DNA of 64,000 nucleotides from Geodermatophilaceae bacterium NBWT11 (GTDB taxonomy: Bacteria > Actinomycetota > Actinomycetes > Mycobacteriales > Geodermatophilaceae): the NCBI GenBank assembly GCA_014218215.1, contig CP043652.1:1798001-1862000 (forward strand), in the 5' to 3' direction. Under the pieces are notes generated by a model. It was not told the DNA's origin and searched no databases. It saw nothing but the letters and a program-made list of their open reading frames with translations. Position 1 is the first letter of the stretch. Every line of letters starts with the position of its first letter. Shown piece by piece: positions 1-64,000 of this stretch. Made by a program: the position numbers and the translations under genes.

Positions 1-1
1 C

Positions 2-670
2 GCACCCGTGCCGGATGCGGGGCCCGCCCCCGATGCGGGCCTCGCCCCGGCCGAGGCACCCGTGGCAGGTCCGTCCGTCGAGCCCGCTGCCGACCCCGCC
101 GGGACGACGACCACCGAGGCCGCCGACCAGGTCGTCGCCGACCAGGCGGCCGCCGACCAGGCAGCACCCACCGTGGTCCCGGCCGATGGCACACCGCCGG
201 GCACCACGGTCGGCACCGCTCTGCCGGCCGCCGAGTGCGGCGTCCCCACCGGGACGGGCGCGACCGCCGACCCGTCGTCCCGGACCGGCACCGGCCGGCA
301 CACCCGGCCGGCGGGCGACGACACCCCGACCGGGCACACGGCCCTCACGGAGCAGACCGAGATCGCCCCCGGCCCGGCGCTGCTCCCGAACGCCGACCCC
401 GGCCCCGGCCCCGGCCCCGGCGACCCCACCGGCCCGATGGCACCCCCGGTGCCCGGCTCGCCCGGCGCGCCCCTCGCTGTCGCCGTCGGCTGCGCCACCT
501 CGACCACCGCCGGGCCCGGGCAGGGCTCCGGTGCCACCGGGGACCAGGCCCTCGCCGTCCTCACCACAGCCGTCCCCGCCCCCGAGGCCGGGACCGCCAC
601 CGCGCGCACCCTCGCCGCCGTGGCCCCCGTCGTCGCCACCGACGACGACCCGGGTTCCCGCCCCGACTGA
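2..670 (+). CDS. 3' end of a low-complexity Ala/Pro/Thr/Gly-rich protein (5' end outside window)
   Basis: The reading frame is open from the first bases of the window to a TGA at 668-670, giving at least 222 residues. Composition is dominated by Ala, Pro, Thr, Gly and Asp, with short imperfect repeats of the type VADQAA and only two Cys. I recognise no domain. It looks like the disordered tail of a surface or secreted protein, and it stands upstream of another repetitive surface protein. Codon choice resembles the neighbours (G/C in third position). Low-complexity GC-rich DNA can keep several frames open, so coding status is uncertain, and the true start would lie upstream of the window. Confidence 0.4.
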   Translation, partial: APVPDAGPAPDAGLAPAEAPVAGPSVEPAADPAGTTTTEAADQVVADQAAADQAAPTVVPADGTPPGTTVGTALPAAECGVPTGTGATADPSSRTGTGRHTRPAGDDTPTGHTALTEQTEIAPGPALLPNADPGPGPGPGDPTGPMAPPVPGSPGAPLAVAVGCATSTTAGPGQGSGATGDQALAVLTTAVPAPEAGTATARTLAAVAPVVATDDDPGSRPD

Positions 671-810
671 GTCGGCCGCCCGGCCCTCGCTGCCCGACTC
701 GGCGTGCCCACGGGGGGCACCCCGCCGAACCCGGCGAGCGCCTCGCAGTGCCGCTCCTCCCATCACCCAGCGGTGCGCAACGGTGCGCACCCGGCAGAAG
801 GACGACCCAG

Positions 811-3306
811 ATGAACCGAACTGTGCGCAACGGCCTGGCCGTCGCCACCATGGCCGGGGGGCTCTTCCTCCTCGGTCAGGCGGCGGCCAGCGCCGAGGAG
901 GTCACCGCGACCTCCAGCTCCACCGACGGGACCGCGGTCACCGTCGTGGACGCAGGTGTCTCCGCCCCGGGCGGCAGCGCCGAGGGCACCACCGCCGAGA
1001 ACACCGGTGACGCCACCGGTGGGGCCGGCAGCAACGCAGGCTCCGCCACCAGCAGCGCGACCGTCGCCGTCGAGGCGACGAACGTGCACAGCGACGGGAA
1101 CGGCTCACCGACGACCAGCGTCGGACCGGCCATCAACACCAGCACCGGCGGCAACGGCGGCGCCGGCTCCGTCGCGGTGACCTCCAGTGGGGACACCGCG
1201 GCGGGCGGGGGCACCGCGAGTGCACCTGCTGTCACGGCGTCCTCGGAGTCCGTGGGCACCGGCGGAGGCAGCTCGGACACCGGGGCCTCGACCGGGGTCA
1301 GCGCTCCGGTCACCGCCGGCGGCGGCACGGCCACGGGCACCCTGGCCGGCAACGGCGGCAACGCCACCGGCGGCGCCGGCGGCAACGCCGGGTCGGCGAC
1401 CAGCGGGGCCGGCGTCGGTGTCGGCTGCGAGGACCTGCACAGCGACGGCAACTGCAGCCCGACCACGACCGTCGGCGGGGCGACCAACACCAGCACCGGC
1501 GGCAACGGCGGCGCGGGCACGATCGTCGTGGGCGCCAGCGGGAACACCACGGCCGGTGGCGGGACCGCCACCGGCGGGAGCGTGACGGCCAGCGCGGAGA
1601 GCGTCGACTTCGGCGACTTCCTCGAGTGGCTGCGGGTCAACGGCTACGAGTACGACAGCGTGGCCGGGACCGTCGTCTCCACCCCGGTGCGGGCAGGCGG
1701 CGGCACCGCCGAGGGCCAGCTCGCCGGCAACGACGGCAACGCCACGGGTGGGGCGGGCGACAACGTCGGCTCGGCCACCAGCGGCGCCGTCGTCACCGTC
1801 GTGTGCTTCAACTACAAGAGCCACAGCGCCTGCAACCCGGTCACCACGACCGGCGCGGTGACCAACACCAGCACCGGCGGCAACGGCGGCGCGGGCACGA
1901 TCACCGTCGTCGCGACCGGCACCACCACGGCCGGCGGCGGCACCGCCACCGGCGGGTCCACCACCGGCACCTCCGAGGCCGTCGGCTTCGGCGGCACCGG
2001 CGCCGGCACCGTCGTCACCGCCCCGGTCCGCGCCGGCGGCGGCGACGCCATCGGCAACGACGCCATCACCAGCGGCAGCGCCCAGGGTGGCAACGGCTCC
2101 AACGTCGGCTCGGCCCACAGCGGCGCCACCGTCGTCGTCGTCTGCTTCAACTACAAGAGCGACCACAACTGCAACCCCGTCACCACCACCGGCGCAGCCA
2201 CCAACACCAGCACCGGGGGCAACGGCGGGAACGGCACCATCGCCGTCTCCGCCAGCGGGACCACCAGCGCCGGCGGCGGCACCGCCACCGGTGGCTCCAC
2301 CACCGGCACCTCCGAGGCCGTCGGCCTCGGCGGCGCCAGCGCCGGCACCGTCGTCACCGCCCCGGTCCGGGCCGGCGGCGGCACCGCCCAGGGCAACCTG
2401 GCCCTGAACGAGGGCAACGCCCGCGGCGGCAACGGCTACAACCTGGGCTCGGCCTACAGCGGCGCCTCGGTCACGGTCGTCTGCTTCAACTACAAGAGCG
2501 ACCACAACTGCAACCCCGTCACCACCACCGGCGCAGCCACCAACACCAGCACCGGCGGCAACGGCGGGAACGGCACCATCGCCGTCTCCGCCAGCGGCAA
2601 CACCAGCGCCGGCGGCGGCACCGCGACCCGCGGTGCGGTCTCCGGCTCCTCCGAGGCCGTCTCCTTCGGCGGCTCCAGCTCGGCCGGCACCGAGGTCGTC
2701 GCGGGCGTCCGCGCCGGTGGCGGCACGGCCGTCGGGAACACGGCGATCAACAGCGGCAACGCCCAGGGCGGCTCCGGCCGGAACCTCGGCTACGCCTCCA
2801 GCGAGGCCACCGTGGTCGTCGTGTGCTTCAACTACAAGAGCCACGAGAACTGCAACCCCGTCACCACCACCGGCGCAGCCACCAACACCAGCACCGGCGG
2901 CAACGGTGGCGACGCCGTGATCGTCGTCGACGCGCACGGCGACACCACCGCCGGTGGCGGTTGCGTCGGCACCTGCCCCGCCCCCGGCTCGGAGCACCCG
3001 ACCGAGCCCACCACCCCGGCTGAGCCCGTGACCCCGGCCCAGCCCGCCGCCCCCGCTGAGCACCCGGCCACCGCGCCGGCTGCCCACCCGGTGACGGTCG
3101 TCCACCCCGCGGCCGCCTCGGCCGCCCACGTGGTCTCGACCGGGCGCACCGCCCCGGCCGCGGTCACCCACAGCTCGGCGTCCGATGCCGAGCTGGCCTA
3201 CACCGGTGCCGACCTCGGTGCCCCGTTCGCCCTGGGCCTGCTGGCCCTGGCTGCGGGTCTCGGCCTGACGACGGCCTCGCGCCGTCGCCGGCTGCAGGAG
3301 GTCTGA
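811..3306 (+). CDS. Secreted repeat-rich cell-wall protein with LAYTG sortase signal
   Basis: 831 aa starting at ATG 811; AAGGA lies about 10 nt upstream. Residues 1-29 form a Sec signal peptide ending near ASA-EE. The body is Gly/Thr/Ser/Asn-rich and built of about six repeats of 113-125 residues. Each carries a block ending in TNTSTGGNGG, and the last five contain a Cys pair (last four VVCFNYKS...CNPV). A Pro/Ala/Thr-rich spacer follows, then LAYTG, a hydrophobic segment and RRRR. This is a complete cell-wall sorting signal of the LAxTG type, which in Actinobacteria is associated with class E sortases. The frame is open further upstream, but the signal peptide fixes this start. Function is unknown: adhesin, coat or chaplin-like scaffold are all possible. 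The long antisense ORFs are shadows. Confidence 0.85.
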   Translation: MNRTVRNGLAVATMAGGLFLLGQAAASAEEVTATSSSTDGTAVTVVDAGVSAPGGSAEGTTAENTGDATGGAGSNAGSATSSATVAVEATNVHSDGNGSPTTSVGPAINTSTGGNGGAGSVAVTSSGDTAAGGGTASAPAVTASSESVGTGGGSSDTGASTGVSAPVTAGGGTATGTLAGNGGNATGGAGGNAGSATSGAGVGVGCEDLHSDGNCSPTTTVGGATNTSTGGNGGAGTIVVGASGNTTAGGGTATGGSVTASAESVDFGDFLEWLRVNGYEYDSVAGTVVSTPVRAGGGTAEGQLAGNDGNATGGAGDNVGSATSGAVVTVVCFNYKSHSACNPVTTTGAVTNTSTGGNGGAGTITVVATGTTTAGGGTATGGSTTGTSEAVGFGGTGAGTVVTAPVRAGGGDAIGNDAITSGSAQGGNGSNVGSAHSGATVVVVCFNYKSDHNCNPVTTTGAATNTSTGGNGGNGTIAVSASGTTSAGGGTATGGSTTGTSEAVGLGGASAGTVVTAPVRAGGGTAQGNLALNEGNARGGNGYNLGSAYSGASVTVVCFNYKSDHNCNPVTTTGAATNTSTGGNGGNGTIAVSASGNTSAGGGTATRGAVSGSSEAVSFGGSSSAGTEVVAGVRAGGGTAVGNTAINSGNAQGGSGRNLGYASSEATVVVVCFNYKSHENCNPVTTTGAATNTSTGGNGGDAVIVVDAHGDTTAGGGCVGTCPAPGSEHPTEPTTPAEPVTPAQPAAPAEHPATAPAAHPVTVVHPAAASAAHVVSTGRTAPAAVTHSSASDAELAYTGADLGAPFALGLLALAAGLGLTTASRRRRLQEV
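1075..2937 (+). repeat. Tandem intragenic repeats, about six units, period about 340-376 bp
   Basis: Homologous blocks begin near 1075, 1424, 1800, 2139, 2479 and 2819, so spacings are about 349, 376, 339, 340 and 340 bp. The units near 2139 and 2479 are nearly identical over more than 100 bp, which suggests recent duplication or gene conversion. The first unit lacks the Cys pair present in the other five. The repeats lie within one reading frame and code for protein. Confidence 0.85.
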
Positions 3307-3323
3307 GGCCGCACCGCACGCAC

Positions 3324-3358
3324 GAGGGGCCGGTCCGCACCCAGCGGACCGGCCCCTC
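3324..3358. terminator. Bidirectional hairpin terminator
   Basis: Perfect 15-bp inverted repeat (GAGGGGCCGGTCCGC, 5-nt loop ACCCA, then its complement) between the stop codons of two convergent genes at 3306 and 3373. No T-tract follows, as is usual in high-GC actinobacteria. Confidence 0.75.
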
Positions 3359-3372
3359 CGTGCTGCCCGGCG

Positions 3373-4761
3373 TCAGCTGGCCGGCGACACCGAGCTCATG
3401 TTGAAGTCCGGCACCCGCAACATCGGCATGGCCGCCCGGGTGAAGAAGTCGTTCCACTCCCGGGGCAGGGTGCGCTCGGTGCGGGAGGCCTGGGTGGCCC
3501 GGCCGAGCAGGGAGACCGGGGACTCGTTGAACCGGAAGTTGTTCACCGCCCCGGTCACCTCGCCGTCCTCGATCAGGAAGACACCGTCACGGGTGAGACC
3601 GGTGAGCAGCAGCGACTGCGGGTCGACCTCGCGGATGTACCAGAGCGTGGTGAGGAGCAGCCCGCGCTCGGTGGAGGCGATCATCTCCTCCGTCGTCACC
3701 GTCGAGGTGGGGTCCTCCAGCACCAGGTTGTCCAGCGCCGCGGTGGCCGGCGCGGTCTGCTGCAGCGCCCAGGCGCGCGGGCGGATCAGGTTGGTGAGCA
3801 CCCCGCCGGAGATCCAGTCGATCGCCGGCGTGGCCATCCCGTTGTCGAAGACCGAGGCCATGCCCGAGGACCCGCCGACCACCTGGAACGGCGAGCACTC
3901 CAGGCCCGGCTCGTCGGGGTCGCTGCGCAGCGTCAGCGGGAGGGCGCAGATGCGCTCGCCGATCCGGTTGCCGCCCCCGGTCTTCGCGTAGACGTTGCGG
4001 CCCTCGTCGGCGTCGCGGGCCTCCATCGTCCAGTAGGCGTAGATCAGCAGGTCGCTCACCGTGGAGGGCGGCAGCAGCGTCTCGTACCGCCCGGCGGGCA
4101 GGTCGACCCGGCGCTGGGACCAGGCCAGCTTCTGCTCGACCTCGGCGGCCAGCGCCTCGATCGAGACGTCGGAGAAGTCGCGGGTGCCGACCCCGGCCCA
4201 CACCGAGCGGGCGAAGTCCCGGCTCTTGCCGTTCAGCTCGACCCGGCCGGTGGGCTGGTCGTGCCGCAGCCGCAGCCCGGTGGAGGTGCCGACGTAGGTG
4301 GTGGCCATCTGGTGCTCGGCGAACCCGAACAGCAGCTCGTCGCGCGCCCCGGCCGCACCGAACGCCTGCCCCAACGCGGGGGCGAACTCGCGGAAGACCT
4401 CGATCGAGGTGGTGGCGGGCTCGGCGTCCCACTCCCCCGACCCGGCCGGGACGTCACCGATGAGCGGCATGGCGTCCTCGGCCGGGCCGGCATCGCGGGC
4501 GGCCTGCTCACTGGCCGCGACCAGCTCGGCGACGTCGGGGGTGCCGGTCCGGGCCACGGTGCCCGCGGCCATCCCGGCCCCACCGTCGACGAAGCTGATG
4601 ACGACGACCTGGCGGGAGCGCATCGCCCCGTTGGTGGTGAGGCTGTTGCTGGCCCACCGGAGGTTGGCCTCGGAGCTGTCGACGACGTAGACGACCTGCC
4701 CGTCGACGGTGGAGGCGGCGAGTGCGGCCTCGACGATCTGCTGTGCGGTCATGACGCTCAC
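3373..4761 (-). CDS. tldE: TldE/PmbA family protein, partner of TldD
   Basis: 462 aa, start GTG 4761, whose GTGA overlaps the tldD stop; an in-frame ATG at 4752 is the alternative start. Overall similarity is to the TldE/PmbA half of the TldD/TldE metalloprotease, which in other bacteria cleaves modified peptides and matures microcins. As expected for TldE it lacks the HExxxH zinc motif carried by the neighbour. Four-nt overlap implies translational coupling and stoichiometric assembly of the heterodimer. A peptide-processing protease in the same region as a RiPP-type (mycofactocin) locus is suggestive, but 16 kb separate them and no link is shown. Confidence 0.9.
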   Translation of the reverse strand: MSVMTAQQIVEAALAASTVDGQVVYVVDSSEANLRWASNSLTTNGAMRSRQVVVISFVDGGAGMAAGTVARTGTPDVAELVAASEQAARDAGPAEDAMPLIGDVPAGSGEWDAEPATTSIEVFREFAPALGQAFGAAGARDELLFGFAEHQMATTYVGTSTGLRLRHDQPTGRVELNGKSRDFARSVWAGVGTRDFSDVSIEALAAEVEQKLAWSQRRVDLPAGRYETLLPPSTVSDLLIYAYWTMEARDADEGRNVYAKTGGGNRIGERICALPLTLRSDPDEPGLECSPFQVVGGSSGMASVFDNGMATPAIDWISGGVLTNLIRPRAWALQQTAPATAALDNLVLEDPTSTVTTEEMIASTERGLLLTTLWYIREVDPQSLLLTGLTRDGVFLIEDGEVTGAVNNFRFNESPVSLLGRATQASRTERTLPREWNDFFTRAAMPMLRVPDFNMSSVSPAS

Positions 4762-6272
4762 TGGCCGCCCTCCTGCACCGTGTTGAGGATGGTCGTGTTC
4801 TCGAACAACGCGCTCGGGCAGCCGTGGCTGACCGGCGCGACCTGCCCGGGCTGGGCCTTGCCGCAGTTGAACGCCCCGCCCAGGACGTAGGTCTCCGGCC
4901 CGCCGACCCGGCTCATCGAGCCCCAGAAGTCGGTGGTCGTGGCCTGGTAGGCGACGTCCTTGAGCTGGCCGGCCAGCTTCCCGCCCTCGATCTTGTAGAA
5001 CCGCTGGCCGGTGAACTGGAAGTTGTAGCGCTGCATGTCGATCGACCAGCTCTTGTCGCCGACCACGTAGACGCCGCGGTCGACGCCGGCGATGAGCTCC
5101 TCGGTGGAGGGGCCGTCGGGGTCGGGCTGCAGGCTCACGTTGGCCATCCGCTGCACCGGCACGTGCGCGGCGCTGTCGGCGAAGGCGCAGCCGTTGGAGC
5201 GGCCCATGCCCTGGAGCCGGGCCATGTTGCGGTCGATCTGGTAGCCGACGAGCACGCCGTCCTTCACGATGTCCCACTGCTGGCCGGCGACGCCCTCGTC
5301 GTCGTAGCCGACGGTGGACAGCCCGTGCTCGGCGGTGCGGTCACCGGTGACGTTCATCAGCGGCGAGCCGTACTGCAGGCTGCCGAGCTTGTCGACGGTG
5401 GCGAACGAGGTGCCGGCGTAGGCGGCCTCGTAGCCCAGCGCCCGGTCGAGCTCGGTGGCGTGTCCGATCGACTCGTGGATGGTGAGGAACAGGTTCGAGG
5501 GGTCGACGACGAGGTCGTAGCGGCCCGGCTCGACGCTCGGGGCCTTCGTCTTCTCCCGCAGCAGCTCGGGGATCTCGGCGAGCTCGGCCCCCCAGTTCCA
5601 CGTGGAACCGGTGAGGTACTCCCACCCGCGCCCGGCCGGCGGGGCCAGCGTGCGCATCGACTCGAAGGCACCGGTGGACCGGTCGACGGTCAGCGCGGTG
5701 AAGGTCGGGTGGATGCGCACCCGCTGCTGCCGGGTGCGGGTGCCGGCGGTGTCGGCGTACCACTTCTGTTCCTTGACGGCCATCACGTCGGACTGCACGT
5801 GCTCGACGCCGTCGGCGGCCAGCAGCCGCTCGGACAGCTCGACCATCAGCCCGGTCTTCTCCGCCTCGGGGACGGCGAACGGGTCGATCTCGTAGGCCGA
5901 GACCCACTCGGCGTCGGGGTACACCGGCTCGGGGGCCAGCTCCACCCGGTCGGTGTTCACCGCCGCCGAGACCTGCGCGACCACGACGGCCTCCTCGGCC
6001 AGCCGGACCGCCTCCGCGGCGGTCAGCACGACCCCGGCGGCGAAGCCCCAGGTGCCCTCGTGCACGACCCGGACGGCGAGACCGAGGTCCTCGCCGTCGG
6101 CAGCGGCCTCGACCCGTGCGTCCCTCAGCCGGAGCGTCTGGGTGCGGATGCGCTCGACGCGGATGTCGGCGTGCTCGCAGCCCAGGTCGACGGCCCGGGT
6201 GAGGGCCGCCTCGGTGAGCGCGGAGAGGGGGAGGGCCAGGAAGGACTCATCGACGGAACGGGGTTCTGCCAC
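4758..6272 (-). CDS. tldD: Metalloprotease TldD
   Basis: 504 aa from GTG 6272. The central HESIGHATELDR carries the HExxxH zinc motif. A Cys in NCGKAQPGQ near the C-terminus matches the conserved third zinc ligand region of TldD. Length is normal for the family (about 480-510 aa). Known role: with TldE forms a zinc protease that threads and degrades or processes unfolded or modified peptides. It is the first gene of a two-gene operon and is divergent from the phosphatase gene at 6316, with only about 43 bp between the starts. Confidence 0.93.
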   Translation of the reverse strand: MAEPRSVDESFLALPLSALTEAALTRAVDLGCEHADIRVERIRTQTLRLRDARVEAAADGEDLGLAVRVVHEGTWGFAAGVVLTAAEAVRLAEEAVVVAQVSAAVNTDRVELAPEPVYPDAEWVSAYEIDPFAVPEAEKTGLMVELSERLLAADGVEHVQSDVMAVKEQKWYADTAGTRTRQQRVRIHPTFTALTVDRSTGAFESMRTLAPPAGRGWEYLTGSTWNWGAELAEIPELLREKTKAPSVEPGRYDLVVDPSNLFLTIHESIGHATELDRALGYEAAYAGTSFATVDKLGSLQYGSPLMNVTGDRTAEHGLSTVGYDDEGVAGQQWDIVKDGVLVGYQIDRNMARLQGMGRSNGCAFADSAAHVPVQRMANVSLQPDPDGPSTEELIAGVDRGVYVVGDKSWSIDMQRYNFQFTGQRFYKIEGGKLAGQLKDVAYQATTTDFWGSMSRVGGPETYVLGGAFNCGKAQPGQVAPVSHGCPSALFENTTILNTVQEGGQ

Positions 6273-6315
6273 GCGTCCTGTCTACCAGCAGGCACCGACA
6301 GGAGAGACTGGGTTC

Positions 6316-6816
6316 GTGAGCACTGCTACCGACCCGTACCGCGTCTCGATGGTCTGCCTGGGCAACATCTGCCGCTCCCCGATCGCCGAGGTCCTGCTCC
6401 GGCGGATGGTCGAGGACGAGGGCCTCGCGGACGACGTCGTCGTCACCTCGGCGGGCACCGGCGCCTGGCACGTCGGCGGCCCGATGGACCCGGGTTCGGC
6501 CGCGGTGCTGCGCGCCCGGGGCCTGGACCCCGACACCCACCGCGCCCAGCAGATGACCGCCGCCGTCGTCGAGCAGTACGACCTGCTCGTCGCGATGGAC
6601 ACCAGCAACCTGGCCGACCTGCAGGAGATGGTCGGGGACGCCGACCACCCCCGGGTGGTCCTGCTGCGCGACTTCGACCCCGACGGCGCGGACGGGCAGT
6701 CGGTGCCCGACCCCTACGGCGGCGGGCCCGACGGCTTCGAGACGGTCTACGCCCAGGTCGAGGCGGCCTGTGCCGGTCTGGTCACCGCCCTGCCGGGGTT
6801 CCTCGCCGACCGCTGA
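6316..6816 (+). CDS. Low-molecular-weight protein-tyrosine phosphatase
   Basis: 166 aa from GTG 6316, preceded by AGGAGA about 10 nt upstream. The P-loop CLGNICRS (CX5R) lies near the N-terminus (residues 13-20) and the general-acid Asp lies in VPDPYGGG. Both are diagnostic of the LMW-PTP fold (PtpA/Wzb type). Predicted cytoplasmic tyrosine phosphatase. A longer upstream reading frame exists but would run into the tldD promoter and has no homologous appearance. The substrate cannot be deduced; no cognate tyrosine kinase is adjacent. Confidence 0.93.
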   Translation: MSTATDPYRVSMVCLGNICRSPIAEVLLRRMVEDEGLADDVVVTSAGTGAWHVGGPMDPGSAAVLRARGLDPDTHRAQQMTAAVVEQYDLLVAMDTSNLADLQEMVGDADHPRVVLLRDFDPDGADGQSVPDPYGGGPDGFETVYAQVEAACAGLVTALPGFLADR

Positions 6817-6819
6817 CCG

Positions 6820-7188
6820 TCAGCCGGTGACGGTCACCCGCAGCTCGACGTCGTCGTTCTCGGTCGCGCACGGCCCCTCGTCGCAGTCGGCCGAATAGCT
6901 GAGCACGGTCACGACGACGTCCCCGGGGGCCCGGCCGGTGAACAGCCGGGGGTCGGCCCCGTCGGGGGCCAGCACGGCGTCGTCCGAGGACGACGCGCTG
7001 GTGAACCGCTCAGCGGGGGTGTCGAAGCCCGGCAGGAGCGCGCACTCCCCGACAGCGAGGGTGACGCCGTCGTCCAGGTCCACCGGCTCGCCGCCGTCGG
7101 GACAGACGGCGACCGGGGTCGGATCTCCGTCCACGGTGGTGCCGCAGCCGGTGGCCAGCAGCGCCAGGACGACGACCGCCCGCCTCAC
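6820..7188 (-). CDS. Small lipoprotein of unknown function
   Basis: 122 aa from GTG 7188, overlapping the stop of the upstream amidohydrolase by GTGA. The N-terminus has charged residues, a short hydrophobic run and lipobox LLATGC, so it should be a lipid-anchored extracellular protein. The mature part has four Cys besides the lipidated one (PVAVC, GEC, SADC, GPC), probably two disulfides, and beta-rich sequence. No known domain recognised. It is coupled to the deaminase-like gene, though its compartment differs. Confidence 0.75.
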   Translation of the reverse strand: MRRAVVVLALLATGCGTTVDGDPTPVAVCPDGGEPVDLDDGVTLAVGECALLPGFDTPAERFTSASSSDDAVLAPDGADPRLFTGRAPGDVVVTVLSYSADCDEGPCATENDDVELRVTVTG

Positions 7189-8486
7189 CCGCGGGCCTCG
7201 GCCGCCAACCGGAGCGCCCGCTCCTGCACCTGGGCCCGCAGCGCCGCCTCGTCCACCGTGGTCGAGACGCCGTCCCGGACGACCTGCCGGCCGGCGACCC
7301 AGGTGTCGCGGACGTGCCGGGAGCCGACCGACCAGACCAGGTGGGTGAGCAGGTCGGCGGGCTCGGCGACCGGGACGAAGGCGATGTCGTCGCTGTCCAC
7401 GTGCACCAGGTCCGCCCGCCGGCCGACCGACAGCTGGCCCAGGTCGGGCCGGTCGATCGCGGCCGCAGCGGCGCCGGTGGCCAGCCAGAACGCCTCGGGC
7501 GCGGTGATCGCGGTGGCGTCCCGCTCGCGCAGCCGGGCCAGCTGGGCGGCCAGCCGCAGGTCCTCGAAGAGGTCCAGGTTGTCGTTGGAGGCCGGCCCGT
7601 CGGTGCCCATCCCGACCCGGATGCCCAGGTCGAGCATGTCCCGCAGCCGGGCGGTGCCGCTGGCCAGCTTGGTGTTCGAGCCGGGGCAGTGCGCCACGGC
7701 GACGTCGTACTCCCGCCACAGCTCGAGGTCGCCGTCGTCCATGTGCACGCAGTGGTTCCCCAGCACCCGCCCGCCCAGGACGTCGTTCGAGGCCAGCAGC
7801 TGCGGCACGCTGAGCCCGTGGGTGGCGAGCAGCTCGTCGCCCTCGGTGGCGGTCTCGGCGACGTGGACGGTCAGCAGCAGGTCGTGCTCCCGCGCCGCGG
7901 TGGCGGCGTCCCGGAGCACCTCCAGCGGCACGGTGTAGGCCGAGTGCGGGCCGATGCCGAACTCGACCTGCGGGTCCGCGGACGCCGCCAGCGTGACCGC
8001 GGTCTGCAGCTGCTCGTCGAAGGTGCCGAACCCGGGCAGCCCGATGAGCGGGTTGGCCACGATCGCCCGCGCCCCGGTGGCCCGCACCGCGGTGGCGATC
8101 CGCTCGGGCTGGAAGTACATCTCCACGCTGGTGGTCACCCCGTGCCGGAGCATCTCCGCCGACGCCGCGGTCATCGCGACCTCGACGTCGTCGGGGGTCA
8201 GCCGGGCCTCCCGCGGCCACATGACCTCGCGCAGCCACCGGTCCAGCGGCAGGCCCTCGCCCTGACCGCGGAACAGCACCATCGGGGCGTGCGAGTGCGT
8301 GTTGACCATGCCGGGGGTGAGCACGCCGGACAGCGCGAGGACGTCGGCCTCCGGGGCGGCCGGGGCGTCGGCGGCCGGCCCCACCCAGGTGATGACGCCG
8401 TCCTCGACGTCCAGCACGGCATCGGGGACGACGGTCCCGGCCCGGTCCCCGACGACGACGGCCCGGGCGGTGAAGCGCTGCAGCAT
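7185..8486 (-). CDS. Amidohydrolase, MTA/SAH deaminase (ATZ/TRZ) type
   Basis: 433 aa from ATG 8486. Metal-binding THSH near residue 65, HVAET near residue 215, NHCVH near residue 250 and TDGPASNDNLDLFEDLR near residue 300 define the cytosine/atrazine/MTA-SAH deaminase branch of the amidohydrolase superfamily. Likely a cytoplasmic metal-dependent deaminase of an adenosine-type compound (S-adenosylhomocysteine or methylthioadenosine) or of another N-heterocycle; substrate cannot be fixed from sequence. The downstream lipoprotein is translationally coupled. The gene is divergent from the DedA gene, with about 58 bp between starts. Confidence 0.88.
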   Translation of the reverse strand: MLQRFTARAVVVGDRAGTVVPDAVLDVEDGVITWVGPAADAPAAPEADVLALSGVLTPGMVNTHSHAPMVLFRGQGEGLPLDRWLREVMWPREARLTPDDVEVAMTAASAEMLRHGVTTSVEMYFQPERIATAVRATGARAIVANPLIGLPGFGTFDEQLQTAVTLAASADPQVEFGIGPHSAYTVPLEVLRDAATAAREHDLLLTVHVAETATEGDELLATHGLSVPQLLASNDVLGGRVLGNHCVHMDDGDLELWREYDVAVAHCPGSNTKLASGTARLRDMLDLGIRVGMGTDGPASNDNLDLFEDLRLAAQLARLRERDATAITAPEAFWLATGAAAAAIDRPDLGQLSVGRRADLVHVDSDDIAFVPVAEPADLLTHLVWSVGSRHVRDTWVAGRQVVRDGVSTTVDEAALRAQVQERALRLAAEARG

Positions 8487-8544
8487 GCCCGCAGACGCTA
8501 GTGCCCCCGCCTCCGGGAGCCCCGACGCCGATACCGTGGGGCGC

Positions 8545-9261
8545 ATGTCCGTCCTCGCCGCCGCTGCCGACGCCGACCAGGGGGGCATCACCGGGTGGTT
8601 GCTCGACGTGGTCCAGACCCTGGGTCCCGTGGGCGTGGGGTTCGCCATCCTGCTGGAGACCGTGGTCCCGCCGATCCCCAGCGAGGCCGTCCTCGGTCTC
8701 GCCGGCGTGCTGATCAGCGAGGACACGAGCCTGCTCGTGCCGATGGTCGTGGCCGCCACCATCGGGTCCGTCCTGGGTGCGGCGGTGCTGTACCAGATCG
8801 GCCGCTCGTTGGGCCCCCGTCGCTCGCACCTCTTCCTCGACCGGCTGCCGCTGGTGAAGACCGAGGACGTGGACCGCACCTTCGACTGGTTCGTGCGGCA
8901 CGGCCGGTCCGCGGTCTTCTTCGGCCGGATGGTGCCGATCGTGCGCAGCTTCGTGTCGGTGCCCGCGGGCGTGGTGAAGATGCCGTGGCCGCAGTTCCTG
9001 CTCTACACGCTGGCCGGGTCGCTGATCTGGAACAGCCTGCTGATCGGGCTGGGGGTCGCCCTGGGCCCGGTCGTCAACGACTACCTCCACTACGTCGACT
9101 ACCTGATCTACGTCGCCGTCGTCGGTGCCGTCGCCTGGTTCGTCTACCGGGCCGTGAAGGAGAAGCGCGACCAGCGCCGCACCGGCCCGCCCGGACGGCA
9201 CGCCGCCGACCGGGTGGTGGAGGCGCACGGCGACGCCGAGGACCGCGACTCCCACGCCTGA
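8545..9261 (+). CDS. DedA family membrane protein
   Basis: 238 aa from ATG 8545. The family signature is present: LLETVVPPIPSEAVLGLAG near the N-terminus, then GRMVPIVRSFVSVPAG around residues 130-145, with several membrane segments and a charged Arg/His-rich C-terminal tail. DedA/VTT proteins act in lipid flipping (undecaprenyl phosphate or phosphatidylethanolamine) and membrane homeostasis. The family assignment is firm; the substrate is unknown. Confidence 0.93.
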   Translation: MSVLAAAADADQGGITGWLLDVVQTLGPVGVGFAILLETVVPPIPSEAVLGLAGVLISEDTSLLVPMVVAATIGSVLGAAVLYQIGRSLGPRRSHLFLDRLPLVKTEDVDRTFDWFVRHGRSAVFFGRMVPIVRSFVSVPAGVVKMPWPQFLLYTLAGSLIWNSLLIGLGVALGPVVNDYLHYVDYLIYVAVVGAVAWFVYRAVKEKRDQRRTGPPGRHAADRVVEAHGDAEDRDSHA

Positions 9262-9372
9262 CCTGGCCTTCCCCCGTCGGGTGATCGGACGCGCCGGGAC
9301 CGCATCCCTGCACTAGCGTGATCACGCGCCGGCAGGGGCCGGCACACCGAGTGACCACCTGGGGGCCCACCC

Positions 9373-11127
9373 GTGTCCGACCGCCCTGACGACGCCCGCG
9401 CTGACCACGCCGCGGGTCCCGCCGGAGACGGATCGGGGGCACCGGCGCCCTCGGACGACGCCGAGCGCCGCACCGACGGCGACCGCTGGCAGGCCTCCGT
9501 GGCGAGCTGGTCCCCCGGCGGGGACGACGCAGGACCCACCGAGTCGACCCGGGAGATCCGGCTCGACGGCGGTGCCCCCGGGTCCTCGGGCAGCGGCGGC
9601 TCCTGGGAGCAGTCCTGGCCCGCCGACCAGTCCTCCTCGTGGCAGCAGCCCACCTGGGAGCAGCCGTCCTGGGAGCAGAGCGGACAGCAGCCCACCACCC
9701 CGGAGCCGCAGGCCTGGGGCACCCCGACCGACGACCGCTCCTGGGAGCAGGCCTCCCGCGACCAGATCGCCAGCTGGCAGCAGCCGCCGTCCTGGCAGCA
9801 GGCCGCCGACGCGGAGGCCGGTGTGGACCGCAGCGACCAGCGCTCGTGGGAGCAGACCCCGGACGCCCCCGCACCCCAGCCGACCTGGCGCCCGGCCGAG
9901 CAGCCGCCGGCCAACCCGCCGTCGTGGGAGCAGCCCGCGCCGGCCCAGCAGCAGGCACCGCAGCAGCCGGCACCGCAGCAGCAGTACGCACCGCCCCCGC
10001 CGCAGCAGGGCGCCCAGCAGAACGGCCAGCAGTCGTGGGGCCAGCAGCCCCCGGCCGGTGGCTCCGGCAGCTGGGGCAGCCAGGGCAGCACCACCGGGTG
10101 GCAGCCCGACAGCCGCCCCTCCGGTCAGGGCGGGCAGCACGGGCAGCGGCACAGCCCGCCGCAGCTCCCGCCGCCCGGTCCGCCGCCGTCGCTGACCTCC
10201 CAGTCGCTTCTCCGGCAGACCACCCAGGCGCCCACCCGCGGCTGGCGCCGGTTCGTGCACAAGGCCTCGGGCGGCAGCTTCAACCCGGGGCTGTCACCGG
10301 CCGAGATCGAGCACCGCGCGATGGTCGCCCGGGTGACCACCCCGGTGCGCGGCAGCAACCGCATCGCCGTCGTCTCGCTCAAGGGCGGCATCGGCAAGAC
10401 CACCACCACCTGCTGCCTCGGGCTGACGCTGGCGCACCACCGCGGTGACCGGGTGGTCGCCGTCGACGCCAACCCCGACGCCGGCACGCTGGCCGAGCGG
10501 CTGACCAACGTCACCGACGTGACCGTGCGCGACCTGCTGGCCGGGGCCTCGCAGATCCGGTCGTTCACCGACGTCTCGGCCTACACCTCGCTGGCCGGCC
10601 GGCTGCAGGTGCTGGCCAGCGACCAGGACCCGGCGCTCTCGGAGGCCTTCTCCGAGGAGGAGTACACGACCGTCGCCGACATCCTGGCGCGGTACTTCAA
10701 CTTGATCCTCACCGACTCCGGCACCGGCCTGCTGCACTCGGCGATGTCGGGCACGCTGGCGATCGCCGACTCCCTCGTCGTCGTCGGCGCCCCGTCGGTC
10801 GACGGCGCCAGCCGGGCCAGCAAGACCCTGGACTGGCTGATCGCGCACGGCCACGAGGAGCTGGTCTCCCGCTCGGTGGCGGTCATCTCCAGCGTGCGCC
10901 CGAACACCGGTGACGTGGACATGGACATGGTCCGCGACCACTTCGCCGCCCGGTGCCGCGCCGTGGTGGAGATCCCCTACGACCAGCACCTGGTCACCGG
11001 TGGGCTGATCGACCTGGACCGGGTCGGCGAGCCGGCCCGCCGGGCCTACCTCGAGCTGGCCGCGCACGTCGCCGACGGCTTCTCCCTGCCCCCGCTGCAG
11101 CGCAGGCCCAAGCCCGCCTCCGCGTGA
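9373..11127 (+). CDS. MinD/ParA-like ATPase with long Trp/Gln/Pro-rich N-terminal tail
   Basis: 584 aa from GTG 9373. Residues 1 to about 285 are low complexity, rich in Gln, Pro, Trp and Ser, with many SWEQ/SWQQ repeats. The C-terminal part is a MinD/ParA P-loop ATPase with deviant Walker A KGGIGKTTT (residues 337-345) and VVAVDANPDAGTLAERL after it. The layout resembles EspI-like or type VII secretion-linked MinD proteins of actinobacteria, but no secretion genes are next to it. The ATPase probably partitions a cargo or organises a membrane complex, with the tail as the interaction region. The alpha/beta hydrolase gene overlaps its stop by 4 nt. Confidence 0.88.
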   Translation: MSDRPDDARADHAAGPAGDGSGAPAPSDDAERRTDGDRWQASVASWSPGGDDAGPTESTREIRLDGGAPGSSGSGGSWEQSWPADQSSSWQQPTWEQPSWEQSGQQPTTPEPQAWGTPTDDRSWEQASRDQIASWQQPPSWQQAADAEAGVDRSDQRSWEQTPDAPAPQPTWRPAEQPPANPPSWEQPAPAQQQAPQQPAPQQQYAPPPPQQGAQQNGQQSWGQQPPAGGSGSWGSQGSTTGWQPDSRPSGQGGQHGQRHSPPQLPPPGPPPSLTSQSLLRQTTQAPTRGWRRFVHKASGGSFNPGLSPAEIEHRAMVARVTTPVRGSNRIAVVSLKGGIGKTTTTCCLGLTLAHHRGDRVVAVDANPDAGTLAERLTNVTDVTVRDLLAGASQIRSFTDVSAYTSLAGRLQVLASDQDPALSEAFSEEEYTTVADILARYFNLILTDSGTGLLHSAMSGTLAIADSLVVVGAPSVDGASRASKTLDWLIAHGHEELVSRSVAVISSVRPNTGDVDMDMVRDHFAARCRAVVEIPYDQHLVTGGLIDLDRVGEPARRAYLELAAHVADGFSLPPLQRRPKPASA

Positions 11128-11738
11128 CCCGCCGGGACGTCGACACGCCCCTGGGCCCCGCCCGGGTCACCGTCGACGACCCGGCCGTCCCCCCGGTGGG
11201 CACGCTGCTGCTCGGGCACGGCGCCGGCGGCGGCATCGAGGCCCCCGACCTGCTGACGACGACGACAGCGGCGGTCGCGCTGGGCTGGCGGGTGCTGCGG
11301 GTGGAGCAGCCGTGGCGGGTGGCCGGCAAGCGGATCGCCGCGGCGCCGCCACGGCTGGACGAGGGCTGGCGAGCGGTGCACGCCGCGTGCGCGGACCTGC
11401 TGGCCGGCCCGGTCGTGTTCGGGGGCCGCAGCGCCGGCGCCCGGGTGGCCTGCCGGACGGCGGGCGAGCTGGGTGCGGCGGGCGTGCTGTGCCTGGCCTT
11501 CCCACTGCACCCGCCGGGGAAGCCGGAGAAGACCCGGATCGCCGAGCTGGCCGGCGTCGTCGTCCCCACGCTGGTGGTGCAGGGCGCCACCGACGCCTTC
11601 GGCGGCCCGGACGACGTCCGCACCGCCCTGGCCGGGCACCCAGCGCGGGTCGTGGCCGTCCGCGGGGACCACGCGCTCAAGCCCGACCAGCCCGCGATCG
11701 CCGCCGCCGTCACCGCCTGGCTGCCCACCCTTAGATGA
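11124..11738 (+). CDS. Alpha/beta hydrolase of the Tex30/KANL3 type
   Basis: 204 aa from GTG 11124 (GTGA overlap with the MinD-like gene). LLLGHGAGGGIEAPDL near residue 30 is the oxyanion region. FGGRSAGARVACR is the nucleophile elbow (GxSxG as GRSAG). VQGATDAFGG supplies the acid, and VRGDHALKP the catalytic His. Compact alpha/beta hydrolase; the family is predicted to be a hydrolase without an established substrate. Co-transcription with the MinD-like gene is likely. Confidence 0.88.
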   Translation: MTRRDVDTPLGPARVTVDDPAVPPVGTLLLGHGAGGGIEAPDLLTTTTAAVALGWRVLRVEQPWRVAGKRIAAAPPRLDEGWRAVHAACADLLAGPVVFGGRSAGARVACRTAGELGAAGVLCLAFPLHPPGKPEKTRIAELAGVVVPTLVVQGATDAFGGPDDVRTALAGHPARVVAVRGDHALKPDQPAIAAAVTAWLPTLR

Positions 11739-11745
11739 CGAGACG

Positions 11746-11780
11746 CGCCCTCCTCGTCAGCAGAGCTGACGAGGAGGGCG
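11746..11780. terminator. Bidirectional hairpin terminator, 16-bp perfect stem
   Basis: Inverted repeat with arms CGCCCTCCTCGTCAGC and its exact complement separated by AGA. It lies between convergent stops at 11738 and 11801, so it can serve both genes. No T-tract. Confidence 0.85.
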
Positions 11781-11800
11781 CTTCCTGTCGGGCGGGGGGA

Positions 11801-12634
11801 TCAGCGCCGGCGGCGGACGATCAGCGCGACCAGGATACCGAGCACCGCGACGGCGGCGGCGGGTGCCGCGAACCGGGTGAAGGCGGCGCCGCCGGCGACC
11901 TCGAGCAGGTCGATCGGCTCGGGCTCGGACTGCGGCGCCGGACGGGGCTTGGTGGGGGCCTTCGTGGTCTCGGCGAGCTTGTCCGTCGCGGTGGCCGCGG
12001 CGTCGAACGCGGCCTCGCCGGCCTTGCGGGTGGCGTCGGCGACCGGGTTGTCCCCGTCGACGGAGGCCACCGACGCGGCGACCTCCTCGGCGGCACCGGT
12101 CATGGTCTGCGCGGCGTCGGCGGCAGCGGCCTTGACGGTCGGCTCCTGCTGCTCGGCAGCGGCGGCCTGGTCGAGGGCGTGCTGCTCGTCGCTGGTGCCG
12201 AGCTGGGCGGCGAGCCGGTCGGCGAACTGGCCGAGCAGCTTGTTGCCCACGTCGGTCATCACGCCGCGGCCGAACTGGGCCGGCCGGCCGGTGATGTTGA
12301 GGTCGGTGAGCACGTTGACCCGGGTGGAGGAGCCCTCGTCGGCGAGCACGGCGGTGACGACGGCGGCGGCGGTGCCGTTGCCGCGCTGGTCCTTGCCGCG
12401 GGCGTCGATGACGGCCTTGTGCGCGACGTCGTCCTTCTCGATGAAGGACGCCTTGCCGGCGTAGGTCAGGTTGATCGGGCCGAGCTTGACCTTGACCCGG
12501 CCGGTGAAGTCGTCACCGGTGACGGAGTCGAGGGCGGCGCCGGGCATGCACGGGGCGATCCGCTCGATGTCCAGCAGCACCCGCCAGGCGTCGTCGATCG
12601 GGACGGGGACGATGAACGAGTTCTCCAACTGCAC
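11801..12634 (-). CDS. coxG: CoxG-like SRPBCC protein with C-terminal membrane anchor
   Basis: 277 aa from GTG 12634, with GGAGG about 6 nt upstream. Residues 1-150 match the CoxG (CO dehydrogenase subunit G) SRPBCC fold: MQLENSFIVPVPIDDAW, CMPGAAL, GRPAQFGRG. An Ala-rich linker follows, then a hydrophobic helix and the terminal RRRR. In carboxydotrophs CoxG recruits the Mo-hydroxylase to the membrane and links it to quinones; the anchor here fits that role. It follows coxM but is separated by about 90 bp containing a hairpin, so its expression may be uncoupled from coxSLM. Confidence 0.88.
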   Translation of the reverse strand: MQLENSFIVPVPIDDAWRVLLDIERIAPCMPGAALDSVTGDDFTGRVKVKLGPINLTYAGKASFIEKDDVAHKAVIDARGKDQRGNGTAAAVVTAVLADEGSSTRVNVLTDLNITGRPAQFGRGVMTDVGNKLLGQFADRLAAQLGTSDEQHALDQAAAAEQQEPTVKAAAADAAQTMTGAAEEVAASVASVDGDNPVADATRKAGEAAFDAAATATDKLAETTKAPTKPRPAPQSEPEPIDLLEVAGGAAFTRFAAPAAAVAVLGILVALIVRRRR

Positions 12635-12669
12635 GGCTGGACCTCCAGGTTGAGGGAGCGGACAGGCGA

Positions 12670-12698
12670 CCGGCCCGCCCCCGCAGGGGACGGGCCGG
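12670..12698 (-). terminator. Hairpin between coxM and coxG
   Basis: CCGGCCCG-CCCCC / GGGGA-CGGGCCGG stem with one mismatch and a 3-nt loop, in the 92-bp gap between coxM and coxG. It could end the coxSLM transcript or attenuate read-through into coxG. Confidence 0.5.
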
Positions 12699-12726
12699 CC
12701 GACTGGGTGGGGCCTTGAAACCGACG

Positions 12727-13587
12727 CTACAGCCCTGCGGCCGCGGTCACAGCTCGTCGGGTCAGCACCCGGGCGAGGTGCTGGCGGTAGTCGGCCTGGG
12801 CGTTGAGGTCGCTGCTGGGTTCGGTGCCCTCGGCGGCCTGCGCGGCCGCCCCGGTCACGGTCTCCATGCTCACGTCGGCGCCGACCAGGGCCGCCTCGAC
12901 CGCGCGGGCGCGGATCGGGGTGGAGCCCATGTTGGTCAGCCCGATGCGGGCCTCGGTGATCCTCGAGCCCTCGCGGCGGACGGCCGCGGCGACGGCCACG
13001 ATCGACCACGCCTGGGCCACCCGGTTGAACTTCTCGTACCGGACGCCCCAGTCGCTGCCGAGCTTGGGCACCCGGATCTCGACGAGCAGCTCGCCGTCCT
13101 CGAGCGCGGTGGTCAGGTAGTCGACGAAGAAGTCGGCCGCCCCCACCGTGCGCCGCGCCCCGCCGGGGCCGGCGATGACGAACTCGGCGTCCAGCGCCAG
13201 CGCCACGGCCGGCAGGTCACCGGCCGGGTCGGCGTGCGCCAGGGCGCCACCGAACGTGCCGCGGTGCCGGACGGCGGGGTCGGCGACGGTCTCGGTGGCC
13301 TCGGCGATGAGCTTCCCGTACTGCGCGACCAACGGGTCGGTGCAGATGTCGTGGTGGGTCGTCATCGCCCCGATGACCAGGCTGTCGCCGTCCTCCCGGA
13401 CGCCGCGCAGCTCGGCCACCTTCGTCAGGTCGACGATGGTCTCGGGTGCGGCCAGCCGCAGCCGCATGACCGGGATGAGCGACTGCCCACCGGCCAGGAT
13501 CTTCACGTCCTCCCCGCCGGCGGCGATGGCCTGGAGGGCCTCGTCGACGCTGGTGGGGCGGACGTACGCGAACGCAGCGGGGATCAC
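12727..13587 (-). CDS. coxM: Form II CO-dehydrogenase-like medium (FAD) subunit
   Basis: 286 aa from GTG 13587, overlapping the coxL stop by GTGA. FAD-binding motifs of the molybdenum-hydroxylase medium subunit are present: AGGQSLIP near residue 30 and the TFGGALAHADPAGDLP stretch near residue 105 (TxGGxxA/H). It transfers electrons from the FeS subunit to FAD and then to an acceptor. It is the third gene of an S-L-M operon, the order typical of form II clusters. Confidence 0.93.
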   Translation of the reverse strand: MIPAAFAYVRPTSVDEALQAIAAGGEDVKILAGGQSLIPVMRLRLAAPETIVDLTKVAELRGVREDGDSLVIGAMTTHHDICTDPLVAQYGKLIAEATETVADPAVRHRGTFGGALAHADPAGDLPAVALALDAEFVIAGPGGARRTVGAADFFVDYLTTALEDGELLVEIRVPKLGSDWGVRYEKFNRVAQAWSIVAVAAAVRREGSRITEARIGLTNMGSTPIRARAVEAALVGADVSMETVTGAAAQAAEGTEPSSDLNAQADYRQHLARVLTRRAVTAAAGL

Positions 13588-16061
13588 TTCGCCTCCTCGT
13601 AGCCGGACTCGGTGGTGCGGGCACCGCCGTAGGCGTTGCTGCCCTCGGCGGCGCGGTCTCCGCCGTCGCCGCCCTGGTGGATGGCCCGCCAGACCCGCTC
13701 GGGGGTCAGCGGCATGCGGATGTCGGACACGCCCAGGTGCCGGACGGCGTCCAGGGCGGCGTTGACGACCGCCGGGGTGCTGGCGATGCAGCCGGCCTCG
13801 CCGACGCCCTTGGCACCCAGCGGGTTGTCCGGGGCGGCGTGCGTGGTGTTGCCGGTGTCGAAGTGCGGCAGGTCCATCGCCGAGGGCACCAGGTAGTCCA
13901 CGAACGTGCCGGTGGTCAGGTTGCCGTCGGCGTCGTAGATGGCCTCCTCGTACAGGGCCTGGCTGATGCCCTGGGCGAGCCCGCCGTGCATCTGACCCTC
14001 GACGATGATCGGGTTGACGATGTTGCCGATGTCGTCGACGCAGGCGTACTTGCGGATCTTGACGAACCCGGTGTCGGTGTCGACCTCCATGGCGCACAGG
14101 TGGGTGCCGTGCGGGAAGGAGAAGTTCGTCGGGTCGAAGGCGGCCTCGGCGTCGATCGAGGGCTCGATGCCCTCGGGGTAGTCGTGCGCGGCGAAGATCG
14201 CCAGGGCGATCTCCTGGATGCCGAGCCCCGCGCCGGGGGTGCCCTTGACGGAGAACTTCCCGCCGCTGAACTCCAGGTCGTCCTCGCTGGCCTCGAGCAG
14301 GTGCGCGGCGATCTTGCGGGCCTTGGCGACGACCTTCTCCGAGGCCTTCACCACCGCGGTGCCACCGACGACCAGCGAGCGCGAGCCGTAGGTGTCCAGA
14401 CCGCGCGAGCTGATCGCGGTGTCACCGTGCAGCACCTCGACGTCGTCGAAGGGCACGCCCAGCTGGTCGGCGACGATCTGGCTCCAGGCCGTCTCGTGGC
14501 CCTGGCCGTGCGGGGTGGACCCGGTGACGACCTCGACCTTGCCGGTGGGCAGCATCCGGATGGAGGCCTGCTCCCAGCCGCCGGCGCCGAAGGCCAGCGA
14601 GCCGAGCACCCGGGAGGGGGCCAGGCCGCACATCTCGGTGAACGTGGAGATGCCGATGCCCAGCTGGACCGGGTCGCCGGACTCGCGACGCTGCTTCTGC
14701 TCCGCACGCAGCTCGTCGTAGCCGAGCAGCTCGAGCGCGGCCTGGGTGGCCTGCTCGTAGTCACCGGAGTCGTAGGAGAGCCCGGCCACCGTGGTGAACG
14801 GGAACTCCTCGGCGTTGATCCAGTTCTTGCGGCGCAGCTCCATCGGGTCCATGGACAGCTCGACGGCGAGCTCGTCCATGATCCGCTCGATGGCGAAGGT
14901 CGCCTCGGGGCGGCCGGCACCGCGGTAGGCGTCGGTGGGCACCTTGTTGGTGAACACCCCGTCGCACTCGAAGCGGTAGGCCGGGAACTTGTAGATGCCC
15001 GGGAACATGAACGCACCCAGTGCGGGGACGCCGGGGGTGATCAGCCGCAGGTAGGCGCCCATGTCGGCCAGCAGCCGCACGCGCAGGCCCTTGACGTTGC
15101 CCTCGCGGTCGGCGGCGACGTCGATGTACTGGATCTGGTCGCGCCCGTGGTGGGCGGTCATCAGGGACTCCGAGCGGGTCTCGGTCCACTTGACCGGCTT
15201 GCCCAGCCGGCGCGCGATGAGCAGCGCCAGGATCTCCTCGGGGTTGACCTGCAGCTTGCCGCCGAAACCGCCGCCGACGTCGGGGGCGATGACGCGCAGC
15301 TTGTGCTCGGGGATGCCGGTGGTCAGCGCCGCCATGACCCGCAGGATGTGCGGGATCTGGGTGGCCGACCACAGCGTGTAGTTGTCCCCGGAGACGCCGA
15401 CGACGACCGAGCGCGGCTCCATGAACGCCGGGATCAGGCGCTGCTGCACGAACCGGCGGGAGACGACCACGTCGGCGGCGTCGAACGCGGCGTCGGTGTC
15501 GCCACCGGTGCCGGCCTCGCCGGCGTCGAAGACGAAGTGGTAGCTGGTGTTGGACTCGGTGTGGGCGTGGACCAGCGGTGCGCCGTCCTTCGTCGCCTCC
15601 TCCATGTCCAGGACCACGGGGATGTTCTCGTAGTCCACGTCGATGGCCTCGACGGCGTCGACGGCGGCGGTGCGGCTGCGGGCGACGACGATCGCCACGG
15701 CCTCACCGACGTGGTTGACGGTGTCCACGGCGATCGAGGGGTGCCCGGGGTTGACCATGTCCGGGGTGACCGGCCAGGCGCAGGGGATGGAGCCCTGCTC
15801 GTCCTTGAAGTCGGCGCCGGTGTAGACGGCGACGACGTTCGGGCGGTCCTTGGCGGCGCTGACGTCGAGGTGGGTGATGGTCGCGTGCGCCACGGGCGAG
15901 CGCAGCACCGACATGTAGACCATGCCGGGCAGGACCATGTTGTCGGTCCAGGTGGTCTTGCCGGTGATCAGCCGGGCGTCCTCCTTGCGCAGGCGCGCCG
16001 AACCGACCTCCTTGGCCGGTGCCTCCGGGGTCGCGGTGCTCGGGTCCTCGGTGATGGTCAT
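13584..16061 (-). CDS. coxL: Form II CO-dehydrogenase-like large (molybdopterin) subunit
   Basis: 825 aa from ATG 16061, overlapping coxS by ATGA. It has the aldehyde oxidase/xanthine dehydrogenase molybdopterin domains (GGGFGGK near residue 260, [11 protein letters not shown] near 515, GAKGVGEAG near 750). The active-site loop reads AYRGAGRPE around residues 376-384. Form I CO dehydrogenases carry AYxCSFR with the Cu-binding Cys, while AYRGAGR is the form II signature. No Cys sits at the CuSMo position, so the enzyme may oxidise another small carbonyl or N-heterocycle, and CO oxidation is not assured. Confidence 0.93.
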
Positions 16062-16564
16062 GCCTGTGCTCCCGTCGTCTCGACGGCGTGGGTGCCCGTC
16101 GAGCTCATCTCGCCGGCGGCCTGCTGGACCGCCTTGACGATGTTCTGGTAGCCCGTGCAGCGACAGAGGTTGCCCTCGATGCCCTCACGGATCTCGTGCT
16201 CGGTGGGGTTCGGGTTGTTCTTCACCAGGTCGATCGAGGCCATGATCATCCCGGGCGTGCAGTAGCCGCACTGCAGACCGTGCTGCTCGTGGAAGGCCTT
16301 CTGCATCGGGTGCAGGGTGGCGCCGTCGGCGATGCCCTCGATGGTGGTGACCTCGGCGCCGTCGGCCTGGACGGCCAGCACGGTGCAGGACTTCACGCTC
16401 TCGCCGTCCAGGTGGACGGTGCAGGCGCCGCAGTTGCTGGTGTCGCAGCCGACGACCGTGCCGACCTTGCCCAGCTGCTCGCGCAAGTAGTGGACCAGGA
16501 GGGTCCTCGGTTCGACGTCGTCCGAGTAGGACGCCCCGTCGACACGCACGTTGATCTGCGTCAT
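16058..16564 (-). CDS. coxS: Form II CO-dehydrogenase-like small (2Fe-2S) subunit
   Basis: 168 aa from ATG 16564, with GGAGG upstream. A plant-type 2Fe-2S site ([10 protein letters not shown]...C) lies around residues 39-60, and the second cluster (CGYCTPG...CRCTGYQNI) at about residues 99-138. Both clusters of the xanthine oxidase family are complete. First gene of the operon coxS-coxL-coxM, each coupled by 4-nt overlaps, and divergent from the carbonic anhydrase gene across a 300-bp region. Confidence 0.95.
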
Positions 16565-16864
16565 GTCCTCCGCCTCGTTGCAGGGTCGTGGCAGCAGTCA
16601 CCCACCGCCCGTGACCGCAGTGTGCCGACGGACACAGTTCTTAGGCCACGCTTACTTCCGCGCCCTGCCCTCGTGGACACCGCACGAGCGGAGAAGGGAG
16701 CCCCGCGTGCACGCACCAGCGGAGGTGCGGCGTCGAGAGCCCCGCACCTCGGGGAGCGCGCAACGTTGCAGCGCTGTTGCAGGTGCCGTCCACGGTCGCG
16801 TTGACACCACCACACAGCCGACGCACAGTGGTTGTCAAGAGCAACCACACTCCCGGAGGTCCCC
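16565..16864. promoter_or_regulatory. 300-bp divergent intergenic region between coxS and carbonic anhydrase
   Basis: No gene seen here. It contains a consensus -35 hexamer TTGACA at 16801-16806 pointing to the carbonic anhydrase; a CACAGT at 17-nt spacing is only a poor -10. A perfect 7-bp inverted repeat GTGGTTG-(7)-CAACCAC sits at 16828-16848 just before the RBS, and a 10-bp palindrome GCAACGTTGC lies near 16760. These are candidate operator or leader structures for one or both units; no regulator is identified. Confidence 0.45.
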
Positions 16865-17668
16865 GTGCGTCCCGCCGTCCGTCCCGCCAGCGCCCTCACC
16901 GCCGCCGCGGTCCTGCTGCTCACCGCCTGCGGGGGGACCGCCGGGAGCGCCGGGGCTGAGGCCGGGGCCGGCACCACCACGGCTGCGGTCCCGGCGGCGG
17001 GTGAGCAGTTCGGCTACACCGGGGCCACCGGTCCCGGCGCCTGGGCGCAGCTGGACCCGGAGTGGTCGGCGTGCGGCACCGGGGAGCACCAGTCCCCCAT
17101 CGACCTGGGCGGCGCCACGCCCGCGGCGCAGTCCGAACTGGGCGTGTCCTACGTGCCGGGCACCGCGGAGCTGGTCAACACCGGTGCCACGGTGCGGGCC
17201 GACGAGGCGCCCGGCTCCACCCTCACGGTGGACGGCGTGGGCTACGAGCTCACCCAGTTCCACCTGCACGAGCCGGCCGAGCACACCGTGGACGGCGTCC
17301 GCGCGGATGCCGAGCTGCACCTGGTGCACACCGCGGCCGACGGGTCCCTCGCCGTCCTCGGCGTGCTGCTCACCGAGGGCGCGGAGGACGTGGCCCTGCA
17401 GCCCTACCTGGACGCGCTCCCGGGCACGCCGGGCGAGACCTCGGCACCGGCGTCGGTCGACCCCGCGGCCCTGCTGCCGGCCGACCACGCGACCTACCGC
17501 TACACCGGCTCGCTGACGACGCCGCCCTGCTCGGAGGACGTCGAGTGGCTGGTCCTGCAGCAGCCGGTGTCCGCCTCGGCCGCACAGCTGGCGGGCTTCC
17601 GCGCCGTCATCGGGGAGAACGCCCGCCCGGTGCAGGAGACCGGCGACCGGACGGTCACCGTCGGCTGA
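16865..17668 (+). CDS. Alpha-class carbonic anhydrase lipoprotein
   Basis: 267 aa from GTG 16865, with CGGAGG about 6 nt upstream; an upstream in-frame start would add residues before the signal peptide. The signal peptide ends at lipobox LLTAC. The mature domain carries SPIDLGG (from HQSPIDLGG), QFHLHEPAEH (two Zn His) and ELHLVH (third Zn His), then SLTTPPCSE. These are the core residues of alpha-carbonic anhydrases. Predicted lipid-anchored extracytoplasmic CO2/bicarbonate interconversion. Its position head-to-head with a putative CO dehydrogenase suggests a carbon-gas link, by inference only. Confidence 0.93.
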   Translation: MRPAVRPASALTAAAVLLLTACGGTAGSAGAEAGAGTTTAAVPAAGEQFGYTGATGPGAWAQLDPEWSACGTGEHQSPIDLGGATPAAQSELGVSYVPGTAELVNTGATVRADEAPGSTLTVDGVGYELTQFHLHEPAEHTVDGVRADAELHLVHTAADGSLAVLGVLLTEGAEDVALQPYLDALPGTPGETSAPASVDPAALLPADHATYRYTGSLTTPPCSEDVEWLVLQQPVSASAAQLAGFRAVIGENARPVQETGDRTVTVG

Positions 17669-17674
17669 GCCCGG

Positions 17675-18982
17675 TCAGCGCGGGCGGGGGCTGCGGCGCA
17701 GCCGGAGCAGCTGCCCGGCCGCCGCGGCCCGCCGGGGTGAGCTGACCGGCAGGCAGTCGAGCAGGCCCTGCCAGACCGCGGCGTCGTCGGCGGCGTCGGG
17801 GAGCCGGCTGTAGCGCACCAGCAGCTCGGGGCGGCCCGAGCGCAGCACCGCGGCGCGCAGCGAGCCGGCCAGCCGGGCCCGGGCGGTGCGGACGCCGGGG
17901 GCCTCCGAACGCGGCAGCACCACCCCGACGTAGCGGTCCAGGGCGGGGGCGACGGCGCCGCGGGCCAGCGCGCGGCGGACCTGGTCGAGGTCGGTGTCCA
18001 GCGGGGCGGTGAGCCGGTAGGGCCGGGACCCCAGGAGGTCCTCGCCCAGGATCCGGCGCAACCGGGACAGCTCCGCGCGCACGGTCACCGCGGCCGCGTC
18101 CCCCGGGTGCACCTCGGCGGCGAGCTGGTCGGCGCTGCGTCCCTCGTCGGCCGCGGCGGCCTCGGCGAGCAGGAGCAGCAGCTCGGAGTGCCGCAGCGAC
18201 AGGTCGGTGCGCCCGGCCGGGGTGGTCAGCCGGGCGCGCTCGCGGCCCAGCACCTCGAGCAACGGCCGGGCCAGGGGCGGGACCGCCGACCGGCCGGGGA
18301 GCTCCTCGCGGTGCAACCAGCGCAGCTCGGACTCCGCGGCCGCGACCGTGGCGCGCACCAGGGTGAGCACGTGCGGACTGGCCACGTGGTCCCCGCCGGT
18401 GACGTCGATGGCGCCGAGGAGCACCCCGGTGACCGGGTGGTGCACCGGCGCGGCCGAGCACGACCACTGCTGCACGGTGCGGCTGAAGTGCTCGCCGCCG
18501 TGGATCTGCACCGGGGTGTCCAGGGCCAGCGCGGTCCCGGGGGCGTTGGTGCCGGCGACGTCCTCGCCCCACCGGGCGCCGGCCACGAAGTGCATGGACT
18601 CCGCGCGCGAGCGCAGCGCGCGGTCGCCCTCGACCCACAGCATCCGGCCCTCGGCGTCGGTGACGGCCACGATCATCCGGTCGGCCTCGGCATCGGTGAC
18701 CAGCAGGCGCCGGATCACCGGCATGACCGCGGCCAGCGGGTGCGCCTCGCGGTAGGCCAGCAGGTCGTGGTCGAGCAGGTCGACCGGCGGCGGCGTGCCG
18801 TCGGGGTCGACGCCGCTGCCCAGGCTGCGCCGCCACGACTCGTAGACGACCGGCCGCACCTCGTCGCGGCGGACGGCTCCCCCGTGGGTCACCACCGCCT
18901 CGTGCGCGGCCCGCAACCGCCGGGCGGCCACCGGGCTGGGCAACCCGTCGGGCAGCGCGAGCCACGGGTTCAGCGTGGTCAC
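17675..18982 (-). CDS. GAF-domain transcriptional regulator (AcoR-like N-terminus, no AAA+ domain)
   Basis: 435 aa from GTG 18982. Residues 1-220 contain the sensor part seen in AcoR-type regulators (SWRRSLGSGVDPD near 50, GTNAPGTALALDTPVQIHGGEHF near 145-165, then CSAAPVHHP and IDVTGGD). The expected sigma-54 AAA+ module is missing. The C-terminus instead has an Arg/Leu-rich region (VRAELSRLRRILGEDLLGSRPYRL) resembling a winged helix-turn-helix. Similar proteins are common in actinobacteria next to alcohol/aldehyde dehydrogenase genes. It ends 6 nt from the convergent carbonic anhydrase stop. Confidence 0.75.
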   Translation of the reverse strand: MTTLNPWLALPDGLPSPVAARRLRAAHEAVVTHGGAVRRDEVRPVVYESWRRSLGSGVDPDGTPPPVDLLDHDLLAYREAHPLAAVMPVIRRLLVTDAEADRMIVAVTDAEGRMLWVEGDRALRSRAESMHFVAGARWGEDVAGTNAPGTALALDTPVQIHGGEHFSRTVQQWSCSAAPVHHPVTGVLLGAIDVTGGDHVASPHVLTLVRATVAAAESELRWLHREELPGRSAVPPLARPLLEVLGRERARLTTPAGRTDLSLRHSELLLLLAEAAAADEGRSADQLAAEVHPGDAAAVTVRAELSRLRRILGEDLLGSRPYRLTAPLDTDLDQVRRALARGAVAPALDRYVGVVLPRSEAPGVRTARARLAGSLRAAVLRSGRPELLVRYSRLPDAADDAAVWQGLLDCLPVSSPRRAAAAGQLLRLRRSPRPR

Positions 18983-19069
18983 GCGACCCGGCCCGAGGGG
19001 ACTGCCCAGTGGCTCATGTCACCCCATCGTGACCGTTCCGAGCCCGTTGCGCCAGGACGGACGTCCTGC

Positions 19070-20377
19070 TCAGTCCCCGGACTCCCAGTCGGGCAGCTGC
19101 CACGGACGCACCACGGCGGCCAGCACGACGATCGCGGCGGCGAACGCACCGACCATCGTCACGCCCATCGCCAGCGCGTCGTTGCCGAGCACGCCGACCA
19201 GGGGGGCCACCAGCGCACCCACGCCGAACTGCACCGCACCCAGCAGGGCGGCCGCGGTGCCGGCGGCCTCGCCGTGCCGGGTCAGCGCCAGGGCGGGGGC
19301 GTTGGGCAGGCCGAGTCCGCTGGCGAACAGCACCACCCAGACCGGGACGACGACGCCGACCAGGCCGCCGGTGTCGGTGAGCGCCAGGACGACGAGGACC
19401 AGGGCCGCGACCAGGCCGATGACCAGGGCGCTCGCGAGCAGCCACTGCGGCTGGAAGCGGCGCAGCAGCACCGGGTTGAGCTGGGTGGCGGCGATCAGCC
19501 AGAAGGCCCCGGCGCCGAAGAGCAGGCCGAACTGCTGCTCGTCGAGGCCGAACTCGCCCTGGTAGACGAAGGCCGAGCCCGAGACGTAGCTGAACAGCCC
19601 GGCCATGGTCAGCCCGGCGACGAGCACCAGGCCGACGAAGACCCGGTCGTGCAGCAGGCCCAGGTAGTTGCGGCCGGTGCCGCGCAGCCCGCTGCTGGTG
19701 CGGCGCTCGGGCGGCAGCGTCTCCTTCAGCGTGGCGCCGACGGCGAAGACGAGCACCAGGCCGTACAGGGCCAGGAAGGCGAAGACCCCGCGCCAGGAGG
19801 TGAACCGCAGCAGCTCCCCGCCCAGCGTGGGCGCGAGCACCGGGGCCGCGCCGATGACCAGGAAGAGCCGGGACAGCAGGGTGGCGGCGGCCCGCCCGGT
19901 GTAGAGGTCGCGGACCACGGCGAGTGCGATCACCGCACCCGCGGCGGCGCCCACGCCCTGCAGCACCCGCAGCACCCCGAGGACGGCGATGTTCGGGGCG
20001 ATCAGCACCAGGGCGCTGGCCAGCACGTGCAGCGCGGTGCCCACCAGCAGCGGGCGGCGCCGGCCCAGCGCGTCGGACAGCGGGCCGATCACCAGCTGCC
20101 CGAGCGCGAGGCCCAGCAGGGTGCCGGTCAGGGTGAGCTGGACCGTCGCCGACGTCGTCTGCAGGTCCTCGGTGATCGTCGGCAGGGCCGGCAGGTACAT
20201 GTCGATCGTGAGCGGGCCGAGGGCGACGAAGGCGCCCAGGGTGAGCACCGTCCGCAGCCGGCTCGGGGTCGCGGCGACGGGGGCGGTGCCCTCGACGGTG
20301 CGCGGGGTCTCGGTGGTGGCGCTGATGACGAGCTCCTCGGCTGGTGGCGGCTGGCACGAGGGACGGCGCTGCCCCAC
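19070..20377 (-). CDS. Bcr/CflA family MFS drug exporter
   Basis: About 435 aa. The signature GPLTIDMYLPALPTI lies in the first membrane segment, and GRRRP in the loop after TM2. Twelve hydrophobic segments are expected for the family. Start is uncertain: GTG 20377 has GGAG 6 nt upstream; the frame also opens at TTG 20419. Known family role: proton-driven efflux of drugs, sulfonamides, bicyclomycin or amino acids. It is followed after about 87 bp by the GAF regulator on the same strand. Confidence 0.88.
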   Translation of the reverse strand: MGQRRPSCQPPPAEELVISATTETPRTVEGTAPVAATPSRLRTVLTLGAFVALGPLTIDMYLPALPTITEDLQTTSATVQLTLTGTLLGLALGQLVIGPLSDALGRRRPLLVGTALHVLASALVLIAPNIAVLGVLRVLQGVGAAAGAVIALAVVRDLYTGRAAATLLSRLFLVIGAAPVLAPTLGGELLRFTSWRGVFAFLALYGLVLVFAVGATLKETLPPERRTSSGLRGTGRNYLGLLHDRVFVGLVLVAGLTMAGLFSYVSGSAFVYQGEFGLDEQQFGLLFGAGAFWLIAATQLNPVLLRRFQPQWLLASALVIGLVAALVLVVLALTDTGGLVGVVVPVWVVLFASGLGLPNAPALALTRHGEAAGTAAALLGAVQFGVGALVAPLVGVLGNDALAMGVTMVGAFAAAIVVLAAVVRPWQLPDWESGD

Positions 20378-20446
20378 AGGTGGCTCCAAGGCAGCACCCG
20401 GGACGGGTGTTCCCCGCAACGGACTCCGTCACGCGCTGTTCACCGG

Positions 20447-21874
20447 TCAGCCCGCCGGCGGCCTCGCGGGCAGCAGCGCCCGGGCGTCCCGGGCCCGGAG
20501 CGCGCCCCGCCACAGCCCGGCGCCGTAGGCCAGGTCCTCCAGCCGGCGGGCAGCCACGAAGCGGGGCAGGTCGACGTCCCGGCGGTGCGGCCACCAGGCG
20601 CCGACCCCGTCGGCCAGCGCAGCCAGCAGGGTCAGCCGGCGGGCCCGGCCGGACACCGCCAGGAGCGGGAGGACCAGCGGCCAGTGGTGCCGGGTGACCG
20701 AGCGGGCCAGCGTGCGGCCACCGGCCCAGGTGCCGCGGACGACCAGGGTGGCGGCGAGCCCGACGGGTGCGGGCTCGCCGGGGCGGGCCAGCCGCCGGGA
20801 CAGCGTCCGGGTGGCGACGCCGAGCACGCCGGCGCCGGCGACCAGCCCCGGGCGTCCGCCCAGCAGGACGCAGGCCCACGCCGCGGCCGACCACGGGGAC
20901 ATCACCACCGGGGCGACCGCGCTGCCGTGCCGCTGGGCCAGCAGGGCGGCTCCGGTGCCGTAGAACGCCCGGCGGCGCAGCCACTCCCCCGTCGCCCGGG
21001 GGTGCTGGTGGTCCACCTGCGCGCCGGGCTCGTAGCGCACCCGCCACCCGGCGCCGGCCAGCCGCCAGACGAGGTCGACGTCCTCGGCGACCCGCATGGT
21101 CTCGTCGAACCCGCCGCCCAGCGCGGCCCGCCGGACCAGCAGGGCCGCGCTCGGCACGTAGGAGACCCCCGACAGCGGGGTCACCGGCGCGGGGTGGCGG
21201 CCCATGTCCAGCGCGCTGACCGTGTCCTCGTACCCGCCCACCCAGCCGGAGCCGTCCCCGGCCAGGGCGGTGATCCGGGGCGCGACGACGGCCAGCCGGG
21301 GGTCGGCCAGGTGCGCGGCCAGCACCCCGAGCCACCCGGGGCGGGGCACGCAGTCGGAGTCCAGGAAGGCCACCGCTGCGGTGCCGGCCGCGCGCAGGCC
21401 GGCGTTGCGGGCCGCCGAGGGGCCGCGGGCCACCTCGTGCCGGAGCACGTCGGCCCGGTGTGCGGCGCACACGCGGGCCACGGCGCCGGGGTCCGCCGAG
21501 CCGTCGTCGACCACCACGACCGGGACGGCGGCCGTCTGCGGGTCGGCGCGCACCGCGGTGAGCAGGCGGTCCAGGCCCGCCGTGCGGTCCTTCACCGGGA
21601 CGACGACGGTGACGCCGGCCGGGGTGACCGGGCCGAGCCGCGGGTGGGCGAGGCCGCTGTCGAGCAGCCGCCCGGCCAACGCCGCGGTGGTCGGGTCCGC
21701 GACCGTGAGCCCCTCGCCGGCGAGCAGCTCGCGGGCCCGGGGCGCGAGCCGGAGCAGCCGCAGCGGCGAGCCGCCCAGCAACGTCGCCCCGGCGTCCCGG
21801 CGCCGGACCCGGGGGTCCAGGGCGACCACGAACCCGTCCGGCAGCCTCGCGTCCGGTGGAGCCGTCACCGGCAC
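20447..21874 (-). CDS. mftF: Mycofactocin glycosyltransferase MftF
   Basis: 475 aa from GTG 21874. The N-terminal RLPDGFVVALDPRVR and LLGGSPLRLLRLAP are characteristic of MftF. The GT2 domain follows (VTVVVPVKDR near residue 90, VVVDDGS, FLDSDCVP with the DxD-like metal site, ETMRVAEDVDLVWR as the ED acceptor region). A membrane-associated C-terminal part comes last. MftF attaches an oligosaccharide (beta-1,4-glucan in mycobacteria) to mycofactocin. Here it is separated from mftE by a four-gene surface module and follows the sortase by 32 nt, so it is probably read from that transcript. Confidence 0.92.
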   Translation of the reverse strand: MPVTAPPDARLPDGFVVALDPRVRRRDAGATLLGGSPLRLLRLAPRARELLAGEGLTVADPTTAALAGRLLDSGLAHPRLGPVTPAGVTVVVPVKDRTAGLDRLLTAVRADPQTAAVPVVVVDDGSADPGAVARVCAAHRADVLRHEVARGPSAARNAGLRAAGTAAVAFLDSDCVPRPGWLGVLAAHLADPRLAVVAPRITALAGDGSGWVGGYEDTVSALDMGRHPAPVTPLSGVSYVPSAALLVRRAALGGGFDETMRVAEDVDLVWRLAGAGWRVRYEPGAQVDHQHPRATGEWLRRRAFYGTGAALLAQRHGSAVAPVVMSPWSAAAWACVLLGGRPGLVAGAGVLGVATRTLSRRLARPGEPAPVGLAATLVVRGTWAGGRTLARSVTRHHWPLVLPLLAVSGRARRLTLLAALADGVGAWWPHRRDVDLPRFVAARRLEDLAYGAGLWRGALRARDARALLPARPPAG

Positions 21875-21906
21875 GGGCGGACGGGCAGGACGGACACGGG
21901 ACGAGG

Positions 21907-22509
21907 TTAGGGGCTGACCCGACTGGCGAAGACGATGGTGTTGTCCTCGTAGGAGCGCACCGACCGGTCGAACTCCCCGCCGCAGGTGATCAGCCGCAGC
22001 TGGGCGTCCGGGGTCGGGCCGTAGACCTCGGCGGTCGGGAAGTCGTCCTTGGGCGCGGACTCCACCCGGTCCACCCGGAAGGTCGGGGCGGTCCCGTCGG
22101 AGAGCTCGACGACCACCTCGTCGCCGGGGGCGAGCTCCCGCAGCCGGTAGAACACCGCCGGTCCGTCGACGGAGTCCACGTGGCCGGCCACCACCGCCGG
22201 CCCCCGCTCACCGGGCACCGTCCCGTCGGCGAACCACCCGGCGCGGTCGAAGTCCACCGGCGCCGCGAGGCTCCCGTCGGGCAGCAGCCCGAGGGCCTCC
22301 AGCCCGGTCGCGTCGACCCCGATCGCCGGGACGGTCACCCGGGTCACCGTGGGCGCTGCGTCCTCCAACGGCTGCGGGCCGGGCAGCGAGGTGCTGGCGG
22401 CCGGCGCGGGGACCGACGACGGGGCGGCTCCCGGTGCCGCGACGGCACCGCCGCACCCGGCGAGCAGGAGGCCGACGGCGAGCAGGCCGGCGGCCCGGAC
22501 GGCGCTCAG
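21907..22509 (-). CDS. Class F-like sortase, lipoprotein form, probable CTG start
   Basis: About 200 aa. Sortase residues: His in VVAGHVDS, Cys in LITCGGEFD, then RSVRSYEDNTIVFA supplying the Arg region; this is the class F pattern. The N-terminus is hydrophobic and ends in lipobox LLLAGCGG. No ATG, GTG or TTG lies in frame near the signal sequence; the only sensible start is CTG 22509, whose CTGA overlaps the stop of the upstream DUF4397 gene. It should act outside the membrane, anchoring a partner protein. The substrate is unknown; the adjacent DUF4397 protein is the natural candidate. Confidence 0.85.
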   Translation of the reverse strand: MSAVRAAGLLAVGLLLAGCGGAVAAPGAAPSSVPAPAASTSLPGPQPLEDAAPTVTRVTVPAIGVDATGLEALGLLPDGSLAAPVDFDRAGWFADGTVPGERGPAVVAGHVDSVDGPAVFYRLRELAPGDEVVVELSDGTAPTFRVDRVESAPKDDFPTAEVYGPTPDAQLRLITCGGEFDRSVRSYEDNTIVFASRVSP

Positions 22510-23342
22510 ACCGTCCGCCGGCGGGCCACCACCGGCACGACCACCGCCGCGGCGAGCACCAGGCCGGCCAGCGTCGCCGGACCGCGGTCGGCCGGCGCCG
22601 TCCCACCGCCACCGGTCTCCACCCCGCCGCTGGGGGTGACGCCGGTGCCGGCCGCGTCCTGCAGGGCGGTGACCGTGACGGACCCGTCCGGTGCGTCCAG
22701 GGCGACCAGGGTGTTCACGCTGCCCGGCTCGACCCGCACGCCGGTCGCCGTCCCCACCTGGGCGCCGTCGGCGTCCACCGCCAACGACCACACCCCGGCC
22801 GGGATCTCGGCGTAGCCGGTGGCCGTGGCGAAGGCCGCGTCCCGGGCCAGCACCGGCCCGTCGACGGCGGTGACGGTGACGGAGGGGTGGCTCACCGAGG
22901 CCTGCAGCAGCCGGATCCGGGCCTGCCCGTCCGGCGGGGTGCTGAGGTCGTCGGTGAGCACGGTGCCGGTCAGGTCGGCGTTGAGCCCGACCGCGGCCAC
23001 CGTGTAGGCCTGCCCGTCGGCCACCGTGACCGACTGGGTGATCGCCGGCGGGTCGGCGGCGTCGCCGCCGGCCGGGACCATCGAGGCGGTGTAGGTGCCG
23101 GCGGGCACCCGGGTGTAGTCCGACACGTCGCCGTAGGCCACGTCGCTCAACGCCAGCACCGAGCCGGAGTCGCTGGCCGCGGTGAGCTGGACGTCGACCG
23201 CGGGGGTGTCCGGGGACAGGTGGGTCAGCCGGACCCACCCACCGGTCGTGCCGTCCGCGGGCGCCGCGGCGGCGACCGCGGGGACCCCCAGGACGGCGAG
23301 GGCGGTCAGGGTCAGCACACCGAGTGCGCGTCGGACGGTCAT
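22506..23342 (-). CDS. DUF4397 domain surface protein with C-terminal membrane segment
   Basis: 278 aa from ATG 23342, with GGAGG 6 nt upstream. A signal peptide (residues 1-26, ending AAAA) is followed by two tandem DUF4397-type beta domains (WVRLTHLSPDTPAVDVQL near residue 35 and ARIRLLQASVSHPSVTVT near residue 140). A Gly/Thr linker, a hydrophobic segment and RRR end the protein. The tail looks like a sorting signal, but no clear LPxTG is seen before the membrane segment. The class F sortase is coupled to it by overlap, so it may recognise a divergent motif in the linker. Confidence 0.85.
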   Translation of the reverse strand: MTVRRALGVLTLTALAVLGVPAVAAAAPADGTTGGWVRLTHLSPDTPAVDVQLTAASDSGSVLALSDVAYGDVSDYTRVPAGTYTASMVPAGGDAADPPAITQSVTVADGQAYTVAAVGLNADLTGTVLTDDLSTPPDGQARIRLLQASVSHPSVTVTAVDGPVLARDAAFATATGYAEIPAGVWSLAVDADGAQVGTATGVRVEPGSVNTLVALDAPDGSVTVTALQDAAGTGVTPSGGVETGGGGTAPADRGPATLAGLVLAAAVVVPVVARRRTV

Positions 23343-23362
23343 GGTTCCTCCAGGGCGGGTGG

Positions 23363-24916
23363 TCACGGGGTGCCCAGCAGGCCGGACGGCGGAGCGCCCG
23401 GCCAGGTGAGCAGGAGGCCGTCGCCGGTGTCGGCGACGACGGCGGTGAAGGGGGCGGGCTGGGCGCCCACGAGCACGGCGAGCGCCGACCCGGTGCCCAC
23501 GGGGGAGCCGTCGACCGCGGTGACGAGCACGGAGTCCGCCAGCCCGTCACCGTCGGTGTCCCGGACGGCGGCGACGTCCAGCGTGCCGTCGGCGGCCGCC
23601 CGCGGGAGCACGACGAGCACGCGGGGGTCGACGGCACCGGCGGCCAGTGCGGTGCGGACGGCGTCGGTGAGCACCAGCCCGGGGTTGACCGCGAGCTCGG
23701 CGCCGACGCCCTGCCGGACCTCGAGCCCGGCGTCGGGCACCGCGGTCGCTGGGGCAGCGGCAGACGCGTCGGCCGCCTCGACCGGGGTCGGAGCCCGACC
23801 GGCCGGGACACCGCTCAGCGCCAGGGCGAGGACGACGGCCCCGACCGGGGCCAGCCGCGCGGCCCGTCGGGCACCCCGCCCCCGCCCGAGGGCCAGCTCC
23901 AGTGCCGCGGCCGGCAGCACGAGCGCGATCCACGGCAGGACGACGACCAGCACGGTCGGCGCCGCCACCCCGGGGAGGGCGGACAGCGCCAGCCAGCCCA
24001 CGACGCCGGCGGCCAGCGGGCGGGCCGAGGGCCGGCGGACGAGCAGGAGCACACCCCCGGCGGCGGCCAGCACGGTCGTCACCGGGTCGGCGTCCAGGCC
24101 CAGTGCCAGGGGCAGCTGCCCGCCGGGGCCGAGCAGGCCGAACCCGGCGCCGTCGACGAGCGGGCCCGGCGCGGCGCCGAGCCGGGCCAGCCCGACCAGC
24201 AGGGCGTACCCGCCGAGCAGCAGGGCCACGGTGCCGACGGCGACGGCCGGCGCCCGACGGTCGGCCGGAGCGTGCCGCACCACCAGCCAGACCACCACGG
24301 GCACCGCCAGCAGGGTCAGCGGCGCGGTCAGCACCGCGACCGCGGCGCAGACCGCCGCGGCCGCCGCGGCCCGGGGCCCGGCCCGGCCGCCCACGGCGAG
24401 GCAGCAGGCGGCCAGCAGCCAGGGGACGGCGACGGCCTCGGCGGACACCGTGCGGTGCAGCAGCAGACCCAGCGGCGAGACCACCAGCACGACGACGCCG
24501 GCCGCGGCGACCGCCCGGGACGCCCCCAGCCGACGGGCCAGCACCCAGGTGAGCGCAACGGTCACCAGCAGCGCGAGGACGGCGACCTCGCGGAGCGCGG
24601 CCACGGGGTCGCCGCCGTGCCGGCCGAGCGCACCGGTCCCGGACAGCCAGGCGGCGAGCTGCAGCACCGCGCCCGGCGGCCGCCCGGTCCACACGGGGTC
24701 GGCGACCCAGCCGGTGCCCGACGCGACACCCGCAGCGACCCGGGCCAGAGCGGACTCCTGCTCCGGGACGGCCGACCGGCCACCGTGGGAGAGCACGCCG
24801 ACGACCGCGGCACCGAGCAGCAGGGCACCCAGGACGAGGGCGGACCGGCCCCGCCCGGCGGATGGCCGGCCCTCCCCGGCGGGGCGGGCCGGGCGGGCCT
24901 GGACGACGACGGCCAT
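23363..24916 (-). CDS. Polytopic membrane protein of unknown function (possible GT-C-like)
   Basis: 517 aa from ATG 24916, overlapping the stop of the previous gene (ATGA). A short Arg-rich cytoplasmic start is followed by many hydrophobic segments up to about residue 370, then a non-membrane C-terminal domain with DTDGDGLADSVLV, an acidic loop resembling calcium-binding repeats. The topology (many TM helices with an extracytoplasmic C-terminal domain) resembles GT-C-type glycosyltransferases or arabinosyltransferase-like proteins, but I see no decisive motif. The module places it with surface assembly: Pro-rich TM protein, this protein, DUF4397 protein, sortase. Confidence 0.7.
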   Translation of the reverse strand: MAVVVQARPARPAGEGRPSAGRGRSALVLGALLLGAAVVGVLSHGGRSAVPEQESALARVAAGVASGTGWVADPVWTGRPPGAVLQLAAWLSGTGALGRHGGDPVAALREVAVLALLVTVALTWVLARRLGASRAVAAAGVVVLVVSPLGLLLHRTVSAEAVAVPWLLAACCLAVGGRAGPRAAAAAAVCAAVAVLTAPLTLLAVPVVVWLVVRHAPADRRAPAVAVGTVALLLGGYALLVGLARLGAAPGPLVDGAGFGLLGPGGQLPLALGLDADPVTTVLAAAGGVLLLVRRPSARPLAAGVVGWLALSALPGVAAPTVLVVVLPWIALVLPAAALELALGRGRGARRAARLAPVGAVVLALALSGVPAGRAPTPVEAADASAAAPATAVPDAGLEVRQGVGAELAVNPGLVLTDAVRTALAAGAVDPRVLVVLPRAAADGTLDVAAVRDTDGDGLADSVLVTAVDGSPVGTGSALAVLVGAQPAPFTAVVADTGDGLLLTWPGAPPSGLLGTP

Positions 24917-25503
24917 CAGCGCTTGCGCTTGCGCTTGGCCGGCGGGCGGCCGGGAGTGCGGGTCGAGCCGCCGGCGGCCGTGACCCGGGCGGCCGGTCGC
25001 TGCGCCGGGCGACGGACGGCGGGCGGGGCGACGACGGGGGCCGGCTCGACGGCAGGCCCGGCGGAGGAGGACGGCTCGGGCTCGGTGGGCTCGGGCTCGG
25101 TGGGTTCCGGCTCGGTGGCTCCGGCCTCGTCGACGACGGGAGCCACCTCGGACTCGGCCGCGGGCTCGACGACCGGCGCGGACACCGGTACCGGCTCGAC
25201 GTCGTCGGTCGCCCGGCCGCGCCGGCCGACCACCACGGCGCCACCGAGCCCGGCGACGAGCACCGCAGCGCCGCCGCCGACGGCCATCCAGGCGCCACCG
25301 CGGGACTCCTCCACCTGCTGCACCGGCCGGGCCGGCGTGCTCGGCGCCTCCGTGGTGGGGGCGGTGGTCGGCGTGGGCGTCGTCGTGGCCGGGGGCAGCA
25401 GCTGCGAGGGCGGTGCCGGTGCCGCGAGGGCCGCGGAGGCGCCGCCCAGCACGACGGCGACCGCGGCCGGCAGCACCCACGTACCCACTCGGTCCAGCAC
25501 CAC
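24916..25503 (-). CDS. Secreted or membrane protein with Thr/Pro linker and acidic-to-basic tail
   Basis: About 195 aa from GTG 25503 (GTG 25500 is next in frame). A signal peptide ends ALAAPAPP. A Thr/Pro-rich stretch (TTTPTPTTAPTTE) follows, then one membrane helix near residues 70-95. The cytoplasmic tail has three TEPEP repeats and ends very basic (PPAKRKRKR). First gene of a probable four-gene surface operon. No domain recognised; bitopic organisation suggests a scaffold linking wall and cytoplasm. Confidence 0.7.
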   Translation of the reverse strand: MVLDRVGTWVLPAAVAVVLGGASAALAAPAPPSQLLPPATTTPTPTTAPTTEAPSTPARPVQQVEESRGGAWMAVGGGAAVLVAGLGGAVVVGRRGRATDDVEPVPVSAPVVEPAAESEVAPVVDEAGATEPEPTEPEPTEPEPSSSAGPAVEPAPVVAPPAVRRPAQRPAARVTAAGGSTRTPGRPPAKRKRKR

Positions 25504-25666
25504 AGGTCCCCCGTCGTCAGCGGGACCACGCGGACCCGCCCTGGTCAGCAGGACTCGATGGTGACCCGGTGACACGACCAGGGTCGGACCCGTCGGTCTC
25601 GGTACGGGGCGCCGTGACCCTCCGTGACGGCGAACGGGCTCAGTGATCACACAGAGGACCCTCAGC

Positions 25667-26362
25667 TCACCCCAGCAGACGGCCCCCGGCGTCGACCTGC
25701 CAGTTCCCCACGGCGACGACGAGCCGGTCGACCATCCCCGCGAGGAACCGCGCACCCTCCGCCGCGGTGGCGCCGGCCGGGTCGCCGAGCACCCCGTTCG
25801 GGCTCACCCCGCGCACGCCCTCGGCCCGCAGCCGGGGCAGCAGCTCGCCGATCGGGGCCGTTTCTCCCGCCTCGGCCCGGTCCGGCCGCACGGCGTCCGG
25901 TTCCACGTGCAACAGCAGCGAGGTCTCGGTGCGCCCGGCGTGCGCGTCGCCTCCCGCCACGCCGCACGGGAACCAGGCGACGTCCCGCCCCTCGTGCCGG
26001 AGCAGCGCCACTGCCGCGCGCAGCGCCTCGAGGTTGCCGCCGTGCCCGTTGACCACCAGCAGTCGGCCCGCCCACAGCCCGGCCGAGCGGCCCAGCTCGA
26101 CGAGCACCGCGGTGAGCGCCTCGGTGCCCAGCGACACCGTGCCGGGGAACCCCTCGTGCTCCCCGCTCGCCCCGTAGGGCAGCGCGGGGGCGAGCAGCAG
26201 CCCGGGCACGCGGGCCACCGCGGCGCCGGCGACCGCGGCGGCCACCGTGGTGTCGGTGCCCAGCGGCAGGTGCGCGCCGTGCTGCTCCACCGAGCCCAGC
26301 GGGACGACGACGGTGGGCCGGTGCGGCAGGTCCGGGGAGTGCGCCGTCCGCAGCTCGCTCAC
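25667..26362 (-). CDS. mftE: Mycofactocin precursor peptide peptidase MftE (creatininase family)
   Basis: 231 aa from GTG 26362, overlapping the OYE2 stop by GTGA (GTG 26365 is an alternative). Creatininase-fold metal ligands are visible: LGSVEQHGAHLPLGTDT (E and D with H), NGHGGN and HAGRTETS with E. MftE cleaves MftC-modified MftA to release the C-terminal Val-Tyr-derived core. Length and motif order fit MftE well, and coupling to a mycofactocin-type OYE supports it over a plain creatininase. Confidence 0.92.
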   Translation of the reverse strand: MSELRTAHSPDLPHRPTVVVPLGSVEQHGAHLPLGTDTTVAAAVAGAAVARVPGLLLAPALPYGASGEHEGFPGTVSLGTEALTAVLVELGRSAGLWAGRLLVVNGHGGNLEALRAAVALLRHEGRDVAWFPCGVAGGDAHAGRTETSLLLHVEPDAVRPDRAEAGETAPIGELLPRLRAEGVRGVSPNGVLGDPAGATAAEGARFLAGMVDRLVVAVGNWQVDAGGRLLG

Positions 26363-28317
26363 CACGCCAGCACCACCCGCTCGGCCTCCACCACCGCGGC
26401 GGTGGCACCGCGCGGGGCCAGGCAGTCACCGATCCGGTGCACCTCGAGGCCGCCGTCGACGAGCTCCTGCCACAGCTCGTCGGCCGGGGTGGGGGGTGCG
26501 GCGGTCACGACCCAGTCGACCACCCGCACCTCCTCGGCACCGGTCGGGTGGTGCAGCAGCCGGACGCTCCGCCGGCCGTCGTCCCGGCGGTGCACGCCGA
26601 GGACGACCCGCTCGACGGTCTGGGCGATCCCTGCCGCGGCGGCCCGGCGGTGCCAGAGCTCGCGGTCCAGCGTGGGGCCGAGGTCCTGGGCGGCGACGAA
26701 CGCGCCGCTGACCACCTCGACCCGGCAGTCCCCGGCGGCCAGCAGCTCGGCGGTCGACGTCGCGTGCGGCCCGCCGAGCTCGTCGACGACCAGCACCGAG
26801 CCGGCCGGCGTCACCGCTCCGGTCAGCACGGGGACGACGTCGACCACCCGCCCGTCGTCGTCGGCCCAGGCCGGCCGGGCCGGACGGGCCCCGGTGGCCA
26901 GCACGACGACGTCCGGCCGGTCGGCCAGCAGCTCGGCGGCGGTGACCCGGTGCCCGGTGCGCGGTTCCACCCCGGCCCGCCGGCAGGCGTGCAGGTCGGC
27001 GGCGACCAGCCCACCGAACCCGGCCCGCCCGGGGGCTGCACCCGCCACCGCGACCTGCCCGCCGACGGCGCCCCCGGCCTCCAGCAGGGTGACCCGGTGC
27101 CCGCGACCGGCGGCCGTGGCCGCGGCCCGCAGCCCGGCCGGACCGGCGCCGACGACCACCACGCGGCGGCTGCGCCGGGGGGCGGGCACGACGACGGACT
27201 CCCGGCCGGCCCGTGGGCTCACCTGGCAGCCCAGCCAGCGGTTGGCCCCCACCCGGGCGGCGCACTCGGTGTTGCAGCCGGTGCAGGGCCGGACGTCGTC
27301 CGCCCGCCCGGTGCGCAGCTTGGTGACCAGGTCGGGGTCGGCGACCTGGCCGCGGACGATGCCGACCAGGTCGCAGGAGCCGGTGGCGAGGGCGTGCTCG
27401 GCCTGGTCCGCGGTGACGATCCGCCCCACCCCGACGACCGGCAGCTCGCTGCCGTCGGCGCGCAGGGCGGCTCGGATGTGGGCGGCCAGCGGCAGTGCGT
27501 AGCCCGGCGGGGTGGCCATCGAGGGCTCGACGAGGTGCAGGGACTCGGTGGCCACCCCGACGGTGGTGGAGAGCAGGTCGACCCGACCGGTGCCGGCCAG
27601 CAGCCGGGCGGTCGCGACGGCGTCCCCGGTCGTCGTCCCGTCCGGTTCGGCGGCGGCCAGTCGGACACCGAGCAGCAGGTCGGGTCCCAGTGCGTCCCGG
27701 ACGGCGTGCACCACCTCCAGCAGCAGCCGGGCCCGGTGCCCGACCGGCCCGCCCCAGCGGTCGGTGCGCCGGTTGGCGGTCGGGGAGAGGAAGGCGCGCA
27801 GCAGCGAGGACTGCGAGGCCTGCAGCTCGACGCCGTCCAGCCCGCCGGCCCGGCACCGTGCGGCGGCCGCGGCGAACGCGGTGACGACGGCGGCGAGGTC
27901 GGCGTCGGTGGCCTGCCGGGGGACCTCGCGGAACAGCGCGTCGGCCGCCGGCGAGGGGGCCAGCAGCGGCACCCGGCTGTGCAGCGAGCTGCCCTGCCCG
28001 CCGTTGTGGTTGAGCTGGGCGAGCACGAGTCCGCCGTGCGGGTGCACCGCGGCGGCCAGCTCGGCGTACCAGTCCACGATGCCGGGGCCGGTGCCGTCGA
28101 GGACCTTCTCGTAGGGCCGGTCGTCGGCGGTGACCGCCTGCTCCTCGGTGATCACCAGTCCGGCGCCGCCCGCCGCACGGGCCGCGTAGTACGCGGTGTG
28201 GGCTGCGGTGGGTCGCCGGTCCAGCGCCTGGTTGGTCAGGTGCGCGCAGAACACCACGCGGTTGGGCAGCGTCCGGCCGCGCAGCTGCAGCGGGGCCAGG
28301 AGCTGCGGGTGGGGCAC
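26359..28317 (-). CDS. Mycofactocin-system FadH/OYE-type FeS flavoprotein (oxidoreductase 2)
   Basis: 652 aa from GTG 28317. Residues 1-340 are an Old Yellow Enzyme TIM barrel (LPNRVVFCAH, NHNGGQGSS, GVELQASQSSLLRAFLSPTANRRTDRWGG split around residue 170-195). Next comes the FadH 4Fe-4S cluster CTGCNTEC...C (C-x2-C-x3-C-x11-C). The FAD/NAD(P)H domain (VVVVGAGPAGLRAA) follows. Members of this family are known near mycofactocin genes; their role is not established. A linked NAD(P)H-FAD-FeS-FMN chain could regenerate or reduce a redox cofactor (inference). Coupled to mftE. Confidence 0.88.
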   Translation of the reverse strand: MPHPQLLAPLQLRGRTLPNRVVFCAHLTNQALDRRPTAAHTAYYAARAAGGAGLVITEEQAVTADDRPYEKVLDGTGPGIVDWYAELAAAVHPHGGLVLAQLNHNGGQGSSLHSRVPLLAPSPAADALFREVPRQATDADLAAVVTAFAAAAARCRAGGLDGVELQASQSSLLRAFLSPTANRRTDRWGGPVGHRARLLLEVVHAVRDALGPDLLLGVRLAAAEPDGTTTGDAVATARLLAGTGRVDLLSTTVGVATESLHLVEPSMATPPGYALPLAAHIRAALRADGSELPVVGVGRIVTADQAEHALATGSCDLVGIVRGQVADPDLVTKLRTGRADDVRPCTGCNTECAARVGANRWLGCQVSPRAGRESVVVPAPRRSRRVVVVGAGPAGLRAAATAAGRGHRVTLLEAGGAVGGQVAVAGAAPGRAGFGGLVAADLHACRRAGVEPRTGHRVTAAELLADRPDVVVLATGARPARPAWADDDGRVVDVVPVLTGAVTPAGSVLVVDELGGPHATSTAELLAAGDCRVEVVSGAFVAAQDLGPTLDRELWHRRAAAAGIAQTVERVVLGVHRRDDGRRSVRLLHHPTGAEEVRVVDWVVTAAPPTPADELWQELVDGGLEVHRIGDCLAPRGATAAVVEAERVVLAW

Positions 28318-28357
28318 GACGCTGACTCTGCCACCGCTGCGCCGACCGGCCAGGTGT

Positions 28358-28375
28358 GGTGAGGCTTGCCTTACC
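28358..28375. promoter_or_regulatory. Candidate iron box (DtxR/IdeR-type operator)
   Basis: GGTGAGGC-TT-GCCTTACC is an imperfect 8-bp dyad (one mismatch) close to DtxR/IdeR boxes (core AGGCAAGCCT on the other strand). It lies 10-27 nt before the start of an iron-siderophore binding lipoprotein and also in the divergent promoter of OYE2, so iron-dependent repression of one or both is plausible. Confidence 0.6.
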
Positions 28376-28384
28376 CTGGCCCCG

Positions 28385-29371
28385 GTGAAGCGTGCCCTCC
28401 TCCTCGTCACCGCGGTGCTGCTGGCCGGCTGCTCCGCCGAGCCGGCCGGGGAGGACTCCGCGGCCTCGGCCGCGGCACCGCCCTCGGGGATCGCCCCGGA
28501 CGCGCTGCCCGACGGCTACGGCTCGCCTGCTGCCGACGGCGTCTTCCCCCGCACGGTGACCCACTTCGGTGGCACCTCCGAGATCCCGGCCGAGCCCGAG
28601 CGCGTCGTCGTGGTCAGCACCGGGCAGCTGGACGGGGTGCTGTCGCTCGGGGTGGTGCCCGTCGGCGCCACCCTCGCCAGCGGGGCCGAGCTGGTGCCCG
28701 GGTACCTGGAGACCGCCTTCCCCGAGGTGGACCTGGCCGCGATCGGCTCGGTCGGGCTGCGGCTGGAGCCCGACCTCGAGGCGATCGCCGCGCTGCAGCC
28801 GGACCTGGTGCTGGTCAACACGGTGGGCGCCGAGACGATCGGGGCGTCGCTGGCCGGCATCGCCCCGACCGTGGTCACCGAGGGGACCGGGGTGAACTGG
28901 CAGCAGGACCTGCTGCTGGTCGCATCCGCCCTGGGCCGCACCGACCGGGCCGACGCCCTGCTCGGAGACCTGCTGGACGACGCGGCCGAAGTCGGCGCCC
29001 GGGTGGACGGGCGCACCGTCTCGGTCGTGCGGATCGGCTCGGACCGCACCCGGCTCTTCGGCGTCGGCTCCTTCGTGGGCAGCCTGCTGGCCGCCGGCGA
29101 CGTCCCCCGCCCGCCCGACCAGCAGTTCACCGGGACCTCCCAGGACCTCAGCGAGGAGCAGCTCACCCTGGCCGACGGGGACCTGCTCCTCTACGGCGTC
29201 CAGGCCGGCGCCGAGGACGCTGCGGCGCTGTCCAGCTCGCTCTGGACCGGACTGCCCGCGGTCGCCGACGGCTCGGCCGTGCAGGTCGACGACGAGGCGT
29301 GGTTCCTCAACGCCGGGCCGGCCGCGGCGCAGGTGGTGCTCGACGAGCTCGACGCGGCCCTGGGGGGTTGA
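28385..29371 (+). CDS. Iron-siderophore ABC transporter substrate-binding lipoprotein
   Basis: 328 aa from GTG 28385. Lipobox VLLAGC at the N-terminus; the class III periplasmic-binding fold is indicated by PERVVVVSTGQLDGVLSLGVVPVG near residue 75, ALQPDLVLVN near residue 140 and SVVRIGSDRTRLFG near residue 215. Typical of FepB/FecB-like Fe(3+)-siderophore receptors. No permease or ATPase genes are adjacent, so it must work with a transporter encoded elsewhere. A DtxR-like box overlaps its promoter region. Confidence 0.9.
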   Translation: MKRALLLVTAVLLAGCSAEPAGEDSAASAAAPPSGIAPDALPDGYGSPAADGVFPRTVTHFGGTSEIPAEPERVVVVSTGQLDGVLSLGVVPVGATLASGAELVPGYLETAFPEVDLAAIGSVGLRLEPDLEAIAALQPDLVLVNTVGAETIGASLAGIAPTVVTEGTGVNWQQDLLLVASALGRTDRADALLGDLLDDAAEVGARVDGRTVSVVRIGSDRTRLFGVGSFVGSLLAAGDVPRPPDQQFTGTSQDLSEEQLTLADGDLLLYGVQAGAEDAAALSSSLWTGLPAVADGSAVQVDDEAWFLNAGPAAAQVVLDELDAALGG

Positions 29372-29400
29372 CGCACCCGCCGCGGGGGAACCCCGGCGCC

Positions 29401-29883
29401 ATGACTGAGGACCACACCCGCAAGGTCGCCGAACTGCTGAAGGACGAGCGGATCGGCATGTTCACCACCACCGCTCCCGACGGCACCATGATCAGCCGGC
29501 CGATGGCGCTGCAGGAGGTCGAGTTCGACGGCGACCTGTGGTTCTTCGCCGCCCGCAGCTCCCGCAAGGTCACCCACATCACGGCGAACCCGCAGGTCAA
29601 CGTGGTGGTCGGATCGGGCAGCTCGTGGGTCTCGCTGACCGGTCGGGCCGCGGTGGTCACCGACGACGCGAAGAAGAAGGAGCTGTGGAACGCCGGAGTC
29701 GCCGCCTGGTTCCCCGACGGGCCCGACGACGACGAGATCGTGCTGATCGAGGTGGACGGCGACAGCGCCGAGTACTGGGACACCCCCGGCGGCCGCGTCT
29801 CGACCCTGCTGAGCTTCGCCAAGGCCAAGGTCACCGGCGAGCCCTTCTCCGGCGGCGAGAACGAGAAGGTCGACCTGCCCTGA
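29401..29883 (+). CDS. Pyridoxamine 5'-phosphate oxidase-fold protein (general stress protein 26 type)
   Basis: 160 aa from ATG 29401, the only ATG near the domain start. The split-barrel FMN-binding fold is suggested by MFTTTAPDGTMISRPMALQEVEFDGDLWFFAA (residues 20-50), then NPQVNVVVGSGSSWVSLTGRA and EIVLIEVDGDSAEYWD. Resembles the Gsp26/Ydr533-like single-domain flavin oxidoreductases rather than true PdxH. Cytoplasmic; substrate unknown, possibly F420 or FMN linked. Confidence 0.85.
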   Translation: MTEDHTRKVAELLKDERIGMFTTTAPDGTMISRPMALQEVEFDGDLWFFAARSSRKVTHITANPQVNVVVGSGSSWVSLTGRAAVVTDDAKKKELWNAGVAAWFPDGPDDDEIVLIEVDGDSAEYWDTPGGRVSTLLSFAKAKVTGEPFSGGENEKVDLP

Positions 29884-29969
29884 GCCCCGTGCAGCCGGCG
29901 CACAGCGAGCGCACTGCCCGCGTGCAGCTCGCCGGCGCACGGTGGGGGCACACCACAGGAGGTGCCCCG

Positions 29970-30080
29970 ATGACCGCCATCGCCGTGCTCGCCGTCTTCT
30001 TCGCCCTGCTGACCGTCGCCGATCTCCTGCCGGAGACCGTGCACGAACGCCGGATCGGCCTCGTCGCCCCCCGTCCCTGA
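29970..30080 (+). CDS. 36-residue single-pass membrane peptide
   Basis: ATG 29970 is preceded by AGGAGG 7 nt upstream, a near-ideal ribosome site. Residues 2-20 form a hydrophobic helix (TAIAVLAVFFALLTVADLL), then a basic tail HERRIGLVAPRP. It converges with the VWA gene 13 bp away. No family recognised; the strong RBS and clean membrane helix support translation. Confidence 0.6.
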   Translation: MTAIAVLAVFFALLTVADLLPETVHERRIGLVAPRP

Positions 30081-30093
30081 TCCGAGGCGCTGG

Positions 30094-30624
30094 TCAGTCG
30101 GTGAAGACGGCGGTGAGCGCGCGGGCGACGTCGGTGTGGTCGCGGACCAGCCGGATCCGGCCGCGGCCCATCCGGGCGAGGTCGCGGCCGAGCTCGACGT
30201 CGTCCTCACCGCTGGTGTCCAGCAGCACGTCCAGGCGGGGCAGCCGGGCGGCGGTGGTGCGCGGGTCGGGGCCGGCGTTGTGCACGCAGTCGGACAGCAG
30301 CAGCACCCGGGCGTCGCGCGGCGGCACCCCGGCCAGCAGCCGGCCGGCGGTCTCCAGGGCGAAGGAGACGTTGGTGAGTCCCTGGGTGGGCACCCGCAGC
30401 AGGAGGTCGAGCACGCCCAGCGGCTCGACGGGGGCCCCGAGCGGGACGAGCACCGCGGCGTCGGACCAGAAGGCGACGACGGCCAGGGAGTCCCGGCCCA
30501 GCTCGCCGGCCAGCGCGCCGACGGTGGCCGCCGCCGTCCGCAGCCGCTCGCCCTTCATCGACCCGGAGACGTCCACGACCAGCACGACCGACCGCTTCGT
30601 GCGCACCCGTTCGCGCACCACCAC
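30094..30624 (-). CDS. VWA (von Willebrand A) domain protein, intact domain of an apparently frameshifted gene
   Basis: 176 aa if started at GTG 30624, but coding similarity clearly continues upstream without a stop as GVGELTSQRWAGGSDELD and has no ATG/GTG there. The MIDAS metal site is complete: DVSGSMK near residue 20, the Thr in QGLTNVSF and the Asp in LLLSDC. MoxR-VWA pairs (CoxD/CoxE type) act together as AAA+ chaperones that mature or activate metalloenzymes. The MoxR ATPase lies upstream. The N-terminal half of the protein continues in another frame (see the adjacent entry), so the gene is either frameshifted or translated only from the internal start. Confidence 0.72.
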   Translation of the reverse strand: MVVRERVRTKRSVVLVVDVSGSMKGERLRTAAATVGALAGELGRDSLAVVAFWSDAAVLVPLGAPVEPLGVLDLLLRVPTQGLTNVSFALETAGRLLAGVPPRDARVLLLSDCVHNAGPDPRTTAARLPRLDVLLDTSGEDDVELGRDLARMGRGRIRLVRDHTDVARALTAVFTD

Positions 30625-31094
30625 GTCGTCGTCCTCGGGCAGCGGCTTGCCGGCGACGAGCTCCAGCGTGCGCTCGAGGTCCAGCTCGTCGGAGCCCCCG
30701 GCCCAGCGTTGACTGGTCAGCTCCCCGACCCCGCGCCGGGCCCGGCGGTCCCGCGGGGGCGGGGCACGGCGAGCCGGCGGGCGATCTGCCGGGCCCGCTG
30801 ACGGGTGCGGGCGTCGGCCTCGGCGAGCACGTCGAGGTCGGCCAGCGGGATCAGCTCGGCCGGTTCGTCCGTCGTCCCCGGACCGGACCCACCACGCCGC
30901 GCCGCGGCCTCCTTCGCGCGCCGCCGGTCACCCGACGACAGCGCGAGACCGGACCCGCCCTTCGCCGGCTCGTAGGTGGCGGGTTGCTCGGTCAGCTGCT
31001 TGGGACGACGCCGCAGGGGCTTCAGCGTGCGGTGCTGTCGAGAGCTCCCCGGCCGGTCGCGGCGGGTGACCGGGGAGTCGGCCTCGACGGTCCT
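30625..31094 (-). pseudogene. 5' half of the VWA gene: frame change near 30750 and no normal start codon
   Basis: Directly after the MoxR stop, the frame reading RDRPGSSRQHRTLKPLRRRP ... QLTEQPATYEPAKGGSGLAL ... DLDVLAEADARTRQRARQIARRL looks like the N-terminal region of a MoxR-linked VWA protein. It has no ATG, GTG or TTG until GTG 30830 and ends at a TGA at 30717. Adding one C in the C/G run around 30750-30757 would join it to the downstream frame as RRDRRARRGVGELTSQRW. A real frameshift, a sequencing error in a GC run, or use of a CTG start are all possible. Confidence 0.5.
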
Positions 31095-32066
31095 TCAACC
31101 GGGCTCCGCGGCTGCCGGCTGCAGCAGGAAGTGGTCCTCCCAGATCTCCCGCAGCACGCCTTCGGGGGTCTGCTCGGCGATCTCGTCCAGGTGCACCCGG
31201 CCCGACAGCGCCAGCATCACGGCGTCCCAGACCACGGCCGTGTAGTCCTCGGGCAACCCGCGCGGCGGGGCCACCGACGGCTCGTCCGGGAGCGGGACCC
31301 CGCGCATGGCGGCGAGCTGGGCGGCGACCAGGGCGACGTCGATCGCCCCGCGCACCGAGCTGCCCTGCCGGACGTCGTCCCGCTCGCGGGTGGCCCGGGT
31401 GAGCGCGACGGCATCGGCGACCAGCCGGGGTGACTCCACCCCCGTGCGTCGTCCGACGATGCCGCGTTCGGCCTCGGCGTCCTGGTAGTCCACGGCCAGC
31501 CGGCACATCCGGTCCGACACCGAGGTGGGCATCCGCGTCGTCCCCACCGCGTCGTAGGGGTTCATCGAGGCGACCACCCGGAAGGTGGGTGCGGCGTCGA
31601 CGGTGCCCACGGTGGGCACCGTGATCCGTCGTTCGGCCATGGCGGTGAGCAGGGTGTTCAAGGTGTCCTCGGGGGCCCGGTTGAACTCCTCGACGTAGAG
31701 GAACCCGCCCTGGCGCATGGCCTCGACCAGCGGACCGGGGACGAAGTTGTCCGCGGTGTAGTCCTCGCGCAGCACCCGGGCCGGGTTGTGGTGCCCCACC
31801 AGCCGGGTGGGGGTGAGGTCGGCGTTGCCCTCGACGAAGAGCAGCGGGATGCCCCACTCGGCGGTGATCGAGCGCAGCAGGGTGGACTTCGACGTGCCGG
31901 GCGGACCCTCGAGCAGCACGTCGCGGCCGGCGGCGACGGCGGCCAGCAACAGGTCCGTCTCCCGTTCGCGGCCGACCAGGTGGGTGGCGACCCGGGCACG
32001 GACCTCGCGGACCGTGCCTGCGTCCAGACCGGTGACCCGGCTGCCGGTGATGGTGCTGTCGTCCAT
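31095..32066 (-). CDS. MoxR-family AAA+ ATPase (CoxD-like)
   Basis: 323 aa from ATG 32066. Walker A GPPGTSKST near residue 55, Walker B region GGFLYVEEFNRAPEDTLNTLL near residues 115-135, sensor 1 ASMNPYD and an Arg finger in SVSDRMCRL. The deviant Walker B (VEEFNR) and the length fit MoxR ATPases. Partner is the VWA gene immediately downstream. It follows the mycofactocin SDR group by 56 nt on the same strand and may be co-transcribed. Confidence 0.9.
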   Translation of the reverse strand: MDDSTITGSRVTGLDAGTVREVRARVATHLVGRERETDLLLAAVAAGRDVLLEGPPGTSKSTLLRSITAEWGIPLLFVEGNADLTPTRLVGHHNPARVLREDYTADNFVPGPLVEAMRQGGFLYVEEFNRAPEDTLNTLLTAMAERRITVPTVGTVDAAPTFRVVASMNPYDAVGTTRMPTSVSDRMCRLAVDYQDAEAERGIVGRRTGVESPRLVADAVALTRATRERDDVRQGSSVRGAIDVALVAAQLAAMRGVPLPDEPSVAPPRGLPEDYTAVVWDAVMLALSGRVHLDEIAEQTPEGVLREIWEDHFLLQPAAAEPG

Positions 32067-32122
32067 GGTGTCCCGTCGTGGAGGGGCGGCCGGGGACCGC
32101 GCGGGTCCCCGGCTGCCGGTGG

Positions 32123-32959
32123 TCACTTGACCGTGTAGCCGGCGTCGACCGGGAGGGTCACGCCGGTGATGTACCGCGCCTCGTCGGAGACCAGGAAGAG
32201 GATCGCGTTGGAGATGTCGACCGGCTCGACCCACGGGACCGGCAGCGCGTTCGTCGACTCGAAGATCGGCGCCGCCTTCTCCCGGGACGGCGCCGGGTCG
32301 CCCGGTGCGAACAGGCCCCAGGTCTTCTCGTTCTGGATCATCACGGTGTCCACCCCGGTGGGGTGCACGCTGTTGACCCGGATCGAGTGCTGGGCGAACT
32401 CGTTGGCCAGCGTCCGCATGACCCCGACGACGCCGTGCTTGGCCGCCGTGTAGTGGATCGTGTTCGGCGTGCCCTTGAGGCCCGCCGTGGAGCTGGTGAG
32501 CACGATCGACCCGCCCCGGCCGCCCTCGATGAGGTGCGGCAGGGCCACCTTGCAGGTGTTCCAGACCCCGGTCAGGTTGATGTCGATCATCTCGCGCCAG
32601 GCCTCGTCGGTGATCTCCAGCGCGGGCTGGATCTCGAAGACCCCGGCGTTGCCGAGCACGATGTCCAGCCGCCCGAGCTGGGCGACCCCGTCGTCGACGG
32701 CGGCCTTCATCGCGGCGGAGTCCCGGACGTCGGCCTTGGTGGCCACGATCCGCCGGTCCAGCGCCTCGACCTGCCGGACGGTCTCCGCCAGGTCCTCGTC
32801 GGTGGCCGGCGGGTACATGCCGATCGAGCCGATCGGCGCGCAGACGTCGACGGCGATGATGTCCGCGCCCTCCTGCGCCAGCCGCAGCGCGTGGCTGCGG
32901 CCCTGCGACCGGGCCGCGCCGGTGATGAACGCGACCTTGCCCTCTACTCGTCCTGCCAT
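32123..32959 (-). CDS. Mycofactocin-coupled SDR family oxidoreductase (4th of a tandem series)
   Basis: 278 aa from ATG 32959, with GAGGAGAG upstream. TGAARSQGRSHA forms the NAD-binding Gly motif, followed by an extended loop with PIGSIGMYPPATDEDL. Catalytic Ser lies in LTSSTAGLKG and the YxxxK as YTAAK. Mycofactocin-associated SDRs carry the long insertion after the second strand and hold NAD(H) without exchange, passing electrons to mycofactocin (family knowledge). Here S replaces G in the usual RGQG. Substrate (alcohol, terpene or steroid type) unknown. Confidence 0.88.
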   Translation of the reverse strand: MAGRVEGKVAFITGAARSQGRSHALRLAQEGADIIAVDVCAPIGSIGMYPPATDEDLAETVRQVEALDRRIVATKADVRDSAAMKAAVDDGVAQLGRLDIVLGNAGVFEIQPALEITDEAWREMIDINLTGVWNTCKVALPHLIEGGRGGSIVLTSSTAGLKGTPNTIHYTAAKHGVVGVMRTLANEFAQHSIRVNSVHPTGVDTVMIQNEKTWGLFAPGDPAPSREKAAPIFESTNALPVPWVEPVDISNAILFLVSDEARYITGVTLPVDAGYTVK

Positions 32960-32996
32960 GGTGTCTCTCCTCTTCGTCGAGGTGGATCGGGATGGG

Positions 32997-33833
32997 TCAC
33001 TTGACGAGGTTGCCGGCGTCCACCGGCAGCTGGACCCCGGTGACGTAGCGCGCCAGGTCCGAGCACAGCCAGACCAGCGCGTTCGAGATGTCGATGGACT
33101 CCACCCACGGGACGTCGAGCTTGTTCGTGGTGCGGAACCCCGCCTCGGCGTCCTCGCGGGTGGCCGAGGTGCCCAGGTCGGGCCGGAAGAGCCCGTACAT
33201 CGCCGGGTTCTGGATCATGTCGGTGTCCACCGTGGTGGGGTGCAGCGAGTTGACCCGGATGCGGTGCGGTGCCAGCTCGTTGGCCAGCGTCTTCATCAGA
33301 CCGACCACCCCGTGCTTGGCCGCGACGTAGTGCGCGGCGTTCGGGATGCCCTTGACGCCCGCGGTGGAGCTGGTGAGCACCATCGCGCCGCCGTCGGGGT
33401 TGGCCTTCAGGTGCGGGACCGCGGCCCGCGCGGTGCGGAACACCCCGGTCAGGTTGACCCCGATCATGTCGTCCCACTGATCGTCGGTCAGGTCCTCGAA
33501 GCGAGCGGTGCTGAACACCCCTGCGTTCGCCGAGACCACGTCGAGCTTCCCCAGCTGGGCCACGCCGTCGTCCAGCGCGGACTGCAGGCCGGCGGAGTCG
33601 CGGACGTCGACGGTGCTGGCGACGATCCGCCGGTCGAGCGCCTCCACCTGCCGCACCGTCTCGGCCAGGTCCTCGGGTGTGGCCATGCCGTAGGGCACCG
33701 TGCCGATCTGGGCGCAGAGGTCGACGGCGATGACGTCGGCGCCCTCCTCGGCCATCCGGACGGCGTGACTGCGGCCCTGGCCGCGGGCGGCCCCGGTGAT
33801 GAACGCGACCTTGCCCTCGAGCAGACCCGTCAC
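32997..33833 (-). CDS. Mycofactocin-coupled SDR family oxidoreductase (3rd of the series)
   Basis: 278 aa from GTG 33833. [27 protein letters not shown] split by the Rossmann motif at residues 13-20, insertion AQIGTVPYGMATPEDL, Ser in LTSSTAGVKG and YVAAK. It closely parallels its neighbours, the best match by eye being the gene at 33874 ([25 protein letters not shown]). Stop is 37 nt before the next SDR. The GTG start lacks a strong SD. Confidence 0.88.
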   Translation of the reverse strand: MTGLLEGKVAFITGAARGQGRSHAVRMAEEGADVIAVDLCAQIGTVPYGMATPEDLAETVRQVEALDRRIVASTVDVRDSAGLQSALDDGVAQLGKLDVVSANAGVFSTARFEDLTDDQWDDMIGVNLTGVFRTARAAVPHLKANPDGGAMVLTSSTAGVKGIPNAAHYVAAKHGVVGLMKTLANELAPHRIRVNSLHPTTVDTDMIQNPAMYGLFRPDLGTSATREDAEAGFRTTNKLDVPWVESIDISNALVWLCSDLARYVTGVQLPVDAGNLVK

Positions 33834-33873
33834 GTGACCAGGACCCCGGCGTCGGCACCCGCCACCGGGTGGG

Positions 33874-34713
33874 TCACTTGATCACCGAGCCGGCGTCGAC
33901 GGGGAGCTGGACGCCGGTGACGTACCGGCCGTCGTCACTGACCAGGAAGAGGATCGCGTTGGAGATGTCGACCGTCTCGACCCACTCGACGGGCAACGCG
34001 TTGAGCGTCTTGAACGACTCGGCAGCCTCCTCCCGGGTCACCTCCGACCCTGGCTTGTCCGGCCGGAAGGTCCCGTAGGTCTGCTCGTTGTGGATCATGT
34101 CGGTGCTGACCGAGGTCGGGTGCACCGAGTTGACCCGGATCATGTCCGGGGCGAACTCGTTGGCGAAGGTCTTCATGAGGCCGACCACGCCGTGCTTGGC
34201 CGCCACGTAGTGCGCCAGGTTGCCCAGGCCCTTGATGCCGGCCGTGGAGCTGGTGAGCACGATCGCCCCGCCTCGGCCACCGGCCTTGATGTGCGGCACC
34301 GCCGCCCGGACGGTCTTGAAGACGCCGGTGAGGTTGACCCCGATCATCTCGTCCCACATCTCGTCGGTCAGGTCCTCGACCGGCGCGAAGCTGGCGATCC
34401 CGGCGTTGGCCAGCACGATGTCCAGCCGGCCCAGTTGAGCCACCCCGTCGTCGACGGCCGCCGTCAACGCCGCGGTGTCCCGGACGTCGGCCCTGCTGGC
34501 GATGATGCGGCGGTCCAGTGCCTCGACCTGACGGACGGTCTCGTCCATGTCGGCCTGGGTGGCCTGGGGGTAGCCGACCGTCGCCATGTCCTGGAGGTGG
34601 TCGACGGCGATGACGTCGGCCCCCTCCTGCGCCAATCGGAGAGCGTGGCTGCGGCCCTGCCCCCGGGCCGCACCGGTGATGAAGGCGACCTTGCCCTCCA
34701 GCCGGCCGGTCAC
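33874..34713 (-). CDS. Mycofactocin-coupled SDR family oxidoreductase (2nd of the series)
   Basis: 279 aa from GTG 34713, overlapping the stop of the preceding SDR by [26 protein letters not shown] with catalytic Ser, YVAAK. The long open frame continuing to 35574 is an artefact of overlap with the first SDR. The segment after YVAAK includes the lid [19 protein letters not shown], longer than in the first SDR. Confidence 0.88.
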
Positions 34714-35531
34714 TTGACCACGAACCCGGCGTCGACGGGCACGGTGATGCCGGTGACGTAGCGGGCCTCGTCGGAGACCAGCCAGGCGATGGCGTTGGAG
34801 ATGTCCGCGGCCTGGATCAGCTCCACCGGCATCAGGTTGGCCACCATCGCCGCCGCGTCCGGGTTCTCCGCGATCCAGGTGCCGATGACCTCGTTCATCA
34901 CCATCGGGGTCTCCACCCCGGTCGGGTGCACCGTGTTCACCCGGATGCTGTGCGGCGCCAGCCAGTTCGCGAAGCTGCGCATCAGGCCGACGACGCCGTG
35001 CTTGCTGGCCGCGTAGGCGGTGGTCGCGCCGCTGCCGTCCCCGCCCCGGCCGGTGAGGCCCTGGGTGGAGCTGGTCAGCACGATCGCCCCGCCGTCGCCC
35101 TGCTCGATCATCCGCGGGGCGGCGACGTGCACGGAGTTCCACACCCCGGTGAGGTTGACCCCGATGACCTCGTCCCAGGTGACCTGGGTGTCGCGCTCCG
35201 GCCCGCCCTGCGGGGCGATGCCGGCGTTGGCCAGCACGATGTCCACGCGGCCCAGCTCGGCCACGCCGGCGTCGAGCGCGGCCTGCATCGCGACGACGTC
35301 GCGGACGTCGGCCTGCCGGGCGACGATGCGCCGGTCCAGCGCCTCGACCTGGCGGACGGTCTCCGCCAGGTCCTCCGGTGTGGCCATGGGGTAGCTGACG
35401 CTGCTCATCTGCTCGCACAGGTCCACCGCGATGACGTCGGCCCCCTCCTGCGCCAACCGGAGTGCGTGGCTGCGGCCCTGACCTCGGGCCGCACCGGTGA
35501 TGAAGGCGACCTTGCCCTCGAGCTTGCCCAT
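34710..35531 (-). CDS. Mycofactocin-coupled SDR family oxidoreductase (1st of the series)
   Basis: 273 aa from ATG 35531, with GGAGGAAC upstream. [12 protein letters not shown] and the loop [18 protein letters not shown]; catalytic Ser in [10 protein letters not shown], then a small Gly-rich insertion ([11 protein letters not shown]) and YAASK. It differs most from the other three around the lid ([17 protein letters not shown]). It lies just past a terminator hairpin, so the SDR group probably has its own promoter in the short gap at 35532-35573. Confidence 0.9.
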
Positions 35532-35573
35532 CTGTGGTTCCTCCTCGTCGAGTCCCCCGCTGTGTGTGGTGCA

Positions 35574-35601
35574 CGACCCGACGCGTCGGTGCGTCGGGTC
35601 G
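35574..35601 (-). terminator. Hairpin terminator after the mftABC-OYE1 transcript
   Basis: CGACCCGACGC - GTCGGT - GCGTCGGGTCG, an 11-bp perfect stem immediately downstream of the TGA of the 39-aa ORF. It separates the mft transcription unit from the SDR genes. Confidence 0.75.
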
Positions 35602-35721
35602 TCAGGGCCCCGAGGGGGCCGCGGCCACCGGCCGCCCGGTTCGCGGCTTCCACGCCGCCGGGCCCCGCAGGTACCAGGGCTTGCTGACCGACAGGGACTC
35701 CAGTGCCGGGGTCGGGCTCAC
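35602..35721 (-). CDS. 39-aa ORF coupled to the OYE1 gene
   Basis: GTG 35721 overlaps the OYE1 stop by GTGA, and the TGA is followed at once by a terminator hairpin, so the ORF is the last cistron of mftA-mftB-mftC-OYE1. Almost every third codon position is G or C. The peptide is [20 protein letters not shown] in its first half and Pro/Ala-rich after it, with two Trp and one Tyr, no signal peptide and no membrane helix. I recognise no family. It could be a second peptide substrate, a small accessory protein, or chance. Confidence 0.55.
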
Positions 35722-37577
35722 GCGGGCACCGCCGTCCGCGCGGACGCCGCGAGCGCCGCCCGCCGGCCCTCGAGCACGGCGTCCAGGACGGTGCGCGGGG
35801 CGACGACGTCGCCGGCGAACCGCTCCCGGCCCTCGTCGGGCAGCACCCGCCCGGGCAGCCGGTGCCCGGCGTCGACGACGGCGGTACAGGGCACCTCGAC
35901 GACGGCCCCGCTCCACCGGTGCTCCAGCACCGCGACCCCGTCGGCCCACGAGCGCAGCAGCACCGCGGTCTCCCGGCGCACCCCCGCCCGGGCCAGCCGG
36001 CCGTTGGCCGCGGCCAGGTCACCGGACGGGCCGAGCATCGAGCCGACCACGTCGTCCGGGGTGGCCAGCACGACGTCCCGGCCGTCGGCGGCCAGCAGCT
36101 CGGCGACCCCCACCCCGACCGGGCCGCCCACCGGGTCGTGCACCAGCACCGGCCCGTCCGGCAGCACGGCCCCGGACAGCACGTCGGCGACGGACACCGC
36201 GCCGGGCACGACGGGCACCCCGGGCAGCCCGCCGGTGGCGACCACGTCGGCGTCGTCGACCCGGCCCACGGTGAACCGCACCCCGAGCCGGACGCACTCA
36301 CCGGCCAGCCAGTCGGCGAACCGCCGGAATCGTTCCCGCCCGGGGGCAGCCGCGACCACGGGCAGCAACCCACCGACCGCGGGCGCCACGACCTCGACGG
36401 CGTGCCCACGCAGCGCCAGCACCCGCGCGGCCTCCAGCCCGGCCGGCCCGGCACCGGCGACCACGACGGGGCGGCCGTCCGAGGGCGTGGGCAGGTCGAC
36501 GTCGGGTTCGGTGGTCTCGTGGCCCGACCGCGGGTCGAGCACGCAGCTGACCGGGGGGTTGCGGGTGTCCAGCACCTGACAGGCCTGGTTGCAGAGCACA
36601 CAGGGCCGTGGTGTCCGGCCGGCCCGCAGGGTCGCGACGTAGGAGGCGTCGGCGATCAACGCCCGGGTCATCTCGACCGCGGTGCACCCGGCCGCCAGCA
36701 GCTCCTCGGCTCGGCCGGCGTCCACGATCGAGCCCTGGGCGACCACCGGGGTGTCCCCCGCGGCGGCCAGCAGTTCCCCGTGGAACGCGGGCCGACGGTG
36801 CGCAGTGGGCCGGTACGCCGCGAGGTCCAGCGCGCTGCCGCGCACCAGGGTGAGCAGGTCGACCAGCGGCGCGAGCTCGCCCACCAGGGCGACCGAGGAG
36901 GTCGGGGTGAGACCGGCCCAGGGGGCGCCCTCGTCCGCCGACAACCGCAGCGCCAGCACCCGGTCGGGGCCCTGCGCAGCCCGGACGGCGGCCAGCACCT
37001 CGCGCAGCAGCCGCGACCGGTCGGTGCCGTGGGCGTCGGTGCGGGTGTTGGTCAGCCCGGAGAGGAACTGGCGGAGCAGTGAGCGGGGGCCGGCATCGAC
37101 CTCCACGCCATCCAGCCCGGCCGCCACCGCGGTGGCCGCGGCACCGGCGAACCCGGCGACCAGGGCGGTCAGCTCGTCCTCCCCCATCGGCGCCGGCACC
37201 TCACGGGTGACCACGTCGGGCACCCGGGAGGGACCCCAGAGGGCGGCCTGCGTCCAGGCCGAGGAGCCCTGCCCGCCGGTGTGGGTGAGCCCGGCGAGCA
37301 CCAGCGTGCCGTGCGGGCGGCAGGCATCGCCCACGGCAGCCCACCCGGGGCCGCAGTCGGCAGCCAGCGGGGCCCGTTCGTAGGGGTGGTCCGAGGGGTG
37401 CACGGACGCCGCCTCGGTGACCAGGACGCCGGCACCCCCGGCCGCACGTCGCGCGTAGTAGGCGATGTGCCGGGGGGAGAACGACCGACCCGCTCCCAGG
37501 TTGGTCTCGTGCGGGCCGAACAGCACCCGGGAGGGCGCCGTCCGGCCCGCCACCGGGAGCGGGTCGGTCAGTCGCAT
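35718..37577 (-). CDS. Mycofactocin-system FadH/OYE-type FeS flavoprotein (oxidoreductase 1)
   Basis: 619 aa from ATG 37577, 13 nt after the mftC stop. OYE barrel (SRVLFGPHETNLG near residue 15, THTGGQGSS near 95, GVEVDAGPRSLLRQFLSGLTN near 165), 4Fe-4S site CVLCNQAC...C (C-x2-C-x3-C-x11-C), then FAD/NAD domain VVVAGAGPAGLEAA. Same architecture as the protein at 26359 but clearly diverged. It is directly in the mftABC operon, at the place where mftD stands in mycobacteria, so a role in cofactor completion or recycling is possible (inference). The C-terminal half is shorter than in E. coli FadH. Confidence 0.88.
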   Translation of the reverse strand: MRLTDPLPVAGRTAPSRVLFGPHETNLGAGRSFSPRHIAYYARRAAGGAGVLVTEAASVHPSDHPYERAPLAADCGPGWAAVGDACRPHGTLVLAGLTHTGGQGSSAWTQAALWGPSRVPDVVTREVPAPMGEDELTALVAGFAGAAATAVAAGLDGVEVDAGPRSLLRQFLSGLTNTRTDAHGTDRSRLLREVLAAVRAAQGPDRVLALRLSADEGAPWAGLTPTSSVALVGELAPLVDLLTLVRGSALDLAAYRPTAHRRPAFHGELLAAAGDTPVVAQGSIVDAGRAEELLAAGCTAVEMTRALIADASYVATLRAGRTPRPCVLCNQACQVLDTRNPPVSCVLDPRSGHETTEPDVDLPTPSDGRPVVVAGAGPAGLEAARVLALRGHAVEVVAPAVGGLLPVVAAAPGRERFRRFADWLAGECVRLGVRFTVGRVDDADVVATGGLPGVPVVPGAVSVADVLSGAVLPDGPVLVHDPVGGPVGVGVAELLAADGRDVVLATPDDVVGSMLGPSGDLAAANGRLARAGVRRETAVLLRSWADGVAVLEHRWSGAVVEVPCTAVVDAGHRLPGRVLPDEGRERFAGDVVAPRTVLDAVLEGRRAALAASARTAVPA

Positions 37578-37590
37578 GGAGGGAGCGGCC

Positions 37591-38823
37591 TCAGCGGAGG
37601 TCGAGGCCCGCCAGCGGCGACTCGTCACAGATCTTCGCCGGCGGGATCGCCGGCATGCCCAGCAGCGTGGGCTGACCACGGACCGGGCCCTTGTGCGAGT
37701 GGTCGACGTGCGACTTGGGGGTGACGAGGTCCAGGTCACGGGCGGCCAGCGCGTTCTCGCCGTAGCCCTGCACGCACTCGGGGTCGGGTCCGTCCAGCGG
37801 CAGGCCGGTGAAGAACTTGGCCGCCATGCAGCCACCGCGACAGGAGTCGAAGTGCTGGCACTTGGTGCAGGCGCCACCGGTCTGCGGGTTGCGCAGGTCG
37901 GCGAACAGCTCGCTCTGCTGCCACACGGTCTGGAAGCCGCCGGGGCTGCGCACGTTGCCGGCCAGGAAGTTCTCGTGGATGGCGAACGGGCAGGCGTAGA
38001 CGTCCCCGACCGGGTCGATCAGGCAGACCACGCGGCCGGCGCCGCACAGGTTCAGCCCGGGCAGGGCCTCGCCGAACGCGGACAGGTGGAAGAACGAGTC
38101 GCCGGTGAGCACGTTGTCGCCGTTGGCCAGCAGCCAGTTGTAGAGGTCCCGCTGCTGGGCCATCGTCGGGTGCAGGTCGTCCCACACGTCGGCCCCGCGG
38201 CCCGAGGGTCGCAGCCGGGTGATGCGCAGGGCAGCACCGAAGGAGTCGGTGAGGGCCTTGAACTCGTCGAGCTGCCCGGCGTTCTCCCGGGTGACGACGA
38301 CGGAGACCTTGAAGTCCTTCATCCCGGCCTCGGCCAGGTTCTCCAGGGCCTTGATCGCCATGTCGAAGGACCCGGTGCCGCGGACCCGGTCGTTGACCGC
38401 CGCGGTGGCACCGTCGAGGGAGATCTGCACGTCGACGTAGTCGGTGCGGGCCAGCTGGGCGGCGCGCTGCTTGTCCAGCTTCACGCCGTTGGTGGAGAAC
38501 TTGACCCCGACGTCGTGGCCGATCGCGTAGTCGAGCAGGTGCCAGAAGTCGGGCCGCACGGTGGGCTCGCCGCCGCCGACGTTGACGTAGAAGACCTGCA
38601 TGCGCTGCAGCTCGTCGATGACGCCCTCGGCCTCGGCGGTGGTCAGCTCGCGCGGGTCGCGACGGCCCGAGGAGGACAGGCAGTGCGCACACGCCAGGTT
38701 GCAGGCGTAGGTGAGCTCCCAGGTCAGGCAGATGGGGGCGTCCAGGCCGTACTCGAACTGGTCGATCAGCTTGCCGCCCGTGGGGCGTTGGACCGGGGCG
38801 CGCGTGGGGAGAACGGCGGTCAC
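37591..38823 (-). CDS. mftC: Mycofactocin radical SAM maturase MftC
   Basis: 410 aa from GTG 38823, overlapping mftB by GTGA, with AGAGGA upstream. Radical SAM cluster CNLACAHC (Cys 41, 45, 48), then GGGEPTVRPDF. A C-terminal SPASM-type region carries the auxiliary cluster Cys (CGAGR, CPFA, CTKCQHFDSCRGGC). MftC performs the oxidative decarboxylation and C-C bond formation on the terminal Val-Tyr of MftA. Gene order mftA-mftB-mftC makes the assignment secure. Confidence 0.97.
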   Translation of the reverse strand: MTAVLPTRAPVQRPTGGKLIDQFEYGLDAPICLTWELTYACNLACAHCLSSSGRRDPRELTTAEAEGVIDELQRMQVFYVNVGGGEPTVRPDFWHLLDYAIGHDVGVKFSTNGVKLDKQRAAQLARTDYVDVQISLDGATAAVNDRVRGTGSFDMAIKALENLAEAGMKDFKVSVVVTRENAGQLDEFKALTDSFGAALRITRLRPSGRGADVWDDLHPTMAQQRDLYNWLLANGDNVLTGDSFFHLSAFGEALPGLNLCGAGRVVCLIDPVGDVYACPFAIHENFLAGNVRSPGGFQTVWQQSELFADLRNPQTGGACTKCQHFDSCRGGCMAAKFFTGLPLDGPDPECVQGYGENALAARDLDLVTPKSHVDHSHKGPVRGQPTLLGMPAIPPAKICDESPLAGLDLR

Positions 38824-39185
38824 GGTGTCCTCTTCTCGATCATCTGGGAACGCGAGAGCGTGGCCAGCGCGGTGACGTAGGCCGGGTGCTGGGCCGCGGG
38901 CACGTCGCAGGCGACCAGCGTGCTGGGGACGTCGGGGTGGTCCCCGAGGGCCTTGACGACGGCGACCAGCGGCTGGGACTTCAGGAACGACAGCTTGCGG
39001 TTGCCGAAGTGGTAGACCAGCGCGCCGAAGGGCTCGGGCCGCAACGCCACCGACGCCGACTTCTGCCAGGGCAGGGACGGGTCGAAGGGCAGCTCGTCAG
39101 CAGGGACGACCACCGCATCCGCGGCCGGCTCGGTGCCGGCCGCGGAGTCGGTGACCAGTGCGGTGTCGATCAGTACACCCCGCAC
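38820..39185 (-). CDS. mftB: Mycofactocin RRE chaperone MftB
   Basis: 121 aa from GTG 39185, overlapping mftA by 16 nt; GTG 39113 is a shorter alternative, and most homologs begin near the PFDPSLPW segment. The RRE fold is indicated by VALRPEPFGALVYHFGNRKL and SFLKSQPLVAVV, diagnostic for MftB. It binds the MftA precursor and presents it to MftC. The stop overlaps the mftC start. Confidence 0.93.
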   Translation of the reverse strand: MRGVLIDTALVTDSAAGTEPAADAVVVPADELPFDPSLPWQKSASVALRPEPFGALVYHFGNRKLSFLKSQPLVAVVKALGDHPDVPSTLVACDVPAAQHPAYVTALATLSRSQMIEKRTP

Positions 39186-39289
39186 ATGCCGTCGATGGAG
39201 ACCTCCTCCACCAGGGAGTCCTCGACGAGGGCCTCCTCGGCGGCGGGAGCGGTGGTCTCGACGGTCTCGGCCTGCGTCTGCTCGGGCAC
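39170..39289 (-). CDS. mftA: Mycofactocin precursor peptide MftA
   Basis: 39 aa from GTG 39289, with AGGAGG 5 nt upstream. The C-terminus reads EEVSIDGMCGVY, the invariant MftA core ending in Val-Tyr, which becomes the redox-active cofactor. The leader is acidic and Thr/Ala/Glu-rich. First gene of the mft unit, and divergent from mftR. Confidence 0.97.
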   Translation of the reverse strand: MPEQTQAETVETTAPAAEEALVEDSLVEEVSIDGMCGVY

Positions 39290-39333
39290 GGGTGCCTCCT
39301 GGTGAGCTGGGTCACGGAACCCCCCGCACGCTA

Positions 39334-39350
39334 GTGGCACCCAGTGCCAC
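39334..39350. promoter_or_regulatory. Palindromic operator candidate in the mftA-mftR intergenic region
   Basis: GTGGCAC-CCA-GTGCCAC, perfect 7-bp arms, in the 106 bp between the divergent starts. The strand toward mftA has TAGCGT right beside it as a possible -10. A TetR-type dimer of the adjacent MftR is the natural binder. Confidence 0.6.
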
Positions 39351-39395
39351 CGGGCAAGGGGACCACCCGGTCGCCCCTCGGGGCATGATCGGGTG

Positions 39396-39980
39396 GTGAC
39401 CGAGACCGGGGGCGACGCCCGCGAGGCGACCCGTGCCCGCATCGAGGCCGCCGCCCTGGAGCTGTTCACCCGGCGTGACTTCGAGACCGTCACTGCCGAC
39501 GAGGTCGCCGACGCCGCGGGGATCAGCCGACGGACGTTCTTCCGGCACTTCGCCACCAAGGCCGACGCCGTGTGGGGGGACTTCCACGCCCACGTGGTCC
39601 GGCTCGACCAGCTCCTGGCCGGCACCGATCCCGACCAGCCGGTGCTCGCCTCGATCTGCGCCGCCTACGTCGAGGTCAACGACTACGACGCCGCCGACCT
39701 GCCCCTGCTGCGGCACCGGATGCGGCTGATCCTCACCGAGCCGGCCCTGCAGGCGCACTCCCAGGTGCGGTACGCCGACGTCGACCTGGTGGTCGCCGAG
39801 CACGTCGCCCGGCGCACCGGCGCCGACCCGCACTCGCTCGTGCCGCGGCTGGTGGCCACCGCGACCCGGGCGGCGGCGACGACGGCGTTCGAGACCTGGC
39901 TGATCGGCGAGGGCTCGCTGGCCGAGGACCTGCACGCGGCGTTCGACGAGCTGGCCGGGGGCTTCCCCGGCCTGCGCTGA
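39396..39980 (+). CDS. mftR: Mycofactocin TetR-family regulator MftR
   Basis: About 194 aa from GTG 39396 (GTG 39393 also possible). N-terminal TetR helix-turn-helix: RIEAAALELFTRRDFETVTA and ADEVADAAGISRRTFFRHFATK. Position directly divergent from mftA with a palindrome in between marks it as MftR. In mycobacteria MftR represses mft genes and responds to acyl-CoA; ligand not verifiable here. Confidence 0.88.
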   Translation: MTETGGDAREATRARIEAAALELFTRRDFETVTADEVADAAGISRRTFFRHFATKADAVWGDFHAHVVRLDQLLAGTDPDQPVLASICAAYVEVNDYDAADLPLLRHRMRLILTEPALQAHSQVRYADVDLVVAEHVARRTGADPHSLVPRLVATATRAAATTAFETWLIGEGSLAEDLHAAFDELAGGFPGLR

Positions 39981-39985
39981 GCCCC

Positions 39986-40615
39986 TCAGACCAGCTGGGC
40001 GCGCGCCTCCCGGTCGCTCAGCTCGAGCACCGCCCGCAGGTGCTGCGGCAGGTCGGCCTCGAGACGGGCCGCCGACTCCTGGGTCTCGGTGCCGGCGAGG
40101 ACCCGCTCGCGGTGCTCGCTGCCGAAGACCCGGACGGTGGCCAGGAGCATGGCGGCGGTCCACCGGGGCTGCTCCGAGATGCCGGCGGCGGCCAGGTTGG
40201 CTGCGAGCTGGGCCTCGGCCCGGTCGTGGAGGGTGCGCTCGTACCGGGCGAGCGCGGGGACGGCCTGCGCCTGCTCGGCCATGTCCCGCAGCTCCGGGTC
40301 CTCCAGGGAGGCGAGGTAGCCCGTGGTCGCCGCGGTGAGCATCCGGACCACGGCCGCGGCACAGGTCTCCCCCGGCCGCGGTTGCGGGACCAGGCTCAAC
40401 GCCTGGGCGAAGGGCACCCGGTCGGCGAAGAAGAGCTCCTCCTTGCTGGCGACGTGGTTGAAGACCGTCTGCACGGCGACGTCGGCCGCGCGGGCCACGT
40501 CCTCGACGGTGGTGCGGTCGAAGCCCTGCTCGTGGAACAACCGCTGGGCGGCGGTGACCACCTGTTCCCGCGTCCGGGCACGCTTGCGCTCACGTCGTGA
40601 CTGCTCGAGACCCAC
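39986..40615 (-). CDS. TetR/AcrR-family transcriptional regulator
   Basis: 209 aa from GTG 40615. HTH region REQVVTAAQRLFHEQGFDRT and TVEDVARAADVAVQTVFNHVASK. Remainder is helical ligand-binding domain without recognisable ligand. It converges on mftR (stops 6 nt apart). It may control the phosphatase/FAD monooxygenase operon or a distant gene. Confidence 0.88.
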   Translation of the reverse strand: MGLEQSRRERKRARTREQVVTAAQRLFHEQGFDRTTVEDVARAADVAVQTVFNHVASKEELFFADRVPFAQALSLVPQPRPGETCAAAVVRMLTAATTGYLASLEDPELRDMAEQAQAVPALARYERTLHDRAEAQLAANLAAAGISEQPRWTAAMLLATVRVFGSEHRERVLAGTETQESAARLEADLPQHLRAVLELSDREARAQLV

Positions 40616-40722
40616 GTTCTCTCCGTCGTTCCACCGTCGGAGCGAGCCCCCGTTTTGAGCTCAACGAGACGGTGCAGTTCCTGGGCAGCCTAACCACTGC
40701 CCAGGGGATCGCCCGCCGACGC

Positions 40723-41940
40723 TCAGGTCGTGGCGAGGAACTCGCGCAGTCCCTGGAGCAGCCGGTCGACGTCCGCGTCGTCGCTGTAGGGCGCCAGGCC
40801 GACGCGCAGCCCGCCGGTGTCCCCCAGGCCCAACCACCGGGAGGCCTCCAGGGCGTAGAACGAGCCGGCCGGGGCGTTGACACCCCGCTCGGCCAGGAAG
40901 CGGTACGCGTCGCCGGCGTCCCGGCCCTCGAACGTGACGAGCAGCGTCGGCGTCCGGTGGCCGGCCCGCGACCACAGGGTGGCCCCGGGGAGCTCGGCGA
41001 GCCCGGTCTCCAGCCGGTCGCGCAGCACGTCCTCGTGCTCCTCGAGGGCGGCCATCGCGGCCAGCAGGCGGGGCCGGCGGGGGCCCTCCGCGCCGAGCAC
41101 CCCCGCGAGGAAGTCCACCGCGGCCGTGGTGCCGGCCAGCAGCTCGTAGGGCAGGGTGCCGGTCTCGAACCGCTCGGGGACGGCGTCGGTGGAGGGCAGG
41201 AGCTTGTCCGGGTGCAGCGTCCCCAGGAACGCCGGGGCGGCCACCAGCACCCCGCAGTGCGGCCCGAGGAACTTGTACGGCGAGCAGACGAAGGTGTCGC
41301 AGCCCAGCTCGGCGAGGTCGACCGGGGCGTGCGCGGTCAGGTGCACCCCGTCGACGTGGAAGAGCGCACCGGCGGCGTGCACCACCCCGGCGATCTCGGC
41401 CAGCGGCGGGCGGGTGCCGATGAGGTTCGAGGCGCCGGTGACGGCGACGAGCACCGTGGCGTCGGTGACCTGGCCGGCCACGTCGGCGGCGGTGAGCTCG
41501 CCGGTGGCCGGGTCGAAGGGCACCCAGCGGACGGTGGCCCCGGCGCGCTCGGCGGCCTGCACCCAGGGCCGGACGTTGGCGTCGTGGTCCAGCCGGGTCA
41601 CCACGACCTCGTCGCCCGGGCCCCACCCCGCGGACAGCGTGCGGGCCAGGTCGTAGGTGAGCGCGGTGGCGCTGCGCCCGAAGACGACGCCCCCGGGGTC
41701 GCCCCCGACCAGGTCCGCGATCGCCTGGCGGGCGGCCAGCACGACGGCGTCGGCGGTGCGCTCGGCAGCGGTGACCCGGCCCCGGTTGGCGGTCGGGGCG
41801 ACCATCGCGGCGTGCACGGCGTCGGCCACCGGGGTGGGCACCTGGGTGCCGCCGGGCCCGTCGAAGTGCGCGGCCCCGCCCTGCAGGGCGGGGAAGGCGG
41901 ACCGGACGGCGGCGACGTCGTAGCGCACGGGGAGGCTCAC
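40723..41940 (-). CDS. Cysteine desulfurase-like PLP aminotransferase
   Basis: 405 aa from GTG 41940, overlapping the previous stop by GTGA. Class V aminotransferase features: GGTQVPTPVADA near residue 30, TRLDHDANVRPW near 115, and VDGVHLTAHAPVDLAELGCDTFVCSPYKFLGPHCG near residues 190-225, where the PLP Lys is in SPYKF. The mobile Cys loop of true SufS (GxHCA) is not evident, so it belongs to the cysteine-desulfurase-like branch, for which desulfurase activity is unproven. Last gene of the phosphatase-monooxygenase operon. Confidence 0.85.
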   Translation of the reverse strand: MSLPVRYDVAAVRSAFPALQGGAAHFDGPGGTQVPTPVADAVHAAMVAPTANRGRVTAAERTADAVVLAARQAIADLVGGDPGGVVFGRSATALTYDLARTLSAGWGPGDEVVVTRLDHDANVRPWVQAAERAGATVRWVPFDPATGELTAADVAGQVTDATVLVAVTGASNLIGTRPPLAEIAGVVHAAGALFHVDGVHLTAHAPVDLAELGCDTFVCSPYKFLGPHCGVLVAAPAFLGTLHPDKLLPSTDAVPERFETGTLPYELLAGTTAAVDFLAGVLGAEGPRRPRLLAAMAALEEHEDVLRDRLETGLAELPGATLWSRAGHRTPTLLVTFEGRDAGDAYRFLAERGVNAPAGSFYALEASRWLGLGDTGGLRVGLAPYSDDADVDRLLQGLREFLATT

Positions 41941-43367
41941 CGGGCCGATCCTGCCCGCGGCCCCACCGCCGCCACCACCCGGTCGGGCCGGACCAGCACC
42001 CAGCGCCCCCGGAGCCCCGGCCCGAGGTCGGGGAGCGCGGCCAGCGGCAGCACCCGCGGACGGACCCCGGCGGGCAGCGCAGGGGCCGGCCCGTGGGCCA
42101 GCAGCGCCCAGCCCCCACCCAGCAGGTCGTCGAGCCGGGCGCCCCCGACCGTGGGCTGGGGCAGCAGCACCCCGACCGGCCCGGCCGGTCCCCACCGCGG
42201 TCGTCGGACCAGCGGCCCCCGGGGGAGCGCGGGGGTCCGGCTGGCGAGCACCCGGGCCGAGACCCCGGGCACCCGGCGCAGCCCGGTGAGCACCGCGCGC
42301 CGCAGCACCGCCGTCCGGGTGCCGCCGGCGCTCATCAGCCACCCGAGGAGGGCGGCCAGCCGGATCAGCGCGCGGGCGTGCGCGGCCCGCTCGCGCCCGT
42401 GGGTGTCCAGCAGCGCGTCGTCGGCGCCGTCGAGCACCGCGTCGAGCTTCCAGACCAGCTGGTGGACGTCGCGCAGCCCGAGCCCCAGGCCCTGGCCGAT
42501 GAAGGGCGGGGTGAGGTGCGCGGCGTCCCCGCAGAGCAGCACCCGGCCGACCCGCCACCGGTCGGCGACCGCGGCGCCGTAGACGTACTCGGCGACGCGG
42601 ACCTGCTCGGCGCCGTCGGCCCCGAAGGGGACGAGCAGCGCGCGCAGGTCGACGTCCCGGGCGGTCTCGCCGGCGGCCAGCCGGAACTCGGCGCGGTAGC
42701 GGTCACCGGCGACCGGCATGAAGGTCGCCGGCCGGGAGGGGTCGCAGACCTGGTGGACACCGGGCCACACCGGGAGCGGGACGTCGGACCGGAGGTCGGC
42801 GACCAGCCACCGGGCGGTGCGGGCCAGCGGCACCGGCCGCGCCCCGATCAGCCGGGCGACCGTGCTGTCGGCTCCGTCGCAGCCCAGCAGGGCGGCGCCG
42901 GCGAGCTCCTCGACCCCGCCGGACCGGTCCGTCACGGCGGCCCGTACGCCGTCGGGTCGGTGCTCCAGTCCGGTCAGCTCCAGCCCGCGGCGCAGCTGCA
43001 CCAGCGGCTCCCGGCCCACCGCGTCGAGCAGCACCCGTTCCAGGTCGGGCTGGTCGAACATCGAGGCCTGCGGCCAGCCGTGCACGCCCACACCCGGGGC
43101 CCGGGCGAACTCCACGAGCACCCGGTGCCCGGCGTCGAGCAGCCGCAGCCCGGCCATCGGCCGGCTCACCGCCGCGAAGGACTCGGCCACCCCGGCCGCC
43201 TGCAGCACCCGCAGCGCCTCGTCGTCCAGGTGCACCGCGCGCGGCAGCGGCCACGCGTCGGGGTGCCGGTCGACGACCACGACCGCGCGGCCCCGGCGGG
43301 CCAGCAGCAGCGCGGCGGTCAGCCCGACCGGCCCGGCACCGACCACCAGCACCGGGCGACCGGTCAC
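41937..43367 (-). CDS. FAD-dependent aromatic monooxygenase (MhpA/PheA type)
   Basis: 476 aa from GTG 43367, overlapping the previous stop by GTGA. VLVVGAGPVGLTAALLLARRG is the FAD GxGxxG site (residues 6-26), CDGADSTVARLIG is the DG motif, and GDAAHLTPPFIGQGLGLGLRD is the second FAD motif near residue 290. Typical of class A flavoprotein hydroxylases such as 3-(3-hydroxyphenyl)propionate hydroxylase. Substrate unknown. Translational coupling with a phosphatase sensor and a PLP enzyme is an unusual combination. Confidence 0.88.
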   Translation of the reverse strand: MTGRPVLVVGAGPVGLTAALLLARRGRAVVVVDRHPDAWPLPRAVHLDDEALRVLQAAGVAESFAAVSRPMAGLRLLDAGHRVLVEFARAPGVGVHGWPQASMFDQPDLERVLLDAVGREPLVQLRRGLELTGLEHRPDGVRAAVTDRSGGVEELAGAALLGCDGADSTVARLIGARPVPLARTARWLVADLRSDVPLPVWPGVHQVCDPSRPATFMPVAGDRYRAEFRLAAGETARDVDLRALLVPFGADGAEQVRVAEYVYGAAVADRWRVGRVLLCGDAAHLTPPFIGQGLGLGLRDVHQLVWKLDAVLDGADDALLDTHGRERAAHARALIRLAALLGWLMSAGGTRTAVLRRAVLTGLRRVPGVSARVLASRTPALPRGPLVRRPRWGPAGPVGVLLPQPTVGGARLDDLLGGGWALLAHGPAPALPAGVRPRVLPLAALPDLGPGLRGRWVLVRPDRVVAAVGPRAGSAR

Positions 43368-45172
43368 CCAGGGGCCGCCACGGCGTCCGGACCGGGGTCG
43401 GGGACGGGGACCGGGACGAGTGCGGGCTGGCGGTACAGCATCAGGGCCACGTCGTCGTCGTGCGCCCCGCCGAGGAGCTGGTCGACCAGGACGCCGGCCA
43501 GCAGCTCGGGGTGCAGGGCGCGGCCGGCGTCGAGCACGCCCAGCGCGCGGGCGATGCCCTCGTCGAGGGCCTCGTCGCGGCGTTCGACCAGCCCGTCGGT
43601 GTACAGCAGCAGGCTGGCGCCGGGCGAGAGCGTCGTCTCGGCCTCCGGGCGGACCCGGTCGGGGAGCACGGCCAACGGCAACGCCTGGGCGTCCAGCAGC
43701 AGCCGGGGCGCCGCGTCGCCGTCGACGACGAGGGCCGGCAGGTGCCCGGCACTGCTGTAGCGGACCACGCCGGTCCGGCGGTCGACCACCGCGCAGAACA
43801 CCGTGCTGCAAGTGGCGCCCCGCACCAGGCCGGCGAAGCGGTCGAGTGCGGACAGCACCTGGGCGGGTCCGTTGGCCTCCAGCAGCAGGGCACGGCCGGC
43901 GCTGCGCAGCTGGCCCATCACCGCGGCCGCGGCCAGGCCGCGGCCGACCACGTCCCCGACGACGACGCCGAAGACGCCGTCGGCGAGCTCCACCACGTCG
44001 TACCAGTCACCGCCCACCTCGAGGGCGCTGGTGGCCGGCTCGTAGCGCACCGCGAAGCCCGGCGGCAGCTCGACCGGGCCGAGGATCGACCGCTGCAGGG
44101 TCTCCGACACCTCGGTGGAGAACCGGGCCGCGGCCCGCTCGGCCTCGGCCAGCTCGATCGCCCGGCGTCGCTCCACCGCGTAGGCCTGCGCGTCGGCCAC
44201 CACCGCGGCGACCTGGGCGGCGACCAACTGCAGGAAGGTGCGGTACTCGGCGTCCAGTGGCAGCTGCGGGTTGGTGCCGAGCACCAGCACGCCCATCGGG
44301 GTGGTCTGGCCGGGCACCGTGAGCGGCAGCGCGACGACGGTCTCGACCTCGGAGCGCTCCCCGGCCTCGGGCAGCACGACGCCGCGGGCGACGTCGGCCA
44401 GGCCCCGCCGCACCGTCACGGTGTCGGTGACCAGCGCCTGCCACACCCAGTCGTCGTCCGAGGCCGGGAGCGGGGTCGCAGCAGCAGCCGCTGCCGGGCC
44501 GCTCAGCCCGACCGCGGCGGCCGCTCGCGCCCCCGACCGGTCGGCGTCGAGCAGGTAGAGCACCCCGAACCGGCAGTCCTCCTGGGCCGTGGCGACGGCC
44601 GAGAGGGCCTCGGTGGCCGCCAGGTCGACGTCCCCGTGCCGGCCGGACCCGGCCGCCGACAGCTGCTGGAGCACGGTCAGCCGGCGGGCACCCAGCACCC
44701 GACCCGTGGTGTCGGTCGTCGTGTTCAGCACCCCGCCCACGCGGCCGTCGGGCTCCAGCACCGGGGAGTAGGAGAACGTGAACCAGGTGTCCTCGTCGTA
44801 CCCGTGCCGGTGCATCACCAGCGGCAGGTCGACGTCGTAGGTCGCCGCGCCGTCGAGCACGGCGTGCAGGCGCCCGCGCAGGGTGGGCCAGAGCTCGGCC
44901 CAGACGTCCTCGCAGCGCTGCCCGAGCGCGGCCGGGTGCTTGTCGCCCAGCATCGGGGCGTACGCGGCGTTGTAGACCATCACCAGGTCCGGGCCCCACA
45001 TCACCAGCATGGGGAAGGGGCAGTTCAGGACGGTGGTGGCGGCCGTCCGCAGGGTGTCCGGCCAGCCGTTGGGCGGGCCCAGCGGGCTGGCCGACCAGTC
45101 GGTGGAGAGCACCAGCTCACGGTGTTCGGAGTCGGTGCCTGCCACGAAGAACGGGTCGGTGCGTCCTGGCAC
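43364..45172 (-). CDS. PAS-GAF-SpoIIE/PP2C serine phosphatase
   Basis: 602 aa from GTG 45172, with GAGGAGG upstream. Residues 30-150 form a PAS-like domain (FPMLVMWGPDLVMVYNAAYAPM), residues about 175-340 a GAF domain, and residues about 370-580 the SpoIIE-type PP2C domain (EVGGDWYDVVEL, VVVGDVVGRGLAAA, YSSAGHLPALVV, LLLYTDGLVERR). The metal-binding Asp residues of GGDWYD, GDVVG and TDG are present. Likely controls an anti-sigma/anti-anti-sigma switch. First gene of a three-gene overlapping operon. Confidence 0.92.
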   Translation of the reverse strand: MPGRTDPFFVAGTDSEHRELVLSTDWSASPLGPPNGWPDTLRTAATTVLNCPFPMLVMWGPDLVMVYNAAYAPMLGDKHPAALGQRCEDVWAELWPTLRGRLHAVLDGAATYDVDLPLVMHRHGYDEDTWFTFSYSPVLEPDGRVGGVLNTTTDTTGRVLGARRLTVLQQLSAAGSGRHGDVDLAATEALSAVATAQEDCRFGVLYLLDADRSGARAAAAVGLSGPAAAAAATPLPASDDDWVWQALVTDTVTVRRGLADVARGVVLPEAGERSEVETVVALPLTVPGQTTPMGVLVLGTNPQLPLDAEYRTFLQLVAAQVAAVVADAQAYAVERRRAIELAEAERAAARFSTEVSETLQRSILGPVELPPGFAVRYEPATSALEVGGDWYDVVELADGVFGVVVGDVVGRGLAAAAVMGQLRSAGRALLLEANGPAQVLSALDRFAGLVRGATCSTVFCAVVDRRTGVVRYSSAGHLPALVVDGDAAPRLLLDAQALPLAVLPDRVRPEAETTLSPGASLLLYTDGLVERRDEALDEGIARALGVLDAGRALHPELLAGVLVDQLLGGAHDDDVALMLYRQPALVPVPVPDPGPDAVAAPG

Positions 45173-45243
45173 AGCCCCTCCTCCGTCGTCGGACCGTCGC
45201 GCTGATCATGCAACACGGCACCGACACCCGTGGCCCGCCGACG

Positions 45244-45280
45244 CGACGACCCCCGGTCCGTGGGGGACCGGGGGTCGTCG
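45244..45280 (-). terminator. Hairpin terminator of the Asp23 operon
   Basis: CGACGACCCCCGGTCC - GTGGG - complement, a 16-bp perfect stem, starting about 10 nt past the stop of the last gene of the operon. Confidence 0.8.
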
Positions 45281-45290
45281 GGGGCCGGAC

Positions 45291-45893
45291 TCAGCCCAGC
45301 GAGCGGGCGTTCTCCCGGGGGATGTCCAGCTCGACCCGGGTGGGCAGCCGGTCCAGCTCCAGGGCCTGTCGCAGGTGCGGGAGCGTCGTCCCGGTGACCG
45401 CGCGGTGCACCTGTGCCGGGTCCACCCGGCCGTCGAGCTTCACCCGCAGGTGCAGCGAGGGTGCCGACGGGCTGCCGGACAGGTGCGCCGAGGCCCGGGT
45501 CACCCCGGGCAGGTCGCCGACCTCGTCCTCGACGGCGTGCGTGATCGCCGACCCGTCGATCAGCGTGCGCCCGGACTGCTGGTCGTCGTCGAGCCGGATC
45601 CGGCTCAACCGGTCGGTCTTGGCCTGGGCGACCAGCCAGCGGGCCGAGAGGACGGCGATCAGCAGCGCGACGACCCCGACGACCGGCCAGAACCAGCCCA
45701 TCCGGGCGACGTCGTCGACGGCGGCGTCGACGACCGTGCGGTCGGCCTGCGCCGAGCCGAGGACGCCCAGGCCCAGCAGCGTCCCGAGGACGCCGAGGGC
45801 CAGCAGCAGGAGGCCGAGCACGATCAGCACCGCGCGGTTGGTGCGCACCGCGCCGGGGGTGCGGGTGACCGGTGCGAGGGCGGAGGCGCTCAT
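45291..45893 (-). CDS. AmaP-like membrane protein of the Asp23/Gls24 operon
   Basis: 200 aa from ATG 45893, overlapping the previous stop (ATGA). Two membrane helices (residues 22-45 and about 68-90) followed by a soluble domain (LSRIRLDDDQQSGRTLIDGSAI ... VKLDGRVDPAQVHRAV), the layout of AmaP, which anchors Asp23 proteins to the membrane. Identification rests on topology and context. Last gene of the operon. Confidence 0.75.
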   Translation of the reverse strand: MSASALAPVTRTPGAVRTNRAVLIVLGLLLLALGVLGTLLGLGVLGSAQADRTVVDAAVDDVARMGWFWPVVGVVALLIAVLSARWLVAQAKTDRLSRIRLDDDQQSGRTLIDGSAITHAVEDEVGDLPGVTRASAHLSGSPSAPSLHLRVKLDGRVDPAQVHRAVTGTTLPHLRQALELDRLPTRVELDIPRENARSLG

Positions 45894-46420
45894 GCCGACA
45901 CCTCCTGGAGGTCGATCGAGAGGGACGGGGCCGACGCCAGGCCGAGACCGGCCAGGGCCGAGCCGGCCCGCTCGCGGACCTGCGCGTCCAGCTCGGCGCT
46001 CTGCCGCAGCGGGGTGCGGACGACGAGCGTGGCCTTGCGGGAGGTGACGGTGGAGCGGGTCGAGTCGACCCCGGCCAGCCCGGAGACCGACTGCTCGAGG
46101 GCGCGGCCGACACCGGTGCGGGAGATGGCGGTGACGACGTCGTCGTCCTCGCCCTGCACCACCAGCAGCGTCTTGCGGCGGGGCTTGAGCTCGAGCACGA
46201 GCAGCAGCAGCCCGACGACGCCGACGACGATCGAGATCGTCAGCACGGCGCCGCTGGCCCAGGTGTGCTCGCGCAGCCAGGTGGCGACGCCCTCGTAGGG
46301 CACCAGCAGGTGCCCGGGACGGCCGAGCAGGCCCTGCACGACCTCGGCGACGACGACGATGCCCAGGGCGAGGCCGGCCAGGCCCAGGACCAGGGCGAGC
46401 ACGCGGTCCACGGTGCGCAT
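45890..46420 (-). CDS. DUF6286-type membrane protein
   Basis: 176 aa from ATG 46420, whose A is the last base of the previous stop codon (TGATG). Two membrane helices (residues 8-28 and about 60-80), then VTSRKATLVVRTPLR and a cytoplasmic or extracytoplasmic beta domain. The family is common in actinobacterial Asp23 operons. A partner of the AmaP-like protein by context. Confidence 0.7.
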   Translation of the reverse strand: MRTVDRVLALVLGLAGLALGIVVVAEVVQGLLGRPGHLLVPYEGVATWLREHTWASGAVLTISIVVGVVGLLLLVLELKPRRKTLLVVQGEDDDVVTAISRTGVGRALEQSVSGLAGVDSTRSTVTSRKATLVVRTPLRQSAELDAQVRERAGSALAGLGLASAPSLSIDLQEVSA

Positions 46421-46830
46421 CAGCGGACCCTCTTCTGTTCGGGGGTGTGTTCGACGGTCAGCGCGGCCACCCGGACGTCGACCCGCGCGCTGCGCAGCCC
46501 GACCAGGGTGGTGAGCCGCTCGCCGACGTGCTCGCGGACGCGGCGGGTGACCTGCCGGACGGGGGCGGGCCAGGCGACGGACATGGTGATGTCGACGGTG
46601 GCCTCCTCGCCGTGCACCCGGGCGCTGACCCGGGGCTTGTCGGCGCCGCTCACCGCGACACCGAGGACGCGGCGGGGGCTGCCGGTGGCGGCGTCCACCT
46701 CGGCGGCGGCGGCGGAGGCGATCCGCTCGACGACGCGGTCGGCGATGGTCGTCCGCCCGCGCTCACCGGGCTCGGCGAGCTCGGGGCGGTCGCCCGCCGG
46801 TGCGGGGTCCGCCGTGGTCGGCGTGCTCAC
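46420..46830 (-). CDS. Asp23/Gls24 family envelope-stress protein
   Basis: 136 aa from GTG 46830, overlapping the previous stop. GKTTIADRVVERIASAAAAEV-like opening (here GRTTIADRVVERIASAAAAEV), then a Val-rich amphipathic core (VTDTMSVAWPAP-like, TLVGLRSARVDVRVAALTVEH) typical of Asp23. These proteins coat the inner face of the membrane and stabilise the envelope under stress. Confidence 0.82.
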   Translation of the reverse strand: MSTPTTADPAPAGDRPELAEPGERGRTTIADRVVERIASAAAAEVDAATGSPRRVLGVAVSGADKPRVSARVHGEEATVDITMSVAWPAPVRQVTRRVREHVGERLTTLVGLRSARVDVRVAALTVEHTPEQKRVR

Positions 46831-47021
46831 CGGTCTCGGCGGGCGCGGTCGCTCGCCGAGTTCATCAGCGAGGACAGGTCGAGCTGGCCCTCGAGGACCT
46901 TGCCGGCGGCGAAGCCGATCGCGGCGAGGACGGCGACGAGGACGAAGGCACCGAAGCCGCCGAAGGCGCCGGCGAGGCCGAGCACCATCCCGACGACGAG
47001 GCCGACTGTGCTGGGACGCAT
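46827..47021 (-). CDS. DUF2273-like small membrane protein
   Basis: 64 aa from ATG 47021. Hydrophobic helices (TVGLVVGMVLGLAGAFGGFG, AFVLVAVLAAIGFAAGKVLE) then a polar tail DLSSLMNSASDRARR. DUF2273 proteins occur next to Asp23 and AmaP in many Gram-positive genomes. Stop overlaps the following Asp23 start. Confidence 0.8.
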   Translation of the reverse strand: MRPSTVGLVVGMVLGLAGAFGGFGAFVLVAVLAAIGFAAGKVLEGQLDLSSLMNSASDRARRDR

Positions 47022-47083
47022 GGTCTGACTCCTTGGACGAGGGTCGTACCGGGACTCCGGTGCGACGGGGGTGGTGGGGGCTC

Positions 47084-47362
47084 TCAGCGCAGGCGGGTCG
47101 AGCGCCGGGCGCTCGTGCGTGCCTTGCGCCAGCGGCGGAGTGCCCGCAGCGGCGCGGTGCGCAGCCGGCGGGTCACCACGACGGTCACCGGGCCGCGGGG
47201 GGCGGAGGCGGTGCCGCCGGCGTGCCGGGCCCGGAGGGCGGCGAGCCCGGTGGCGAAGGCCTCCGGGTCGCCGCCGACGTCGGGGTGGTGCGCCCGGACG
47301 AACGCCCGCTCGGCCGCCCGCTGGGCGCGGTCGGTGCCGGGCGTGCGTCCGGGGGTGGTCAC
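47084..47362 (-). CDS. Small DnaJ-like protein with HPD motif
   Basis: 92 aa from GTG 47362, overlapping the previous stop. RAQRAAERAFVRAHHPDVGG includes the J-domain HPD tripeptide at residues 26-28 with the helix before it, but only about half of a J domain is present and the tail is very Arg-rich (RRLRTAPLRALRRWRK). It may be a truncated or minimal J-like peptide recruiting DnaK to the envelope-stress complex, or an Arg-rich nucleic-acid binder. The HPD could be chance in a small protein. Confidence 0.6.
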   Translation of the reverse strand: MTTPGRTPGTDRAQRAAERAFVRAHHPDVGGDPEAFATGLAALRARHAGGTASAPRGPVTVVVTRRLRTAPLRALRRWRKARTSARRSTRLR

Positions 47363-47718
47363 GGCGTGTCGTCCGCGGGGTCGTCCTCGGGCTCCGGGTC
47401 ACCGGGCAGCGCGACGTCGTCGACGTGCACGTCGGTGCGTGCGCCCGGCGCGGCCGCCGCGACGGCGGCCCGGACCTGACCGGCGACCTCGGTCATCGGC
47501 GTCCCGTAGTGGGCGACGACGTGCACGGCCAGGTCGGCGAGACCGCCGGCGGCGTCCTCACGGACGACGACGCCGGTCACCCGCCGGCCCGGCAGGTACG
47601 TCGCGGCGGCACCGAAGGCGCCCCCGGACAGCCGGGCGACCGCCGGGCACGCGAGCACTGCCGCCGCGACGACCTCGGGGTCGACTCCGGCGACGAGCGT
47701 GCGGCCCGGGGAGGTCAC
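47359..47718 (-). CDS. Asp23/Gls24-like protein
   Basis: 119 aa from GTG 47718, overlapping the previous stop. Ala/Val-rich Asp23-like core (VTGVVVREDAAGGLADLAVHVVAHYG, VRAAVAAAAPGARTDVHVDDVAL split across two strands) and an acidic tail. Weaker match than the genes on either side, but position between Asp23 genes and length support it. Confidence 0.68.
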   Translation of the reverse strand: MTSPGRTLVAGVDPEVVAAAVLACPAVARLSGGAFGAAATYLPGRRVTGVVVREDAAGGLADLAVHVVAHYGTPMTEVAGQVRAAVAAAAPGARTDVHVDDVALPGDPEPEDDPADDTP

Positions 47719-48182
47719 TGGACCCGGCTGGGTGCGGGCTGCTCGTCCTCGGAGGAGGACTCGTCGGAGGGCAGGTGGATGTCGTCGACGGAGATGTTGA
47801 CCTCGACGACCTCCAGGCCGGTCATCTGCTGCAGGCTCTGGATGACGTTGCGGCGGATGCCGGCGGCGAGGTCGGCGATCGCGACGCCGTACTCGACGAC
47901 CACGTCGATGTCGATCGCGGCCTGGGTCTCCCCGACCTCGACCGAGACGCCCTGGGAGACGTTGGTGCCACCGGAGCCCGGGATGCGCTCACGGATGGCG
48001 CCGAAGGCGCGGGCAGCGCCGCCGCCGAGGCGGTACACGCCGTTGACCTCACGCGCGGCCATGCCGGCGATCTTGGAGACCACGGTGTCGGCGATGGTGG
48101 TCTTGCCCTGGCTCGACACCAGTTCGGTGGAGCTGCTGCTCGTGGTGCTCTTGCTGCTGGTGCTGGCGGTCGACTCGGTCAT
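47715..48182 (-). CDS. Asp23/Gls24 family envelope-stress protein
   Basis: 155 aa from ATG 48182. Ser/Thr-rich N-terminus, then GKTTIADTVVSKIAGMAAREV and VYRLGG, the classical Asp23 opening, followed by VEVGETQAAIDIDVVVEYGV and MTGLEVVEVNISVDDIHL. Acidic C-terminus. The best-preserved Asp23 member of the operon. Confidence 0.92.
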   Translation of the reverse strand: MTESTASTSSKSTTSSSSTELVSSQGKTTIADTVVSKIAGMAAREVNGVYRLGGGAARAFGAIRERIPGSGGTNVSQGVSVEVGETQAAIDIDVVVEYGVAIADLAAGIRRNVIQSLQQMTGLEVVEVNISVDDIHLPSDESSSEDEQPAPSRVQ

Positions 48183-48262
48183 CGTCGTCCTCTCGCTGGG
48201 GGCCCTGAGCACGGGCCGCTGGAAGTGCGCTCGGGAACTAGGAGTCCCCTCGTGGGGGATCC

Positions 48263-48919
48263 TCACGCGCCGTCCCCGGTGATCTGGTTCACACCGTCCT
48301 CCTCGAGGTCGGCGACGTGCACGTCGACCTCGACGACGTCCAGCCCGGTCAGCTCCCCGACACCGGCCACGACCGAGCGCCGGACGTCCTCGGCCAGCTG
48401 CGGCAGGGGGTGGCCGGGGGCGACGGTCAGCTGCACGGTGACCACGACCCGTCGTCCGGCCACCCCGATGCCCATGGCCCCGGCCCGCTGCGCCGCCGTC
48501 GGGCCGGTGGTCCACTCGGCCCGCACGGCGGCGACCGCCGCCGGCGGCGGGGCGGCCTGCCCGCGCACCGACCGCACGCCCTCGACCCGCTGGGCGGCGC
48601 GGCGGGCGACGACGGCGACCACCCAGGCGGCCACCCGGGTGACGCCGTCCCGCTCGGGGACGACGGCGTGCCAGGCGTGCGTGGCCATCGCGCTGACCCG
48701 TTCCATCACCTTCACGTCCAGGCCGACCGGCGTGGCGGGGGGCTCCTCCTCCAGCGCGCGCACCGGGGCCCACAGCTCGGCGAGCTCGGCCAGCGCGGCA
48801 CGGCAGTGCGGGCAGGCCCGCTGGTGCTCGGGGTCGACGGGGTCGGCGCCGTCGGCGACCTGGTCGAGCAGGTCGTCCAGGCTGCAGCCGCAGGCCAGCT
48901 CGCGCGCCGGGCCGGTCAC
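48263..48919 (-). CDS. Zinc anti-sigma domain fused to an Asp23-like domain
   Basis: 218 aa from GTG 48919, overlapping the sigma factor stop by GTGA. Residues 1-50 hold ACGCSLDD and HQRACPHCRA, an HxxxCxxC zinc anti-sigma signature. The C-terminal half (VKVMERVSAMATHAW..., VVVTVQLTVAPGHPLPQLAEDVRRSVV, VGELTGLDVVEVDVHV) resembles Asp23. A protein that both holds the ECF sigma factor and belongs to the Asp23 sheet would let envelope state control sigma release (inference). Confidence 0.82.
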   Translation of the reverse strand: MTGPARELACGCSLDDLLDQVADGADPVDPEHQRACPHCRAALAELAELWAPVRALEEEPPATPVGLDVKVMERVSAMATHAWHAVVPERDGVTRVAAWVVAVVARRAAQRVEGVRSVRGQAAPPPAAVAAVRAEWTTGPTAAQRAGAMGIGVAGRRVVVTVQLTVAPGHPLPQLAEDVRRSVVAGVGELTGLDVVEVDVHVADLEEDGVNQITGDGA

Positions 48920-49497
48920 TGCCAGCCCCGCATGGTGTCGAGCAGACTGCGCCGGGCCCGGGCGATGCGGCCCCGGAGGGTGGGTTCGGACACCTCGAGC
49001 ACGCGGGCAGCCTCCAGGTAGGACAGGCCTTCGAACTGGACCAGCACCAGGGCGGCACGCTGGTCGAAGGGCAGGGCACGGACGGCGGCCCGCAGGGCGC
49101 GGGTGCGCTCGGCGTCGACCACCTGGGCGTCGGGGTGCTCGGACGGCGGCACGGGTTCCTCGCCGGTGAGCGGGTCGACGGGCCGGCGGCGGGTGAGCAG
49201 CTGGCGGGCGGCGTTGGTGGTGATCCGGTGCAGCCAGGTGCTGAACGCGGCGTCCCCCCGGAAGGAGGGCAGCGCCCGCCAGGCGGACACCAGCGCGTCC
49301 TGCGCGACGTCCTCGGCGGCCGCGGACTCCCCGACCAGCCGGTGGGCGACCCGGTAGACCTGGTCGCGGTGCCGGGCCACGAGCACCTCGAAGGCGTCCG
49401 GGCTGCCCTGTTGGGCGCGTCGCACGAGGTAGGCGTCGTCGAGGTGCCGACCGTCGAGGAAGGCGGCGTCGAGGTCGCCGGGCACCGGCGTCGTCAC
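48916..49497 (-). CDS. ECF-type RNA polymerase sigma factor
   Basis: About 193 aa if started at GTG 49497 (GAGGGA 5 nt upstream); GTG 49512 is also possible. Sigma region 2: FEVLVARHRDQVYRVAHRLV, DVAQDALVSAWRALPSF and DAAFSTWLHRITTNAAR. Region 4: ALPFDQRAALVLVQFEGLSY and EAARVLEVSEPTLRGRIARAR. First gene of the Asp23 operon, with its anti-sigma factor next, so it probably drives its own operon. Confidence 0.92.
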   Translation of the reverse strand: MTTPVPGDLDAAFLDGRHLDDAYLVRRAQQGSPDAFEVLVARHRDQVYRVAHRLVGESAAAEDVAQDALVSAWRALPSFRGDAAFSTWLHRITTNAARQLLTRRRPVDPLTGEEPVPPSEHPDAQVVDAERTRALRAAVRALPFDQRAALVLVQFEGLSYLEAARVLEVSEPTLRGRIARARRSLLDTMRGWQ

Positions 49498-49559
49498 CAG
49501 TCCCTCGTCCACGCCGGGAGGGTGCCCGGTGGACGCGCCCGCGAACCCCCGGCGGGCGG

Positions 49560-51779
49560 TCAGCCGCGGAGGCGGGCCCCCACGGGGTCCTCGAGCAGCC
49601 GGGCCGCCTGGTCCAGCGGGACCGGACGCGACCACAGGTACCCCTGCCCGGAGCCGGCCCCGGCGGCGGTCAGCCAGGCCGCCTGCCCGGCGTCCTCGAC
49701 GCCCTCGGCGACGGTGGACAGGTGCAGGGAGTGGCCCATCGCGATGATCGCCTCGGCCAGCGAGGCGCCCTGCTCGGAGGACACCACGTGGTCGACGAAG
49801 GACTTGTCCACCTTGAGCACGTCGACGGGCAGGTCGCGCAGGTGGGCCAGGGAGCTGTAGCCGGTGCCGAAGTCGTCGATGGCGATCCGCACGCCGACGG
49901 CGCGCAGCCGGGCCAGCAGCGGGGCGACCACGTCGGCCCCGGCGAGCACGGCGGTCTCGGTGATCTCCAGGACCAGCCGGTCCGGGGAGAGACCGGTGCG
50001 GGCCAGCGTGCCGGTGACCAGCTCGACGAAGCCCGGTTCGGTCAGCTGGGGGACGGCGACGTTGACCGACATGCTGATCGGCCGGCGGTCGGGGTGCTGG
50101 AGGGTGACCGCGGCCCGGCAGGCCTCGCCGAGGACCCAGGTGCCCAGCGCGACGATCAGCCCGGACTCCTCGGCCAGCGGCACGAAGGCCCCGGGCGGGA
50201 GCAGCCCGCGCACCGGGTGCTGCCAGCGGACCAGGGCCTCGAACCCCTGCACCGTGGGGGTGCCGGGGGTGGTGAGGTCGACGGTGGGCTGGAAGTGCAG
50301 CACCAGCTCGTCGGCCTTCAGCGCTCGTTCCAGGTCCGCCCGCAGCTGCAGCCGCTCCAGGGCCGCGGAGTGCAGGCCGGGCTCGTAGGTCGCGGTACCC
50401 CGCTTGCCGCCGTCCTTGGCCAGGTACATGGCGACGTCGGCGTTGCGCAGCAGGTCGGCCCCGGTGGCGCCCTCGGGGGGTGCGTCGGCCAGGCCGATGC
50501 TCGCCCGCACGACGAGGTGGTGGCCGGCGGCCACCGCCGGGACGGCCAGCGCCTCGTGGATCCGGGCAGCGACCAGGTGGGCCTCGTCGAGGTCGGTGTC
50601 CTCCAGCAGGAGCGCGAACTCGTCGCCGCCGAGCCGGGCGACGGTGTCCCCGTCGCGGGCCAGCCCGGCGAGCCGCGCGCCGACCTCGCTCAGCAGGGCG
50701 TCGCCCACCTCGTGGCCGAAGCGGTCGTTGACCTCCTTGAAGTCGTCGAGGTCGATGAACAGCAGCGAGAGCCGGCGGGTGGACCCGACTCGACGGCGCA
50801 GGGCGTGCTCGAGCCGGTCACCGAACAGCCGGCGGTTGGACAACCCGGTGAGCGGGTCGTGCAGTGCCTGGTGGGTGAGCTGGCGCTCCAGCTCGACCCG
50901 GGCGGTGACGTCCCGGACGGTGAGCACCAGACCCTCGACGGCGGGGTCGGCCAGCTGGTTGCTCAGCACGCCCTCGACGTGCGCCACCCGGCCGTCGGCC
51001 CGGGTGAGCCGGAAGCCGACCGGGTGGTCCCCGTCGGGACGGGCGTCCAGCAGGGCCACCAGCGGCTCGACGTCGGCGGGGTGCACCCGCTGGTGCACCG
51101 GCGTGCCCAGCAGCTCCTCGACCGGGGCGTCGAAGAGCCGGGCGGCCGACCCGGTGGCGTAGCCGAACCGGCCGTCGGTGGTGAGGACGACGATGACGTC
51201 GACGCTGCTGCGCACCAGGCTGGCCAGCCGGCTCTCGGAGGCGACCAGGGTCTGCTGGGCGGTGACCTCGGCCTGCAGCCGGCGGTGCCGGGCGACCAGC
51301 CGGCGGAACCAGGCCATCCAGCCGACCGAGGCGACGACCAGCATCACGGCGTAGGCGATCCAGGCCTGCAGGTCGAGGGTGGCGGCGCGGTCGTCGAGCT
51401 CGGCGGCCAGCACGTCGAGCTCGCTCCGGACGCCGGTCAACGCCTCCGGCCCGCCACGGACGGCGTCCGCGGCGGCGCTGAGGACGGCGACCCGGTCGGC
51501 AGGTGCGTCCAGGGCCTGCAGCTCCGCGGCGGCACGGTCGAGGTCGGTGGCGAACAGGGGGAGGTCGACGGGCATCGCGGCGGCGGCCTCACCGACCAGC
51601 TGGGCGACCACGACCCGCTGGTCGGCGACCGGGGTGGCCCGGGTGTACACGCCGTCCAGCAGCAGGAACTCGGCGCCGATGACGGCCAGGGTGCCGAGCA
51701 CGGTGGCCAGCACCCGCCAGCGGGAGGCCCGGGCGCGCTCCTGGAGCGGCACCGCCACCTCGTCGTCCAGCGTCGACAT
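49560..51779 (-). CDS. Membrane-bound PAS-GGDEF-EAL cyclic-di-GMP enzyme
   Basis: 739 aa from ATG 51779, with GGGGAG upstream. TM helices near residues 30-50 and 145-165 bracket an extracytoplasmic sensor. A PAS domain (about 190-310), a GGDEF domain with intact RLGGDEFALLL near residue 385 and an EAL domain with FEALVRW near 514 and DDFGTGYSSL follow. Both catalytic signatures are intact, so it could make or degrade c-di-GMP. An alternative upstream start in the same frame (51809) is less likely. Confidence 0.93.
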   Translation of the reverse strand: MSTLDDEVAVPLQERARASRWRVLATVLGTLAVIGAEFLLLDGVYTRATPVADQRVVVAQLVGEAAAAMPVDLPLFATDLDRAAAELQALDAPADRVAVLSAAADAVRGGPEALTGVRSELDVLAAELDDRAATLDLQAWIAYAVMLVVASVGWMAWFRRLVARHRRLQAEVTAQQTLVASESRLASLVRSSVDVIVVLTTDGRFGYATGSAARLFDAPVEELLGTPVHQRVHPADVEPLVALLDARPDGDHPVGFRLTRADGRVAHVEGVLSNQLADPAVEGLVLTVRDVTARVELERQLTHQALHDPLTGLSNRRLFGDRLEHALRRRVGSTRRLSLLFIDLDDFKEVNDRFGHEVGDALLSEVGARLAGLARDGDTVARLGGDEFALLLEDTDLDEAHLVAARIHEALAVPAVAAGHHLVVRASIGLADAPPEGATGADLLRNADVAMYLAKDGGKRGTATYEPGLHSAALERLQLRADLERALKADELVLHFQPTVDLTTPGTPTVQGFEALVRWQHPVRGLLPPGAFVPLAEESGLIVALGTWVLGEACRAAVTLQHPDRRPISMSVNVAVPQLTEPGFVELVTGTLARTGLSPDRLVLEITETAVLAGADVVAPLLARLRAVGVRIAIDDFGTGYSSLAHLRDLPVDVLKVDKSFVDHVVSSEQGASLAEAIIAMGHSLHLSTVAEGVEDAGQAAWLTAAGAGSGQGYLWSRPVPLDQAARLLEDPVGARLRG

Positions 51780-51888
51780 CGATCTCCCCGCCCGGTGCCC
51801 CCGTGGCACGCATCACCGGGACCTTCGGCCCTGTCGCGCCGGTCGTGCAGCCGTCCCGGCGGGGTTCATCCGCGCGGGTGAGCCGGTC

Positions 51889-52545
51889 TCACCCCGGGGT
51901 GACCAGCCGCGCCTCGTAGGCGAGCACCGCGGCCTGGGTGCGGTCCCGCAACCCGGTCTTGGCCAGGATCCGGCCGACGTGGGTCTTCACCGTCAGCTCC
52001 GAGAGCACCAGGTGGGCGGCGATCTCGGCGTTGGACAGCCCGCGGGCGACGTGCCCGAGCACCTCCCGCTCGCGGTCGGTGAGCACGTCGAGCCGGGTGT
52101 CCCGCCCGGTCGCCCCGGACGGGAGCCCGGCGGCGAAGGTCTCCAGCAGCCGGCGGGTGACCCGCGGGGAGACCACGGCGTCCCCGCGGGCGACGGTGCG
52201 GATCGCGGCGAGCAGGTCGGCGGGCTCGGTGTTCTTGAGCAGGAAGCCGCTCGCCCCGGCGCGCAGCGCGGCGAAGGCGTGCTCGTCGAGGTCGAAGGTG
52301 GTGAGCACGAGCACCCGGCTGGGCAGCCCGGCGGCGACGATCTGCGCGGTGGCCTGGACGCCGTCCAGCACCGGCATCCGCACGTCCATCAGGACGACGT
52401 CGGGCCGCAGGTCGCGGGCCAGGGTCACGGCGGCGGCGCCGTCCCCGGCCTGGCCGACGACCTCGAGGTCGGGCTGGGCGTCGAGCACCATGCCGAACCC
52501 GACCCGGACCAGCGGCTCGTCGTCGACGAGCAGGACGGTGGTCAC
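51889..52545 (-). CDS. NarL/LuxR-family response regulator
   Basis: 218 aa from GTG 52545, overlapping the kinase stop by GTGA. Receiver: LLVDDEPLVRVGFG, phospho-acceptor Asp in VVLMDVRMP near residue 54, LTTFD, LKNT. DNA-binding: LTDREREVLGHVARGLSNAEIAAHL, then VKTHVGRILAKTGLRDR. Last gene of the ABC-transporter/two-component operon. Confidence 0.95.
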   Translation of the reverse strand: MTTVLLVDDEPLVRVGFGMVLDAQPDLEVVGQAGDGAAAVTLARDLRPDVVLMDVRMPVLDGVQATAQIVAAGLPSRVLVLTTFDLDEHAFAALRAGASGFLLKNTEPADLLAAIRTVARGDAVVSPRVTRRLLETFAAGLPSGATGRDTRLDVLTDREREVLGHVARGLSNAEIAAHLVLSELTVKTHVGRILAKTGLRDRTQAAVLAYEARLVTPG

Positions 52546-53735
52546 GCAGCACCCGCCGGCGTCAGCGGGAGGGCGGCCCGCACGCGCCAGCCGCCGTGCT
52601 CGCCCGGCCCGGTCTCGACCGAGCCGCCCCACGCGCCGAACCGCTCCCGCATGCCGACCAGGCCGTGCCCGGACGCGCGGTCGGGGTCCGGGCGGGGCGT
52701 CGTCCCCCGGCCGTCGTCGCGCACCTCGACCTCCAGCGACCCGGGCGTCCAGGTGAGCCCGACCCGCGCGGTGCGGGCGTCCCGGGCGTGGGTGAGCGTG
52801 TTCGTCAGGGCCTCCTGGACCAACCGGTGGACGGCGAGCTGCGCGGTGGCCGGCAGCTGCGACGGGCTGCCGGTGACGGTCACGGTGACGGCGAGCCCCG
52901 CCGCCCGGACCTGCTCGACGAGCCGGTCGAGCTGGTCCAGGCCGGGGGTGGGGGCGTCGGCGACCGCCGCCCCGTCCGCGCGCAGCACGCCCAGCAGCCG
53001 GTGCATCTCCGCGATCGCCTCCCGGCCGGTGCTGGCCACCTGTCCCACCGCCTGCCGGGCCGGGCCGGTGGCACCGGCGTCCATCGCGTAGCCGGCGCCG
53101 TCGGCCAGCGCGGTCATCACCGAGATGTTGTGCGCCACGACGTCGTGCACCTCGCGGGCGATCCGGGCGCGCTCGTCGGCGACGGCCACCCTGTCCCGGG
53201 CGTCGCGTTCGCGTTCGGCGCGGTGGGCCCGGTCCTCCAGCGCCTGCATCAGCGAGGTCCGGGTGCGCCGGTTCCGGCCGACGACGAGGGCCAGCACCGT
53301 CAGCGCGGTCAACGGCACGACGCTCTGCCCGCCGGGCTGGCCGGCGAGCGCCACGACCGCGACGGTCACCGGCAGAGCCGCGACGAGCACCGCGCCGGCG
53401 ACCACCTCCCGGGTGGGCCGGTGCTCGGCCACCAAGGCGAGCAGCCAGAACAGCACCAGCCCGGCCGGGAGCAGCGCCTCCGGGGCGAGGCCCCGGGAGA
53501 CCCAGAAGGCCCCGAGCAGCGCAGCTGCGGCGGCGAGCCCGGCCAGCGGCGCGCGGCGGCGGGCCAGTGCGGGCAGCCACAGCAGCAGCGAGACGACCAC
53601 CTCGGTGGGTCCGGCGCCCAGCCGGACCAGCGGCCCCAGGCTCAGCAGCGCCAGCCCGAGGACCGGGACGACGAGGCGCAGGCGCGGGGACACGACGTCG
53701 ATCGTGCCGTGCCGCCGCGCCTGCGCCCCGGTCAC
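52542..53735 (-). CDS. Sensor histidine kinase (NarL-type, HisKA_3)
   Basis: 397 aa from GTG 53735, overlapping the permease stop by GTGA. Several membrane helices in residues 10-165, then RIAREVHDVVAHNISVMTALAD with the phospho-acceptor His in a HisKA_3 box, and a HATPase with DDGRGTTPRPDPDRASGHGLVGMRERF (split at DGRGT). Partner of the downstream regulator. Probably senses the substrate or stress handled by the adjacent transporter. Confidence 0.92.
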   Translation of the reverse strand: MTGAQARRHGTIDVVSPRLRLVVPVLGLALLSLGPLVRLGAGPTEVVVSLLLWLPALARRRAPLAGLAAAAALLGAFWVSRGLAPEALLPAGLVLFWLLALVAEHRPTREVVAGAVLVAALPVTVAVVALAGQPGGQSVVPLTALTVLALVVGRNRRTRTSLMQALEDRAHRAERERDARDRVAVADERARIAREVHDVVAHNISVMTALADGAGYAMDAGATGPARQAVGQVASTGREAIAEMHRLLGVLRADGAAVADAPTPGLDQLDRLVEQVRAAGLAVTVTVTGSPSQLPATAQLAVHRLVQEALTNTLTHARDARTARVGLTWTPGSLEVEVRDDGRGTTPRPDPDRASGHGLVGMRERFGAWGGSVETGPGEHGGWRVRAALPLTPAGAA

Positions 53736-54538
53736 ACGTCCCGGCTGCGCAGCCGGACGACCGAGGCGGCCAGTCCGACCACCACGTAGCCGACCAGGAC
53801 GGCGAACCCGACCCACGGCGCGAACTCGCCCGGGACCGGCGTCAGCTGCAGCAGCTGCCCGCCGGCCTGGCCGGGGAGCCAGCGGACGAGGTCCGGACCC
53901 CAGCTGGCGGGCAGGAGCTGACCCAGGATCGGCAGCAGGAACACCAGGCCGAACAGCACGGCGACCGCGCCGGCGGTGGAGCGGAGCAGCCAGCCCAGCG
54001 CCGTCCCCAGCACGGCGATGGCGGTCAGGTAGAGCGCCGTCCCCACGACGACCCGCAGCACGCCGTCCTCACCGAGTCCGGGCATGCCGTCGGTGACCGC
54101 GGCGCCCACGGCGTAGGAGGCGAAGGCCGCGACCAGCGAGGCGACGAGCACGAGCGCGCCGAGCACGGCGGCCTTGCCGAGCACGACCGGCCAGCGCTTC
54201 GGGGTGGCGGCGAAGGTGCTGCGGATGGTGCCGGAGGTGTACTCCCCGGTGACCAGCAGGACGCCGAGCACACCGAGGGCCAGCTGGGCGAGGTTGTAGC
54301 CGGCCAGGCTGAGGGTCAGCGGCAGGGAGAAGTCGACGCTGGGTGGGCCGCCGCCGTCGCCGCCGGGACCGCCGGTGTCGGCGGTGCTGGTGAACAGCAG
54401 ACCGAGCAGCACCATCGCGACCAGGGCGCCCATCAGCACGTTCCACGTGGAACGCAGGGAGCGGGTCTTCACCCACTCGCCGCGGAGCAGGCCCGCGGCG
54501 CCGCCCGTCGTCGTCTTGTCGGGGGCGGTGATGGTCAT
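53732..54538 (-). CDS. ABC-2 type transporter permease
   Basis: 268 aa from ATG 54538, overlapping the ATPase stop by ATGA. About six membrane helices; GEYTSGTIRSTFAATPKRW is the family motif (QYTSGTI-like) near residue 100. Export role with the adjacent ATPase, probably of an antibiotic or peptide. Confidence 0.9.
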   Translation of the reverse strand: MTITAPDKTTTGGAAGLLRGEWVKTRSLRSTWNVLMGALVAMVLLGLLFTSTADTGGPGGDGGGPPSVDFSLPLTLSLAGYNLAQLALGVLGVLLVTGEYTSGTIRSTFAATPKRWPVVLGKAAVLGALVLVASLVAAFASYAVGAAVTDGMPGLGEDGVLRVVVGTALYLTAIAVLGTALGWLLRSTAGAVAVLFGLVFLLPILGQLLPASWGPDLVRWLPGQAGGQLLQLTPVPGEFAPWVGFAVLVGYVVVGLAASVVRLRSRDV

Positions 54539-55458
54539 GCCGGCTGCTCCTGGGTGCGGTACTCGCGGTCGTCGTGGGTGAGGGCCATGAAGGCCTCCTC
54601 GAGCGAGGCCTGGACCGGCGCGAGCTCGTGGAGGGCGATCCCGGACTCGGCGGCCCGGTCGCCGACGGTCTCGGCGGTCAGGCCGGTGACCAGCAGCAGG
54701 CCGCGTTCGGGGGACTCGACGGTGACGTCGGCGCCGGCCAGCAGGCCCGCGAGCTCGGTGGCGCGGGGGCTGCGCACCCGGACGGCGTCCCCGCCGGCCC
54801 GGCGGATGAACTCCGCGGTGGACACGTCGGCGACGAGCCGGCCGCGGCCCATCACGACCAGGTGCTCGGCGGTCACCGACATCTCGGCCATGAGGTGGGA
54901 GGAGAAGAAGACGGTGCGACCCTCGGCGGCCAGCCCCCGGGCGAGGGTGCGGATCCACAGCACGCCGTCGGGGTCCAGGCCGTTCACCGGCTCGTCGAGC
55001 ACCACGGTGGCCGGGTCGCCCAGCAGCGCGGTGGCGACGCCGAGCCGCTGGCCCATGCCGAGGGAGAAGCCGCCGACCCGCTTGCCGGCGACGCTGGTCA
55101 GGCCGGCCAGCTCGAGCACGGTCTCCACCCGCTGCTTCGGGATGCCGGCCGTCGCGGCCAGGGCCTGCAGGTGGGCGCGGGCGGTGCGGCCGGGGTGCAG
55201 GGCCCGGGCCTCCAGCAGTGCCCCGACCTGCCGTAGCGGGTCGCGGTGCTCGGCGTAGTGCTTGCCGTTGACCAGCGCGGTGCCGGCGGTGGGGCGGTCC
55301 AGCCCGAGCACCATGCGCATGGTCGTGGACTTCCCGGCCCCGTTCGGTCCCAGGAACCCGGTCACCACCCCCGGTCGCACCGTCACGGTCAGGTCGTCGA
55401 CAGCCGTCTTCGCGCCGTAGCGCTTGGTCAACCCGCGGAGTTCGATCACGGTCTCCAT
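54535..55458 (-). CDS. ABC transporter ATP-binding protein (DrrA/CcmA type)
   Basis: 307 aa from ATG 55458. Walker A GPNGAGKST near residue 38, signature LGMGQR near 133, Walker B TVVLDEPVNGLDPDG near 155 and SSHLM H-loop. An extended C-terminal regulatory segment is usual for DrrA-type exporters. The operon ATPase-permease-kinase-regulator is tightly overlapped throughout. Confidence 0.93.
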   Translation of the reverse strand: METVIELRGLTKRYGAKTAVDDLTVTVRPGVVTGFLGPNGAGKSTTMRMVLGLDRPTAGTALVNGKHYAEHRDPLRQVGALLEARALHPGRTARAHLQALAATAGIPKQRVETVLELAGLTSVAGKRVGGFSLGMGQRLGVATALLGDPATVVLDEPVNGLDPDGVLWIRTLARGLAAEGRTVFFSSHLMAEMSVTAEHLVVMGRGRLVADVSTAEFIRRAGGDAVRVRSPRATELAGLLAGADVTVESPERGLLLVTGLTAETVGDRAAESGIALHELAPVQASLEEAFMALTHDDREYRTQEQPA

Positions 55459-55634
55459 GGTGCTCGGCTGCGGCGTCGCCGGCGTCAGCCCGGGGGACGG
55501 TCTTCGGGTACTCCTGCAGGACTACGGACGGCGGGCTCCCGTGACGGGATGCGAGCGCTCGGTGACGAAGAAAGTCCAGCTGGGGGGCCTGTCCGGGCCC
55601 CGTTTCTGTCAGACCCCACCGCTAGCTTCGTGGC

Positions 55635-57248
55635 ATGGAGACGGGGCTGCGGTGGGAGGTCGGGGTGTCGGCGTCCCTGGCTTCGCCCGACCCGTGGCCT
55701 GATGAGGAGCTGCCTGCTGGGGTGACCCGTCGGCGGACGCGGTTGTCGGAGATCGTGGACGTGTCGCACTGGGACGACGCCGCGTGCGCTCAGGCCCTGC
55801 AGGCCCTTGCCGACGCGGATTCCCAGCTGGCGGCGTTCCGGGCCGATGTGGTGAAGCGGTTCGCCGACGTGCGCCCGGACCTGTGGGACCTCAACCCCGA
55901 CGACCCGGCCGCCAAGGTCGAGGGCTGGGGGTCGGGGCGGACGTTCAACGGGGTGACGGAGTTCTTCACCGACGAGCTCGCGACGGTGTTGGGCACGTCG
56001 CGGATGCGGGCGGACACCCTGGCCAACCTCTCCCTGGTGCTGCGCGAGCAGCTCATCGACACCTGGCACGCCCTCGCCGAGGGCCGCATCGACGAGCCGC
56101 GGGCACACGCCCTGGTGAAGGCGCTGGGGTGGCAGGCACCGGCGGTGGACGCCGAGATCGTGGCCGCGGTCGAGCGGGAGGCGTTGCAGTGGGCGGTCGC
56201 CGGGGAGGGCCCGTACCGGCTGCGGGAGCGGGCTGCCGCCTTGTTGCTGCAGTACGACGCCGAGGCCTCCGACCGGCGGCGCAAGGCCGCGAAGAAGCTC
56301 ACCGACGTGGTGGTCCGCAACCCGGCAGACGGGTTCGCCGACTTCGTGGTGCGGATGCCCACCGAGGTCGCGGCCGCGTCGTGGGACACCTGCGACACCT
56401 ACGCCCGCCTGCGCAAAGCGGCTGGGGACACCCGCCCGATCGGGGAACTCCGGGCGCTGGTTGCGACCGATCTGATCCTGCGACCGTGGGACACCTCCCG
56501 GGAGCCGGTCACGGCGCACCTGACCCTGTTCGCCCCGTTGCCCAGCCTGGTCGAGGACCCCAGCGCTGATCCTCCAGGCCCCGATGCGCCACCGGAGTGC
56601 GGCCGGGTCGGCAACCAGCCCATCACCGCAGCCCACCTCCGGGAACTCCTCACCCAACTCGGGTTCTGCACCGCCACCGGCCTGGACGTCCCACCGGGCA
56701 GCACCGTCGACATCGCGCTCACCGCCCCAGGGACCGGGGCGCTGCGAGCAGTGGTCACTCCGCACCAGCTCAGACACCTGGCCCGCAGGGGGTGCCCTGA
56801 GCACCAGGGGACAGGTCTGCCCTGCGACTGCCCCGTGCTCGACGCACCACCGCCAACGGACGCCTACCGGCCGACCACTGAGCAGAACCGGTTCATCGAC
56901 GCCCGCGACCGCACCTGCCGCCACCCCGGCTGCCAGAGACCGGCCCGGTTCACCGACGCCGACCACGTCGTCGCCTTCCACGAGGGCGGCCGCACCGAGT
57001 GCGCCAACCTCTGCAACCTCTGTCGACGACACCACCGGCTCAAGACCCACGCACCCGGCTGGCACTACTCCATGACCCCGGACGGACGGCTGTCGGTCAC
57101 CACACCGAGCGGGGTGACCAGGACCAGCGCACCCCCGGGCACCCACCACCGGCTCCGACCCGACGACCTCCTCCACCCCCTGGAGACCGCAGTCCCCGAG
57201 CTTCCCGCACCCGCCGCGGACCCCGCGGCCGACCCACCGCCCTTCTGA
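55635..57248 (+). CDS. DUF222/HNH endonuclease-domain protein
   Basis: 537 aa from ATG 55635. The N-terminal DUF222 region has SDRRRKAAKKLTDVVVR and PTEVAAASWDTCDTYAR. The HNH domain at about residues 410-480 has CRHPGCQRPARFTDADHVVAFHEGG and NLCNLCRRHHRLKTH. Members (13E12-like) are multicopy in high-GC actinobacteria; mobility is suggested but activity unproven. No flanking direct repeats or attachment sites seen. Confidence 0.92.
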   Translation: METGLRWEVGVSASLASPDPWPDEELPAGVTRRRTRLSEIVDVSHWDDAACAQALQALADADSQLAAFRADVVKRFADVRPDLWDLNPDDPAAKVEGWGSGRTFNGVTEFFTDELATVLGTSRMRADTLANLSLVLREQLIDTWHALAEGRIDEPRAHALVKALGWQAPAVDAEIVAAVEREALQWAVAGEGPYRLRERAAALLLQYDAEASDRRRKAAKKLTDVVVRNPADGFADFVVRMPTEVAAASWDTCDTYARLRKAAGDTRPIGELRALVATDLILRPWDTSREPVTAHLTLFAPLPSLVEDPSADPPGPDAPPECGRVGNQPITAAHLRELLTQLGFCTATGLDVPPGSTVDIALTAPGTGALRAVVTPHQLRHLARRGCPEHQGTGLPCDCPVLDAPPPTDAYRPTTEQNRFIDARDRTCRHPGCQRPARFTDADHVVAFHEGGRTECANLCNLCRRHHRLKTHAPGWHYSMTPDGRLSVTTPSGVTRTSAPPGTHHRLRPDDLLHPLETAVPELPAPAADPAADPPPF

Positions 57249-57380
57249 GCGGACGCGCGACCCAGGGGTGCACGACGGGATCGGTGCAGGCGGGTGGGGT
57301 TATGCGGGGTCCGGCCGGGGTACCGGGTGCCCGTCCGGCGGCAGACCGTCGGGTGATCACCTCACACCTGGAGCACCACC

Positions 57381-57647
57381 ATGGGCATCATCGGCTTCCT
57401 CGTCTTCGGCCTCGTCGTCGGCGCTGTCGCCCGGCTGATCAAGCCCGGCAAGCAGAACCTCTCGATCCTCGCCACCCTCGGCCTGGGCATCGTGGGCTCG
57501 CTGATCGGTGGCGTCGTCGCCACCCTGCTGGGCACCGGCCGGTTCACCGAGCTCAACATCCTCGGCGCGCTCGTGGCCATCGCCGCAGCCGTCCTGCTCA
57601 TCGGTGTCGCCGAGAGCGTGACCGGCAAGCGCTCCGTGCGCAGCTGA
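57381..57647 (+). CDS. GlsB/YeaQ/YmgE stress-response membrane protein
   Basis: 88 aa from ATG 57381, with GGAG upstream. Two or three Gly-rich membrane helices: VFGLVVGAVARLIKPG, LGIVGSLIGGVVATLL, NILGALVAIAAAVLLIG. The GxxxG-rich arrangement is the signature of the transglycosylase-associated (GlsB) family. Single gene, closed by a hairpin. Confidence 0.92.
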   Translation: MGIIGFLVFGLVVGAVARLIKPGKQNLSILATLGLGIVGSLIGGVVATLLGTGRFTELNILGALVAIAAAVLLIGVAESVTGKRSVRS

Positions 57648-57657
57648 CCACCTGACC

Positions 57658-57696
57658 CGACGACCCCGGACGCGGTGCTGGCGTCCGGGGTCGTCG
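57658..57696 (+). terminator. Hairpin terminator, 16-bp perfect stem
   Basis: CGACGACCCCGGACGC - GGTGCTG - complement, 10 nt after the GlsB stop codon. Confidence 0.85.
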
Positions 57697-57723
57697 CACG
57701 TCCGGACCCGGTCGCATCGGCAC

Positions 57724-57752
57724 AACGATTGTCGATGCCATCGACTGTCGTT
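57724..57752. promoter_or_regulatory. 13-bp inverted repeat, probable operator of the XRE trio
   Basis: AACGATTGTCGAT - GCC - ATCGACTGTCGTT; the arms match in 11 of 13 positions. It ends 11 bp before the start of the first gene of the trio, so it overlaps the promoter or start site. The XRE regulator encoded third in the unit is the best candidate binder. Confidence 0.65.
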
Positions 57753-57763
57753 ATGGTGCCTCC

Positions 57764-58357
57764 ATGCGACGACACCTCACCGGCCCACGGTCGGCCGGCA
57801 TCGCGGGCACCCTGCTCCTCGTCGCGGCCTCGGTGGCCACGGTCGTCGGCCTGGCCGTCGTCCTCGGCGCTGCGCTGGGGGACGACGGGGAGGCCCGAGT
57901 GCCCGTGGTCGGCGCGGTCGACGTCGCCGTCCCGGCCGGTGTCACCACGTTCTCCGGCGAGGCCAGCACGGTCGTCCAGGTCGCCGGCCTGCCGCTGGGC
58001 CTGCGACTGCTCTCCGTCCTCGGGGTCGCACTCCTGTGCGCGTCGCTGGTCGTCGGCGCCCTCGCCCTGCGGTCGGTGATGACCGGCATCCACGCCGGCA
58101 CCCCGTTCGTCGGCCGCCCCGGCGCACGGCTGACCCTCGTCGCCGGCACCGTGTTCGTCGGTGCCGTCGTCGCCCCGCTGGTCGAGGACGCGACCGCCTG
58201 GGTGCTGCTCGACCGGGTCGACCTGCTCGACGGCCCGTTCCGCCCTGGCCTCGAGGTGCCGTGGACCGCACTGCTGCTGACCCTGCTGGTGTTGGCCGTC
58301 GCCGCTGCGTTCGCCCAGGGCAGCCGGCAGACCCGCGAGCTGGCGGGGCTGGTGTGA
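57764..58357 (+). CDS. Membrane protein, DUF2975-like
   Basis: 197 aa from ATG 57764. Four hydrophobic segments (about residues 14-35, 78-100, 120-140, 165-185) separated by short loops, and LALRSVMTGIHAGTPFV as the most DUF2975-like stretch. First of three genes overlapping by 4 nt. DUF2975 with a small XRE protein is a known pairing (YoaS/YozG in Bacillus); function unknown. Confidence 0.75.
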   Translation: MRRHLTGPRSAGIAGTLLLVAASVATVVGLAVVLGAALGDDGEARVPVVGAVDVAVPAGVTTFSGEASTVVQVAGLPLGLRLLSVLGVALLCASLVVGALALRSVMTGIHAGTPFVGRPGARLTLVAGTVFVGAVVAPLVEDATAWVLLDRVDLLDGPFRPGLEVPWTALLLTLLVLAVAAAFAQGSRQTRELAGLV

Positions 58358-58986
58358 GCGCCGACCGACAGGCGGCGCGGCCGCTCCTGGGTCCGCGGTC
58401 CTCCCGCGCCCTCAGCATCCTGCTGATCCTGATCGGCACCCTGGCCTGCGCCGCCACGGCCATCCTGCTCGTCCGAGCGGTCACGACCGACTCCGCGAAC
58501 ACCGTGGTCACCCTGTCCAACGAGACACGGCTCGCGCTGGACGACAGCCTGCAGCTGCCCGACGACCTGAGCCTCGCCGGATACCAGATCGCCGTACAGC
58601 TGACCACCGAGGACCTGCCCGTCGGCACCCGCCTGCTGATCAACCTGGGGGTCGGCATGCCCTTCCTTCGTGGCGGGCTCGCTGCCCTGGCGCTCAGCCG
58701 CGTGCTGTGGACCCTGCACACCGAGCGCCCCTTCCAGCGCAGCAACGCCCGGCTGCTGGTCGTCGTCGCCGTCCTGTGGGCGGTGTACTCGTGGATCACC
58801 CCCCAGGTCGTGCGCACCGCCTCCATGGACGCCCTGCAGCTCTCCGGCTCCCCCGCCGGGCTCGAGCCCGCCGTCGACAGCAGCTCCCTGCCGGTCACCT
58901 GGTTCGGCCTGCTGCTGCTCCTCGCCGTCGCCGAGGTCTTCCGCCGCGGTGCCCGCCAGGCCCGCGACGTCGACGGCCTGGTGTGA
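58354..58986 (+). CDS. Second DUF2975-like membrane protein
   Basis: 210 aa from GTG 58354 (GTGA overlap). Same layout as the preceding protein: hydrophobic helix at about residues 19-45, then a polar loop, LLINLGVGMPFLRGGLAAL, LRVLWTLHTERPFQ-like segment and two C-terminal helices ending RRGARQARDVDGLV. The matching C-termini (QTRELAGLV and QARDVDGLV) suggest duplication and a heteromeric complex. Confidence 0.78.
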   Translation: MSADRQAARPLLGPRSSRALSILLILIGTLACAATAILLVRAVTTDSANTVVTLSNETRLALDDSLQLPDDLSLAGYQIAVQLTTEDLPVGTRLLINLGVGMPFLRGGLAALALSRVLWTLHTERPFQRSNARLLVVVAVLWAVYSWITPQVVRTASMDALQLSGSPAGLEPAVDSSSLPVTWFGLLLLLAVAEVFRRGARQARDVDGLV

Positions 58987-59225
58987 GCCGCACCCAGCCC
59001 GAGGACGAGGACGCCGGCCACCGCGTCCGCTGCCACCTCGACCGGCTGCTCGCCGCCCGCGGCATGACGCTGGTCGAGCTCTCCCAGCGCGCCGGGGTGT
59101 CTGTCGTGAACCTGTCGGTGCTCAAGAACGACCGGGCCCGCGCCGTGCGGTTCAGCACCCTGACCGCGGTGTGTGACGCACTCGGCTGCCAACCCGGCGA
59201 ACTCCTGTCGGTGGATCCGGTCTGA
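58983..59225 (+). CDS. Small XRE/Cro-like transcriptional regulator (YozG type)
   Basis: 80 aa from GTG 58983 (GTGA overlap). HTH: LLAARGMTLVELSQRAGVSV and VNLSVLKNDRARAVRFSTL, then AVCDALGCQPGELLSV, the full Cro/C1 fold of the YozG type with a truncated tail. Probably autoregulates the trio via the upstream inverted repeat. Confidence 0.9.
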   Translation: MSRTQPEDEDAGHRVRCHLDRLLAARGMTLVELSQRAGVSVVNLSVLKNDRARAVRFSTLTAVCDALGCQPGELLSVDPV

Positions 59226-59284
59226 ACCTGGGGGCCACCGGGGTAAGCGGCATTTACACACTCGCCACACCGTCTGGAGCCACC

Positions 59285-59827
59285 ATGGCCCGCAACACCC
59301 TGTCCCGCTCGCTCCACGACGTCGGCCTGGCCGCCTGGTTCGGCGGCACGCTCGCCAACGCCGTCGCACTCAACGCCGCGGCCGCCGAGGCCGGCGACGC
59401 CCAGTCCGTCGGCGACGTCGCCAACGCCGGCTGGGACCGCTGGACCCCGGTCAACGCCGTCGCCATCGGCGCCCACCTGATCGGCAGCGTCGGCCAGCTG
59501 CGCGGCAACCGCGACCGGCTCAAGAACCAGCGGGGCGTCGCCACCATGTCCACCGTCAAGTCGGTGCTGACCATCGCCGCGCTCGGTGTCACCGGCTACA
59601 GCCGGGTGCTCGGCCAGAAGACCTCCGCCGGCCGCGCGCCGAGTTCCTCGGGCACGAAGCCCTTGAAGAAGACGTCGGCCGACGCCGCGTCCGCACAGCT
59701 CCAGCTGGACAAGCTGCAGTGGGTCATCCCCGCCCTGACCGGCGCCCTGGTCGTCGTCAGCTCCTTCGCCGGCGAGCAGCAGCGCCCCGCGTCGGTCCTC
59801 GAGGGCCTCACCGCCAAGAAGAGCTGA
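59285..59827 (+). CDS. Conserved membrane-associated protein of unknown function
   Basis: 180 aa from ATG 59285, with GGAG 8 nt upstream. Small amphipathic or hydrophobic segments (LAAWFGGTLANAVALNAAAA near residue 15, TVKSVLTIAALGVTGYSRVLG near 90, VIPALTGALVVVSSFAG near 147) with a basic, Ser/Lys-rich loop between. Actinobacterial hypothetical proteins with the phrase AxWFGG resemble it. No function inferred. Confidence 0.7.
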   Translation: MARNTLSRSLHDVGLAAWFGGTLANAVALNAAAAEAGDAQSVGDVANAGWDRWTPVNAVAIGAHLIGSVGQLRGNRDRLKNQRGVATMSTVKSVLTIAALGVTGYSRVLGQKTSAGRAPSSSGTKPLKKTSADAASAQLQLDKLQWVIPALTGALVVVSSFAGEQQRPASVLEGLTAKKS

Positions 59828-59920
59828 CCTCCGCACCGGCACGGACGTCACCGAACGGTCACACGCCGTTCCCCGATGGTGACGTCCGTGCAGGTGAGAA
59901 GCATGGTTGCGCGGGGCAAC

Positions 59921-60607
59921 ATGATGGTCATGACCGCACGAACGACACGCCTGGCCCTGCCCGTCCTCCTCGCCGGGGGGCTCGCGCTCAGCGCCTGCTC
60001 CTTCCTCGGTGGCACGGACGACGCCGCAGCGGCCGGCACGAGCACCCGTCCCAGCACGAGCACCACCAGCGCGAGCAGCGCCGGCACCGCCACCAGTGCA
60101 CCCGCGGCCACCGCAGGCACCACCGCGGCCCCCACCGCGACCGCGGCCCCGGAGCCCAGCGGCGCGGACCCGACCACCGCGGGCGGCCCCGACCGTTGCC
60201 ACACCAGCGAGCTGTCCGGGTCCCTGGTCCAGGGCGACTCCGCCGCCGGCACCCGGGGCGCCACCCTCACGCTGACCAACAGCGGTGGCGAGACCTGCAC
60301 CGTGTACGGCTACGGCGGGCTCGGCCTGATCGGACAGGACGGCTCGGCGCTGCCCACCACCCAGGTGCGCTCGGACGCCGTCACGCCCCGCACCGTGACC
60401 CTGCAGCCCGGGCAGGCGGTGTCGGCGCTGATCACCTGGACGGTCGTCCCCACCGGGAACGAGCCCACCACGGGCGACTGCGAGGCGACCCCCGGCCGGC
60501 TGAGCGTCATCCCGCCCGACGAGACCGACGCGCTGTCGGTCTCGTGGCCGGCCGGGCCGGTCTGCGACGCCGGGACCATCACCCAGGACGCCTACGGCGC
60601 GGCCTGA
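59921..60607 (+). CDS. DUF4232-like secreted lipoprotein
   Basis: About 228 aa; start uncertain among ATG 59921, 59924 and 59930. Signal peptide with lipobox LALSAC, a long Ser/Thr/Ala linker, then a beta-rich domain (CHTSELSGSLVQGDSAAGTR, LTLTNSGGETCTVYGYGGLGLIG, VTLQPGQAVSALITWTVV split), typical of DUF4232. It is tail-to-tail with the kinase gene, stops overlapping by 16 nt. Extracellular; function unknown. Confidence 0.85.
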   Translation: MMVMTARTTRLALPVLLAGGLALSACSFLGGTDDAAAAGTSTRPSTSTTSASSAGTATSAPAATAGTTAAPTATAAPEPSGADPTTAGGPDRCHTSELSGSLVQGDSAAGTRGATLTLTNSGGETCTVYGYGGLGLIGQDGSALPTTQVRSDAVTPRTVTLQPGQAVSALITWTVVPTGNEPTTGDCEATPGRLSVIPPDETDALSVSWPAGPVCDAGTITQDAYGAA

Positions 60608-61446
60608 CCGCTCCCGGGCCCACCGGTGGGCAGCGACACCCGCACCACGGTGCCGCTGCCCAACCGGCTCTCCACCCCGACCCGACCACCGTGCCGCTCG
60701 ACGACGGCGCGCACGAGCGGGAGCCCCAGCCCACTGCCGGGCACCGTCCGCGCTGCCGGGCTGCGGTAGAGCTCGTCCCACACCTGGGGCAGGTCCTCGG
60801 CCGCGATGCCCTGCCCGGTGTCCGCCACCTCGAGCACCACGTGCCCGGTGGTCTCCCGTGCGCGCACCTCCACCCGCCCGCCGGCAGGGGTGTACTTCAC
60901 CGCGTTGTCCAGCAGGTTCCACACCGCGAGGGCCAGCAGGTCGGCGTCCCCGACGACGACGGGCAGCGGCCAGGGCGCCCGCGGCAGGTCCACCGTCAGC
61001 TCGCGCTCGGCCACCCCGGGCAGGTCGCGCGCGGCGTCCACCGTCTCCTCGACGATCTCGGTCAGGTCGACCGGTCGACGGTCCAGCCGACTGCCCTCGA
61101 CGTCGGCGATCTTGCGCAGGTCGGCGGTGAGCCGGCTCAGCCGCAGCACCTGGTCCTCGATGGTGCGCACCGCCGCCTCCCGCCCCTCCCCCGGACCGGC
61201 ACTGACGTTCGCGGTGGCCGCCCGCATCGCGGTCAGCGGGTTCTTCAGCTCGTGGTCCAGCCGGGACAGCAGCAGCCGCCGGTCGCGCGCCGTGGCCTCG
61301 GCCTGGGCGGCCAGCTGACGACGGCCCCGCCGGTCCCGGAGCAGGACCACGACCAGCACCAGGACGACGACGGCGAGCACCAGCCCCCCGACCGCCAGCA
61401 CCCAGTCCCGCGGGTACGCCGACAGGTACCACCGCTCCCCGCCCAT
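60592..61446 (-). CDS. OmpR-type sensor histidine kinase
   Basis: 284 aa from ATG 61446, overlapping the regulator stop by ATGA. One N-terminal membrane helix (residues 16-37), no sizeable sensor domain, then SRLDHELKNPLTAMRAATANV with the phospho-acceptor His, N-box NLLDNAVKYT, and ADTGQGIAAEDL, GSGLGLPLVR. Short kinase without a clear extracytoplasmic sensor. Partner of the gene before it. Confidence 0.92.
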   Translation of the reverse strand: MGGERWYLSAYPRDWVLAVGGLVLAVVVLVLVVVLLRDRRGRRQLAAQAEATARDRRLLLSRLDHELKNPLTAMRAATANVSAGPGEGREAAVRTIEDQVLRLSRLTADLRKIADVEGSRLDRRPVDLTEIVEETVDAARDLPGVAERELTVDLPRAPWPLPVVVGDADLLALAVWNLLDNAVKYTPAGGRVEVRARETTGHVVLEVADTGQGIAAEDLPQVWDELYRSPAARTVPGSGLGLPLVRAVVERHGGRVGVESRLGSGTVVRVSLPTGGPGSGQAAP

Positions 61447-62150
61447 CAGCCGGCCACCACGTCGCCGCGGAACAGGTAGCCCTCGCCGGGCACGGTGACC
61501 ACCAGCTGCGGCCGGGCCGAGTCCCGCTCGAGCGCCCGCCGCAGCTCGGCGACCCGGGTGTCCACCGTGCGGGTGCTGCTGTGGAAGGACCAGCCCCACA
61601 CCTGCTCCAGCAGGCGTTCCCGGGAGACCGCCTCCTCGGGGTGCGCCATGAGGTAGGCCAGCAGGGTCACCGCCCGCGGGGTCAGCACGACCTCCGCGCC
61701 GTCCCGCAGCACCCGCTGCGACACCCGGTCCAGCACCAGCGCGCCGCTGCGCAGCCGCGAGGCACTGGCCAAGGACGGGCCCACCGAGGCGCCGCGTCGC
61801 AGCACGGCCCGGATGCGGGCGACCAGCTCGTGCGGGTCGAAGGGCTTGTTGAGGTAGTCGTCGGCGCCCTCCTCCAGGGCCATCGTCCGTTCCCCCGACT
61901 CCCCCACCTGGGTCAGCAGGATGATCGGCACCGTCCCGCCGTCCTCGCGCACCCGGCGCAGCACCGCGCGCCCGTCCCGCCCGGGCATGAGGACGTCGAG
62001 CACCACGAGGTCCGGCGCGGCGTCGGCCACCCGGGCCAGCGCCTGGTCCCCGTCGGCGGCGACGACCACGTCGAACCCGCTGCGCTGCAGGAACGGCGCC
62101 AGGTTGTCGGTGATCGCGGCCTCGTCGTCCACGAGCAGGATGGTCGGCAC
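61446..62150 (-). CDS. OmpR/PhoB-type response regulator
   Basis: 234 aa from GTG 62150. Receiver: LLVDDEAAITDNL, phospho-acceptor in VVLDVLMPG near residue 50, LTQVG, NKPFD. Winged helix: VVLTPRAVTLLAYLMAHPEE and STRTVDTRVAELRRAL. Encoded upstream of and coupled to the kinase. Divergent from the LuxR-type gene at 62324. Confidence 0.95.
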   Translation of the reverse strand: MPTILLVDDEAAITDNLAPFLQRSGFDVVVAADGDQALARVADAAPDLVVLDVLMPGRDGRAVLRRVREDGGTVPIILLTQVGESGERTMALEEGADDYLNKPFDPHELVARIRAVLRRGASVGPSLASASRLRSGALVLDRVSQRVLRDGAEVVLTPRAVTLLAYLMAHPEEAVSRERLLEQVWGWSFHSSTRTVDTRVAELRRALERDSARPQLVVTVPGEGYLFRGDVVAG

Positions 62151-62323
62151 GTCTGCCGATCCTGGACCTGCGACCGGGGATCCGCTGGTCACGGGGGTTG
62201 CAGCGACGTGGCACCCGGTGCCGCCCACCGTTGCCCCACCGTCCCGGACGTGGTCCAGTGGGGTGACGGGGGTCACCCCGCGGCAGGGGGACGGAGGCCG
62301 GTGCGCACGAGCTGGGGACGACG

Positions 62324-63214
62324 ATGACCACCCCGGGGGCCGCCGCACTGCGTCCGCCGGACCGGGACGCCCTGCGCGCCGTCCTCCGGGAGGTCGCCGG
62401 GACCTCCGGGCTGCCGATCGCCTTCGGCGGCCAGGTGCAGCCCCACCTCGCCGCCAGCGGCCGGGACGCGGTGCGGATCACCGAGCTGCGCGGCACCCGG
62501 ACCGCACACCTGCGCGGGCTCGCCGTGGTCGCCGGGGCCGGCCTGGGCGGCCGGGTGCTCACCGAGGGCCGGCTGCACGCCGTGGAGGACTACGGCCTGG
62601 CCCGGGGCATCACCCACGACTACGACGGCCCGGTGCTCGCCGAGGGCCTGTGCACCGTCGTCGCCACCCCCGTGCTGGTCCGCGGCGCTGCGCGCGCGGT
62701 GGTCTACGCCGCCAGCCGGGAGCCGGGTTCGGTGGGGGACCGGGTGCGTGACTCCCTGACCCGGGCCGCCGGCCGGATGGCCGCCGAGCTCGCGGTGCGC
62801 GACGAGGTGGACCGGCGGGTGGCCATGCTGGAGGCCTCCGCGGTGGGCCCGCACCCCGGCGGTCACGACGCCGCCTCGCTGGAGGAGGTCCGGGCGGTGC
62901 ACTCCGACCTGCGCCTGGTCGCCGCGGCCCTCACCGACGACGCGCTGCGCGAGCGGGTGCACGCTGCGTGCTCCCGGCTCGCCGCCCTGGGCGGCGGCGG
63001 GCGCCTGCCTGCCCCGGCGGTGGCGCTGTCGGCGCGGGAGACCGACGTGCTCGCCCAGGTGGCGCTGGGATGCTCCAACGCCGAGAGCGCCCGCCGGCTC
63101 TCGGTGCGCCCGGAGACGGTCAAGAGCTACCTCGCCGCGGCGATGGCCAAGCTGGACGCGCACACCCGCCACGAGGCCGTCGTCCGCGCCCGCTCCCTCG
63201 GGCTGCTGCCCTGA
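62324..63214 (+). CDS. GAF-domain LuxR-type transcriptional regulator
   Basis: 296 aa from ATG 62324. Residues 20-150 form a GAF-like sensor, and the C-terminal LuxR helix-turn-helix reads LSARETDVLAQVALGCSNAE and SARRLSVRPETVKSYLAAAMAKL. No receiver domain, so it is not a phosphorylated response regulator. The SDR gene starts 23 nt downstream on the same strand. Confidence 0.9.
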   Translation: MTTPGAAALRPPDRDALRAVLREVAGTSGLPIAFGGQVQPHLAASGRDAVRITELRGTRTAHLRGLAVVAGAGLGGRVLTEGRLHAVEDYGLARGITHDYDGPVLAEGLCTVVATPVLVRGAARAVVYAASREPGSVGDRVRDSLTRAAGRMAAELAVRDEVDRRVAMLEASAVGPHPGGHDAASLEEVRAVHSDLRLVAAALTDDALRERVHAACSRLAALGGGGRLPAPAVALSARETDVLAQVALGCSNAESARRLSVRPETVKSYLAAAMAKLDAHTRHEAVVRARSLGLLP

Positions 63215-63237
63215 CCTGACGCTGGGACCCTGGCCGG

Positions 63238-64000
63238 GTGCGTCGACCCCCCGCCCCCGCCCGCCTGCTGGACGCCGTCCTCGACCGGCTCGTCGTCCCC
63301 GGGTACAGCCGGCTCGGCCCGGCGCTGCGCCACCGCTGGTGGCCCGCCGACCCCCCGGCCGGGGCGCTGGCCGGGAAGCGGGTGCTGGTCACCGGGGCCA
63401 CCTCGGGCATCGGCGAGGCCATGGTCGACGGGTTCCTGGCCCTCGGCGCCGCGGTGCACGTGCTGGGCCGCAACGGGGACAAGACGCAGGCACTGGTCGC
63501 GCGGCTGCGCGCCGAGCACGCCGGTGCCGACGTCGAGGCCGAGGTCTGCGACATCGGCGACCTGGACGCCGTCCGCACCTGGGCCGCCGGCTTCACCGGC
63601 CGGGTCGGCGCGCTGCACGGGCTGGTGCACAACGCCGGGGCGCTGCCCGCCGAGCGCAGCGAGACCGCCCAGGGCCACGAGACGACCCTGGCCGTCCACG
63701 TGCTCGGGCCGCACCTGATGACCTCGCTGCTGGCCGACACCCTGGTCGACGACGCGTCGAGCGTCGTCTGGATGTCCTCGGGCGGCATGTACGGCGCGAG
63801 GCTCCGCGACGACGACCTCGAGTTCCGCACCGGGGAGTACAGCGGGGTGCGGGCCTACGCGCGGACCAAGCGGATGCAGGTCGTGCTCGCCGCCCGCTGG
63901 GCCGACCGGCTCGCCGGCCGGCGGGTCCGGGTGGAGAGCACCCACCCCGGCTGGGTGGACACCGCGGGGGTGACCAGCTCGCTGCCGGGGTTCGGGAAGG
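63238..64000 (+). CDS. SDR-family dehydrogenase, 3' end outside the window
   Basis: At least 254 residues from GTG 63238, with GCTGGGACCCTGGCCGG before the start and no strong SD. VLVTGATSGIGEA is the Rossmann motif near residue 50, HNAG follows near 130, then catalytic Ser in WMSSGGMYG and YARTK (YxxxK) around residue 205. DHRS12-like short-chain dehydrogenase with a long N-terminal extension. Cut by the window end at 64000. Confidence 0.88.
   Translation, partial: MRRPPAPARLLDAVLDRLVVPGYSRLGPALRHRWWPADPPAGALAGKRVLVTGATSGIGEAMVDGFLALGAAVHVLGRNGDKTQALVARLRAEHAGADVEAEVCDIGDLDAVRTWAAGFTGRVGALHGLVHNAGALPAERSETAQGHETTLAVHVLGPHLMTSLLADTLVDDASSVVWMSSGGMYGARLRDDDLEFRTGEYSGVRAYARTKRMQVVLAARWADRLAGRRVRVESTHPGWVDTAGVTSSLPGFGK

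What the first reader, a model, noticed from the sequence alone, without database searches (positions are those of the whole stretch)
20447..39980. Dispersed mycofactocin locus with two OYE-type flavoproteins, four SDRs and no visible mftD/mftG
mftR and mftA-B-C are at one end, mftE 12 kb away and mftF at the other end, with two FadH/OYE FeS-flavoproteins (one inside the mftABC transcript, one coupled to mftE) and four tandem mycofactocin-type SDRs between them. In mycobacteria MftD completes the redox core and stands next to mftC. No such gene is seen here; OYE1 occupies its position. The OYEs may substitute for MftD/MftG in cofactor completion or electron disposal, an inference. MftD may simply be elsewhere in the genome.
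Basis: partly seen in the sequence, partly recalled or inferred. Interest (0 to 1): 0.75.

Follow-up and report, generated by a model that had tools for sequence, protein, structure and literature searches.

The report
Mycofactocin genes with paired flavoenzymes
A soil bacterium's mycofactocin cofactor genes include a pair of flavoenzymes; it keeps the usual enzymes elsewhere, but in related bacteria that lack the usual final-step enzyme MftD this pair sits with an electron-carrying module that appears to take MftD's place.

Summary
The gene layout is as described: mftR, mftABC-OYE1, four TIGR03971 SDRs, OYE2-mftE, mftF. The central inference fails for this genome, a Klenkia-group member: it holds MftD 45.7 kb beyond mftR (700 bits, cut-off 471) and a family-level MftG (457 bits, cut-off 387).

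The idea has a real kernel elsewhere. Of 100 mftC+ genomes of the class tested, OYE1 occurs in 16 of 17 without MftD and 5 of 83 with it. An etfA-fixC-fixX-etfB module stands beside OYE1-OYE2 in 19 of 20 decidable MftD-less genomes and 0 of 20 MftD+ ones, the window included. Ten plasmids with mftC split into 4 MftD-only and 6 OYE-ETF-only.

Best reading: an ETF/quinone-linked dehydrogenase of trimethylamine/histamine-dehydrogenase architecture replaces MftD in a second type of mycofactocin cluster; the window carries the ETF-less sister form beside a normal MftD. Counts are not independent: seven changes on the MftC tree, three well-supported pairs, all concordant. No enzyme was assayed.

The parts
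39393..39980 (+). mftR, TetR-type regulator
   Evidence: TIGR03968 230 bits over cut-off 225
39170..39289 (-). mftA, precursor peptide ending IDGMCGVY
   Evidence: translation and junction
38820..39185 (-). mftB, peptide chaperone (start may be 39113)
   Evidence: TIGR03967 104 bits; start choice
37591..38823 (-). mftC, radical SAM maturase; the only copy over cut-off in the genome
   Evidence: TIGR03962 649 bits
35718..37577 (-). OYE1, FadH/OYE-type Fe-S flavoprotein, 13 bp after the mftC stop
   Evidence: TIGR03996 723 bits; junction; model mean pLDDT 85
34710..35531 (-). mycofactocin-coupled SDR
   Evidence: TIGR03971 388 bits
33874..34713 (-). mycofactocin-coupled SDR
   Evidence: TIGR03971 404 bits
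32997..33833 (-). mycofactocin-coupled SDR
   Evidence: TIGR03971 408 bits
32123..32959 (-). mycofactocin-coupled SDR
   Evidence: TIGR03971 419 bits
31095..32066 (-). MoxR-type AAA ATPase between the SDRs and OYE2
   Evidence: PF07728; same place in Klenkia-group relatives
30094..30624 (-). vWA/CoxE-like protein, C-terminal part; open frame shorter than in relatives
   Evidence: PF13519
26359..28317 (-). OYE2, FadH/OYE-type Fe-S flavoprotein overlapping mftE
   Evidence: TIGR03997 784 bits, cut-off 793; four Fe-S Cys invariant; model mean pLDDT 89
25667..26365 (-). mftE, peptidase
   Evidence: TIGR03964 331 bits
20447..21874 (-). mftF, glycosyltransferase
   Evidence: TIGR03965 492 bits

Best explanation
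The window holds a spread-out but complete mycofactocin (MFT) biosynthesis locus whose MftD lies 45.7 kb beyond mftR. OYE1 and OYE2 are partner subunits of one Fe-S flavoenzyme with the architecture of trimethylamine and histamine dehydrogenases. In a second type of MFT cluster found in other actinobacteria (in its compact form mftABC-OYE1-OYE2-etfA-fixC-fixX-etfB with mftE and mftF; in some genomes split over two places), this enzyme replaces MftD. It would oxidise the 3-amino group of AHDP to the keto group of premycofactocin and pass the electrons from its 4Fe-4S clusters to a dedicated ETF, then through the FixC/FixX-like ETF:quinone oxidoreductase to the quinone pool, without using O2. 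The window carries the ETF-less sister form, which coexists with MftD, so in this genome MftD should make premycofactocin and the OYE pair should be accessory. Shown: gene content, the MftD/ETF exclusivity, fusions, architecture. Inferred: substrate, direction, electron path, and the accessory role here.
For: MftD and MftG-family genes in the genome. OYE1 in 16 of 17 MftD-less and 5 of 83 MftD+ mftC+ genomes; OYE1 in 21 of 113 mftC+ and 2 of 281 mftC- genomes. ETF module beside the OYEs in 19 of 20 decidable MftD-less and 0 of 20 decidable MftD+ OYE1+ genomes; none of the 94 sequences holds both MftD and the module. Plasmids: of 10 with mftC, 4 MftD-only and 6 OYE-ETF-only; all six with full modules by tblastn, five of them annotated records. 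mft_etfA and mft_etfB over NCBIfam cut-offs. OYE1-OYE2 fused in 5 of 25 loci. The ten best PDB matches of each model are naphthoyl-CoA reductase, histamine dehydrogenase, dienoyl-CoA reductase, a HisD amine oxidase and trimethylamine dehydrogenase. ETF-linked OYE2 keep a His (26 of 26) that phmmer aligns with the active-site His of histamine dehydrogenase; 18 of 23 ETF-less ones, the window's included, have Gln. Literature passages: MftD loss abolishes premycofactocin (PMC7491314); the MftD step is called aerobic (PMC8406134); trimethylamine dehydrogenase passes electrons from its 4Fe-4S centre to ETF (PMC8097209).
Against: Nothing was assayed. Genomes are not independent: seven changes on the best MftC tree, three pairs on well-supported branches, all concordant, sign test p 0.25; on the OYE tree the ETF state changes only once. 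MftD absence was judged at E 1e-120 or 1e-100, so a divergent MftD elsewhere in an MftD-less genome could be missed. Four OYE1+ class genomes beside the window keep MftD (G038, G162, G181, G233), as do all 8 sampled genomes of its genus, so OYE1 alone does not mark loss. G347 is MftD-less with a truncated OYE2 and no ETF within 8.4 kb. Marinactinospora (G206) and G152 have the OYE-ETF genes, in G152 only their start before the contig ends, without an mftC match. mftE was not seen in the stretches held of G100, G111, G132 and G331. The covalent-FMN Cys of histamine dehydrogenase is not conserved. A genome-wide search for the ETF genes in the window's genome was not possible.
Confidence: 0.6

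Rival explanations
1. The OYE1-OYE2-ETF-FixCX chain reoxidises mycofactocinol to mycofactocinone and feeds the quinone pool, doing MftG's job; premycofactocin is made by an unrecognised enzyme in MftD-less genomes.
For: The ETF:quinone path is what a cofactor oxidase would need; 4 of 6 MftD-less genomes have no MftG over cut-off; two subunits could serve two reactions.
Against: OYE1 shows no exclusion of MftG (13 of 18 against 38 of 62) but near-complete exclusion of MftD. It leaves the MftD step unfilled, which is essential in M. smegmatis (PMC7491314).
Confidence: 0.2
2. The OYE pair is a catabolic ene-reductase acting on enones made by the neighbouring mycofactocin-coupled SDRs; the link with MftD loss is hitch-hiking of cluster types.
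For: Four SDRs lie between OYE1 and OYE2 in the window; SDRs accompany the pair in Klenkia and several Rhodococcus loci and in the MftD-less L031. The fold includes dienoyl-CoA and naphthoyl-CoA reductases.
Against: Does not explain MftD loss. Other type II clusters have no SDR match between OYE1 and OYE2 (L074, L077, L084). The second Rossmann motif resembles that of histamine dehydrogenase rather than the NADPH motif of dienoyl-CoA reductase in the printed alignments. ETF plus ETF:quinone oxidoreductase suits an oxidation.
Confidence: 0.12
3. In the window the OYE pair is a decaying or repurposed relic of an ETF-linked enzyme with no remaining part in mycofactocin metabolism.
For: ETF-less OYE2 mostly have Gln in place of the active-site-aligned His, and OYE1 of three MftD-bearing Pseudonocardia lost Fe-S cysteines. 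In the genus OYE2 is full length in 6 of 8 genomes; in G437 it is in pieces, in G432 cut by a contig end.
Against: In the window all eight Fe-S cysteines and both open frames persist, OYE1 stays 13 bp from mftC and OYE2 overlaps mftE; OYE1 is kept in 8 of 8 sampled genomes of the genus. The root of the OYE tree is unknown, so which form is older is not settled.
Confidence: 0.25

Closest known systems
Mycobacterial mft cluster mftR-A-B-C-D-E-F(-G)
   Same: Same mftA, B, C, E, F, R genes; MftD is in the same genome.
   Different: mftD is 45.7 kb away, OYE1 follows mftC, OYE2 precedes mftE, with four SDRs and unrelated genes between.
NCBIfam TIGR03996/TIGR03997 'mycofactocin system FadH/OYE family oxidoreductase 1/2'
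   Same: OYE1 over cut-off; OYE2 best match 784 bits against 793.
   Different: These model names give the association only.
NCBIfam NF038209 and TIGR04503 'mycofactocin-associated electron transfer flavoprotein'
   Same: Found beside the OYEs in MftD-less clusters.
   Different: Not in the window, and none seen beside the OYEs of 20 decidable MftD-bearing genomes.
Trimethylamine / histamine dehydrogenase
   Same: Fold over the full length, 4Fe-4S Cys set, and an ETF partner in type II clusters.
   Different: Covalent-FMN Cys absent; a pair of subunits, fused in some; substrate unknown.
2,4-dienoyl-CoA reductase FadH, 2-naphthoyl-CoA reductase
   Same: Same multi-domain architecture.
   Different: NADPH-type second Rossmann motif not seen in the printed alignments; Ser where the catalytic Tyr of FadH stands (Tyr position recalled).

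Membership tests
Mycofactocin biosynthesis cluster | mftA, B, C, E, F present | tested here: met
Mycofactocin biosynthesis cluster | MftD (TIGR03966) in the genome | tested here: met
   700 bits, cut-off 471
Mycofactocin biosynthesis cluster | MftG (TIGR03970) in the genome | tested here: met
   457 bits, cut-off 387; not near the mft genes; not placed on an MftG tree
TIGR03996 OYE1 | score over the curated cut-off | tested here: met
   723 against 628
TIGR03997 OYE2 | score over the curated cut-off | tested here: not met
   784 against 793; best family by far, full length
Type II cluster (OYE-ETF, no MftD) as defined here | ETF/FixCX module beside the OYEs and no MftD | tested here: not met
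   window has no ETF match there and the genome has MftD
Trimethylamine/histamine dehydrogenases | fold over full length | tested here: met
   TM 0.77-0.88 by query length over both models
Trimethylamine/histamine dehydrogenases | covalent 6-S-Cys-FMN cysteine | tested here: not met
   no Cys at the aligned place; position of the Cys partly recalled
Trimethylamine/histamine dehydrogenases | amine oxidation with ETF as acceptor | not testable with these tools
   needs assay

The most novel reading that the evidence does not exclude
Actinobacteria have two exchangeable ways to complete mycofactocin: the O2-linked flavoprotein MftD, or a six-gene O2-independent module, OYE1-OYE2 with its own ETF and ETF:quinone oxidoreductase, which deaminates AHDP and conserves the electrons in the quinone pool. 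The window shows a lineage that keeps MftD and an ETF-less OYE pair side by side.
Probability: 0.55. Interest if true: 0.8.

Novelty: new variant of a known kind. Interest (0 to 1): 0.6.

Why it matters
It was noted in 2011 that the MftD family is not universal among mycofactocin genomes (PMC3023750, passages), and MftD loss abolishes the cofactor in M. smegmatis (PMC7491314, passages). I found no answer, in the papers I could search, to how MftD-less organisms finish the molecule. This analysis names one specific candidate module with a proposed electron path, so the question can be tested directly. If true it would also explain how mycofactocin can be completed at low oxygen, and it would assign two 'mycofactocin system' OYE families to biosynthesis. 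For the window alone the finding is modest.

Tried and rejected
Rejected: MftD or MftG missing from this genome (the first MftG model tried, TIGR04542, gave only 145 bits, being the Gordonia model according to PMC11778925). Not supported: OYE replaces MftG. Set aside as an exception: G308, MftD-less without OYE1, because its contig ends 13 bp after the mftC match. Rows on the MftC tree: the first tree contained one row on the wrong strand, mended; G308 and the partial G209 were dropped, and G181, G324 and G347 were left uncounted for the ETF trait there. On the OYE tree L070 and L073 were skipped for short pieces. OYE2-like proteins below the TIGR03997 cut-off also occur without OYE1 in other genomes (G056 576 bits, G258 496 bits), so OYE1 was used as the marker. 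Rfam, promoter scans, the viral fold library and VIA-align were not used.

Limits of the literature check: searches in an open-access library; 'mycofactocin' with 'electron transfer flavoprotein' gave 0 papers, 'mycofactocin' with 'old yellow enzyme' 1, unrelated by title. One search listed 10 of 408 papers holding two of five terms, none of the ten with mycofactocin. Papers were read as found passages only; others seen only as listings. The 2019 MftD biochemistry paper was not read. That actinobacteria use menaquinone is recalled.
Full report
WHAT IS THERE. The window lies in a 4.59 Mb single-contig genome. Its genus code also covers Klenkia soli (G414), Klenkia terrae (G437) and Modestobacter sp. 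Leaf380 (G428), as contig lengths and MftD coordinates show, so it is a Klenkia-group member of the Geodermatophilaceae. OYE1 begins 13 bp after the mftC stop and OYE2 overlaps mftE. The four SDRs are all TIGR03971 over cut-off. Between the SDRs and OYE2 lie a MoxR ATPase, a vWA protein, a PNPOx-like protein and a periplasmic binding protein; between mftE and mftF a 517-residue frame without Pfam match, a DUF4397 protein and a class F sortase.

MFTD AND MFTG ARE IN THE GENOME. MftD scores 700 bits (cut-off 471) at 1883714-1884910, 45.7 kb beyond mftR. MftG by TIGR03970 scores 457 bits (cut-off 387) at 1437592-1439157; this rests on a family model only. In three relatives of the family without OYE1 (L103, L104, L105; G395, G404, G390) mftD stands downstream of mftR, on the strand opposite to mftABC, while in G399, also without OYE1, mftC and mftD lie on different contigs. 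An unlinked mftD is therefore not by itself a sign of replacement.

OYE1 AND MFTD ACROSS THE CLASS. Of 394 genomes drawn from the class, 113 have mftC. OYE1 is over cut-off in 21 of these 113 and in 2 of the other 281. MftD was tested in 100 of the 113 (40, 60; the 13 left out are all of family f2). It is absent or below cut-off in 17, counting as present G140, whose match of 470.3 bits is cut by a contig end. OYE1 is in 16 of the 17 and 5 of the 83 (Fisher p 2e-13, not corrected for kinship). The exception, G308, has about 1200 contigs and its mftC contig ends 13 bp after the match. G324 has a 420-bit relative below the cut-off. Within the window's family, 42 of 42 hand-picked mftC+ genomes have MftD and 11 of 42 have OYE1, eight of them all the genomes of the window's genus in that set.

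THE ETF MODULE. In four MftD-less loci scanned with profile libraries the stretch after OYE2 holds mft_etfA (NF038209), a FixC-like flavoprotein and mft_etfB (TIGR04503), with a FixX-like ferredoxin in the one where it was scanned (L074, L077, L040, L084; not every gene of every locus was scanned). I then checked by tblastn every OYE neighbourhood held. Of MftD-less OYE1+ genomes, 20 could be decided: 19 have the module or as much of it as the stretch holds (G006, G017, G086, G100, G111, G132, G172, G198, G232, G242, G260, G300, G316, G331, and named loci L031, L040, L057, L063, L069) and one, G347, does not, its OYE2 being truncated. G324 is cut by a contig end; the Desulfovibrio MAG L071 has only weak, divergent ETF matches and is set aside. 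L057 (=G206) lacks mftC in the class search, and L063 shows none in its locus. Of MftD-bearing OYE1+ genomes, 20 could be decided and none has it (G000, G038, G162, G233, G396, G406, G407, G414, G421, G422, G428, G437, L028, L030, L041, L043, L050, L051, L059, L068); G181, G432 and G433 are cut by contig ends. Fisher p 3e-10, again uncorrected. None of the 94 sequences holds both MftD and the module. In L077 the genes mftA-B-C-OYE1-OYE2-etfA-fixC-fixX-etfB-mftE-mftF run on one strand within 10.7 kb. In G100, G111, G132 and G331 the OYE-ETF module is away from mftC, with an MftR-like gene beside it, and mftE was not seen in the stretches held.

TEST ON PLASMIDS. Ten of 72,556 plasmid records match MftC at 1e-70. 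Four carry MftD and no OYE1, six carry OYE1 and no MftD (Fisher p 0.005). All six match OYE1, OYE2, etfA, fixC, fixX, etfB, mftE and mftF by tblastn. Among Streptomyces plasmids, NBC_00080 reads mftR, mftG, then mftA-B-C-D-E-F and NBC_00334 reads mftA-B-C-OYE1-OYE2-etfA-fixC-fixX-etfB-SDR-mftF-mftE: the six-gene module stands where mftD stands. Chromosomes of these strains were not searched.

KINSHIP. On a tree of 96 MftC proteins MftD changes state four times, G308 left out, with two supported pairs, both concordant. With 19 more rows (nine MftD-less, several of them reached through OYE1) and two dropped, the tree of 113 shows seven changes of each trait; three pairs on well-supported branches all agree, none disagree, sign test p 0.25. 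On a tree of concatenated OYE1 and OYE2 (49 loci) the ETF state changes once: ETF-linked (26) and ETF-less (23) pairs form two groups and the window is in the ETF-less one. The pattern is consistent but rests on few independent events.

WHAT THE ENZYME IS. OYE1 and OYE2 are fused in one open frame of about 1300-1400 residues in four loci of the Frankia genus code and in Pseudonocardia N23 (5 of 25 loci checked; family matches to both halves of the G038 protein), which argues that they work together. AlphaFold models (mean pLDDT 85 for OYE1, 89 for OYE2) have as their ten best PDB matches 2-naphthoyl-CoA reductase, dienoyl-CoA reductase, histamine dehydrogenase, the HisD amine oxidase and trimethylamine dehydrogenase, all over full length. 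All four OYE2 Fe-S cysteines are present in 49 of 49 rows; those of OYE1 are mostly or wholly lost in three Pseudonocardia (L050, L059, L068) and the fourth is lost in L040 and L069. At window OYE2 residue 170 the ETF-linked proteins have His in 26 of 26, and ETF-less ones mostly Gln (18 of 23), as in the window. phmmer aligns that His with the His of the histamine dehydrogenase motif, with a one-residue gap beside it (His174 and Tyr171 stacking on histamine in docking, PMC10180351 passages; that this His is the aligned one is my reading of the motif). The Cys that carries covalent FMN there is not conserved.

HOW IT PROBABLY WORKS. MftD oxidises the 3-amino group of AHDP (PMC8728441 passages), its loss abolishes premycofactocin (PMC7491314), and the step is described as aerobic (PMC8406134). 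Amine oxidation by an Fe-S flavoenzyme of this architecture with electron transfer from its 4Fe-4S centre to ETF has a precedent in trimethylamine dehydrogenase (PMC8097209). A dedicated ETF and an ETF:quinone oxidoreductase-like pair in the same operon would complete a path to the quinone pool. That the substrate is AHDP is inferred from the exclusion of MftD and not shown. In the window MftD is present and the ETF partner is not beside the OYEs (a genome-wide search for it was not possible), so I expect the OYE pair to be accessory there.

NOVELTY. The NCBIfam names show that curators had linked these OYE and ETF families with mycofactocin. I found no paper in the library holding both mycofactocin and electron transfer flavoprotein, only an unrelated one with old yellow enzyme, and none listed that ties these to MftD absence; subscription papers are largely outside that library. 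The window itself is a member of a known kind; the second cluster type is a new variant.

Noticed in passing
window 30094-31095, minus strand: The vWA/CoxE-like gene after MoxR looks split between two frames: 101 stop-free residues upstream of the vWA part here against 157-173 in 11 loci of 7 relatives.
   Followed up: partly
L036, L044, L045, L093, L068: Natural OYE1-OYE2 fusions in Frankia-code loci and, separately, in Pseudonocardia N23.
   Followed up: partly
L050, L059, L068 (OYE1): OYE1 of three MftD-bearing Pseudonocardia has lost most or all Fe-S cysteines.
   Followed up: no
L097, L098, L099, L100: Klenkia soli (G414) and G432 carry two MftD genes each over cut-off.
   Followed up: no
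L090 (Marinactinospora thermotolerans, G206) and L091 (G152): OYE1-OYE2 with ETF genes (in L091 only etfA before the contig ends) in genomes where the mftC search found nothing.
   Followed up: no
L213, L214, L216, L217: Type II mycofactocin clusters on Streptomyces plasmids lie beside polyketide-type biosynthesis genes.
   Followed up: no
L071 (Desulfovibrio MAG): Two tandem OYE2-like genes, an MftF-like and an MftC-like gene, weak ETF matches nearby, no MftD at 1e-100 in the genome.
   Followed up: no
window 39986-40561, minus strand: A second TetR-type regulator abuts mftR tail to tail.
   Followed up: no
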